In this document: positions 1 to 37,023 of the stretch, in pieces | How the letters are laid out: every line of letters begins with the position of its first letter | How positions within the stretch are numbered: position 1 is the stretch's first letter | From: Saprospira grandis DSM 2844 | GTDB lineage: Bacteria; Bacteroidota; Bacteroidia; Chitinophagales; Saprospiraceae | Length of the DNA stretch: 37,023 nucleotides | Direction of reading: 5' to 3' | Assembly (NCBI RefSeq): GCF_000275825.1 | Contig: NZ_JH719942.1 | Span: 2,524,343 to 2,561,365 of the forward strand | The notes under the pieces: generated by a model | What the model was told of the DNA's origin: nothing | Databases searched by the model: none | Seen by the model: the letters and a program-made list of their open reading frames with translations, nothing else | Program-made: the position numbers and the translations under genes

Positions 1-709
1 AGCGATAATTTATAGGCTTAAAACAGGTTGTCAGTGGAGAGAATTACCGATACAATCTTTTTTTGACGAAGTTCTAATTTGCTGGCAAACAGTATATTAC
101 TACTTCAATAGCTGGTCCGAGTCTGGTATTTGGCAAAAAGTGTGGATCCAATTTCTAGCCCATGAAAAATCTTGTTTAGATTTATCTAGTATACAGCTTG
201 ACGGAAGTCATACCCCAGCGAAAAGAGGGGGCGAAGCTGTGGGTTATCAGGGCCGAAAAAAGTCCAAAACCACAAATGCTCTCTTTCTCACAGATAAAAA
301 TGGGCTGCCAATCGCTATGTCTCCGCCTTTTGCGGGAAACCATAATGATTTGTTTGAAATCGAGAGTCATTTCCAAAAAATGCTTGCCGATCTGCAGCTT
401 TCAGACATCTCTCCTGATGGTTTATTTATGAATGCTGATGCAGGGTTTGATAGCAAAAAACTTAGAGAAAACTGCCAAAAAATGGGCATTATCCCTAATA
501 TTGACCACAACAAAAGAAATAGAAAAAAAGCTTATTATCAAGATATTATAGATGAGGAACTTTACAAAGAACGCTTTTCTGTTGAGCGAACTAACGCATG
601 GATTGACGCATTCAAAATTTTACTCATTCGTTTTGAAAGAAAAGCCGACAACTGGGCGAGTCTACACTATTTAGCCTTTATACTTATTTTCCTAAAACGA
701 AATTTTTAA
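1..709 (+). CDS. IS5-type transposase, 3' part (runs off window start)
   Basis: The reading frame is open from base 2 to the TAA at 707-709, so the gene enters from outside the window; a GTG at 140 is only an internal codon. The upstream residues (RLKTGCQWRELP, then W..VYYYFN.WS) look like the N-terminal DUF4096-type segment of IS5-family transposases. The catalytic DDE triad is visible: Asp in QLDGSHT (base about 200), Asp in NADAGFD (about 438) and Glu in FSVERTNAWID (about 585). The C-terminus is typical of the family (RFERK...LHYLAFILIFLKR). The protein would cut and paste its own insertion sequence. The coding part looks intact as far as it can be seen. I could not identify the right terminal inverted repeat in 710-790 because the left end lies outside the window. 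Confidence 0.88.
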   Translation, partial: AIIYRLKTGCQWRELPIQSFFDEVLICWQTVYYYFNSWSESGIWQKVWIQFLAHEKSCLDLSSIQLDGSHTPAKRGGEAVGYQGRKKSKTTNALFLTDKNGLPIAMSPPFAGNHNDLFEIESHFQKMLADLQLSDISPDGLFMNADAGFDSKKLRENCQKMGIIPNIDHNKRNRKKAYYQDIIDEELYKERFSVERTNAWIDAFKILLIRFERKADNWASLHYLAFILIFLKRNF

Positions 710-790
710 ACAAACTCAGGGTAAAGATTCTAGTTGGGCTAAGGTAGAGCCCGGCATTTTGTGTAATTTAGCTAGGGTAGGGGAGCCATT

Positions 791-958
791 TTTTTTGGGG
801 CTTCCCCTCCCTGCGGTCGGGTCGGGCTGTGTCGCAGCTCGCTGTTCGCTCGGCCCTGCAGTTTTTTTCGCTTCGCTTCAAAAAACTTGGGTCTGGCCCT
901 GCGGGCCACTGCTTTCCATCCCTAAGCCAAGGCGCTTCGCGCCTTTCTGGACCAATTA
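791..958 (+). repeat. GC-rich intergenic element, copy A
   Basis: It opens with a T-run and GGGGCTTCCCC, then carries the core words TCGGGCTGTGTCGCAGCTCGC, CTCGGCCCTGC and GGTCTGGCC, and ends near ATCCCTAAGCC and a GGCGCTTCGCGCC hairpin. A variable hairpin (TTTTTTCGCTTCGCTTCAAAAAA) sits between the core words. It lies downstream of the IS5 transposase gene and faces copy B. Confidence 0.8.
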
Positions 959-959
959 G

Positions 960-1119
960 CGGCCAAAGCCGCCCCGCCCCGAGCTCCCCAAAAAGATGAG
1001 CGGCCTACTGATGCGTAGGGGTGGCCGAAGGCCAGACCCAGGCGGCAAAGCCGCCGCAGGGCCGAGCAGACCTGCGAGCCCCGAAGCGTAAGGGCGGGCC
1101 AAAGGCCCGCAGGCCCCAA
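960..1119 (-). repeat. GC-rich intergenic element, copy B
   Basis: Same family as copy A in opposite orientation: read on the minus strand it opens GGGGCCTGCGGGCC, then CTTCGGGGCTCGCAGG, TCTGCTCGGCCCTGC, a GGCGGC...GCCGCC hairpin and GGTCTGGCC, and ends with CCCCTACGCATC. Together A and B fill the gap 710-1156, in which I see no gene. Confidence 0.8.
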
Positions 1120-1156
1120 ATCAAAAATACATTAGTCTACTTTAAAATTATAGAAA

Positions 1157-2272
1157 ATGCGGTATTATCTAGCTTTACTATGGTGTTGCGCTAGTTTTTG
1201 GCAGCTTTCGGCCCAGGCAGACAGCAGTGCGGCCCGCACAGCCGAGGAAGGCGCCCTCAAGTTGGGCCTCAAAAACTTTGATGATGGCCCCCGACAAGGG
1301 CGGGCCGTTCGCCTTACCTTTTATAATGTCGAAAATCTTTTTGATACAGAAAATGACCCCAAAAAACGAGATGATGAGTTTACGCCAAGGGGCCTGAAGG
1401 GCTGGAGTTATTTCCGTTATAAACAGAAATTGAGCAATATTTATAAGGTCTTGACGGCCCTGGGGGGCTGGGGTGGCCCGCCCGAAATGGTGGGCTTTTG
1501 CGAGCTAGAAAACCGAAAAGTACTGGAAGATCTGCTTCGTTTGACCCCTTTGCAGAAATTCCGTTATAAAATTGTGCATGAAGAATCGCCTGATCGGAGG
1601 GGAATTGATGTGGGTTTTATTTATCGCTCCGACAAATTTGAGGTTTTGCATCATGAGCCTATTCGGGTGGTTTTTCCCTTTGATACGGCGGTCAAAACTC
1701 GGGATGTCCTTTATGTTTGCGGCAAAGTATTGGGGAGCAAAGACAGTCTGCACATTTTTGTCAATCATTGGCCTTCTCGAAGAGGGGGGCAGGCGGCCAG
1801 CGAGCCCAAGCGGGTTTTTGTGGCGGGCTTGGTTCGGGCCAAAATTGACTCTATTTACAAGGCGAGCCCGGCGGCCAAGATAGCCGTTATGGGAGATTTT
1901 AACGATGAGGCCGAAAATATTTCATTGACCGAAGTCTTGCGTGCTGTGCCCGAAAAAGAAGAATTGGGGCCGGGCGATATGTATAATTATATGCATGCAC
2001 TTTCTAAGAATTGGCAATTGGGCTCGCATAAATTTAGGGGGCATTGGGGCACCTTAGACCATATGGTCCTGTCTACGCCTTTGGTTCAGGAAAGCCGAAA
2101 AGGGCGTTTGCGGGCTAGCCCTTTGGGGGCACAAATTTTTTCTGCTCGTTTTTTACTAGAAGAAGATCGGGCGTATATGGGCTTGCAGCCTTTTCGGACC
2201 TATGGCGGGCCCAAGTTTTTGGGTGGATTTAGCGATCATTTGCCTATTTATGTGGACCTAATCTATGAGTAG
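1157..2272 (+). CDS. Secreted endonuclease/exonuclease/phosphatase-family protein
   Basis: 371 residues. Residues 1-20 form a signal peptide ending in LSAQ, so the protein is exported. The rest carries the metal-dependent EEP (DNase I-like) fold signature: Asn57 in FYNVENLFD, Glu116 in CELENR, His204 in FVNHWPSRRGG, Asp247 and Asn249 in MGDFND, and the closing Asp-His pair in SDHLP (about 360). All expected catalytic positions are present, so it is probably an active phosphodiesterase or nuclease. The GG after the HWPSR motif and the secretion signal match the Bacteroidota branch annotated as endonuclease/exonuclease/phosphatase family; the substrate (extracellular DNA, sphingolipid or inositol phosphate) cannot be read from sequence. 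A small exported protein follows 38 bp later and may be cotranscribed. ATG at 1157 directly precedes the signal peptide. Confidence 0.88.
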   Translation: MRYYLALLWCCASFWQLSAQADSSAARTAEEGALKLGLKNFDDGPRQGRAVRLTFYNVENLFDTENDPKKRDDEFTPRGLKGWSYFRYKQKLSNIYKVLTALGGWGGPPEMVGFCELENRKVLEDLLRLTPLQKFRYKIVHEESPDRRGIDVGFIYRSDKFEVLHHEPIRVVFPFDTAVKTRDVLYVCGKVLGSKDSLHIFVNHWPSRRGGQAASEPKRVFVAGLVRAKIDSIYKASPAAKIAVMGDFNDEAENISLTEVLRAVPEKEELGPGDMYNYMHALSKNWQLGSHKFRGHWGTLDHMVLSTPLVQESRKGRLRASPLGAQIFSARFLLEEDRAYMGLQPFRTYGGPKFLGGFSDHLPIYVDLIYE

Positions 2273-2310
2273 GCCTTTTTTTTGTAGGGAACGTATAAAA
2301 AAACGAAAAG

Positions 2311-2832
2311 ATGAAAAACTTCTTATTATTTTCTTTGAGCATGTTGTTGAGTCTAGGGCTTTCTGCACAAATTGATGAGGCTTTATTGGGTCATTTTAAA
2401 GATTTGTCGGGCAGTTTAGAGGCCGAGCAACTAGAAAAAATCTGTAGCCAATCGGCGCAGGCCTTGCCTGCTTCAGAGGTGGCCAAATTGGGTTTGGGTT
2501 ATATTCCTGCGGGGACCAATTATTTTCCTTTGGGTAAAATTGCCTTAAAAAAGGGTTGGGTATTGCTTTATGCCAGTAAAAAAGAGGCTGGAAAAATGAT
2601 TACCGTAGATGCAGTTTCCTTTAAGAAAAAGGGCGCTAAAGTAGAGAGCTTGAGTTATCTTTTGCAAGTAGGCGAAGACTTTGGCCAAAACTTAGGGGGG
2701 CGTTTATCCTATAAAAACGAGCTTTTGCACTTCGAGCAAGAGTCGGTAGACAGCAAAACGGGCAAGCGTAGCGTTAAGACGAGCATCTACCAAAAAGACA
2801 AAAACCGTTTGGACTTTAAGGAGCGTTTTTAG
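2311..2832 (+). CDS. Small exported protein of unknown function
   Basis: 173 residues with a clear signal peptide (MKNFLLFSLSMLLSLGLSAQ). I recognise no family. The mature part alternates short hydrophobic stretches with Lys-rich polar segments (KKGWVLLYASKKEAGKM, DAVSFKKKGAKVESLSYLLQVG), as in a small beta-rich periplasmic or surface protein. No cysteine remains beyond one in the helical first third (EKICSQ), so there is no disulfide signature. It follows the EEP-family gene by 38 bp on the same strand and is closed by a strong hairpin 22 bp after its stop, so the two probably form one transcription unit. Confidence 0.75.
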   Translation: MKNFLLFSLSMLLSLGLSAQIDEALLGHFKDLSGSLEAEQLEKICSQSAQALPASEVAKLGLGYIPAGTNYFPLGKIALKKGWVLLYASKKEAGKMITVDAVSFKKKGAKVESLSYLLQVGEDFGQNLGGRLSYKNELLHFEQESVDSKTGKRSVKTSIYQKDKNRLDFKERF

Positions 2833-2854
2833 CGAAGGCTTCATTTTGGGCCAG

Positions 2855-2889
2855 AAAAAGCTCCTGCGAGATTCTCGCAGGAGCTTTTT
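2855..2889 (+). terminator. Intrinsic terminator after the small exported protein
   Basis: A 16-bp perfect stem (AAAAAGCTCCTGCGAG / CTCGCAGGAGCTTTTT) with a 3-nt ATT loop. A-run and T-run on either side make it usable on both strands. The IS3 element has inserted 12 bp beyond it. Confidence 0.88.
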
Positions 2890-2900
2890 GTTTTGCGGGG

Positions 2901-2926
2901 CTGTCTTGTCCTGATATACTGATACA
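2901..2926 (+). repeat. Left inverted repeat of the IS3 element
   Basis: Pairs with 4356-4381; the four mismatches are at the 6th, 7th, 15th and 17th bases. A possible transposase promoter would lie just inside it. Confidence 0.85.
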
Positions 2927-2943
2927 ACAAAATCAGAAGATAG

Positions 2944-3366
2944 ATGGAAAATAAAGAAGGTCAGTATGTTAAGCGGACACAAAAAGATTATACCTTAGCT
3001 TTTAAGCTCCAAGTTGTGTCGGAAGTAGAAAATGGAGAGATTGGCTTAAAGGCCGCTCAACGCAAGTATGGGATACAAGGAGACAGAACAATTCGGACAT
3101 GGATCGAGAAACATGGCCAATATGATAAAAGCTATAAATTAAGAAGTATGAAGAAGAGTCCAGAACAAGAATTGATGGCGTTGCGTCAGCAATTGAAGCT
3201 TTTAGAGAAGAAAAATCGTCGCTTGGAAAAGGAGCTAAATCAGGCAGATAAGAAGGCCTTGTTTTTTGATATGATGATAGATATAGCGGAAGAAGAATTT
3301 GAAATTCCAATCAGAAAAAAGTCTTTACCCGAACAGTTGATAAATTCCAAAAAGAAGAAAAAATAA
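2944..3366 (+). CDS. IS3-family transposase OrfA (DNA-binding subunit)
   Basis: 140 residues. Residues about 10-60 form the helix-turn-helix of IS3 OrfA proteins (YTLAFKLQVVSEVENGEIGLKAAQRKYGI..IRTWIEKHG), and residues about 75-105 form a leucine-zipper-like coiled coil (LMALRQQLKLLEKKNRRLEKEL), used for multimerisation. It ends in a Lys run encoded by AAGAAGAAAAAATAA. The six-A run at 3358-3363 directly before the stop is a natural slippage site: a -1 shift there leads straight into the OrfB frame. Alone, OrfA usually acts as a regulator of transposition. Confidence 0.92.
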   Translation: MENKEGQYVKRTQKDYTLAFKLQVVSEVENGEIGLKAAQRKYGIQGDRTIRTWIEKHGQYDKSYKLRSMKKSPEQELMALRQQLKLLEKKNRRLEKELNQADKKALFFDMMIDIAEEEFEIPIRKKSLPEQLINSKKKKK

Positions 3367-4250
3367 GCTTAAGTAGCTTATGTCGATTGGTCGGGATAAA
3401 TCGTCAAAAGTATTATAGATCGAAGGCAAAAGTTAGATCTAATCAGGGTTTGGCAGAAAAAGTAGTTGCCTTAGTTCAAGAAGTACGGAACAAAATGCCT
3501 CGCTTAGGCGGCCGCAAATTGTATCATTTACTTCAAGCTGAGTTGAAGGCTCTAGGAGTAGGCCGAGATAAATTTTTTACTATTTTGCGGGCCAATAATC
3601 TGCTGGTTCGACCTCGAAAGAACTATCATACAACGACAAATTCCTTCCACCACTACAGAAAACATAAGAACAAAATAGCTGATTTGAAAATTTATCGACC
3701 AGAGCAAGTCTGGGTTTCAGATATTACTTACATTGGAACGAGAGAAAATCCGATGTATTTAGCCTTGGTCACAGACGCTTATTCTAAGCAAATAATGGGT
3801 TATGATGTCTCTAACAGCTTAAGCAGCATTGGCTCTATTCGAGCCTTGAAACAGGCTGCAAAGCGTCGTCAATATCCTAATGAAGAGCTGATTCATCATT
3901 CTGACCGGGGCATTCAATACTGCTCAAATGATTATCAGCAACTGCTCAAAAAACTAGGCATAAGTTGTTCTATGACAGAGTCTTACGATCCTTATGCAAA
4001 TGCCGTAGCAGAGCGAATAAATGGAATATTAAAGCAAGAGTTTATTGCAGATTTTTTCCATTTAGGGCTAGATGCGATGAAGAAAATAGTGGCTCAAAGT
4101 ATTGATATTTACAACCAAGCGCGACCACATTGGTCTTGTCAATTTATGCCGCCTGCTGAAATGCACCAACAACAAGAGCTCGAATATAAGAGCTATAAAA
4201 AGAAAACAACTCTAGCCCAAGATCATCTTAAGCCAGAGTTGTTAAATTGA
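3360..4250 (+). CDS. IS3-family transposase OrfB (DDE integrase core), made as OrfAB by -1 frameshift
   Basis: The frame is open from the slippage site and gives KISLSSLCRLVGINRQKYYR, the normal beginning of IS3 OrfB, so the protein is probably made as an OrfAB fusion. The first possible independent start is TTG at 3387 (287 residues). The catalytic triad, numbered from that TTG, is Asp112 (WVSDITY), Asp173 (HHSDRGIQY) and Glu209 (NAVAERINGILK), with 35 residues between the second Asp and Glu, exactly the D,D(35)E spacing. An HTH_21-like segment (NKMPRLGGRKLYHLL) precedes the core. No stop or frameshift breaks it. Confidence 0.92.
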   Translation, partial: KISLSSLCRLVGINRQKYYRSKAKVRSNQGLAEKVVALVQEVRNKMPRLGGRKLYHLLQAELKALGVGRDKFFTILRANNLLVRPRKNYHTTTNSFHHYRKHKNKIADLKIYRPEQVWVSDITYIGTRENPMYLALVTDAYSKQIMGYDVSNSLSSIGSIRALKQAAKRRQYPNEELIHHSDRGIQYCSNDYQQLLKKLGISCSMTESYDPYANAVAERINGILKQEFIADFFHLGLDAMKKIVAQSIDIYNQARPHWSCQFMPPAEMHQQQELEYKSYKKKTTLAQDHLKPELLN

Positions 4251-4266
4251 CAACAAGTTATTTCCG

Positions 4267-4305
4267 TAAGATTTTTTGACCTTTTTGAAGGAGGTCAAAA
4301 TCTTC
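4267..4305. terminator. Hairpin downstream of OrfB
   Basis: AAGATTTTTTGACC pairs imperfectly with GGTCAAAATCTT around a short loop. It lies inside the IS, between the OrfB stop and the right inverted repeat, and probably ends the transposase transcript. Confidence 0.5.
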
Positions 4306-4355
4306 CAGAATAACTTTTTACCCGTATTTAATCAGAATTTTATTGCTTTAAATTC

Positions 4356-4381
4356 TGTATCAGTTTTTCAGGACGGGACAG
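4356..4381 (-). repeat. Right inverted repeat of the IS3 element
   Basis: Reverse complement of 2901-2926 with four mismatches; followed by the GGC target duplicate. Confidence 0.85.
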
Positions 4382-4398
4382 GCCCTAAGAAAAGGGCA

Positions 4399-4719
4399 TT
4401 ATTTTAAAAATTCTTGGATGGCAGACTGTAACGAATGCAGTTTGGGGTAGTTAAGACTATAGAGAATCTGTTTTCCTTCTCGGACATAACTGACTAGCTC
4501 TGCTTGGCGGAGAATGCGCAAATGCTGAGAGGTAATTGATTGCTCGAGTTCTAAAGCATTGTAAATACTATTCACATTAGTGCCCGGATGTTGGTCAATA
4601 TAAGAGAGAATATCTAGACGAAGGGCATGGGCCAAGGCCCGAATAGTTTGGTTTGCTTTTGCTAAACTGTCTAAGTTGAAGGGGTTCATATTTTCATTGA
4701 GAAAGGTAGATGCGGCCAT
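4399..4719 (-). CDS. ArsR-type winged-helix regulator (second of tandem pair)
   Basis: Winged helix-turn-helix of the ArsR/SmtB type: ALAHALRLDILSYIDQHPGTNVNSIYNALELEQSITSQHLRILRQAELVSYVREGKQILYSLN. The recognition helix is SITSQHLRILRQAELV and the wing is VREGKQILYSL. The metal-sensing motif of ArsR proteins (ELCVCD) is absent, so the signal is not the classic one. I chose ATG 4719 over the TTG at 4767, because the latter lies inside the upstream gene; ATG at 4689 (MNPFNLDSL) is also possible. It follows its paralogue by 34 bp in the same direction. The IS3 element ends 18 bp after its stop codon. Confidence 0.85.
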   Translation of the reverse strand: MAASTFLNENMNPFNLDSLAKANQTIRALAHALRLDILSYIDQHPGTNVNSIYNALELEQSITSQHLRILRQAELVSYVREGKQILYSLNYPKLHSLQSAIQEFLK

Positions 4720-4753
4720 AGTGATGGTGGTTTTTTGAAGAGTGGACAAACAT

Positions 4754-5089
4754 TTATTGGAGGCCAAGAAGTAGTGCTTTGACAGCTTCTAGTTGTTCTT
4801 GATGAATGTGGTAATGAATAAACTTACCTTCTCTTTCGGCCATAACAATATTGGCTTTTCTAAGAATCGCCAAATGCTGAGAGGCCACAGATTGTTCAAT
4901 TCTTAGCTTAACGTAGAGCTGGGTGACCGTCATTTGGCCCTTGGCCAAAAGCAGCTGAACAATTCTTTGTCTAAGCTGATGATTAAGGGCACGAAGATCT
5001 AAAACAATTTTGCGCAGGTCTTTAAACTGAAACTGAATCGCAGTTTCCTCATCAGAAAAATGATAACTTTTGTTGACTGGTGTAGGCAT
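4754..5089 (-). CDS. ArsR-type winged-helix regulator (first of tandem pair)
   Basis: Winged-helix fold as in its neighbour: LRALNHQLRQRIVQLLLAKGQMTVTQLYVKLRIEQSVASQHLAILRKANIVMAEREGKFIHYHIHQ. The recognition helix (SVASQHLAILRKA) and wing (EREGKFIHYHI) are clear. There is no cysteine in the protein and hence no arsenic-type Cys site. The frame extends upstream to an ATG at 5152, but a Bacteroidota -7 box at 5165-5172 would then leave almost no leader; ATG 5089 (MPTPVNKSYHF) gives a leader of about 70 nt and a 111-residue protein of normal family size. The two genes are related and probably arose by tandem duplication. Confidence 0.85.
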   Translation of the reverse strand: MPTPVNKSYHFSDEETAIQFQFKDLRKIVLDLRALNHQLRQRIVQLLLAKGQMTVTQLYVKLRIEQSVASQHLAILRKANIVMAEREGKFIHYHIHQEQLEAVKALLLGLQ

Positions 5090-5164
5090 AGCAGTTTGTT
5101 TTGTGAGGGGGGGAATGGTCGTGGAGTTCTGCTGCTGAAAATGCAACAGCATTTTCTATATGTA

Positions 5165-5194
5165 CAAATTTAAGATATTGTTTAAATGTTCAAA
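5165..5194 (-). promoter_or_regulatory. Bacteroidota-type promoter of the arsR pair
   Basis: On the minus strand TTTG (5191-5194), an 18-bp spacer and TAAATTTG (5165-5172) match the TTTG / TAnnTTTG consensus; the spacer is slightly shorter than usual. It lies upstream of the tandem ArsR-type genes. Confidence 0.55.
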
Positions 5195-5281
5195 ATAAAA
5201 AGGGTTGATTTTTAGCTTTTTGCAATAAGAAGCCTTATTTATTAACATTTTGTCAATGGTTTTTAACATTTAGATAAAAAA

Positions 5282-5312
5282 AGAGCAGAACTACATTTTG
5301 TAGTTCTGCTCT
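5282..5312 (-). terminator. Intrinsic terminator of trigger factor
   Basis: A 14-bp perfect stem (AGAGCAGAACTACA / TGTAGTTCTGCTCT) with a 3-nt loop, followed on the minus strand by a T-run. It begins 34 bp after the trigger-factor stop codon. Confidence 0.88.
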
Positions 5313-5346
5313 AGCTTTAGGCAGTAACCTATATATGTGACAGTAG

Positions 5347-6756
5347 TTATTCTGCCTCTTCGGCTTCTACTTCTTCTACTACTTCTTCTTCTGTAGCGGC
5401 TTCTTCATTTTGCTCGAAGCGAGCTTTGTAGATTTCGTCAAATTTGGCGGCATCTACAGTTTCTTCGGCCTTACCAAAGAGGGGGAAGAGGGCCTCAAAT
5501 ACTTTTTCTTCTTGTACTTGCTCTCCAAACTGACGAACAGTAGCCTCATCCTTCATCAAGTTCTCGATTTGGCTGTCCATGATGGGGTGGTAAGGAGGAA
5601 TCTGGAAGTTGTACTGACGAGCGATGGCCATACGGACAGCATGCTCTATTTCTTCTTTGCTTACTTCTACATTGTGCTCGCTAGTGAGTTGATCAATGAT
5701 CAAAGACCAACGTAGACGGCGCATAAAGCTAGCAAAGTTCTCATCATTTACTTCTTCTTGCTTTTCTTCACGGCTTTCTTCTAGCCATTTGCGCAAGAAC
5801 TTCTCAGGAAGGTCAAAGTTGTTTTTCTCCATCAACTCCTCATAAACATAGCGGAAGAAGATGCTTTTGGCGGGGGTCGCAAACTGTCCGCTAACCATTT
5901 CAGCAAATTTGGCCTTAAATTCTTCTTCTGTTTTGATCTCATCCTCAGGGAAAAGCTCAGCAAAGAATTCTTCATTCAATTCGCGAGGAATCTGACGCTT
6001 TACTTTGAGTACTTCAACTGTTACTTCTACGTCTTCCTCTTCTGTTTCTACTTCGGGGAAAAACATACCCATACGACGCTCAGCCGTGAGGGCGGTATCC
6101 AAATCAGACAATTTGCAAACGATGCTTCCAGCTACCTCAATGGCTTTGAGTTGAGCTTGTACGTCAGCAGTGGCTTTGTCCATAGCGACCATAGTCGACT
6201 CATTGGTCCAAGCTCCCTCATTGTTAGCTACTACCTTGATTTCCAAAAGATCGTTGTCCTGGATATCCGTAGCATCTTCACTGAGGTCTTGGCTACGCTG
6301 CTTGCGCTGTGCCTCGATCTCTTCAGCTAGCTCTGTTTCACTCATTTCTACTGTGTAGAAAGGAAAAGCAGTCGCTTCGCTAATGCCTGCAATCTCTTGC
6401 TTGGGCATATAAGCAATCTCGATATCTAGTTGTACATCTACAGGCTTGTTGATGTTGGTCTCTAGGCTATTCTGAGGCATGGGGTTACCCAATACCTTGA
6501 GTTCTTTTTCTTGGATGAAAGCACGTACTTCTTGGTCCAAAAGCTTGTTTACCTCATCCCAAAGGATTTCGTTCCCAAACTTCTTACGCAATAAACCCAT
6601 AGGGGCTTTACCGGGGCGGAAACCGGGCTGCTGAAAGTTTTTTCGAGCTTCCTTTAGCTTCTTATCTACCAAGCTCATGTATTCATTCTTGGCAATCTGC
6701 AGGTGCAGCACTACGGTCTGCTCCTCCTCATTAAACGTATGCGTTGCAACTGGCAT
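5347..6756 (-). CDS. tig: Trigger factor (ribosome-associated chaperone)
   Basis: 469 residues, within the usual size range. The N-terminal ribosome-binding domain has the family signature PGFRPGKAP at residues 44-52, preceded by the typical charged helix (VDKKLKEARKNF). A weakly conserved FKBP-like middle domain (about 150-240) and a helical C-terminal substrate-binding arm (about 255-430) follow. The last 30 residues are almost all Glu, Ala and Val, an acidic tail often seen in Bacteroidota trigger factors. It binds ribosomal protein L23 at the exit tunnel and shields nascent chains. It is monocistronic, with a -7 box upstream and a strong terminator. Trigger factor is often next to clpP; no clpP is present here. 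Confidence 0.94.
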   Translation of the reverse strand: MPVATHTFNEEEQTVVLHLQIAKNEYMSLVDKKLKEARKNFQQPGFRPGKAPMGLLRKKFGNEILWDEVNKLLDQEVRAFIQEKELKVLGNPMPQNSLETNINKPVDVQLDIEIAYMPKQEIAGISEATAFPFYTVEMSETELAEEIEAQRKQRSQDLSEDATDIQDNDLLEIKVVANNEGAWTNESTMVAMDKATADVQAQLKAIEVAGSIVCKLSDLDTALTAERRMGMFFPEVETEEEDVEVTVEVLKVKRQIPRELNEEFFAELFPEDEIKTEEEFKAKFAEMVSGQFATPAKSIFFRYVYEELMEKNNFDLPEKFLRKWLEESREEKQEEVNDENFASFMRRLRWSLIIDQLTSEHNVEVSKEEIEHAVRMAIARQYNFQIPPYHPIMDSQIENLMKDEATVRQFGEQVQEEKVFEALFPLFGKAEETVDAAKFDEIYKARFEQNEEAATEEEVVEEVEAEEAE

Positions 6757-6821
6757 CGTGTCTAGTCTTTAATAACTTAATAATCAAATCTTAATTTTAG
6801 GGATTTTCCCCAAAAGTGGCC

Positions 6822-6829
6822 CAAAGATA
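6822..6829 (-). promoter_or_regulatory. Probable -7 box for trigger factor
   Basis: TATCTTTG on the minus strand fits TAnnTTTG and would give a leader of about 60 nt. I see no clear TTTG box 19-21 bp further upstream, so only half of the promoter is supported. Confidence 0.4.
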
Positions 6830-6926
6830 CTGAAGTTGTCTTAATTCTAGGCATAGATTTAAGGCCGATCTTTGGTTTTGTACAAAAAAAAAGCGCAAAT
6901 CCCATCAGAATTTGCACTTTCTAAAT

Positions 6927-7011
6927 TGGTGCGGATGGAGGGACTCGAACCCACACACCTTGCGGCACTAGATCCTAAGTCTAGCGTGTCTACCAATTTC
7001 ACCACATCCGC
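6927..7011 (-). tRNA. tRNA-Leu(UAG)
   Basis: Minus-strand sequence GCGGATGTGGTGAAATTGGT begins the acceptor and D arms. The anticodon stem CTAGA/TCTAG holds the loop CTTAGGA, anticodon TAG. A long variable arm follows, as expected for a class II tRNA, then the T arm with GGTTCGAGTCC and the 3' acceptor strand CATCCGC, discriminator A and an encoded CCA. It reads CUA and probably other CUN codons. Confidence 0.95.
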
Positions 7012-7029
7012 TTATCATTTTCGACGTTG

Positions 7030-7061
7030 CAAATATAAGGCGGCTTTTTGGATCTCGCAAA
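7030..7061 (-). promoter_or_regulatory. Promoter of tRNA-Leu
   Basis: Minus strand: TTTG (7058-7061), exactly 20 bp, TATATTTG (7030-7037). This is a perfect match to the Bacteroidota housekeeping consensus, about 20 bp before the tRNA. The tRNA-Asp promoter has the same boxes and spacing. Confidence 0.8.
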
Positions 7062-7157
7062 TCTTTTTTCATTTTTAGCCGCTTTTTTATGCTTGTAATT
7101 TTTAATTGCTTGCTAACTTGTTTTTTATCAGCTGTTTAGCAGCCTTAAATTTTTTTA

Positions 7158-7446
7158 TTTTTTTTGGGGCCCGCGGCCAGCTTTGCTGGCCGCCGCTATG
7201 CTGCGGGGCTCACTGTTCGTTCGGCCCTTCGCTTTTTCGCTTTGCTCAAAAGCTCGGTCTGGCCTTCGGCCACCCCTCCGCAGCGCTGGGCCGCTCCACT
7301 TTTTTTGTTGCTTCAAATCTTTAGGCTTCGGCCTTTTGGCCCTCCCTTTTAAGCGGTATTCGTCGCTGCGCTCCTCATTCGCCAATATGTCCCCGCCCAC
7401 CCACCCCTCTGCGGGATTCCCTAAGGAATCCCTCGGGGAGGCGGGC
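7158..7446 (+). repeat. Long GC-rich intergenic element, copy C (inverted copy of F)
   Basis: Opens with T-run, GGGGCCCGCGGCCAGC and its hairpin partner, then the family core words (GGGGCTCACTGTTCGTTCGGCCC, GGTCTGGCC..GGCCACCCC) and an extension of about 180 bp ending with CCCTCGGGGAGGCGGGC at 7446. The whole block is repeated in inverted orientation at 13661-13943 with near identity, except for the hairpin between the core words, which is CGCTTTTTCGCTTTGCTCAAAAGC here and GCAGCCGCCTTTGGCGGC there. Confidence 0.85.
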
Positions 7447-7520
7447 AATAAGCTAGCTGCAAATTTGGCCCAAGTTCAACGCCTAAGGGTTAAACATACA
7501 GCTAAAAAGGGCCGAAGGCC

Positions 7521-7694
7521 CGCAGGCTATAGCCAGATTTAAACACACTCACTTTTACAGTTTGCAGCAATTTCCCGCTAGTCGGCTCTATTTTTCTCGG
7601 CCATAGCGAAGGCTATGCCCTTAAAAAATAGCTGGCCTAGCCAAAAATTCATAGCAAAGATGGCCAAAGCAGCGCGATTAAATCTGGCTGAGGG
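7521..7694 (-). repeat. Intergenic module of about 170 bp (inverted copy of 28804-28978)
   Basis: Runs from GCAGGCTATAGCCAGATTTAA to TTAAATCTGGCTGAGG and matches the reverse complement of 28804-28978 with only scattered mismatches by eye. It includes internal hairpins such as GGCCATAGCGAAGGCTATGCCC. It is attached to copy D here and copy K there, so it travels with the core element. Confidence 0.8.
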
Positions 7695-7818
7695 GCTGTA
7701 GCAGGGCCGCCAAAGGCGGCAGACCGAGGCGCTTTGCGCCGAAGGGCCGAGCAGACCTGCGAGCTGCGCAATGGCCCGACCCGAAGGCCCAAAGGGCCGT
7801 AGGGGCAGCCCCAAATCC
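7695..7818 (-). repeat. GC-rich intergenic element, copy D
   Basis: Minus-strand reading: GGGGCTGCCCC, hairpin around CCTTTGGGCCTTCGGG, CAGCTCGCAGGTCTGC, CTCGGCCCTTCGGCGC, then GGTCTGCCGCC. It starts 5 bp after the stop codon of the bestrophin-like gene. With C and the module at 7521 it fills 7012-7823; no gene is visible there. Confidence 0.8.
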
Positions 7819-7823
7819 TCCTC

Positions 7824-8753
7824 CTAAGACAACTTACTGTAATTGCTAGCAGGAGCCCCTTCTTCATGCTTAGCCTCTAGAATCTCAAAAACATTCTTGC
7901 GAATAGTATGGGCGATATCGCCAGTAGGTAGGTCGTTGCAATCCTGGCCAAAAGGGTCTTGAATCTCCGCCGCCATCAGCTCGAGGCCCAAAAAAGCAAA
8001 GAGAATTAGCATCAGCACGGGCAGGCCCCAAAAACCAAAACTAGGCAAAATCACAAAGGGCAAAATCAGGGCATAGCAAACAATAAAGAGCCGCAGAAAA
8101 ATCTCATAAGAAAAGGGAATGGGCGTTTTCTTGATGCGTTCGCAGGCCCCCAAAACATCTAGCAGGGCTTGGGTGTGTGGCTTAAAATTGAGCTGGTCTA
8201 GCTCACGGATTTCGCCACGGCGATAGGCCTGCACCAGCAACTGCTGAATTTGGGCCGAAATATAGGCCGGCAAATGCTGCTGCGCTGCATACAACTGCCG
8301 ATCTCTAGCACTCAATTCAATCAGCTCCTCCAAACGCACCCCCTCCCGCAAATGCTCCTTGAAGGCCAGACAAAAATTGCTGATCAGCAGGGCCAAACGA
8401 TGGCGAAGGGCCTTATTCTCTTCGGGAAAGCAAACCTGCCCCACAATGGCCAAATTTCTACTGTGATTGACCAAGGCCCCCCATTGCTTGCGGCCCTCCC
8501 ACCAACGGTCATAGGCCGTATTGGTCCGAAAAACCAAAAGAATGCTCAAAACCACCCCCAAAAAGGAGAAAATGCTGCTCAGTCCGTCTAATTTTAGATA
8601 TTTGGACCAATCCGCCCAGAGGAATAGGGCCGCCAAAGCCGCCACCGCCAAACCATAAAAAAAGACATAGCTTAGCAGCCGTCGAATGACCACTGTGCGA
8701 TTAAAATGGCGAATGTCTCTGAAGAAAGAGCCCGAAGGCTTGTAGATAATCAT
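7824..8753 (-). CDS. Bestrophin-family anion channel-like membrane protein
   Basis: 309 residues. Family hallmarks are the RTNTAYDRWWEGRKQWG segment at residues 76-92 just after the second membrane helix, and the DPFGQDCNDLP motif at 266-276 near the C-terminus. Hydrophobic helices are near residues 24-46, 58-75, 223-240 and 243-262. Bacterial bestrophins form pentameric channels in the inner membrane (the characterised Klebsiella homologue is a cation channel, eukaryotic ones carry chloride), so the ion cannot be deduced. The start ATG lies 3 bp after the stop of the dehydratase gene, so the two are cotranscribed and probably translationally coupled. A repeat element begins immediately after its stop. 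Confidence 0.9.
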   Translation of the reverse strand: MIIYKPSGSFFRDIRHFNRTVVIRRLLSYVFFYGLAVAALAALFLWADWSKYLKLDGLSSIFSFLGVVLSILLVFRTNTAYDRWWEGRKQWGALVNHSRNLAIVGQVCFPEENKALRHRLALLISNFCLAFKEHLREGVRLEELIELSARDRQLYAAQQHLPAYISAQIQQLLVQAYRRGEIRELDQLNFKPHTQALLDVLGACERIKKTPIPFSYEIFLRLFIVCYALILPFVILPSFGFWGLPVLMLILFAFLGLELMAAEIQDPFGQDCNDLPTGDIAHTIRKNVFEILEAKHEEGAPASNYSKLS

Positions 8754-8756
8754 AAT

Positions 8757-9662
8757 TTAGAGGCTTAGTTGTTCTATCGGCATCGTTCTTCCGCCGCAAA
8801 TAATGGCCACAATATCTTTTGCAGCTTGAATTTCGGGCCAGTCTTGGACCAAGGCCGCTCGGACCAAGCCGCAGGCAGGCTCGGTCAAATGTCCCGTTTC
8901 GGCCAAGAGTTGCTTCACTCCCTCAAGGGCCTGCTCATCAGGCAAAACTCGACTATACACTTGGGGCGATTGGGCCGCCTCCCAAGCCGCTTGAGCCACT
9001 TTTTTAGCCCCCAAACTACTGGCGATGCCCTCAATTTTAGCCAACTCAATTTGTCGACCCGCAGCCAGAGATTGATGTAAGGAGGCCGTACCTTCCGTCT
9101 CTAAACATAATACTTTTGTAGACCAATTCTGCCGCGCCAAGCCCTGCATCACTCCCTTAAAAAGGCCTCCACCTCCTACAGATAGCAAAATGAGATCGGG
9201 CGGCTGCGGCAATTGCTCGGCCAATTCTTTGACCAAGCTGCTATGGCCTTCCCAAAGCATCGGATGATCGAAGGGGGGAATATAGGCCGCTTGGGGCGCC
9301 TGGGCTAGTTCTAGGGCCAATGTTTGGGCCTCGGCCCAGCTTTCGCCAGAGCGGTAGACCTTAGCGCCAAGGTCAAGCAGCAACTGCTCTACAAAAAGCG
9401 AGCTGCTTCGGGGCAAAACCACCTCGGCCTTGAGCTGCAAGGCTTGGGCCGCATAGGCCACCGCCAAACCCGCATTTCCGCCAGAGGCAATGACTAAAGA
9501 CAAAACGCCTTGGGCCTTCAGCTGCTCGGCATAATGGCCAATGCCCCGAATTTTAAAGGAGCCCGAAGGCTGCTGGCAGTCTAGTTTGTAGTAAATGTTT
9601 TGTCTCCTCCGCTGAGATAAACCCCACTGTTTTCTGCAGGCCGTTTTTTGATATAATGGCAT
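8757..9662 (-). CDS. PLP-dependent serine/threonine dehydratase-like enzyme
   Basis: 302 residues from ATG 9662 (MPLYQKTA); a longer frame to 9731 has no family-like sequence. Fold type II PLP enzyme: the cofactor lysine is Lys37 in PSGSFKIRG, the substrate-binding loop is ASGGNAGLA (59-67), and the phosphate-binding glycine loop is SVGGGGL (161-167). The ASGGNAGLA loop and the short length without a regulatory ACT domain resemble L-serine dehydratases of the SDH type, which make pyruvate and ammonia; threonine could also be a substrate. The C-terminal ICGGRT segment lines the cofactor ring. It is the first gene of an operon with the bestrophin-like protein and is divergent from the polyketide-type operon. 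Confidence 0.86.
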   Translation of the reverse strand: MPLYQKTACRKQWGLSQRRRQNIYYKLDCQQPSGSFKIRGIGHYAEQLKAQGVLSLVIASGGNAGLAVAYAAQALQLKAEVVLPRSSSLFVEQLLLDLGAKVYRSGESWAEAQTLALELAQAPQAAYIPPFDHPMLWEGHSSLVKELAEQLPQPPDLILLSVGGGGLFKGVMQGLARQNWSTKVLCLETEGTASLHQSLAAGRQIELAKIEGIASSLGAKKVAQAAWEAAQSPQVYSRVLPDEQALEGVKQLLAETGHLTEPACGLVRAALVQDWPEIQAAKDIVAIICGGRTMPIEQLSL

Positions 9663-9802
9663 GATCTGGTTTTTATTGGGCCTTAATTTAAGGAAGTGAT
9701 TCCACTTGAAGAAAGATAAAAAAGTAGGCAAATAACTCCAGAGCCTATTTTTTCTCGTATTTTAAAAGTCGCTTAGCCCCAAAAAACTTAAAATATACGC
9801 CC

Positions 9803-10861
9803 TTGTCTATAAAAATACTATCCACACATAAGGCCCTGCCGCCTTACTCTAGATCTACAGCCGATATTTTACCCTATATCGATCTTTGGCTGCAGGCCAA
9901 GGGCCAAGATGAACGCTTTCGCCGAAAGGTGGAGCGTATTTTTCGCTATGCGCAGGTAGACCACCGCTATTCTATTATGGATATCGAAGAGGTGTTTGAG
10001 CAAACTTCTTTTGAAGAAAAAAATGCCCGCTATGCCAAGGAATATACTCTACTGACGCAGCAAGCTGTAGAAGGGGCCCTCAAAAAGGCCAATTTACAGC
10101 CTACCGATATCGATATTATCATTAGTGTGAGCTGTACGGGCATTATGATTCCCTCTATAGATGCTTACTTGATTAATGCGCTGAGAATGCGCCAAGATAT
10201 TATGCGTTTGCCCGTAACGGAAATGGGCTGCGCGGGAGGAACCTCTGCCTTGATTTATGCCTACAATCTGCTTTTGGCCAATCCGGGCAAGCGGGCGGCT
10301 ATTGTTGCTTTTGAGTCGCCTACGGCTACCTTTCAGCAGGATGATATGAGCATGGTCAATATGGTCAGTGCCGCCATCTTTGGCGATGGGGCGGTTTGTA
10401 CCATTCTGGGCCCCTCTGAGGAACTAAAACCCGCCATCATTGCGGGAGAGATGTATCATTTTTATGACGAAATTGATATGATGGGCTTCAAGTTGCGCAA
10501 TACGGGCCTCCAAATGATTTTGGACAAGGAAGTGCCCAATAAAATTGAGCGACATTTTAAGTCGGTCCTTTTCCCTTTTATTGAAAAAAATGGCTTGACG
10601 ATCGAAGAGATTGAGCATTTGATTTTTCATCCCGGCGGCAAAAAGATTGTACAGATGGTAGAGGGCCTTTTTGCCGATTTGGGCAAAAATATCGAGGAGA
10701 CTAAGGAGGTCTTGCGCCTTTATGGCAATATGTCTTCAGCCACGGTGCTCTATGTGCTCGAACGCTATCTAGAAAAGGAGATTGCCGCAGGCGAAAAGGG
10801 CCTGATGCTTAGCTTTGGCCCGGGCTTTTCGGCCCAGCGCCTATTATTAAATTGGGAGTAG
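9803..10861 (+). CDS. Type III polyketide synthase (chalcone/stilbene synthase-like)
   Basis: 352 residues, the normal length of this thiolase-fold family. The catalytic triad is complete: Cys143 in EMGCAGGTSAL, His276 in FHPGGKKIV and Asn309 in YGNMSSATV. The GNMSSATV and HPGG words and the Cys context separate it from FabH and place it with type III PKS enzymes, which extend acyl-CoA (or ACP-bound acyl) starters with malonyl-CoA and cyclise the product. The frame begins with a TTG at 9803 (SIKILSTHKALPPY, a good family-like start); I see no ATG before it. It heads a tight operon with a reductase, dehydratase and ketosynthase, which suggests that the operon makes or modifies its acyl starter. 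Confidence 0.88.
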   Translation: MSIKILSTHKALPPYSRSTADILPYIDLWLQAKGQDERFRRKVERIFRYAQVDHRYSIMDIEEVFEQTSFEEKNARYAKEYTLLTQQAVEGALKKANLQPTDIDIIISVSCTGIMIPSIDAYLINALRMRQDIMRLPVTEMGCAGGTSALIYAYNLLLANPGKRAAIVAFESPTATFQQDDMSMVNMVSAAIFGDGAVCTILGPSEELKPAIIAGEMYHFYDEIDMMGFKLRNTGLQMILDKEVPNKIERHFKSVLFPFIEKNGLTIEEIEHLIFHPGGKKIVQMVEGLFADLGKNIEETKEVLRLYGNMSSATVLYVLERYLEKEIAAGEKGLMLSFGPGFSAQRLLLNWE

Positions 10862-10864
10862 GCT

Positions 10865-11674
10865 TTGCCCCAGAAAATTAGTAAACCCATGTATAAGGAA
10901 AAAGAACTTTGGGGCCTCATTTTAGGGGGCTCTTCTGGACTGGGTTGGGCTGCCGCCCAAGTACTGGCCAAAAAAGGCATGTCGCTTTGTATTTATTATC
11001 GAGAAAGGCGAGCCGATGCCCGAGAGGCCCAGGCTCGTTTTCAGGCCTTGGCCCTAGAAACGGGCGTAAGCATTTTGCATTATAATGTGGATGCTACGCA
11101 GAAGGAGCAAATTGCCCGCTCTTTGGCCGAGCTCTCGGACCGCCTGCCTGCTCAGGCTCGCTTTCGGCTGCTCTTGCATAGTGTTGCCAAGGGCAATCTC
11201 AAGGCTTTTTTAGGGCAGAATAATTTGACGAGCACCGATTTTCAGCTCACGGCCCAAAATATGGCTTATAGTATCGTCGATTGGGCGCAGGGATTAATTG
11301 GTCTAGGCCGCTTTGCCGAAGATGCCCGAATTTTGGGCCTCAGTAGTGGGGGTAACCAAAGAGCTTGGTCCCATTATGCGGCTGTATCTGCCGCCAAAAC
11401 GGCCCTAGAGGCCATTATCCGTTCTATGGCCCTAGAGTATGCGCCCCTAGGCATCCGAGCCAATATTGTACAGGCGGGCATGATGAATACTCGCTCTTTT
11501 CAACTGATTCCAGGCAGCGATGATTTGGCCCAATTTGCCAAAAGCCGAAACCCCTTGGGCCGAATGACTAAGGCCGAAGATGTGGCCAAAGTTATCGAGC
11601 TGCTTTGCCGAGCAGAATCCACCTGGATTAATGGCGCTATTATTCCCGTAGATGGGGGAGAACGATTGATTTAA
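10865..11674 (+). CDS. Short-chain dehydrogenase/reductase, enoyl-ACP-reductase-like
   Basis: 269 residues from a TTG 3 bp after the previous stop; ATG 10889 (MYKEKELWG) is an equally good start. Rossmann nucleotide motif GGSSGLG at residues 21-27. The catalytic pair is Tyr171 and Lys178 in SHYAAVSAAK, spacing Y-X6-K, which is the spacing of FabI/FabL enoyl-ACP reductases rather than the Y-X3-K of ketoreductases. The C-terminal part (GIRANIVQAGMMNT..NPLGRM...INGAIIPVDGG) also fits. It would reduce an acyl intermediate on the path to the type III PKS product. The assignment as enoyl rather than keto reductase is an inference from motif spacing. Confidence 0.82.
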   Translation: MPQKISKPMYKEKELWGLILGGSSGLGWAAAQVLAKKGMSLCIYYRERRADAREAQARFQALALETGVSILHYNVDATQKEQIARSLAELSDRLPAQARFRLLLHSVAKGNLKAFLGQNNLTSTDFQLTAQNMAYSIVDWAQGLIGLGRFAEDARILGLSSGGNQRAWSHYAAVSAAKTALEAIIRSMALEYAPLGIRANIVQAGMMNTRSFQLIPGSDDLAQFAKSRNPLGRMTKAEDVAKVIELLCRAESTWINGAIIPVDGGERLI

Positions 11675-11680
11675 GAACAG

Positions 11681-12142
11681 ATGAAAGAAAACTATCAAGA
11701 TATTTTGGCCTTGCTTCCCTATGGCCCCAATTTCTGCTTTGTAGATGAGTTGTTGGAGCTAAATGAGGAGGGCGTTATTGGCCAATACCGCTTTGCAGCG
11801 GATGCCCCTTTTTATGCGGATCATTTTCCCGAAGACCCCATTACGCCTGGTGTGCTGCTCTTGGAGTGCATGGCCCAAATTGGCCTAGTTTGTCTGGGCA
11901 TTTATTTATTGAAAGAGGAGCTGCAGGAGGTCCCCAAAATTGCTTTTAGTAGCTCTAAGGTGAATTTCTACCAGCTCCATCGCCCTGGAGAGCTGCTGCG
12001 GGTAGAGGCTAAAAAGAAATTATTTCGTCTCCAACAGCTTCGAGTGACGGCCTCGGCCTATAATGAGGCTGGCGATTTGGTTGCTAAGGCCGAACTAGCG
12101 GGAATGTGGACCAAAAAAAATAGCCATGATGCAGGAAAATAG
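11681..12142 (+). CDS. FabZ-like 3-hydroxyacyl-ACP dehydratase (hotdog fold)
   Basis: 153 residues. The hotdog dehydratase signature is present: His48 in ADHFPEDPITPG and Glu62 in LLLECMAQIG, matching the His/Glu pair of FabZ. The usual HFPGHP is replaced by HFPEDP. The N-terminal ILALLPYGPNFCFVDELLEL is the normal FabZ entry. It would dehydrate 3-hydroxyacyl groups to enoyl groups for the neighbouring reductase. It starts 6 bp after the reductase stop and overlaps the ketosynthase start by 17 bp, so expression is probably coupled. Confidence 0.88.
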   Translation: MKENYQDILALLPYGPNFCFVDELLELNEEGVIGQYRFAADAPFYADHFPEDPITPGVLLLECMAQIGLVCLGIYLLKEELQEVPKIAFSSSKVNFYQLHRPGELLRVEAKKKLFRLQQLRVTASAYNEAGDLVAKAELAGMWTKKNSHDAGK

Positions 12143-13412
12143 AGTTGTGATTACGGGTTTGGGGGTAGTGGCTCCCAATGCCTTGGGAAGGGCCAATTTT
12201 TTGGCCGCTTTGCAGTCGGGAAAATCGGGAATTAGCTATCGCTCAGATTTGGAGGAGCTGCAGTTTGCTTGTCGAGTCGCAGGCTGCCCTCCATTGACCG
12301 AAGAGTACATTAATAGCTTTTTGACGCCCTTGCAAAGGCGATATATTCAGGGCTCTGGCCTTTTGTATGGTTGTTTGGCGGGCCTAGAGGCTTGGCAGGA
12401 TGCCGCCTTGCCAATTTCCGAAAAGAAAGAGGAGCCCGATTGGGAGTCGGGCTGCATTTTTGGCGGCGGGCAGTCTAGTATTGAGGTGGTTCGAGAGGGA
12501 ATTTATAAGGTGGATGCGGGCAAGGTCCGCCGCATTGGCTCTTCTTTGATTCAACAGACGATGGAGAGCAGCATCAGCGCTTATTTGGGTGGCTTTTTGG
12601 GCCTTGGCAATCAGTTGAGTTCTAATTCGGCGGCTTGCAGCACGGGCAGCGAGGCCATATTAATGGGCTATGATCGCATTCGGTTGGGACGAGCGGAGCG
12701 GATGCTGGTCGGCAGCTGCAACAGTTCTGGTCCATATATTTGGGCGGGTTTTGACTCTATGCGGGTGCTTTGCCGCAAGTTTAATGACCGCCCGGAGCAG
12801 GCTTCTCGCCCAATGAGCGAGCGGGCGGCAGGTTTTGTGCCCGGCAGTGGCGCTGGCGCATTGGTTTTAGAGAGTTTGGCCTCGGCTCAAGCCCGTGGCG
12901 CGCGCATTTATGCCGAGCTAAAAGGGGGACATTTAAATGCGGGCGGTCAGCGTCAGGGGGGCAGCATGACGGCTCCCAATATCAAGGCGATTGAGCGCTG
13001 TATTCGCTTGGCTTTGGCCGATGCGGGCATTTCTGCGCAGGAGCTAGACGCTATTTCGGGCCATCTGACGGCCACTATGGGCGATCCTGCCGAAATTGGG
13101 GCTTGGCTGCGGGCTTTGGGCCGTTCTGCCGATGATTTTCCTAAGATTAATAGCCTGAAATCCTTGATTGGTCATTGTTTATCGGCGGCGGGAGCCATTG
13201 AGTCGGTGGCGGTGGTTTTGCAATTGGTCCATGGCTTTTTGCACCCCAGCAAAAATGCCGAAGATCTTCATCCCGAAATTGCGGCCCAGATTTCTGCCGC
13301 CTGTATTCCCCTACAAACAGAGGCCGCCAATTTGCGCTATATGGCCAAGGCGAGTTTTGGCTTTGGGGATGTGAATAGTTGTTTGCTTTTTGCCCGTTGG
13401 GAGGGGGAGTAG
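12126..13412 (+). CDS. Beta-ketoacyl synthase (KAS I/II type)
   Basis: 428 residues. Thiolase-fold condensing enzyme with the complete Cys-His-His triad: Cys171 in SAACSTGSEA, His313 in SGHLTATMGDPAE and His350 in KSLIGHCLSAAGAIE. The first His is followed by Leu instead of the usual Gly (HGT). The N-terminus RVVITGLGVVAPNALG is standard. It should elongate an ACP-bound chain with malonyl-ACP. Either ATG 12126 or 12129 can start it. It is the last gene of the operon; repeat element E follows within 10 bp of its stop. There is no acyl carrier protein, ketoreductase or phosphopantetheinyl transferase gene next to it, so those functions must be supplied elsewhere. Confidence 0.9.
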   Translation: MMQENRVVITGLGVVAPNALGRANFLAALQSGKSGISYRSDLEELQFACRVAGCPPLTEEYINSFLTPLQRRYIQGSGLLYGCLAGLEAWQDAALPISEKKEEPDWESGCIFGGGQSSIEVVREGIYKVDAGKVRRIGSSLIQQTMESSISAYLGGFLGLGNQLSSNSAACSTGSEAILMGYDRIRLGRAERMLVGSCNSSGPYIWAGFDSMRVLCRKFNDRPEQASRPMSERAAGFVPGSGAGALVLESLASAQARGARIYAELKGGHLNAGGQRQGGSMTAPNIKAIERCIRLALADAGISAQELDAISGHLTATMGDPAEIGAWLRALGRSADDFPKINSLKSLIGHCLSAAGAIESVAVVLQLVHGFLHPSKNAEDLHPEIAAQISAACIPLQTEAANLRYMAKASFGFGDVNSCLLFARWEGE

Positions 13413-13420
13413 TTTCTTTT

Positions 13421-13571
13421 TTTGGGGCTGCCCCTTCGGCCCTTTGGGCCTTCGGGTCGGGCTGTGTCGCAGCTCGCAGGTCTGCTCGGCCCTGCGCCGC
13501 CAAAGGCGGCTGGGTCTGGCCCTTTGGGCCCCTGCTATCCATCCCTCAGCCGCGGGCCTTCGGCCCTTTTT
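13421..13571 (+). repeat. GC-rich intergenic element, copy E
   Basis: Starts just after the ketosynthase stop: T-run, GGGGCTGCCCC, hairpin CCCTTCGGCCCTTTGGGCC, TCGGGCTGTGTCGCAGCTCG, AGGTCTGCTCGGCCCTGC, CGCCGCCAAAGGCGGC hairpin, GGGTCTGGCCC, and ATCCCTCAGCC at the far end. Confidence 0.82.
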
Positions 13572-13660
13572 AGCTGTAGGTGAAAACCTATAGCAAGAGC
13601 GGTATTGCTTCGCAATGATTGATGGATGAGGGCTTGGGCAAAGTCTGCAGTTAGTTTGTC

Positions 13661-13943
13661 GCCCGCCTCCCCGAGGGATTCCTTAGGGAATCCCGCAGAG
13701 GGGTGGGTGGGCGGGGACATATTGGCGAATGAGGAGCGCAGCGACGAATACCGCTTAAAAGGGAGGACCAAAAGGCCGAAGCCTAAAGATTTGAAGCAAC
13801 AAAAAAAGTGGAGCGGCCCAGCGCTGCGCAGGGGTGGCCGCAGGCCAGACCAAAGCCGCCAAAGGCGGCTGCAGGGCCGAACGAAGAGTGAGCCCCGCAG
13901 CATAGCGGCGGCCAGCAAAGCTGGCCGCGGGCCCCAAAAAATA
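13661..13943 (-). repeat. Long GC-rich intergenic element, copy F (inverted copy of C)
   Basis: Reverse complement of 7158-7446 with near identity over its outer GGGGCCCGCGGCC hairpin and the extension of about 180 bp, and a different hairpin (GCCGCCAAAGGCGGC) between the core words. Its GGGGC end lies next to the terminator of the carbonic anhydrase gene. E and F fill 13413-14012; the open frames that cross them look like by-products of the repeat. Confidence 0.85.
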
Positions 13944-13956
13944 ATAATAGGCCCAC

Positions 13957-13992
13957 AAAAAAACGCCAGCTTTTGTCGAGCTGGCGTTTTTT
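13957..13992 (-). terminator. Terminator of the carbonic anhydrase operon
   Basis: AAAACGCCAGCT pairs with AGCTGGCGTTTT around a 7-nt loop, with A/T runs outside. It lies 21 bp beyond the carbonic anhydrase stop and just before repeat F. Confidence 0.82.
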
Positions 13993-14012
13993 ATTCCCCT
14001 TTTCAATTTGGC

Positions 14013-14603
14013 CTAAGCCTCCTCAAAAAAGTCTACATGCCCATCAGAAAGGTTGTAGTAGGCCGAAAAGACCTTGAGCTCCCCATTCTGGATTTCATTT
14101 TGGATGATGCTGGAGTTGGCGGCTAATTCTTCTGCCGTTAGTTCGGCATTTTTCTTAACCACCTCATTTACATCTTGGCAGTTGGGGCAGGCCGAAAGCG
14201 CCGGCTGAATATAATCTAGCAAATGCTTGAGGTTATTACTTTCTGCATCGCCCTCGGCCATGGCGGCCGTAACCGCTCCGCAGCTTTCGTGGCCCATGAC
14301 CACAATCAAATTGACGTCTAAGTGGGCCACGGCATACTCAATACTGGCTATTGTAGAGGTATTGGCAATATTGCCCGCTACCCGAATAACAAAGAGCTCG
14401 CCCAGGCCAGTATCAAAGGCGAGTTCGGGAACTACTCTAGAGTCGGCACAGCTCAAAATAATTGCCCAAGGAGCCTGCCCTTTCGTGAGCTCTTGGCGGC
14501 GGTCTAGGGCCTGTTTTTTTCCTTCTGCTTGTTCATTGACAAAGCGGCTGTTTCCGGCTTTCAACTTGGCCAAGGCCGCATCCCATAATAAGTTCTTAGA
14601 CAT
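14013..14603 (-). CDS. Beta-class carbonic anhydrase
   Basis: 196 residues from ATG 14603 (MSKNLLWDAA); the longer frame to 14648 only adds shadow sequence from the upstream gene. Zinc ligands and catalytic residues are all present: Cys52 and Asp54 in SCADSRV, His105 and Cys108 in GHESCGAV. It interconverts CO2 and bicarbonate in the cytoplasm. The C-terminal segment NGELKVFSAYYNLSDGHVDFF is typical of the family. Its start overlaps the stop of the membrane protein gene by 8 bp, indicating translational coupling. Confidence 0.93.
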   Translation of the reverse strand: MSKNLLWDAALAKLKAGNSRFVNEQAEGKKQALDRRQELTKGQAPWAIILSCADSRVVPELAFDTGLGELFVIRVAGNIANTSTIASIEYAVAHLDVNLIVVMGHESCGAVTAAMAEGDAESNNLKHLLDYIQPALSACPNCQDVNEVVKKNAELTAEELAANSSIIQNEIQNGELKVFSAYYNLSDGHVDFFEEA

Positions 14604-15273
14604 CTTGATTTTGTTTTTTAGTGTAATGATTGTAGTTCTTTGAGCCAAAGCGCTTTTGCATGGCCTTAAATTCGGCCACCTCTACTCGGTTCATCCAACG
14701 AGCAATATATCCTAAGAGGAGGAAGATGAACAGCAAGTTGACTCCAATCCATTTTGCCTGATTAAAAAAGGAGGCCAAGGACCAAAGCCAAGAGGGAATC
14801 CGAGGATAGCGCCAAAGCAACAATATAAAAGATATATTTTCTAAAAGATCAGTGATAGAGATCAAAAAAGGGAAAAAACAGCCCTGGTAAAGACTGCCCA
14901 AATAACGGGGAAAAGAGTTTTTGAGCAGAAAAAGCAGCAAGGCCGAAAAAAACAGTCCGTAAGCAAGCGGGTAAATCAAGTCTAGACTAATGTATAAGTA
15001 GCTCTGCTCTTGCCGATAAACAGGCCCCAGATGTTCTAAGAGAGGAATAACCTCTTGGGATTTTAGGCCAAACTGAGCATCCAGTAGCTCAATTTCCTCC
15101 CCAGAGGCCAATGGCCCCAGCGCAGCCTGCCAATGGGAAATGAGGTACTGAAAACTCAGAAAAAGTAAGAGCAGTAGGGCCGCCAAGGCCCATAGCCTTT
15201 TAGGGCGGCTCCAAGGAAGGAGGAAAAAGTAGGCGCGGACCAAGAACTTGACCTTATTTTTCGAGCTATTCAT
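14596..15273 (-). CDS. Multi-pass membrane protein of unknown function
   Basis: 225 residues with hydrophobic segments near residues 27-46, 92-118, 129-153 and 174-194, so about four membrane helices. A polar loop of about 45 residues (ASGEEIELLDAQFG...) lies between helices 1 and 2. I recognise no family and see no catalytic motif. It is the first gene of a two-gene unit, and its last codons overlap the start of the carbonic anhydrase gene. The coupling suggests a membrane partner or a bicarbonate/CO2-related role, but that is speculation from position only. Confidence 0.78.
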   Translation of the reverse strand: MNSSKNKVKFLVRAYFFLLPWSRPKRLWALAALLLLLFLSFQYLISHWQAALGPLASGEEIELLDAQFGLKSQEVIPLLEHLGPVYRQEQSYLYISLDLIYPLAYGLFFSALLLFLLKNSFPRYLGSLYQGCFFPFLISITDLLENISFILLLWRYPRIPSWLWSLASFFNQAKWIGVNLLFIFLLLGYIARWMNRVEVAEFKAMQKRFGSKNYNHYTKKQNQDV

Positions 15274-15375
15274 ATTGCTTTATTTATTTATAAATTCTCT
15301 TCCGTATATTTTCCGCCGACAAACAGAAAATAATTGATTTTTATGCCCAAAATGGGCCACAACAGCTAACAATTT

Positions 15376-16878
15376 ATGCATTTGCTTACCGAGAAAGAAC
15401 TAAGTTTAACTGCCCTGCATCAGCTTTGGGCCAAACATACCAAAATTGAATTAACGGACTCCCTTTGGACCAATGTAAAGGCTTGCCGCGATTTTCTAGA
15501 GGAAAAAGTGGCGAATTCAGAAGACTCTTTTTATGGCATCAATACGGGCTTTGGCTCCCTTTGCGATGTCAAAATTGGCAAAGAGGCCCTAAGCGAACTG
15601 CAGCATAATTTAGTCCGCTCTCATGCCTTTGGTACCGGCGATTTGGTGCCCCAAGAGCTGGCCCGCCTCATGCTACTACTCAAAATACAGAATCTGGCCC
15701 AAGGGTTTTCTGGCGTCCGCCCTATTTTACTCCAACGCCTCATTGATAGCTATAATGCAGACCTTATTCCCGTCATTTATCAACTCGGTAGCCTAGGCGC
15801 CTCTGGCGATTTGGCCCCCCTGGCCCACCTTTCTCTCCCCATTTTGGGCGAGGGAGATGTCTATTTTGAAGGGGAATTCATGTCCTCGGCCCAAGCCCTA
15901 GAAAAATTGGGCTGGCAGCCTCTTGCCCTCGAAATGAAGGAGGGCCTAGCCCTGCTCAATGGTACGCAGTTTTCTTTGGCCTATGGCATCTATAGCTACT
16001 GGAAGGCCGAAAAACTCAGCCTTTGGGCCGATAGCATCGCCGCAATCTCTATTGATGGATTTGGGGGCCTGCTCACGCCCTTTGATGAACGCCTGCATCT
16101 TATTCGCCCCCATAATGGCCAATTGCAAACCGCCAAAAATATTAGAACGCTATTGGCCGATTCTCCCCTGATGAAGGCGGAAAAAGAGGTGGTCCAAGAT
16201 CCCTATTCTTTCCGCTGTGTGCCTCAGGTGCATGGGGCCAGCAAAGATGCCCTGCAATATGCCAAAAAGGTACTGACTACCGAGCTCAATAGTGTCACCG
16301 ACAACCCCAATATTTTCCCCGAAACAGATGCCATTCTCTCTGGCGGAAATTTCCACGCCCAACCGCTCGCCCTTACGCTCGATTTTATGGCAATGGCCCT
16401 ATCCGAACTCGGAAGTATCTCGGAACGCCGCCTTTATCAACTCATTGGCGGAAAAAGAGGCCTGCCCGCTTTCCTTACTCCCAATTCGGGCCTGCACTCT
16501 GGCCTGATGATCGGCCAATATACCGCGGCCTCTATCGCTAGCCAAAATAAACAGCTCTGTACCCCCGCTTCTGTAGATTCTCTGGTCTCTTGCAATGGCC
16601 AAGAGGACCATGTGAGTATGGCCGCCAACGCAGGCACCAAACTTTATCGCTTGGTCCATAATCTAGAACGCCTTTTGGCTATTGAACTAATGGCGGCTAT
16701 GCAAAGCCTAGAGTTCAGAACCCTAACTAGCTCTGCTGCTATCGAAAATTGCCGCCAAGCTTTCCGCCAAGTCGTACCCGCCATTGAAGGCGATCGGGTG
16801 TTTGCCCAAGATTTAGCCAAGGCTATTGACTTTATTGCCGAAAAAGATAGCCCCCTGGCCCAATTAATCAATAATTAG
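15376..16878 (+). CDS. hutH: Histidine ammonia-lyase
   Basis: 500 residues, full length. The Ala142-Ser143-Gly144 triad in GSLGASGDLAPLAH forms the self-made MIO electrophile, and Tyr53 in FYGINTGFG is the catalytic base. Further family segments are LQHNLVRSHAFGTG (76-89), ITDNPN-like SVTDNPNIFP (about 309) and the GNFHAQPLALTLDF segment (about 325). It removes ammonia from histidine to give urocanate, the first step of histidine degradation. No hutU, hutI or hutG is next to it, so the pathway is dispersed. Related aromatic ammonia-lyases share the motif, but the overall sequence fits HutH best. Confidence 0.9.
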   Translation: MHLLTEKELSLTALHQLWAKHTKIELTDSLWTNVKACRDFLEEKVANSEDSFYGINTGFGSLCDVKIGKEALSELQHNLVRSHAFGTGDLVPQELARLMLLLKIQNLAQGFSGVRPILLQRLIDSYNADLIPVIYQLGSLGASGDLAPLAHLSLPILGEGDVYFEGEFMSSAQALEKLGWQPLALEMKEGLALLNGTQFSLAYGIYSYWKAEKLSLWADSIAAISIDGFGGLLTPFDERLHLIRPHNGQLQTAKNIRTLLADSPLMKAEKEVVQDPYSFRCVPQVHGASKDALQYAKKVLTTELNSVTDNPNIFPETDAILSGGNFHAQPLALTLDFMAMALSELGSISERRLYQLIGGKRGLPAFLTPNSGLHSGLMIGQYTAASIASQNKQLCTPASVDSLVSCNGQEDHVSMAANAGTKLYRLVHNLERLLAIELMAAMQSLEFRTLTSSAAIENCRQAFRQVVPAIEGDRVFAQDLAKAIDFIAEKDSPLAQLINN

Positions 16879-16916
16879 AGCACTTTTTAGAGGAAAATGA
16901 CCAAGGATAAGGGCAA

Positions 16917-17071
16917 TTTTTTTGGGCCTCCGCTGCGGCTTCGCCTTGCGGCGCTACGCTTTGGGGCTCGCTGTTCGCTCGGCCCTTCGGCAGCTTCGCC
17001 GCCTTGGTCTGGCCTGAGGGCCACCCCGCCGCATCGCTAGGCCTGCGGCCCTTCGGGCCTGCTTACCGCTT
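16917..17071 (+). repeat. GC-rich intergenic element, copy G
   Basis: Begins 39 bp after the hutH stop: T-run, GGGCCTCCGCTGCGGC, GCGGCGCTACGCTTTGGGGC, CTCGCTGTTCGCTCGGCCC, a CGGCAGCTTCGCCGCC hairpin, TTGGTCTGGCC, CCACCCCGCCGCATCGCTAG. It belongs to the CCTCCGCTGCGG subtype shared with H, L and M. Confidence 0.8.
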
Positions 17072-17150
17072 TGGTTATTGTTGGTCCGCCTAACTCCTTG
17101 CTCGGATAGATTAGCTCCCTGGATTAGATAGAATAGCTAAAAAAATACAG

Positions 17151-18287
17151 ATGCTTTATCGTTGGACGACTATATACTTAATTCTTTTTGCCCTAACGGC
17201 TCCAATTGAACAGCCGCTATGGCCTGCCTACTCTAGATTTTGGGCCGAAGCATTTGAGCCCTTTTATCGGGCTTCTGGGGCAGCTTTAGGGATAGATCAG
17301 GGCTACTATGTCTTAGCATCGGATAGTACCGGCTTTTATTTGCACCTAGTTGTTTTGGCTGTGGGCGCGACTTTGCTATTGCTTTGGGACAAAAAAAACT
17401 GGAGCCAGCAGTTTCAGCCTTATTTGCAATTGGGTATAGCCTATTATTTAGGCATGCAACTGGGGCGTTATGGTCTAGACAAACTGCTCAAACAGCAGTT
17501 CTTTTTACCCGAGCCCAACACCTTATATCAGCCTTTGGGCTATATCGAGAAAGATTTAGCTTTTTGGTCGGTTATGGGCAGTTCTTGGAGCTATAGTTTT
17601 TGGACCGGTATAGTAGAAATCTTAGCGGCATTAGCATTATTCTACCGTCCTAGTCGAGCATTGGGAGCTTTGTTAGCGGCTGGGGTCATGGGGCAGGTCT
17701 TGCTGATTAACATCAGCTTTGACATCAACGTCAAGATATATTCGGCTGGGCTTTTATGGATGGCCTTATATCTTTTTTGGCCCAGATTAAAAGGGCTTTG
17801 GGCTTGGTCTAGCGGGCAGGCTTTGGCGGCAAAACAGTCCTTAGGGCCTAGTTTTCGCAAAGGGCAAAAAAGAGTGCTCAAAACAAGCCTCCTCCTATTG
17901 ATCCTTCTGAATATTGCTTGGCCCTATCGGCATCGGCAGCATTGGAACGACGATTTGGAGCCTAGGCCCCCTTTGCATGGGGCCTATGCCCTAGAAAATG
18001 GCCAACAGTTTTATATCCATCGCCGGGGCTACTGGATCATGCAGCAGGGGAGGAGGCAAAAGAGTTATCGCTTGCGCTATTTGCCCAAAGATGGCCTTGC
18101 CCTTTATGATTTGCAGAGCGATAGCCTTTGGGCGCGTTTATATTATCGCCAAACTAGTGACCAACTCTTCTTATTTGGAAAATGGGCGGGCCAAGAGGTG
18201 TCTTGGCGGGCCAATACCTTAATGTACAGGGAACTACCGCTTTTGCAGCCCGCCCAACATTGGCGGGTAGAAGATTGGCGGGAATAA
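17151..18287 (+). CDS. Membrane protein with DoxX-like region
   Basis: 378 residues. The N-terminal 240 residues contain several hydrophobic helices (about 3-18, 62-80, 94-112, 145-162, 168-188, 195-210), with a DoxX-like pattern in YYLGMQLGRYGLDKLLKQQF and TGIVEILAALALFYRPSRALGALLAAGVMGQVLLINISFDINVKIYSAGLL. A further helix near 238-250 leads into a soluble C-terminal domain of about 125 residues with many aromatic and basic residues (QKSYRLRYLPKDGLALYDL). The function is unknown; DoxX-like proteins are often linked to quinone or thiosulfate metabolism. ATG 17151 precedes the first hydrophobic helix. It is a single-gene unit closed by a strong hairpin. Confidence 0.78.
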   Translation: MLYRWTTIYLILFALTAPIEQPLWPAYSRFWAEAFEPFYRASGAALGIDQGYYVLASDSTGFYLHLVVLAVGATLLLLWDKKNWSQQFQPYLQLGIAYYLGMQLGRYGLDKLLKQQFFLPEPNTLYQPLGYIEKDLAFWSVMGSSWSYSFWTGIVEILAALALFYRPSRALGALLAAGVMGQVLLINISFDINVKIYSAGLLWMALYLFWPRLKGLWAWSSGQALAAKQSLGPSFRKGQKRVLKTSLLLLILLNIAWPYRHRQHWNDDLEPRPPLHGAYALENGQQFYIHRRGYWIMQQGRRQKSYRLRYLPKDGLALYDLQSDSLWARLYYRQTSDQLFLFGKWAGQEVSWRANTLMYRELPLLQPAQHWRVEDWRE

Positions 18288-18289
18288 AA

Positions 18290-18320
18290 AAGGCCCAACT
18301 CCAATAAGGAGTTGGGCCTT
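18290..18320. terminator. Bidirectional terminator between the DoxX-like gene and gldC
   Basis: 13-bp perfect stem AAGGCCCAACTCC / GGAGTTGGGCCTT with a 5-nt AATAA loop, flanked by A- and T-rich ends. It sits between two convergent genes, 3 bp after one stop and 18 bp before the other. Confidence 0.85.
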
Positions 18321-18337
18321 TGGCTTTGCTTTTGGAC

Positions 18338-18694
18338 CTACTTTTTGGGTAGGGTTTCTGTTTTTTCGCCAAAGTACTGGACAAAGCGCATAAAATCGTT
18401 GCTCAGTTGTTGGTTATTGGTGGCCCGATAATAAGTATCGGCTAGGCCGCGTAGGGTTTGGTACATAAAGCGGTCCATTTCATTGACCTGCATCTCGAGG
18501 GTCCAGAGGTCAATTTTGAGGGTATCTTTATGAGCTTTATCGAAGAGCGAGATCAGCATGGCCTTGCATTCTTCGGGGCCGTTTTGGCTATCGGAGGCTT
18601 CCCATTCAATTTTGATGGGGGTACGATCGGCATTGAGGCCGACAGTCAATTGAATATTATTTTCTTGGACCACTTTGTTGGTATCTTTTCCCAT
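18338..18694 (-). CDS. gldC: Gliding motility protein GldC
   Basis: 118 residues. The sequence fits GldC of gliding Bacteroidota along its length: an N-terminal beta-like part (NIQLTVGLNADRTPIKIEWEASD), then ECKAMLISLFDKAHKDTLKIDLWTLEMQVNEMDRFMYQTLRGLADTYYRATNN. It has no signal peptide, so it is cytoplasmic. In Flavobacterium johnsoniae GldC supports efficient gliding together with the GldA-N machinery and is often cytosolic and small. It is the last gene of an operon after dapF, separated by 9 bp. The identification is from recall of the family pattern (IDLWT..M.V.EM, RATN). Confidence 0.82.
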   Translation of the reverse strand: MGKDTNKVVQENNIQLTVGLNADRTPIKIEWEASDSQNGPEECKAMLISLFDKAHKDTLKIDLWTLEMQVNEMDRFMYQTLRGLADTYYRATNNQQLSNDFMRFVQYFGEKTETLPKK

Positions 18695-18703
18695 GATTCA
18701 CTT

Positions 18704-19501
18704 TTATTTTTGGAGGCCGAAATACTGGCCTTGAAAAACGGCTTGGGCGGGGCCCAACAGCCAAATATTTTTAATTTCTTCTTGGTAATCAAACTCTACG
18801 GCTAGTTCTCCGCCTTTGGCGCGGACCTCTATGCGCTGATGGCCTTTTGTTTTTGGGCCATGTTGTAGAAAGTGGGCAATAGCGGCGGCGGTAACGCCGG
18901 TGCCGCAGGCCAAAGTTTCATTTTCGACCCCTCTTTCGTAGGTGGCAATTTGGAGTTGTTTAGGGCCGAGGACTTCCACAAAATTGACATTTGCGCCTTT
19001 TTCTCCATAGGGAGCGGCATAGCGAATTTTTCGGCCTTCTTGGACCACATCGACGGCTTCGGATTGGGCCACAAACTCAATATGATGAGGAGAGCCTGTA
19101 TCTAAAAAGCAGTGCGTATCGGTCAGAAGCAAATCCTGATAATCCTGCATTTCTAGGGCGATATAATTGGGGGCTAAGAGCTTTGCATGGTGCAGGCCAT
19201 CTACGGCCATAAAGCTACAGCTATTTTCAAAGAGGCCCAAATAATGCGCAAAAGCGACCAAAGCCCTTCCGCCATTGCCGCACATACTGCTAGGGGCGCC
19301 ATCGGCATTAAAATAGACCATCTTAAAGTCTGTAGAAGCATCTGTTTCTAAGAGCATAATGCCATCGGCTCCAATGCCAAACTGCCGATGGCAGATGCGG
19401 GAAATTTCTTGGGCCGAAAAAGACAACTGCCCATTTCGGTTGTCAAAGATGACAAAATCATTGCCTGCTGCTTGATATTTATAGAAAGGAATGGCTGACA
19501 T
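18704..19501 (-). CDS. dapF: Diaminopimelate epimerase
   Basis: 265 residues, normal length. The two catalytic cysteines are Cys74 in SSMCGNGGRA and Cys199 in ETLACGTGVTAAA, the hallmark of the two-base racemase mechanism. The N-terminus FYKYQAAGNDFVIFDN and the RQFGIGADG segment are standard. It converts LL- to meso-diaminopimelate in the lysine and peptidoglycan pathway in the cytoplasm. It lies 42 bp after a small membrane-protein gene and 9 bp before gldC on the same strand. Confidence 0.95.
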   Translation of the reverse strand: MSAIPFYKYQAAGNDFVIFDNRNGQLSFSAQEISRICHRQFGIGADGIMLLETDASTDFKMVYFNADGAPSSMCGNGGRALVAFAHYLGLFENSCSFMAVDGLHHAKLLAPNYIALEMQDYQDLLLTDTHCFLDTGSPHHIEFVAQSEAVDVVQEGRKIRYAAPYGEKGANVNFVEVLGPKQLQIATYERGVENETLACGTGVTAAAIAHFLQHGPKTKGHQRIEVRAKGGELAVEFDYQEEIKNIWLLGPAQAVFQGQYFGLQK

Positions 19502-19543
19502 TTTAAAGCAATGTTAAAGAAGGGTGAAAAAAGAAAGGCCTAG

Positions 19544-19825
19544 CTAGTTTGCTGTATCTTTTTGATGGTGCAAGCTATTTTGTTCAATATGCCGGGAGGG
19601 GGTGGCCTCAAACTGTTGTTTTTTGAGGTCAATTTTACCCGTCCAAACGCCATAGGCGGCAAAGGCAAAAACAGCTAAAAGGAAAGCGAGGCCGAAATAG
19701 GTAAACTTCCAGCCCCAAATATTGCCCATATATTCTTTTCTGTTCTTGCCAAAGACTTGGTCTAAGGCTGCTTCTCTCCGCTCTTTGCGGTTCATGCCCT
19801 CATAGGGGTTTGGTTTTTTTCTCAT
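19544..19825 (-). CDS. Small single-pass membrane protein, unknown
   Basis: 93 residues. A basic N-terminus (MRKKPNPYEGMNRKERREAA) is followed by one hydrophobic helix near residues 43-62 and a polar, His-containing tail. The positive charge before the helix suggests N-in topology. I recognise no family. It is the first gene of the dapF-gldC operon. Confidence 0.7.
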   Translation of the reverse strand: MRKKPNPYEGMNRKERREAALDQVFGKNRKEYMGNIWGWKFTYFGLAFLLAVFAFAAYGVWTGKIDLKKQQFEATPSRHIEQNSLHHQKDTAN

Positions 19826-19887
19826 AGCTTAATAGGCGTTTTTTATGGGGGTAGGGGAGTCGTTTGGGCTTCAGCAGATTTTAAGAA

Positions 19888-20033
19888 TGGCCGAAGGCCA
19901 GATGGCCTAGCGATGTGTAGGGGTGGCCCGCAGGGCCAGACCGAGCCGCTGAAAGCGGCGAAGGGCCGAGCGAGCAGCGAGCCCCGAAACGTAGCGCCCT
20001 GAGCCCTCGAGGGTGAAGGGAGGCCCCAAAAAG
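19888..20033 (-). repeat. GC-rich intergenic element, copy H
   Basis: Minus-strand reading: GGGGCCTCCCTTC, a CCTCGAGGG hairpin, GGCGCTACGTTTCGGGGCTC, GCTGCTCGCTCGGCCC, a CGCCGCTTTCAGCGGC hairpin, TCGGTCTGGCC, CCACCCCTACACATCGCTAG. It lies between two divergent genes, filling most of 19826-20163, so unlike most copies it does not follow a gene end. Confidence 0.8.
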
Positions 20034-20163
20034 GTAAAAAAAGACAAATGCAGTAAACTTCTGGCAGTTTTTCTCTTCAAAGCTGCAAAAGTATGAACTT
20101 CAGTTAGGATTTTAAAGTTTAAAATCAGATCTTCTAAATCAGCATCTAATCTATATATAGCTT

Positions 20164-21621
20164 ATGAGAAATGGAATTATCCTATTGGCGGTTTCGATAT
20201 TGAGTTCGGGATTGACCTTAGGGGTTTATAAAACCTGTCTAGAAAAAGAACGTCCCGCCGGCCAAGAAGTGATTGTGCGGGAATTTGTGCCTAAATACCA
20301 AGCGACTTATTATAATGATAGCCCTTATGGCAGTCCCTTGACGGATCGGCCCAAGGATTTTAAGGCGGCGGCCAATTTGGCTCGGCCTTCGGTGGTGCAT
20401 ATTCAGTCTAATGGGGGCAATGAGGAGTTATTTGATTTTGGCTCTGGGGCTTCGGGTTCTGGGGTAATTATTAGTAAGGATGGCTATATGCTGACGAACA
20501 ACCATGTGGTGGAAGGGGCTCGGCAGGTAGAGGTGACCTTGAATGACCGTAGAAAATACAAGGCGAAGGTGATTGGGACCGATCCTTCTACGGATTTGGC
20601 CGTGATTAAGGTAGAAGAAGAGGAGTTGGATGGTCGCGAGCTGCCTGTTTTGGGTTTTGCCAATTCGGATCAGCTGCAGGTGGGCGAATGGGTATTGGCT
20701 GTGGGCAATCCCTTTAACTTGACCTCTACGGTAACGGCGGGGATTGTGTCGGCTAAGGGCCGTAACATTGATATTTTGGAGGGAACTTATTCTATTGAGT
20801 CTTTTATTCAGACCGATGCGGCGGTGAATCCGGGGAATAGTGGTGGCGCTTTGATTGATGCAGAGGGCCGTTTGGTGGGGATTAACACTGCTATTATTAC
20901 TCGTTCGGGCCGCTATGAGGGCTATTCTTTTGCGGTGCCGGTCAATTTGGCGCGTAAAGTGGCCAAAGATCTGATTGAATATGGAGAGGTCCAGAGAGGA
21001 TTTTTGGGCGTAACGATTCGAGATGTGAGCAATGAGTTGGCCAAAGAAATGTCGCTTACTTCCTTGGATGGGGTGTATTTGGACCGGGTTAATGCAGGCA
21101 GTGCAGCCGAAGAAGGCGGCCTAAAGTCAGGCGATATTATTACGCATGTAAATAATGTAAAGGTGAAGAGTTCGCCAGAACTGCAAGAGCAGGTGGGGCT
21201 TTTCCGTCCTGGGCAAGAGGTGGCCATCATTTATTTCCGAGATGGAAAATCTTATGAAACGAAGGTGGAGCTCAAGAATGCCTCTAATGGCAATAGCATT
21301 GAGGACAAGCCTCGTTCGGAGCGTTTTAGAAATGAGGAAACCGTATTGCAAGAGCTGGGCATTGATATTCGCCCGCTTAATAGCAAAGAGCGTCGCCGCT
21401 TGGATGTAGACAAGGGCCTAATTGTGACGAAAATCCGTTCGGCTAGCCTAATGGAAAGTACCAATATGGACCGCGACTTTATCATTGAGACGGTAAATGG
21501 GGAAAAAGTAGAAACTGAAGCAGAATTTATTCAGGCTATTATTCAGGCCGAGGATGAAGTGAAACTAGATGGTTTTTATGAGAACTTTAGTGGCGATTAT
21601 AGCTACTTGTTTAATAAATAG
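20164..21621 (+). CDS. HtrA/DegP-family periplasmic serine protease
   Basis: 485 residues. An N-terminal signal or membrane anchor spans residues 4-22. The trypsin-like domain has the catalytic triad His114 (TNNHVV), Asp144 (STDLAVIKV) and Ser226 (NPGNSGGAL). Two PDZ domains follow: the first around 270-370 (RGFLGVTIRDVS..GVYLDRVNAGSAAEEGGLKSGDIITHVN), the second around 390-475 (LGIDIRPL..GLIVTKIRSASLMES). This order is that of DegP/DegQ, envelope protein quality-control proteases and chaperones. It is preceded by repeat H and followed by a strong terminator. I cannot tell DegP from DegQ, so no symbol is given. Confidence 0.93.
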   Translation: MRNGIILLAVSILSSGLTLGVYKTCLEKERPAGQEVIVREFVPKYQATYYNDSPYGSPLTDRPKDFKAAANLARPSVVHIQSNGGNEELFDFGSGASGSGVIISKDGYMLTNNHVVEGARQVEVTLNDRRKYKAKVIGTDPSTDLAVIKVEEEELDGRELPVLGFANSDQLQVGEWVLAVGNPFNLTSTVTAGIVSAKGRNIDILEGTYSIESFIQTDAAVNPGNSGGALIDAEGRLVGINTAIITRSGRYEGYSFAVPVNLARKVAKDLIEYGEVQRGFLGVTIRDVSNELAKEMSLTSLDGVYLDRVNAGSAAEEGGLKSGDIITHVNNVKVKSSPELQEQVGLFRPGQEVAIIYFRDGKSYETKVELKNASNGNSIEDKPRSERFRNEETVLQELGIDIRPLNSKERRRLDVDKGLIVTKIRSASLMESTNMDRDFIIETVNGEKVETEAEFIQAIIQAEDEVKLDGFYENFSGDYSYLFNK

Positions 21622-21648
21622 GCCGCTTAGTTTTAAGCTGTCATAGTT

Positions 21649-21681
21649 GGCCCAGCCTATTTATAGGCTGGGCCTTTTTTT
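21649..21681 (+). terminator. Intrinsic terminator of the HtrA gene
   Basis: 11-bp stem GGCCCAGCCTA / TAGGCTGGGCC with a 4-nt loop followed by seven T, 28 bp after the stop codon. Confidence 0.88.
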
Positions 21682-21782
21682 GTAGAGGAACTAACTTTTG
21701 GCTTTCTGGGGTATAAATTGCACAGAACTCTGTATAGCGTTTCTATCTTCGGACAAATTCTCCACAAAATTTATATTATTTT

Positions 21783-23816
21783 ATGCGTTATTTAATCATC
21801 CTCAGTTGTTTTCTCCCTCATCTCCTGGCGGCCCAATCGATACAGTGGGCGGCTGTGGTTTTTGACAAATCCTCTGAACTGGCCTTGGCCAAAAACAAAG
21901 GGCAGTATGTGGCCAAGGAAGTTTTGGGCAGCCCTTCGGTCATTGCCGAAAGTTGTAAAGGGACGCCTTGTGCTTGGACGCCCAAGTCAAAATCTAATGG
22001 AGATGGCGAGTTTATTAAAGTGGGCTATAAAAGGCCTCAAAAGGTAAAACAGATTACGGTTTCCGAAGCCTTTAATCCTGGTGCGATTGAAAAAATTGTG
22101 GCCTATGGCAGCAGGGGAGAGGTTCGCTTGATTTTTGAGCAAACGCCCAAATTGAGCAAGGAAAATAAAGACCGCAAGGGCAAACTGACCAAATTTGTTT
22201 TAGAAGAAAAGACAGATTTTCTGGTCTCTGCCATTCAGCTCCAACTCAATACCCGTATGGTTTACGGCTACAATCAGATTGATGCCATTGGCATTTCTGA
22301 GGAAGAGGTAGATTATCGGGTAGAGGTACAAACTGTGGCTGGAGCCGATGAGGTAGATGATCCGGTCAATCTTGGGGCAAACATCAATAGCCCAACCGAT
22401 GAATTGGCCCCCTTGATTTCTCCCGATGGCCAACTACTTTATTATACCCGCCAAAATCACCCTGATAATCTAGGCGATAAAGGCAAGCAAGATGTTTGGT
22501 GCGCAAAATTGGGCGAAGATGGGCAGTTTTTGCCCGCCGAAAATATTGGGGCCCCCATCAATAATGAGCGCAATAACTCTATTTGTTCGGTAACTCCCGA
22601 TGGCCAAACCCTCTTGGTCCTCAATGTCTATAAAAAAGATGGGGGCTCGGAGAAGGGGCTTTCTTTTTCGCATAAGGAGGGGGCCGACCGCTGGTCTTTT
22701 CCCGAGGCTTTAGAAATTGAAGACTACTATAACCACAATAAGTTTGGCGAGTATAATCTGGCCAATGATGGCAAGACCTTGGTCCTGGCCATCGAGCGAG
22801 ACGATACGGAGGGGGCCAAAGATATTTATGTTTCTTTTAGAGAGGAAGATGGCAGCTGGACCGCCCCCCTGCATACGGGAAAGGTCCTCAATACTGCCGC
22901 TTCAGAGCTTTCTCCCTATTTGGCAGCCGATGGCAAAACGCTCTATTTTGCCAGTTCTGGCCGGCCTGGTTATGGACATGCCGATATGTTTATGAGCCGC
23001 CGTTTAGATGATAGCTGGACCAATTGGTCGGAGCCCCTGAACTTGGGCCCCAAACTCAATACGCCCAATTTTGACGCCTACTACTCTTTGCCTGCTTCTG
23101 GCGAATATGCCTTTTTCTCTTCTAGTGAAAACTCTTTGGGCAAAACCGATATCATGAAGGTGCAATTGCCCGAGGCGGCCCGGCCAGAGGCCGTATTATT
23201 GGTCCGTGGCCGAGTATTTAACGCCCTAGACAGCACGCCTTTGGCCGCCTCGGTGCAGTACGAAAGCTTGGGCAAAGAGGGGCCTTCTGGCATTGCCCGC
23301 TCCAACCCCAAGACGGGGGCCTATAGCTTGGTTTTGCCTTCTGGGACCAACTACGGATTTTTGGCCCAAAAGGATAAATTTCTCTCAGAAAGTAAATCGA
23401 TTGATTTGCCCAAGGCCGTAGAATATAAAGAAGTGCGGGTAGACCTTTATTTGCACCCCATTCAGAAGGGGGCCAAGATTCGCCTCAACAATATTTTCTT
23501 TGATACCAATAAGTATAATCTTAAGGAAGAGGGCCAAAAAGAACTGGACCGCCTCTTGGCCCTGATGGCCCAATATCCAGAAATGAAGATTGAAATTGGG
23601 GGACATACCGACAGCCGAGGAAGCTTGGCCGCCAACCAAACGCTTTCTAATCATCGGGCAAAGGCCGTAGTGGATTACCTCCAAGAGCATGGGATTTCGG
23701 CTAAGCGCATGAAGGCCAAAGGCTATGGAGAAAATGATCCTACGGCCAGCAATGAAACTGAAGAAGGCCGTGCCTTTAATCGAAGAATTGAATTGAAGGT
23801 ATTGGAGTTGGATTAA
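21783..23816 (+). CDS. OmpA-family envelope protein with PD40 propeller and discoidin-like N-terminus
   Basis: 677 residues. Signal peptide 1-18 (MRYLIILSCFLPHLLAAQ). Residues about 19-175 look like a carbohydrate-binding or discoidin-type beta domain (GEFIKVGYKRPQKVKQITVSEAFNPGAIEKIVAYG). Residues about 200-475 carry PD40/WD40-like propeller blades (LAPLISPDGQLLYYTRQ, ICSVTPDGQTLLVLN, LSPYLAADGKTLYFASSG). Residues about 477-555 resemble a carboxypeptidase regulatory-like beta sandwich. The C-terminal 115 residues are an OmpA peptidoglycan-binding domain (FFDTNKYNLKEEG, IGGHTDSRGSLAANQTLSNHRAKAV, NRRIEL). The propeller, CpxD-like and OmpA order resembles PorE of type IX secretion, but the N-terminal TPR of PorE is missing, so I do not assign it. 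It should tie an envelope complex to the cell wall. Confidence 0.88.
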   Translation: MRYLIILSCFLPHLLAAQSIQWAAVVFDKSSELALAKNKGQYVAKEVLGSPSVIAESCKGTPCAWTPKSKSNGDGEFIKVGYKRPQKVKQITVSEAFNPGAIEKIVAYGSRGEVRLIFEQTPKLSKENKDRKGKLTKFVLEEKTDFLVSAIQLQLNTRMVYGYNQIDAIGISEEEVDYRVEVQTVAGADEVDDPVNLGANINSPTDELAPLISPDGQLLYYTRQNHPDNLGDKGKQDVWCAKLGEDGQFLPAENIGAPINNERNNSICSVTPDGQTLLVLNVYKKDGGSEKGLSFSHKEGADRWSFPEALEIEDYYNHNKFGEYNLANDGKTLVLAIERDDTEGAKDIYVSFREEDGSWTAPLHTGKVLNTAASELSPYLAADGKTLYFASSGRPGYGHADMFMSRRLDDSWTNWSEPLNLGPKLNTPNFDAYYSLPASGEYAFFSSSENSLGKTDIMKVQLPEAARPEAVLLVRGRVFNALDSTPLAASVQYESLGKEGPSGIARSNPKTGAYSLVLPSGTNYGFLAQKDKFLSESKSIDLPKAVEYKEVRVDLYLHPIQKGAKIRLNNIFFDTNKYNLKEEGQKELDRLLALMAQYPEMKIEIGGHTDSRGSLAANQTLSNHRAKAVVDYLQEHGISAKRMKAKGYGENDPTASNETEEGRAFNRRIELKVLELD

Positions 23817-23819
23817 GGG

Positions 23820-24050
23820 ATTTTGGGGCTTCCCCTTCCGTCGGGTTAAAACCCAAGGCAAAGCGGTATCGCTTTGCGAAGCTATATAAAATGAGGGTTA
23901 AAACCCTCATGAGTTTTCGGTCGGGTCGGGCTGTGGCGCAGCTCGCAGGTCTGCTCGGCCCTGCGCTTTTTTTCGCTTTGCTCAAAAAGCTGGGTCTGGC
24001 CCTTCGGGCCACTGCTATCCATCCCTAAGCCGATTAGGGCCTTGCGGCCC
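23820..24050 (+). repeat. GC-rich intergenic element, copy I (with extra hairpins)
   Basis: Opens 4 bp after the OmpA-family stop with TTTTGGGGCTTCCCC. An insertion follows that holds hairpins CGGGTTAAAACCC, AAAGCGGTATCGCTTT and GAGGGTTAAAACCCTC. The family core then resumes: TCGGGCTGTGGCGCAGCTCG, AGGTCTGCTCGGCCCTGC, a TTTTTTCGCTTTGCTCAAAAA hairpin, GGGTCTGGCC and ATCCCTAAGCC. Confidence 0.8.
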
Positions 24051-24051
24051 T

Positions 24052-24086
24052 AGCGCTGACTAAACTTCGTTTAGCAGCGCTTTTTT
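24052..24086 (+). terminator. Intrinsic terminator after copy I
   Basis: Stem AGCGCTGACTAAAC / GTTTAGCAGCGCT around a TTC loop, with one unpaired A and six T after it. It would end any transcript of the OmpA-family gene that reads through repeat I, which places the whole repeat in its 3' untranslated region. Confidence 0.78.
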
Positions 24087-24100
24087 AATTGGTCCAATTG

Positions 24101-24259
24101 CGGCAGACAGGCGGCGCAGCCGCCGCAAAGGAGCGTAGCGACTGGCCTAGGGGCCTGAAAGGGTGGCCGCAGGCCAGACCGAAGCCCGAAGGGCTGAAGG
24201 GCCGAGCAGACCTGCGAGCCCGGCAAGGGCCCGGCCGCCGCAGGCGGCAGGCCCCAAAA
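24101..24259 (-). repeat. GC-rich intergenic element, copy J
   Basis: Minus-strand reading: eight T, GGGGCCTGCCGCCTGCGG, GGGCTCGCAGGTCTGCTCGG, a CCCTTCAGCCCTTCGGGC hairpin, TCGGTCTGGCC, GGCCACCC. It starts directly at the terminator of the lipoprotein operon. I and J together fill 23817-24319; no gene seen. Confidence 0.8.
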
Positions 24260-24262
24260 AAA

Positions 24263-24291
24263 ACAGCAACTACTGCATCAGTAGCTGCTGT
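24263..24291 (-). terminator. Terminator of the lipoprotein pair
   Basis: ACAGCAACTACTG pairs with CAGTAGCTGCTGT (one internal mismatch) around a CAT loop, followed on the minus strand by a run of nine T that is also the start of repeat J. Confidence 0.8.
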
Positions 24292-24319
24292 CCTAGTAGA
24301 AAGTAGGCTAGACTAAAAC

Positions 24320-24736
24320 CTAGATAGAAAAGTGAATATGTTGGGTTTCTATTTCGCTGCAATCATGGTCCTCACAAGCTTCTACCTCTAGGTGAAACTC
24401 GGTACCGGCGGGATAGCTAGAGAGGTCGATATCTTCTTCGATGTCTACGGTAGTGGCATGCTCATGCACCGTCATGGGGCCAAAGGGAGCGATATAGCTG
24501 CTGTCGCCCTCCACTTGGAGATAGACATAAATATCGTGTAGGTCCTCATCGGAAGTAAGTTGAACATGGATATGCGTTTGGCTGGGGTCGGCCACAGTCC
24601 CCTCATTGGTAGGAGAAAGGAAGCTGATGCTCACTTCTGCATGATCGTGATCGTCCTCATCTTCTTCCTTTTCGCAAGAAGAAAAGCCAAAAAGAAGGAC
24701 AAAAAGGAGTAGGGGCCAAGAATAAGAAAGTTTCAT
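24320..24736 (-). CDS. His/Asp-rich lipoprotein (second of tandem pair)
   Basis: 138 residues from ATG 24736, which directly precedes the signal peptide (the frame extends to 24796 without a signal-like sequence). Lipobox FSSC gives a lipidated Cys at residue 21, followed by an acidic, His-containing linker (EKEEDEDDHDHAEVS) that could bind a metal ion. The rest is a small beta-sandwich-like domain (VSISFLSPTNEGTV...HIHVQLTSDEDLHDIYVYLQVEGDSSYIAPF...DLSSYPAGTEFHLEVEACEDHDC), reminiscent of the DUF4625 type found in Bacteroidota. It is paralogous to the gene before it: both contain GDSSYIAPF and PAG..F.LEV..C..H.C. Confidence 0.82.
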   Translation of the reverse strand: MKLSYSWPLLLFVLLFGFSSCEKEEDEDDHDHAEVSISFLSPTNEGTVADPSQTHIHVQLTSDEDLHDIYVYLQVEGDSSYIAPFGPMTVHEHATTVDIEEDIDLSSYPAGTEFHLEVEACEDHDCSEIETQHIHFSI

Positions 24737-24749
24737 GATTGATGCTATT

Positions 24750-25157
24750 TTAGATATTAAAAGGAATACTTTGGATAATGGGTTGGGGGCAGCCATGTTC
24801 TAGGCAGCCCTTTACCTCTAGGCGAAATTGGCTACCGGCGGGAAAGGCCGAAAGGTCAATTTGCTCGTTAATTTCTAGGAGGTCGCCATCTCGGGGCGTT
24901 CTAGAAGGTAAAAAAGGGGCGATATAGCTGCTGTCTCCATCTAGATAGAGGAAAACCTGCACCCCATGGATATTTTCTGGAGTGGAGACCTCTAGTTGGA
25001 AATTGGCGTTGGCGGGGTCGGCTAGGGTTTCATTGGCCGAGGGGCTAATAAAACTGACTTGAAACTCTGTGATTTCGATGTCCTCCTCTTCTTTGCTACA
25101 GGCCGAAAAAGAAAAAAACAGGCCCAGCAGAAGCAGCAGGGATAAAGTTTTGTTCAT
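24750..25157 (-). CDS. Lipoprotein (first of tandem pair), paralogue of the next gene
   Basis: 135 residues. Signal peptide with lipobox FSAC (lipidated Cys20), then an acidic linker (SKEEEDIEITE) that lacks the His residues of its paralogue. The domain matches the neighbour along its length (VSFISPSANETLADPANANFQLEV..ENIHGVQVFLYLDGDSSYIAPF..DLSAFPAGSQFRLEVKGCLEHGC). The next gene starts 13 bp after its stop, so the two are cotranscribed. Upstream are a -7 box and a 15-bp palindrome that may be an operator. Function unknown; a metal-related surface role is a guess from the His/Asp/Cys content and operator. Confidence 0.82.
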   Translation of the reverse strand: MNKTLSLLLLLGLFFSFSACSKEEEDIEITEFQVSFISPSANETLADPANANFQLEVSTPENIHGVQVFLYLDGDSSYIAPFLPSRTPRDGDLLEINEQIDLSAFPAGSQFRLEVKGCLEHGCPQPIIQSIPFNI

Positions 25158-25189
25158 GATAAATAGATTTCAAGAACTGTTAATAAGGG

Positions 25190-25197
25190 CAAAGGTA
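25190..25197 (-). promoter_or_regulatory. -7 box of the lipoprotein operon
   Basis: TACCTTTG on the minus strand fits TAnnTTTG, about 33 bp before the start codon. A TTG lies 21 bp upstream, inside the palindrome at 25206-25220. Confidence 0.55.
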
Positions 25198-25205
25198 AGT
25201 ATAAA

Positions 25206-25220
25206 TGCAACAATGTTGCA
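25206..25220. promoter_or_regulatory. Candidate operator palindrome (TGCAAC-N3-GTTGCA)
   Basis: TGCAACAATGTTGCA is a perfect dyad with 6-bp arms and a 3-bp centre. It lies between and over the -33 and -7 regions of the lipoprotein promoter, where a bound repressor would block RNA polymerase. The shape (15 bp, TGCAAC arms) resembles Fur-family sites, but the regulator is not identified. Confidence 0.55.
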
Positions 25221-25309
25221 ATAACTTGGCCGAAAAAGACTTAAGCTTTTGCTAAAACTTTGGTTTTCGGCTAATTGGGCAGAAGCTTAATTTTTTGTCT
25301 AAAAAAGAT

Positions 25310-25317
25310 TAAATTTG
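25310..25317 (+). promoter_or_regulatory. -7 box of the T9SS surface protein gene
   Basis: TAAATTTG fits TAnnTTTG and would give a leader of about 75 nt. No good -33 box at the usual distance, so the promoter may need an activator or may be weak. Confidence 0.4.
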
Positions 25318-25397
25318 TAAGGACCTCAAAGTGATAGCAGGCTTTGAGCATTTGTTTGGATAAGCCTTTTTTTCATTCATATAAAATTATACACTTT

Positions 25398-28300
25398 ATG
25401 AGAATTTATACGCTAATTGCGGCCTGTCTCTTTTTGAGCCTTGTTGGCTTGAGGGCGCAGTGTACCCAAGTAGCTCCCTACTCGGAGAGCTTTGATGGGA
25501 CGACAACCCCTACTTGTTGGACTGAAAGCGGCTCGGAAGCTTGGAAGTATAGTACTGGCGCGGGTTATGGGGCTAGTGGTACCTTAGATCATACTGGAAA
25601 TGGCGGGAACTACGCCTGGATTGACGGTTCTTCGCCTTCAGGCCCTACTCAAATTTCTACATTAGAGACGCCTTTGGTTGATATTTCGGGCCTAACGACC
25701 CCTACTTTGACCTATTGGGTTTTTAGTGATAATGACGATAACCCTGGAGATAACAACACCTTAATCATTGACTTTTTTGATGGGACCAACTGGAATAATG
25801 TGGATACTTTCCGTCAGGACAGCATTGACTGGGTGGAGTTTAAAGTAGACCTCTCTATTTATACGATTACAGCTAATGTGCAGGCGCGCTTTACGGTAGT
25901 GGAAGATTGTCCTACTGATGCCTTTTACAATGACATCTTGCTAGATGACATTAGCTTTGCCAACTTGCCTACTTGTTTGACTGCGGGCAACATGACTGCT
26001 TCTAATGTTGTGGCTACTGCTGTGGATTTGGATTGGACAGACAATAATGCGGTTGCTACAGGCTCTTATATCGTAGAGTATGGTCCTACGGGCTTTACTC
26101 AAGGTGCAGGAACTATGGTATCGGCCACAACTACTCCATTTAACCTAACTGGACTAATGGCTGCTACGGACTATGATGTCTATGTACGCCCATTTTGTGG
26201 GGTAGGTGATACTGCAAACTATACGGCTCCCTTGAGCTTTACAACAGCTTGTAATGTCTTTGTCGCTCCTTATTTAGAAACCTTTGATGGTTCTGCTACC
26301 CCTAACTGCTGGACCGAAAGCGGTTCTGAGGCTTGGAAGTATAGCACGGCTGCTGGTTATGCCGCTGCAAATGCTGGCGACCATACTGGAAATGCTGGAA
26401 ATTATGCTTGGATTGATGGTTCTTCTCCTAATGGAGCTAGCCAAATATCTACACTAGAAACGCCTCAGGTAGATGTTACTGCCTTGACTAATCCCGGTCT
26501 TATTTTCTGGGTATACTCTAATAATATAGATGATCCAGGGGTAAATAACACCTTGATTATTGATATTTACGATGGGGCCAACTGGACCACCGTAGACACT
26601 ATCCGCCAAGATTTTCCAAACTGGCATGAGGTGATGGTTGACTTGAGTGTCTTTACGATTACTGGCCCTGTACAAGCCCGCTTTACGGTAGTAGAAGATG
26701 CTCCTAGCAGTCCTTTTGAAAATGATATTCTAATTGATGATGTAGCCTTTGATGACTTGCCTTCTTGTTTGTCCGTTTCTGGCCTAGCTGCTAGCAACAT
26801 TACAGCTACTTCTGCTGATTTGAACTGGACGGGAACTGGCGCTAACTTCCAAGTAGAAGTGGTCATGGCTGGTAATACCCCCACGGGAACTACTGCCGTA
26901 ATCAATACCAACAGTAGCAGCCAAACGGGCCTTACAGATAATACAACTTATGAGGCTTATGTCCGTGAAGTTTGTGCCCCCGGCGATACTTCTGCCTGGA
27001 GCATGATTAGCTTTACTACTCTTTGCCTAGTCAATGGAGATACGCCCACAGATCCTATTATGGTATCTACGGCTACTTTTAATGATACAAGCAGTACCGC
27101 TAGTTGCTATACTGACTTTATCGCCAACTCTTCTGCTGATGTTTGGTATCAAGTGATTATCACTGATCCTTGTGTAACCACTATCGATGCCTCACTTTGT
27201 GGCTCTAGCTTCGATACTTATCTCCGTATCTATGATGCAGGAATCAGCCAGATTGCGGGCAATGATGATAACTGTGGCACGCGCTCAGAAATTTTGGGCA
27301 CCTCCGTTAGTTACCTCGATACTATTTATGTAATGGTAGAGGGCTACAATACAAATACTGGGGCTTATATCCTAAATATTACTCAAAATGCGGAGAGTCC
27401 CTCTGCTGATATTAGCTATCCTTTTGCATCTTATTGCCAAAACTCTGGACAAGTTGCTGTAACTAACAACGCTGACCTTGGCGGTACTTATATGAGCACT
27501 GCAGGCCTTAATATTGATAGCCTAACGGGTGAGATTTCTGCCGGTTCTTCTACTATTGGAGCCTACAACGTTATTTATGCTGTTGGTCCAAACATGAGCT
27601 GTATGGACTATGACACCGTTGCTGTGGCTATCGCAGATGCCGACACCGCAGATATTAGCTATCCTATGGCTACTTATTGCTTTGGTGCAGGTACTGTTAC
27701 GCCTACTATCGCAGCTACCCAAGGCGGTAGCTTTAGCAGCCCCTCTAATGTAGTTGATCTCGATCCTACTACTGGTGCTGTCAATGTAGATAACTCTAGC
27801 GCTGGTCTTCACGCTATCGTGTATACTACCCCCAATGCTTGTTCCGATCTAGATACTTTTGTCATCAATATTGATGCAGCCGATACCGCAGATATTAGCT
27901 ATGCCATGAGCAGCTACTGCCTAGATGGAACCAACCCCATTGCACAAATCAATGCCAGCAATAACGGCTTGTTTAGCTCTACGCCTGGTATCGCTCTAGA
28001 AAGCTTTGGCGGGACTATCGACCTAGCCAATAGCCAAGCCGGTACTTATGTGGTTACTTATACTACTCAAGGGAATTGCCCCGATATGGATACCGTGAAC
28101 ATTACGCTCAATGGCCTAGATGACGCTAGCTTTGCCTACGATTCTACTACTTTCTGCTTCGGCGGAACGGCTAGCCCTGTCCCCACGACAACTACGGCTG
28201 GCGGTAGCTTTAGCAGCAGCACTGGCCTCATTATCGATGCCAACACTGGCGCTATCGATCTAGCCAACAGCCCCATCAATGCCAACCATAGCATTAGCTA

Positions 28301-28628
28301 TACTACGGCAGCTGCTTGTAGCAATAGCGCTAGCATCAATATCGGTCTAATCGACTGTAGCACCAGCATCACCACTTGGAATGAGCAAAACATTAAGCTC
28401 TTCCCCAACCCCAACAACGGTCAGTTCCAACTCCAATTGGAGCAAGCCCTAGAAGGCGAGCAGCAGATTCGCATCTTCAATGCTTTGGGCCAAGTAGTTT
28501 GGACGCAAACCGCAAGCATCCAACAACAATATGACTTTAACCTCAACGATTTGCCCGCTGGCCAATATATCCTTCAACTAGAAGGTAAGGATGGCCGCCT
28601 ACAATTGCCTTTCGTTTTGGCCAAATAG
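25398..28628 (+). CDS. Large secreted surface protein with T9SS C-terminal sorting domain
   Basis: 1076 residues from ATG 25398, which begins a signal peptide (MRIYTLIAACLFLSLVGLRAQ). Two similar MAM-like units (about 22-190 and 284-455) share CW TESGSEAWKYST, GNYAWIDGSS and RFTVVEDxP. Each is followed by a fibronectin type III-like segment. Residues about 541-660 look like a pre-peptidase C-terminal-type beta domain (ASLCGSSFDTYLRIYD, VMVEGYN..GAYILNI). Four tandem repeats of about 80 residues follow (ADISYPxxxYC...GGxFSSxxG). The final 80 residues are a type A T9SS sorting domain (NIKLFPNPNNGQFQLQL, IFNALGQVVW, LPAGQYILQL). It is likely anchored on the cell surface or released as an adhesin. 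No protease or lyase catalytic motif is seen. Confidence 0.9.
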   Translation: MRIYTLIAACLFLSLVGLRAQCTQVAPYSESFDGTTTPTCWTESGSEAWKYSTGAGYGASGTLDHTGNGGNYAWIDGSSPSGPTQISTLETPLVDISGLTTPTLTYWVFSDNDDNPGDNNTLIIDFFDGTNWNNVDTFRQDSIDWVEFKVDLSIYTITANVQARFTVVEDCPTDAFYNDILLDDISFANLPTCLTAGNMTASNVVATAVDLDWTDNNAVATGSYIVEYGPTGFTQGAGTMVSATTTPFNLTGLMAATDYDVYVRPFCGVGDTANYTAPLSFTTACNVFVAPYLETFDGSATPNCWTESGSEAWKYSTAAGYAAANAGDHTGNAGNYAWIDGSSPNGASQISTLETPQVDVTALTNPGLIFWVYSNNIDDPGVNNTLIIDIYDGANWTTVDTIRQDFPNWHEVMVDLSVFTITGPVQARFTVVEDAPSSPFENDILIDDVAFDDLPSCLSVSGLAASNITATSADLNWTGTGANFQVEVVMAGNTPTGTTAVINTNSSSQTGLTDNTTYEAYVREVCAPGDTSAWSMISFTTLCLVNGDTPTDPIMVSTATFNDTSSTASCYTDFIANSSADVWYQVIITDPCVTTIDASLCGSSFDTYLRIYDAGISQIAGNDDNCGTRSEILGTSVSYLDTIYVMVEGYNTNTGAYILNITQNAESPSADISYPFASYCQNSGQVAVTNNADLGGTYMSTAGLNIDSLTGEISAGSSTIGAYNVIYAVGPNMSCMDYDTVAVAIADADTADISYPMATYCFGAGTVTPTIAATQGGSFSSPSNVVDLDPTTGAVNVDNSSAGLHAIVYTTPNACSDLDTFVINIDAADTADISYAMSSYCLDGTNPIAQINASNNGLFSSTPGIALESFGGTIDLANSQAGTYVVTYTTQGNCPDMDTVNITLNGLDDASFAYDSTTFCFGGTASPVPTTTTAGGSFSSSTGLIIDANTGAIDLANSPINANHSISYTTAAACSNSASINIGLIDCSTSITTWNEQNIKLFPNPNNGQFQLQLEQALEGEQQIRIFNALGQVVWTQTASIQQQYDFNLNDLPAGQYILQLEGKDGRLQLPFVLAK

Positions 28629-28653
28629 TTTAATTAGCTTTTGCTAAGCCTTT

Positions 28654-28690
28654 AAAGGTCCAGTACTTCGGTGCTGGACCTTTTCTTTTT
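28654..28690 (+). terminator. Terminator with UUCG tetraloop after the T9SS protein
   Basis: AAAGGTCCAG-TAC / GTG-CTGGACCTTT closed by a C(TTCG)G tetraloop, then a T-rich run that merges into the T-run of repeat K. Confidence 0.88.
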
Positions 28691-28803
28691 TTGGGGCTGC
28701 CCACTCGCTTCGCTCGGGTCGGGCTGTCTCACAGCTCGCAGGTCTGCTCGGCCCTGCGCCGCCTTCGGCGGCTGGGTCTGGCCTTCGGCCACTGCTGTCC
28801 ATC
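28685..28803 (+). repeat. GC-rich intergenic element, copy K
   Basis: T-run, GGGGCTGCCCACTCGCTTCG, TCGGGCTGTCTCACAGCTCG, CAGGTCTGCTCGGCCCTGC, a CGCCGCCTTCGGCGGC hairpin, GGGTCTGGCC, CCACTGCTGTCCATCCCTCA. It follows directly on the terminator T-run of the T9SS protein gene. Confidence 0.82.
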
Positions 28804-28978
28804 CCTCAGCCAGATTTAATCGCGCTGCTTTGGCCATAGTTTGCTATGAATTTTCTGCTAGGCCAGCTATTTTTTAAGGGCATAGCCTTCGCTATGGCTG
28901 AGAAAAATAGGGCCGACTAGCGGGAAATTGCTGCAAACTATAAAAGTGAGTGCGTTTAAATCTGGCTATAGCCTGCGG
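28804..28978 (+). repeat. Intergenic module of about 170 bp (inverted copy of 7521-7694)
   Basis: Near-identical in reverse complement to 7521-7694, from CCTCAGCCAGATTTAATCGC to AAATCTGGCTATAGCCTGCG. Beyond it a GGCGGCTTCGCCGCC hairpin and a GAAGTGGTATTGCTTC hairpin complete the gene-free stretch 28629-29081. Confidence 0.8.
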
Positions 28979-29041
28979 CGGCTTCGCCGCCTGCAAAACC
29001 GTTTAGAAGTGGTATTGCTTCTCTATCTTTTATTGAAAGAG

Positions 29042-29071
29042 CAAAGCCCCAAACGGGAGTTTGGGGCTTTG
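29042..29071 (-). terminator. Hairpin downstream of the 861-residue protein gene
   Basis: 13-bp perfect stem CAAAGCCCCAAAC / GTTTGGGGCTTTG with a 4-nt GGGA loop, 10 bp beyond the stop. The T-run after it on the minus strand is short and interrupted. Confidence 0.72.
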
Positions 29072-29081
29072 TGTGAAAAAT

Positions 29082-31667
29082 TTATTTGGCAACAGGCGTT
29101 AGTTTAATTGTTTTTGTTTGGCTGGGAGGAGTTACATCTACACTTGTGGCAAAGGCAACCTCTGCCATATTAACACAATTGAAATTATCTTTTGAGGTGT
29201 TAACCTCTACTGTGATTTCCTCTTTTGTGGATTCCTTTATTTTTGCAGTTATTTCGATCTGCTGTTCTGTGTAAGCGTTAGAAACCTGCTGGCCACCTGA
29301 GGTCCCTGCAGTTATAACTGTAAAAGCACTCATAGACAGATCTTTTGTTGTTTGAAAAGAATTTTTTTCTACTCTAAGTAGAAACTTAATTTTAAGGTTT
29401 TTTTCACTCTTAGAATACTCAGCAAAAAGATCTGATGCTTTTATCGTCATGTAGTTATTTCCTCCCTTAGTAACTACAGGGTTACTATTGTTTGTAATTG
29501 CATAGGAAAAAGAACCACCTTCAGTTATTTTGCGGCTGAGACTAAATGTATACTCCATGATGTCTGACTCCTGTTCTTTGGCCGCTACGCTTTTTAAAGC
29601 CTCTATTAACTTGGCTTTTAAAAGTCGAATAACAGATTTTCTGTCAGTTGTTGTTTTTCTAGCCTTTTTCGCATCATCATCAGACCACCAGCTTGGCATA
29701 TCAGGAACAAATTGAAGGATCCAGTCTGTTATCCGCTTAACACCTTCTGCAATAATATCTGTTACATTGTCTTCAATAGTATTAAATACTTCTTCGGCTT
29801 GCTCTGCAAGTAGTACTATATCGGCTACAGCTTTTTTCCAATTAAAGATCCATTGAATTTTGAAAGAATTTTTACCTAAGTCAAAGAGCGTTTCGGCTTC
29901 TTTCTTCGGCAGAGGAATAGGCTGAAAAATAGCCTCTAGCTTAGTACTATCTGCCAAAGCATGAATACCCGCTTTTTCTAAGGCCTGAACTGCAGCTTGA
30001 TGCTGCTCTAAGTGGTTAATGCCTTTGTGTATCGCTAGTTCTAATAAGAAAGCCTGCCAACTGCTAGCAACCTCTGAATAACTTAGTTTTTCCCCTTCTA
30101 CTAAAGTCTCCTTAAAGGTTTGCTGAAAGAGCGTCTCCAATTCTGGAAAGTCCGATATCTTCAGGTTGTTTTGGGCGTTTCGCTCCAAGGTTTTTCTAGA
30201 AAAATAGCGATACTTGTATTTGGCTAACTTATTAGAAAAAAGATCTCTATACTCCTCGCTCCATGCTTGTATGATTTTTTGAAGAGGACTAGGCTTAACT
30301 GTTGCTAAAACTATAACGGAGGCAAATTTAGCATCAAAAGAAGTCCAATTTTGGATACTTCTTTTCGGAAATTCATTAGTTATTAAGCCTTCTAATGCAC
30401 TGTAATTAGTAATGGCATCGCCTAATGCAGTGTATATTTGGCTTAAGGTAACAGCCTTTAATTTAGAGATATCTAGCAGCATAATTTGTCCAATAAAGTC
30501 ATTGGGATCTGCGCTCATTCCATTTAAAAGAGACTTCAATTGTTGGGAGTCCACTTTTACATTGGGATTTTTCTCAAGATAGGCAAGTTGTGACCTCAAC
30601 TGAACTAGTCGCTCAGTTCCTACTGCGTTAAAAATTTCTCTAAGGGACTGTACTCTGTAGTTGGAGAAATCAAAGTCACAGTGAATAAATACCTTATGTT
30701 CTTCTAGGCTTCCTTCCTGCTCTAGGCGTTCCAAAGACTGAAGTAAAGAATTTTTGACGGTCGCTACTTTCACATATTTGTCTGTATAATAATCATTGGC
30801 CACTACTTGAGGAAAATAGCTGGGGGCTAAACAATCTGCAAGGTTAATGCTGTCATCCCATGTTAAATATTCCTCATCCTTCCATCTATTGATGCTATTT
30901 TTTTCCTCTTGTATTTTAAGGACTATATTCTTTTTCTCTTCCAACTCCTCCTCCGTCAAAAAGTCATCTTTGGCCAGGGCTTGGTCCAAAATGGGTTCTA
31001 GTTGGTTGGGGGAAAGGACATAAGGCGCAATGCTAGACTCAATAAAGCCAGACTTAGCTCTATACTTCTTAATCTTTTCTACCGCATCATAACGCTCAAA
31101 AATCTGGGCCAATTCTTCTAAGAATACAGTGGGGGGCTTGTTGTCCGCCTGCTCTACTAAAGCCTTAATATCTGCCGCAATCAGACGGCAAACTTTGAGC
31201 TTTTTACCTTCCTTGAATTTAATGTAAAGCTCATCAAGGTGTAAGGTTTCCCTCCATTCGTCTTTTTGGATATTGCCTTGAAGTTTTCGTGCTTTTAAAG
31301 CAACTTTTCGAGCATTTAGAGCAAACTCTAACAAAAAATCAGTTTTGGGAATATCCTCTTCCTTAAGGGCCGAAAATAGCTGCTCCAAATTGGCCTTATC
31401 CATTTTGAGCTGCGGCTTAAAGGCCTTTAGGCCCGCTTTGGTCTTGAGCAAAGCCGCCTTTAGGCTTGGGCGATCGGGATCCTCTGCAGGAAGCTCCTGA
31501 TAAAGCGCATAGAGCTCTTGATATTGGGCCAAGGTTTCTTCATAAAGGGCTGTATCTTCTTGATACTGCTGCTGCTTTGCCAAAAAAAGTTCTCGCTGCT
31601 TCATCTGTAATAGGTTTAGGTGACCAAAAAATAAACTGGATAAGAGAAAAATGGCTAATGCTTTCAT
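29082..31667 (-). CDS. Large exported protein of unknown function (861 residues)
   Basis: Signal peptide MKALAIFLLSSLFFGHLNLLQ. The next 650 or so residues are mostly charged and helical (QQYQEDTALYEETLAQYQEL..., many Lys/Glu heptad-like stretches), with short Trp-rich spots such as VPDMPSWWSDDDAKKARK near 660. The last 158 residues (from about 704) switch to beta-rich sequence (YTFSLSRKITEGGSFSYAI, QQIEITAKIKESTKEEITVEV). There is no T9SS sorting domain, lipobox or recognisable enzyme motif; I do not recognise the family. A second gene at 36517 matches its first 145 mature residues almost exactly, and the two share promoter and upstream repeat element, so this belongs to a duplicated gene family. 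Confidence 0.8.
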   Translation of the reverse strand: MKALAIFLLSSLFFGHLNLLQMKQRELFLAKQQQYQEDTALYEETLAQYQELYALYQELPAEDPDRPSLKAALLKTKAGLKAFKPQLKMDKANLEQLFSALKEEDIPKTDFLLEFALNARKVALKARKLQGNIQKDEWRETLHLDELYIKFKEGKKLKVCRLIAADIKALVEQADNKPPTVFLEELAQIFERYDAVEKIKKYRAKSGFIESSIAPYVLSPNQLEPILDQALAKDDFLTEEELEEKKNIVLKIQEEKNSINRWKDEEYLTWDDSINLADCLAPSYFPQVVANDYYTDKYVKVATVKNSLLQSLERLEQEGSLEEHKVFIHCDFDFSNYRVQSLREIFNAVGTERLVQLRSQLAYLEKNPNVKVDSQQLKSLLNGMSADPNDFIGQIMLLDISKLKAVTLSQIYTALGDAITNYSALEGLITNEFPKRSIQNWTSFDAKFASVIVLATVKPSPLQKIIQAWSEEYRDLFSNKLAKYKYRYFSRKTLERNAQNNLKISDFPELETLFQQTFKETLVEGEKLSYSEVASSWQAFLLELAIHKGINHLEQHQAAVQALEKAGIHALADSTKLEAIFQPIPLPKKEAETLFDLGKNSFKIQWIFNWKKAVADIVLLAEQAEEVFNTIEDNVTDIIAEGVKRITDWILQFVPDMPSWWSDDDAKKARKTTTDRKSVIRLLKAKLIEALKSVAAKEQESDIMEYTFSLSRKITEGGSFSYAITNNSNPVVTKGGNNYMTIKASDLFAEYSKSEKNLKIKFLLRVEKNSFQTTKDLSMSAFTVITAGTSGGQQVSNAYTEQQIEITAKIKESTKEEITVEVNTSKDNFNCVNMAEVAFATSVDVTPPSQTKTIKLTPVAK

Positions 31668-31688
31668 CGTTTTGTTTTTGTGTTTACA

Positions 31689-31720
31689 TAAAAGTAGTAA
31701 CTTTTACATATAAACGCAAA
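31689..31720 (-). promoter_or_regulatory. Probable promoter of the 861-residue protein gene
   Basis: Minus strand TTTG (31717-31720), 20 bp, TACTTTTA (31689-31696). The paralogue at the other end of the inverted duplication has TACCTTTG at the matching place, so this copy has lost the final G of the -7 box. Confidence 0.5.
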
Positions 31721-31744
31721 ACAGCTTTGAAATTTTTATCCAAA

Positions 31745-31899
31745 AATGGCCGAAGGCCATTCGGCCTAGCGATGCGGCGGGGTGGCCCGCAGGGCCAGAC
31801 CGAAGGCGAAACGAAGTGTAGCCTGAAGGGCCGAGCAGACTTGCGAGCCCCAAAGCGTAGCGCCGCAAGGCCGCAGGCCGCAGTGGAGGCCCCAAAAAA
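31745..31899 (-). repeat. GC-rich intergenic element, copy L (duplicated with its gene as copy M)
   Basis: Minus-strand reading: T-run, GGGGCCTCCACTGCGGCC, TTGCGGCGCTACGCTTTGGG, CTCGCAAGTCTGCTCGGCCC, GGTCTGGCC, CCACCCCGCCGCATCGCTAG, then a GGCCTTCGGCC hairpin. It lies between the tRNA-Asp terminator and the promoter of the 861-residue protein gene. Confidence 0.82.
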
Positions 31900-31961
31900 C
31901 AGCAGCAGAAACAAAAAAAAGCGGGCCCGCAGCAAAAATGCTACAGACCCGCTTAAAATGA

Positions 31962-31991
31962 AAAAAGCACCAACTTACGTTAGTGCTTTTT
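31962..31991 (-). terminator. Terminator of tRNA-Asp
   Basis: AAAAAGCACCAAC pairs with GTTAGTGCTTTTT (one mismatch) around a 4-nt loop and is followed by a T-run on the minus strand; it begins 1 nt after the tRNA body. A second GC-rich hairpin (AAGCGGG / CCCGCTT) lies at about 31918-31954. Confidence 0.78.
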
Positions 31992-31992
31992 G

Positions 31993-32066
31993 CGGTCTGG
32001 ACGGGACTCGAACCCGCGACCCCCTGCGTGACAGGCAGGTATTCTAACCAACTGAACTACCAGACC
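31993..32066 (-). tRNA. tRNA-Asp(GUC)
   Basis: Minus strand GGTCTGGTAGTTCAGTTGGT begins acceptor and D arms; anticodon stem CCTGC/GCAGG holds CTGTCAC, anticodon GTC; T arm GCGGGTTCGAGTCCCGT; acceptor end CCAGACC with discriminator G. CCA is not encoded here, unlike the tRNA-Leu. Confidence 0.95.
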
Positions 32067-32093
32067 AGTGATGCCCTCTTTTTGAGTGCGACA

Positions 32094-32125
32094 CAAATAT
32101 AAGACGGGATTTTGGACTTTCCAAA
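32094..32125 (-). promoter_or_regulatory. Promoter of tRNA-Asp
   Basis: Minus strand TTTG (32122-32125), exactly 20 bp, TATATTTG (32094-32101): same boxes and spacing as the tRNA-Leu promoter. Confidence 0.8.
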
Positions 32126-32199
32126 TTTATTTTTAGAAATAGGCCGTTTTTTTCTAAAAAAGGGGAAAAACAAGCCTATAAGCCCAAAAAGGCGCCTAT

Positions 32200-32778
32200 T
32201 TAGTAAATGATTCTAGACAAAGAAGCAATTACAGCAGAGAGGCGGACCGACTCAAAGACTCGAGCTTCGGTGCTGCCAAGGCTCAACAAAGAAGCTTCAT
32301 GAGATTTCACACAAGCCTCGCAACCATTTACGGCAGAAACGGCCAAGCTAACGAGCTCAAAAAACTCTTTGCCCAAAACGGGGTTCATCATGATGTTCAT
32401 CCGCAAGCCTGCACGCATAGTTTCGTAAGAATCTTTGCCCATATAGTGGCGGAATCGGTAAAATACATTGTTGGCACTTAGCAAAGAGCTACAAGCAATA
32501 GCGTCGGCAATTTCGGCTTCTGTGGCCTCATTTTCTCTAGCTTGGGCCGTAAAAGATTTTTCTAAAACGGTATTGTGCAAAGCATTGGCAATGGACAAGC
32601 TGATGAGCGCTACCTCTTTGGCATTGAGCTCTTTAGAGCGACGAAAGCCCTTGAGGTTCATGCGTAAATCGCGTAAATATTTAGATTCGCCCTTAATCAA
32701 TTGTTCTAGGCTGGGGTTGCTATAATCTTCGGCTAGGCCAAGGTCGGCCAACAAGTCATTTAGGGTACTAGATAGCAT
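32200..32778 (-). CDS. AhpD-like carboxymuconolactone decarboxylase-family protein
   Basis: 192 residues from ATG 32778 (MLSSTLNDLL); the frame to 32838 runs through a terminator hairpin and is not coding. The AhpD active-site pattern is Cys153-x2-Cys156-x3-His160 in NGCEACVKSHE, which supports peroxidase-linked thiol chemistry. The first half repeats the all-alpha fold with Cys96 in AIACSSLLS but has lost the CxxC pair. AhpD-type proteins reduce AhpC. The gene follows the peroxiredoxin gene at 79 bp on the same strand, with an intrinsic terminator between them. Confidence 0.88.
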   Translation of the reverse strand: MLSSTLNDLLADLGLAEDYSNPSLEQLIKGESKYLRDLRMNLKGFRRSKELNAKEVALISLSIANALHNTVLEKSFTAQARENEATEAEIADAIACSSLLSANNVFYRFRHYMGKDSYETMRAGLRMNIMMNPVLGKEFFELVSLAVSAVNGCEACVKSHEASLLSLGSTEARVFESVRLSAVIASLSRIIY

Positions 32779-32805
32779 TTTTGTTAAATTTGGAGTGAAA
32801 AAAAA

Positions 32806-32835
32806 AGCTGCTTCTCCCAAAAGGAGAAGGCAGCT
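32806..32835 (-). terminator. Terminator or attenuator between the peroxiredoxin and AhpD-like genes
   Basis: Minus strand AGCTGC-C-TTCTCC pairs with GGAGAAGCAGCT (one bulged base) and is followed by nine or more T. It lies 22 bp after the peroxiredoxin stop and 27 bp before the AhpD-like start. Confidence 0.82.
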
Positions 32836-32857
32836 CATCTATATATTAAACCGTCAA

Positions 32858-33409
32858 TTAGACAGTAAGGGTAGCTTCTCCTTTCTTCCAGTTACAGGGG
32901 CAAAGCTCATCGGTTTGCAAACCGTCGAGTACGCGGATGACCTCTTCTACGTTACGGCCTACATTGAGACCATTTACGCTAACAAAGCGGATCACGTTAT
33001 CAGGATCAATGATAAAAGTAGCACGGTAAGCTACGCGCTCATTGGCTTCCAAAACACCCAGCTCCTCAGCCAAAGACTTAGAGGTATCGGCGAGCATAGG
33101 AAACTGCAAGCCACGTAGGTCCTCATGGTCATGTCTCCAAGCCAAGTGAACAAACTCAGAGTCAGTAGAAGCACCAATTAGGGTAGTGTCACGATCGCGG
33201 AACTCATCAAAGGCTTTGTTGAACTCAGCAATTTCAGTAGGACAAACGAAAGTGAAATCTTTGGGCCACCAGAACATAACGGTCCAGCGGTTGTCTTCAT
33301 TTTTGAAGTCATTAACGAGCTCAGCAAACTCTTTTCCCTTTTCTAGAGAAACAACTGCTTGCTTTTTAAATTGAGGAAACTCAGAGCCGATTGAAAGTAG
33401 GCGATTCAT
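32858..33409 (-). CDS. AhpC-type peroxiredoxin
   Basis: 183 residues, cytoplasmic. Peroxidatic Cys56 in DFTFVCPTEIAEF, with the catalytic Thr and Pro (PTE) and a conserved Arg in VAYRATFIID. Two cysteines near the end, Cys170 and Cys172 in DELCPCNW, can resolve the sulfenic acid, as in the AhpC group that works with AhpD. The DELCPCNWKKGEATL tail is typical of Bacteroidota peroxiredoxins. It reduces hydrogen peroxide and alkyl peroxides. It is divergent from an OxyR gene and preceded by a candidate OxyR site, so peroxide induction is likely. Confidence 0.93.
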   Translation of the reverse strand: MNRLLSIGSEFPQFKKQAVVSLEKGKEFAELVNDFKNEDNRWTVMFWWPKDFTFVCPTEIAEFNKAFDEFRDRDTTLIGASTDSEFVHLAWRHDHEDLRGLQFPMLADTSKSLAEELGVLEANERVAYRATFIIDPDNVIRFVSVNGLNVGRNVEEVIRVLDGLQTDELCPCNWKKGEATLTV

Positions 33410-33500
33410 ACTAGTTTTATTTTAAGTTGTCAAACAAAAGTTACGAAAGCTTAATTTTACAAGAAGGCGAACCCTTGACTTTCGTCTTATCTTGCTAACA

Positions 33501-33508
33501 CAAAAGTA
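33501..33508 (-). promoter_or_regulatory. -7 box of the peroxiredoxin gene
   Basis: TACTTTTG on the minus strand fits TAnnTTTG. No good TTTG at -33 (TTCG instead), as expected of a promoter that needs an activator. Leader about 85 nt. Confidence 0.5.
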
Positions 33509-33550
33509 CGTCAGCCGTTTAAATAAATCGAATTGATTTTTTTGATAAAA

Positions 33551-33569
33551 ATATAGATAAACTCTATAT
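33551..33569. promoter_or_regulatory. Candidate OxyR binding site
   Basis: ATATAGATAAACTCTATAT is a palindrome with 6-bp arms. The inner ATAGATAAACTCTAT matches the OxyR half-site pattern ATAGnTnnnAnCTAT at all but one fixed position. It lies about 65 bp upstream of the expected peroxiredoxin transcription start and about 100 bp upstream of oxyR. Confidence 0.65.
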
Positions 33570-33668
33570 GCCTTGCTATTCAGAACAAAAGAAGCCAAAG
33601 CATTTATTTTGTAGAATTTAATTTAGTTACAAGACCCTTAATCACTCAATAATTAGTTAAACTTTTTT

Positions 33669-34595
33669 ATGCCTACACTCAGCCAACTAGAATATATTGT
33701 CGCTGTAGATTTACATCGGCATTTTGGGGCCGCGGCTCAGCACTGCTATGTAACGCAGCCTACTTTGAGTATGCAAATCAAAAAAGCAGAGGAGGAGTTG
33801 GGACTTAGCCTCTTTGACCGCAGCCGCCAACCTATTGTGCCCACCGAAATGGGCCGCTTAATTATTGAACAGGGCCGGGTTATTCTTCGAGAACGAGATC
33901 GACTGCATGAACTATTGGCCGAGTTTAAAAATGAGTTGCAGGGCCATCTTCGCCTGGGGATTATTCCTACTCTAGCCCCTTATTTGTTGCCTAAGTTTGT
34001 GGGGGATTTTGTCCGAAATTATCCCAAAATTAAGCTAGAAGTGCTGGAGCTATCTACTAAAGACTTGGCCGAAGCCCTAGAAAAAGACCAGGTTGATTTA
34101 GGGATTTTAATCACGCCTTTTCGACAGGCAAAAATCCATACCATCCCCCTTTTTTATGAGGAAATTCAACTCTATATTCATGAGCAAGACCCTCTTTTTA
34201 AAAAGCAAGTTGTTGCCGCCGAGGAGCTTAAAGGGAGAAGCCTTTGGCTGCTTAGACAAGACCACTGTTTCCGCAACCAAATGATCAACCTCTGTAAGAT
34301 TCCGCAAGAAGAACAACGGCTACCTTTTAGCTTTGACAGTGGCTCCTTAGAGGCTTTGCAGCGTTTAGTGGACCAAGAAGGGGGCTTTACGCTTTTGCCC
34401 GAATTGGCCTGCCGAGCAGAACAAGCCCCCCGCCTTCGCCCAATTTCTCCCAAACCACTGCGAGAGGTGAGCCTGGCCCATTTGCATAATTTTGCCAAAC
34501 CCCGCTGGATTAAAATTCTGAAGGAGGAAATTTTGGCGGCCCTGCCCAAACGGATGCAAGAGCTCCAAGGCGGACAATTGGTCGATTGGCAATAG
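33669..34595 (+). CDS. oxyR: OxyR, LysR-type peroxide sensor
   Basis: 308 residues. N-terminal winged helix-turn-helix (LEYIVAVDLHRHFGAAAQHCYVTQPTLSMQIKKAEEELGLSLFDR). The regulatory domain has Cys200 and Cys209 in QDHCFRNQMINLCK, equivalent in spacing and context to Cys199 and Cys208 of Escherichia coli OxyR, which form the redox-switch disulfide. It is divergent from the peroxiredoxin gene, the classic oxyR-ahpC layout, and should activate it on peroxide exposure and repress itself. Its stop is 1 bp from the stop of the convergent metalloprotease gene. Confidence 0.92.
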   Translation: MPTLSQLEYIVAVDLHRHFGAAAQHCYVTQPTLSMQIKKAEEELGLSLFDRSRQPIVPTEMGRLIIEQGRVILRERDRLHELLAEFKNELQGHLRLGIIPTLAPYLLPKFVGDFVRNYPKIKLEVLELSTKDLAEALEKDQVDLGILITPFRQAKIHTIPLFYEEIQLYIHEQDPLFKKQVVAAEELKGRSLWLLRQDHCFRNQMINLCKIPQEEQRLPFSFDSGSLEALQRLVDQEGGFTLLPELACRAEQAPRLRPISPKPLREVSLAHLHNFAKPRWIKILKEEILAALPKRMQELQGGQLVDWQ

Positions 34596-34596
34596 C

Positions 34597-36213
34597 TTAA
34601 GGATAGTATTGCCCCTGATATAATAGGGTTTTATCCGATTTGAGCTCATAGTAGAGCCGCTGCTGGGGCAGCTGTAAAAACAGGCCCTCCGAAAGTAGCT
34701 GCCATTGTAGCTCGGGGCTGTCTTTGGGCCGCTCTAAGCCCTTGGCCAAACGTCGCAACAACATAAATTCTGTTTGTCGACTTTGCTGGCCCCGCTGCTG
34801 ATGTAGACCCAATACCCAAATATTTTCTTTTCCCTTTTTCCCCATCCATAACCAAAGTTTCCAACTCCCTTTTTGGTATAGGCAAATGGGCCGCCCAAGT
34901 TGCTCGCTAAGGTTTTTTTGCTTTTTGGCCACGGCGGCTAAGGGCCATTGCTGTATCCATTGTTGGGCGGGCCATTGCTGGCTCTTAAATAAACGCCGCT
35001 GGGGCAATAGGAGCAACTCTTCCGGTAGGGCTTCTTTCTGAATTAAGGCCTGGTTGAGCTGGGCCAATTGCTGAATTTCTCTGGCCTCTGTTTTAGCCAG
35101 TTTATCGAGTTGGAGCAAGGCTTTTTCCGACTCCCCCCGGGCGTTCCAAATGATCGCCTCAGCCAACTGAATATAGGCCTTTAGGGGCTGCTTGGCCTGC
35201 CCTTTGGCTAGTTTGAGCAGCTGCTCGGCCCGCTGCAAGGGCTGGGCCTCTAGCTCAAATAGCTCGGCCTGATGAATGAGGTAAAGCGCCTGCGCATAGC
35301 CCAAATAACTCACTAAGGGCATTTTCTCTTTTTTGGCCACCTGCCTAAAATAATCTAGGGCCAAGGCCAGCCGCTGCTTGGGCGATTTCCCAAGGTAAAT
35401 GCCCGCCCCCCGCAGCCGCTCGGGCCGCTTCCAGTTGTTGTGCAATAGGTTGGGAAAAAACTGCGCTTCGGGATAAGCCTGAGCCGTAAATTGTAGCTGG
35501 ACCAAGGCCATATTATGCAAAATCTGACTATGCGCAAGCCCCATGCTATCTATCAAATAATGATAACAAGCCTCCGCCTGAAGATAGCCGCCCAAACTCG
35601 CCCATTGCTGCCCAGCCTCAAAAACCTGAATCAATTCTTCGGTCCGTTGCAAGACCCCCTCATAGGCCTTTTGTCTAAGGGGCAAGGGCAAATAGCCCTG
35701 CAAATCAGCCGCAAGCTGATAATCCGCATAGGCTTTTTCCATAAAATGAGCAATGCAGTTTTGCCCCGAAGGCGTTTGGGCCAAGAGATCAAATCCAGCC
35801 ATATAGGCCCAAAAAGCCCCCTCTTGGTCCGCCTGCGCTTCTTGCTGCTGCCAAAGCTGAAAGTTCTTGCTCTTGGCCGCAAATGCCGTTCGCCTTTTGC
35901 CATGCTCCCGCCAATGATGACTGAGCTCATGCGCCAACAAAAAAGCCATGGCATCTCGCCCATGAGGCAGCTGCTGACAAAGCTGAACCATTTTTTGATC
36001 CAAGACAATCCAATTGCTATCCGCCCGATAAAAAGCCATGCTCGCCCGCTGCCGCCAGATTTTTAAACTAGGCGGATGCGGCAAATGCAAGGAGGCCAAT
36101 AATTGCTCATAAATAGGGGCCACATACTGCTGCTCGGCACTGCTCTTGGCCAAAAACTGCTGCCCCAAAAGCGAATGACTCGCCAACAAAAAGAGAATAA
36201 GGATCCGATACAT
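34597..36213 (-). CDS. Secreted M48-like zinc metalloprotease with helical repeat region
   Basis: 538 residues. Signal peptide 1-18 (MYRILILFLLASHSLLGQ). Zinc motif His95-Glu96-x2-His99 in LLAHELSHHWREH, with the likely third ligand in the downstream EAQAD segment (Glu125, Asp129), as in M48 proteases; AxxAG-type YMAGFD follows. Residues about 200-440 are helical with TPR-like pairs (SLGGYLQAEACYHYLIDSMG, PLVSYLGYAQALYLIHQAEL). The last 90 residues form a small beta-like domain. Related secreted M48 proteins with TPRs (BepA type) act in outer-membrane protein quality control; a like role is an inference. It is convergent with oxyR with no terminator between them. Confidence 0.82.
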   Translation of the reverse strand: MYRILILFLLASHSLLGQQFLAKSSAEQQYVAPIYEQLLASLHLPHPPSLKIWRQRASMAFYRADSNWIVLDQKMVQLCQQLPHGRDAMAFLLAHELSHHWREHGKRRTAFAAKSKNFQLWQQQEAQADQEGAFWAYMAGFDLLAQTPSGQNCIAHFMEKAYADYQLAADLQGYLPLPLRQKAYEGVLQRTEELIQVFEAGQQWASLGGYLQAEACYHYLIDSMGLAHSQILHNMALVQLQFTAQAYPEAQFFPNLLHNNWKRPERLRGAGIYLGKSPKQRLALALDYFRQVAKKEKMPLVSYLGYAQALYLIHQAELFELEAQPLQRAEQLLKLAKGQAKQPLKAYIQLAEAIIWNARGESEKALLQLDKLAKTEAREIQQLAQLNQALIQKEALPEELLLLPQRRLFKSQQWPAQQWIQQWPLAAVAKKQKNLSEQLGRPICLYQKGSWKLWLWMGKKGKENIWVLGLHQQRGQQSRQTEFMLLRRLAKGLERPKDSPELQWQLLSEGLFLQLPQQRLYYELKSDKTLLYQGQYYP

Positions 36214-36296
36214 CTTTTCTACTTTATACAGTTTTAAAGAAAGAGTTAGGCCTAAAATAATTCCATTTTACGTTTGTTGCCGCTTTTTTAAAGAGG

Positions 36297-36443
36297 TTTT
36301 GGGGCCTCCGCTGCGGCCTGCGGCCTTGCGGCGCTACGTTTCGCAGCTCGCTCTTCGCTCGGCCCTGCGGCCTGACGGCCTTGGTCTGCGGCTGCGCCGC
36401 ACTGCTGCACATCGCTAGGCCAAATGGCCTTCGGCCATTTTTG
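36297..36443 (+). repeat. GC-rich intergenic element, copy M (duplicate of L)
   Basis: TTTTGGGGCCTCCGCTGCGG, GCGGCGCTACGTTTCGCAGC, TCGCTCTTCGCTCGGCCCTG, a CGGCCTGACGGCC hairpin, TTGGTCTGCGGC, then CATCGCTAGGCC and GGCCTTCGGCC. It closely matches L around the outer end and the far end; the central hairpins differ. Confidence 0.82.
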
Positions 36444-36463
36444 GATAAAAATTTCAAGCTAAT

Positions 36464-36495
36464 TTTGCGTTTATAATTAAAAGTTACTACCTTTG
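36464..36495 (+). promoter_or_regulatory. Promoter of the second large-exported-protein gene
   Basis: TTTG (36464-36467), exactly 20 bp, TACCTTTG (36488-36495): full Bacteroidota consensus, 21 bp before the ATG. Confidence 0.7.
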
Positions 36496-36516
36496 TGTAA
36501 ACACAAAAACAAGACG

Positions 36517-37023
36517 ATGAAAGCATTAGCCATTTTTCTATTTCACAGCCTGTTATTTATTAGCCCATTCAATACTATAAAAATGGATAATCATCAACTT
36601 TTTCTAAAAAAGCAGCAGCAGTATCAAGAAGATACAGCCCTTTATGAAGAAACCTTGGCCCAATATCAAGAGCTGCATTCACTTTATCAGGAACTTCCGG
36701 CAGAGGATCTTGATCGCCCAAGCCTAAAGGCGGCTTTACTCAAGACCAAAGCGGGCCTAAAGGCCTTTAAGCCGCAGCTCAAAACAGATAAGGCCAATTT
36801 GGAGCAGCTATTTTTGGCCCTTAAGGAAGAGGATATACCCAAAACTGATTTTTTATTAGAGTTTGCTCTAAATGCTGAAGCTGTTACTTTAAAAGCACGA
36901 AAGCTGCAAGGGAATATTCAAAAAGACCAGTGGGAAGAAAAAGCTATCTGAAAAATCTTTACGCCAAATTCAAGGAAGGTAAAAAGCTCAAAGTTTGCCG
37001 TCTAATTGCAGCAGATATTAAGG
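36517..37023 (+). pseudogene. Second copy of the large exported protein, frameshifted (runs off window end)
   Basis: From ATG 36517 the product begins MKALAIFLFHSLLFISPFNT, a signal peptide, and then matches the 861-residue protein almost residue for residue (QQQYQEDTALYEETLAQYQEL, PSLKAALLKTKAGLKAF). The frame stops at TGA 36949-36951, but the match resumes in the +1-shifted frame (SYLKNLYAKFKEGKKLKVCR LIAADIK) and continues to the window end. Loss of one G in the TGGG at 36931-36934 would explain it. The N-terminal signal peptide region differs more than the rest, which suggests gene conversion or selection. A sequencing error cannot be excluded. The product, if the shift is real, is a 144-residue fragment. 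Confidence 0.75.

What the first reader, a model, noticed from the sequence alone, without database searches (positions are those of the whole stretch)
791..36443. A modular, hairpin-rich intergenic repeat family with at least 13 copies in 37 kb
Copies lie at about 791 (+), 960 (-), 7158 (+), 7695 (-), 13421 (+), 13661 (-), 16917 (+), 19888 (-), 23820 (+), 24101 (-), 28685 (+), 31745 (-) and 36297 (+). Each shows T-run plus GGGGC at the outer end, a CTCGC..GTTCGCTCGGCCC or GCTCGCAGGTCTGCTCGGCCC core, GGTCTGGCC, and a far end such as ATCCCTAAGCC or CATCGCTAGGCC. Between these fixed words sit short hairpins that differ completely between copies (GCCGCCAAAGGCGGC, TTCGCTTTGCTCAAAA, CCTGACGG and others) while keeping self-complementarity. 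Two subtypes are visible (GGGGCTGCCC... and GGGGCCTCCGCTGCGG...). Fixed words with swapped hairpins suggest a selected RNA or DNA structure rather than simple decay. They are far larger (about 120-290 bp) than classic REP elements and carry no transposase.
Basis: partly seen in the sequence, partly recalled or inferred. Interest (0 to 1): 0.78.

Follow-up and report, generated by a model that had tools for sequence, protein, structure and literature searches.

The report
Evenly spaced, folding intergenic DNA repeats
The genome of the marine predator Saprospira carries about a thousand short repeats that keep the same folded shape on one DNA strand while their hairpin sequences are swapped wholesale, and they are spaced with unusual regularity along each strand, which suggests a DNA-level job for which no description was found.

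Summary
A covariance model finds exactly 13 copies in the window. The 12-base core word occurs 493+494 times in the genome against 0 in the reversed control. The fold, in different sequence, occurs in 12 Saprospiraceae genera, Saprospira included, at E<=1e-4. In two of them it lies inside MITE-like inserts with terminal inverted repeats; Saprospira copies lack these. Orthologous copies mostly keep place and end helix while whole hairpins are exchanged. Orientation ignores gene direction in Saprospira. Copies on each strand are regularly spaced, median about 5.5 kb, 5% quantile about 3.4 kb, so neighbours mostly alternate. Spacing does not depend on sequence similarity. P5 loops are mainly GNA triloops, a DNA-type motif. 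Best reading: formerly mobile elements kept as strand-specific, single-strand-folding DNA sites; what reads them, and why, is unknown. REP/RAYT, known Rfam RNAs and a cis-acting mRNA role are not supported.

The parts
797..928 (-). element copy 1 (strand given = folded 'sense' strand); end helix GGCTT/AAGCC; T-run outside at 789-796 on +
   Evidence: R1 99.7 bits
1002..1117 (+). element copy 2
   Evidence: R1 103.2 bits
7166..7292 (-). element copy 3, end helix GGCCC/GGGCC
   Evidence: R1 85.0 bits
7686..7812 (+). element copy 4, end helix GGCTG/CAGCC
   Evidence: R1 79.3 bits
13424..13551 (-). element copy 5
   Evidence: R1 100.5 bits
13815..13935 (+). element copy 6
   Evidence: R1 78.3 bits
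16923..17043 (-). element copy 7
   Evidence: R1 89.7 bits
19904..20027 (+). element copy 8
   Evidence: R1 103.6 bits
23825..24031 (-). element copy 9, with an insert of another repeat module in hairpin P2 (R1 itself aligns 23900-24031)
   Evidence: R1 83.1 bits; full span
24144..24255 (+). element copy 10
   Evidence: R1 83.9 bits
28693..28811 (-). element copy 11; by eye directly preceded on + by a terminator-like hairpin and T-run
   Evidence: R1 106.8 bits
31763..31893 (+). element copy 12
   Evidence: R1 91.0 bits
36301..36421 (-). element copy 13
   Evidence: R1 87.8 bits

Best explanation
A family of roughly 115-130 nt elements whose conserved content is a multi-helix fold of one strand. 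INFERRED: the elements spread as MITE-like inserts, then became fixed and are kept by selection on the fold, with gene conversion between copies swapping hairpins. They act at DNA level: when the sense strand becomes single-stranded (replication gap, resection, DNA uptake) it folds, and a host factor reads it as a strand-specific landmark, for priming, stopping or self-recognition. Which of these is not determined.
For: Fold: end helix P1 exact in 232 of 235 vs 88 sd 7 shuffled; P3 in 199 of 235 vs 90 sd 6.5 (the 235 include about 12 copies counted twice because L014 and L015 lie inside region A). Covariation score reached by 0/500 shuffles in both sets. Strand: sense U-G at one pair in 21 of 50 and 24 of 40 sequences, which would be C-A on the other strand. 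DNA-type loops: P5 loops are C(GNA)G in 158 of 232 parsed hairpins, and of the 31 P5 tetraloops with G...A ends only 3 are GNRA; GNA loops make very stable DNA minihairpins, GAA more than GTA (passage on Yoshizawa 1997 in PMC6479982). Not mRNA-level: between co-directional genes 63 one way, 65 the other; copies alternate inside the co-directional pur and paa gene runs of NC_016936.1. Fixed in place: of 64 syntenic copies, 52 have a same-orientation counterpart in G005 and 44 in G002. Hairpin turnover: P4 identical in 15 of 52 and 3 of 44, P1 in 50 of 52 and 40 of 44. Ends not found: Saprospira flanks (235 copies) match the G018/G288 inverted repeats no better than shuffled flanks. Spacing: + copies of region A, CV 0.43 vs null 0.90 sd 0.11, lowest of 2000 is 0.61; G288 mean per-strand CV 0.52 vs 0.89 for uniform placement, 0 of 10000; independent of shared sequence.
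Against: No binding protein, single-stranded state or phenotype is known. P2 and P4 loops are less clear than P5: GNA with C-G closing in 77 of 187 and 50 of 188 parsed hairpins (48 and 47 unparsed), and all 14 listed G...A tetraloops of P2 are GCAA, a GNRA. Over shuffles the RNA folds do better than the DNA folds: five sense strands z -1.5 to -4.4 as RNA, -1.4 to -3.2 as DNA; for the one copy folded both ways the antisense RNA has the lower energy. Tandem G-A motifs fit RNA too. Some P2 loops in G288 look unconstrained. Gene conversion alone could keep copies alike. G003 and G004, in the same genus, have none. Even spacing could come from insertion and loss rather than function.
Confidence: 0.42

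Rival explanations
1. Purely selfish MITE family: the fold serves its own transposition, conversion between copies keeps it intact, and the host gains nothing.
For: Terminal inverted repeats in G018 (126+119 matches vs 4+3 control) and G288 (89+86 vs 0+0); a 9-nt target duplication read by eye at one G018 copy; no gene-orientation rule.
Against: Saprospira copies show no such ends, yet most keep place and orientation at about 84-94% DNA identity and stay structurally intact.
Confidence: 0.3
2. Even spacing and alternation are a by-product: recombination between close direct repeats deletes essential genes, so only inverted neighbours and distant direct ones survive.
For: + copies of region A: same-strand spacings under 2.5 kb, 1 observed vs 17.3 expected, lowest of 2000 nulls 6. 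Adjacent same-strand pairs are of the same type a little less often (15 of 45) than opposite ones (104 of 256) (difference not tested). Alternation maximises the distance between direct copies.
Against: Same-strand spacing is the same for same-type and different-type pairs (115 vs 184 pairs, p=0.67); 229 of 299 share no exact word of 22 nt or more; longer shared words go with slightly shorter distances (r -0.14), the wrong way.
Confidence: 0.2
3. cis-acting RNA element in mRNAs (terminator, 3' UTR stabiliser or riboswitch-like leader).
For: RNA folding of sense strands gives most consensus helices, with z down to -4.4. In G035 all four copies examined, of 14 hits, precede a co-directional gene; G018 14 of 19.
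Against: No orientation preference in Saprospira; G014 goes the other way (9 of 10 with a stop facing); alternation inside gene runs; no Rfam match at gathering score other than two tRNAs.
Confidence: 0.13
4. Oriented double-stranded binding sites that organise the chromosome into about 3.5 kb domains, a CTCF-like arrangement.
For: Pooled A, B, C: intervals with T-runs facing inward have median 3490 bp, CV 0.35, 0 of 167 gene-free; the other kind median 1135, CV 0.96, 61 of 168 gene-free.
Against: Covariation means the single strand matters. Alternation is little above what per-strand spacing gives (0.843/0.859/0.848 vs 0.784/0.817/0.816, sd 0.03).
Confidence: 0.1
5. REP/BIME elements moved by a RAYT (TnpA-REP).
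For: About a thousand intergenic palindromic copies, many in inverted pairs; Y1 transposase genes present.
Against: Length about 120 nt, GTAG-like word not conserved across subtypes, Y1 genes also in genomes without elements.
Confidence: 0.05

Closest known systems
MITEs with terminal inverted repeats (ERIC, RUP, Correia; names recalled)
   Same: Short, no gene, high copy, intergenic; in G018 and G288 bounded by about 20-24 bp inverted repeats
   Different: Carries a conserved, covarying multi-helix core; Saprospira copies show no such ends but keep core and place
REP/BIME with RAYT
   Same: Intergenic, high copy, inverted pairs; regular spacing and alternating orientation are known within BIMEs (start of abstract of PMC2817692 in the listing)
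   Different: REPs are 20-50 nt with a GTAG-like tetranucleotide (passages of PMC8266576); here 112-132 nt, several helices, alternation at kilobase scale across genes
Integron attC sites
   Same: One strand folds, structure conserved rather than sequence, 57-142 nt, variable terminal structure (passages of PMC2727003)
   Different: Dispersed over the genome, several hairpins; R boxes and integrase were not searched for
DNA uptake sequences (DUS/USS; recalled)
   Same: Genus-level, about 1000 or more copies, both strands, even spacing
   Different: Uptake sequences are short and linear; these are about 120 nt and folded

Membership tests
REP/RAYT | single palindrome of 20-50 nt | tested here: not met
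   129 copies, 112-212 nt, median 122, several helices
REP/RAYT | conserved GTAG-type tetranucleotide before the palindrome | tested here: inconclusive
   By eye only, not counted: GTAG in one subtype, ATAG or ACAG in others
REP/RAYT | tyrosine transposase gene associated with the repeats | tested here: not met
   12 Y1 matches in 6 of 6 genus genomes, 2 of them without elements; of six loci examined three have an element 300-1100 nt away, three none
MITE | terminal inverted repeats | tested here: inconclusive
   Met in G018 and G288 (in G288 within 5 mismatches at 20 of 41 5' and 26 of 41 3' flanks); not found in Saprospira
MITE | target site duplication | tested here: inconclusive
   9 nt by eye at one G018 copy; about 8 nt by eye at a few G288 copies; not counted
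MITE | cognate full-length transposon | tested here: inconclusive
   By eye no transposon-sized pair of ends among the first 100 of 175 places listed in G288
known structured RNA (Rfam 15) | match at gathering score | tested here: not met
   Only two tRNAs in the window. Permissive search of 13400-14000: 11 matches below gathering score, the best (E 0.0013) at 13953-14000, outside the elements
integron attC | array of cassettes next to an integrase, R boxes | not tested
   Copies are dispersed; integrase and R boxes not searched
CRISPR | direct repeats in one array | tested here: not met
   Dispersed, mostly alternating orientation

The most novel reading that the evidence does not exclude
A chromosome-wide system of strand-specific folded single-stranded DNA sites, one about every 5-6 kb on each strand of chromosome and plasmid, kept by selection on shape while hairpin sequences are exchanged freely, and read by a dedicated host factor during replication, repair or DNA uptake.
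Probability: 0.28. Interest if true: 0.95.

Novelty: new variant of a known kind. Interest (0 to 1): 0.84.

Why it matters
If the fold is a working DNA structure, it would give thousands of natural variants from which the rules of a conserved single-strand DNA fold could be read. The per-strand spacing is a quantitative feature that any model must explain and that can be tested in culturable strains. The wholesale hairpin exchange is a clean system for studying gene conversion between dispersed copies under structural selection. If instead it is selfish, it shows a transposon-like family that outlives its own ends by conserving a fold.

Tried and rejected
Rejected or not supported: RAYT/REP; Rfam families; a gene-orientation-dependent role in Saprospira; correlation of element features between neighbours (12 comparisons; one, P3 in '+-' pairs of region A, p=0.016, the rest 0.07 or more); a reverse transcriptase partner (1-2 matches in each of the six genus genomes, including the two without elements). 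Strict alternation as a separate rule: it is only about 1-2 sd above the circular-shift null in A, B and C and not significant in G288 (p 0.11) or the two plasmids (p 0.086, 0.082), so per-strand spacing is the primary rule. One exact version of the core word in viral contigs: no match. Literature: the listings showed no title or abstract describing this element; the S. grandis Lewin genome paper is not held, so a mention there cannot be excluded. The WHT genome announcement has 0 occurrences of 'repeat', 'repetitive' or 'intergenic' in its main text. A REP survey (RepRanger, PMC12306157) has 0 occurrences of 'Saprospir'.
Full report
1. Observation. A covariance model built from 50 elements outside the window (A1, R1) finds 13 matches in the window and no others up to E 1, the weakest at 6.5e-14. 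The 12-base core word occurs 493+494 times in G000 with 0 reversed-control matches. Among 60 relatives, three same-genus genomes carry 952-1044 copies, G003 (63% complete) and G004 (90%) carry none, and the other 55 have 0-5 matches each, like their controls (0-14). The window belongs to Saprospira: one window protein matches S. grandis Lewin at 96%. G005 has the chromosome length of strain WHT (PMC10508125 passages; identity inferred from length).

2. Anatomy, read on the folded strand: P1 (GGCCT, GGCTG, GGCTT or GGCCC), P3b and P3, P5 hairpin, AGACC, P4 hairpin, the GG that pairs with CC, core GGCC-GA-GC-loop-GC-GA-GCC, P3', P2 hairpin, P1', CC, and outside it an A-run. P1 pairs exactly in 232 of 235 copies against 88 sd 7 in shuffles, P3 in 199 of 235 against 90 sd 6.5; the core stem is GC/GC in 225 and AC/GT in 10. 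About 12 of the 235 are counted twice because L014 and L015 lie inside region A. On A1 (50 sequences) 96.0% of cells pair vs 77.2% shuffled and the covariation score is 0.455 vs 0.153, 0/500; one measure, further pair types, does not exceed shuffles (27 vs 27.3). On A2 (40 sequences of four other genera, aligned to the model and so leaning towards it) the score is 0.462 vs 0.167, 0/500.

3. Strand and chemistry. Sense U-G occurs in 21 of 50 and 24 of 40 sequences at one pair. P5 loops in 232 parsed copies: GAA 85, GCA 64, AAA 30, GTCA 20, GTA 7, GTTA 6, others fewer; P2 and P4 are more mixed, and P2 has 14 GCAA. GNA triloops are a known stable DNA minihairpin (passages). Against the DNA reading, z-scores over shuffles are stronger for RNA than for DNA. 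This favours DNA on balance but does not prove it. The DNA tetraloop families are recalled, not looked up.

4. Turnover. Regions A (G000), B (G002, about 84-85% identity) and C (G005, about 92-94%) are syntenic over about 209 kb. Of 64 A elements there, C has 52 present in the same orientation, 3 on the other strand only, 3 remnant, 2 absent, 4 not mappable; B has 44, 5, 4, 4 and 7. Two A elements map to the same C and B elements, so counts are slightly inflated. P1 is identical in 50 of 52 (A-C) and 40 of 44 (A-B); P2 in 15 and 11; P4 in 15 and 3; P5 in 23 and 14. Hairpins often change as whole units and independently of each other.

5. Gene context. In G000, 224 copies with called genes on both sides: 63 and 65 in the two orientations between co-directional genes, 54 and 42 in the other arrangements; gene calls are by my own script. 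The T-run end lies a median 19-22 nt from a stop that faces it. On the S. grandis Lewin plasmid (50,000 of 54,948 bases) 19 of 20 neighbours alternate, including inside the pur and paa gene runs; on CCB-QB6 (50,000 of 53,242) 18 of 19. In other genera context is mixed: start-facing G018 14 of 19, G035 4 of 4, G288 7 of 10, but G014 1 of 10.

6. Spacing. Neighbours are opposite in 107 of 127 (A), 116 of 135 (B) and 112 of 132 (C); these regions are partly orthologous, so not independent. Same-strand spacing has 5% quantile 3351-3618 bp and median 5.4-5.8 kb in six strand sets, CV 0.30-0.43; for + copies of A the null over eligible gaps is 0.90 sd 0.11, lowest of 2000 0.61. Shifting one strand circularly gives alternation 0.78-0.82, so alternation follows mostly from per-strand spacing. 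Spacing is equal for same-type and different-type pairs. In G288, 38 of 49 neighbours alternate; mean per-strand CV is 0.52 vs 0.89 for uniform placement, 0 of 10000; alternation beyond that is not significant (p 0.11).

7. Distribution and mobility. R1 hits 7 of 33 family genomes at E<=0.01 (at most 109 candidates scored per genome, so counts are floors: G018 107, G014 61, G035 14), 12 of 298 order genomes and 2 of 296 phylum genomes at E<=1e-4, all Saprospiraceae (at most 12 candidates scored per genome and stricter filters, so weak or rare elements can be missed). Together this makes 12 genera at E<=1e-4, Saprospira included, some with a single hit. G018 and G288 copies lie in inserts with related inverted repeats; in Saprospira these were not found.

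8. Verdict. The fold, its strand, its cross-genus conservation, its turnover and its spacing are shown. Fixation by selection, DNA-level action and a reading factor are inferred. The spacing is the strangest part: deletion driven by sequence similarity explains it poorly, and a per-strand function would explain it.

Noticed in passing
window 31163-31808 and 36376-37023: Two element copies share not only the element but flank and adjacent gene sequence in inverted orientation (stretches at 82, 86 and 93%), as if element plus gene start were duplicated together.
   Followed up: no
window 7256-7474 with 13633-13851; 7520-7658 with 28840-28978: Further shared modules (219 nt at 95%, 139 nt at 96%) lie beside element copies, suggesting additional repeat families in the same gaps.
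   Followed up: no
L014, L012, region A elements: A second module, GGTCGTCGAACTGCGG...AAAG...CTTGTTGTCG, is inserted in or beside several elements.
   Followed up: no
L138-L157 (G288): The P2 loop is highly variable (CACT, CGAT, ATCG, CTCA, GTTA and others) on an almost fixed stem among otherwise similar copies.
   Followed up: no
one of L001-L021 or the window (k-mer count): A set of 14-mers present 32-33 times (TTTCAATGCTGCTTCGCC...) may be a CRISPR repeat array; locus not pinned down.
   Followed up: no
G000:C2:2908174-2908800 and relatives: A reverse transcriptase match occurs in all six genus genomes searched, open frames 335-642 aa.
   Followed up: no
L159, L160 (Saprospira plasmids): These plasmids (54,948 and 53,242 bp) carry purine synthesis and phenylacetate degradation gene runs, so they resemble secondary chromosomes.
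   Followed up: no
window 140-709: An open frame that looks by eye like the end of an insertion-sequence transposase lies just before copy 1; family not tested.
   Followed up: no
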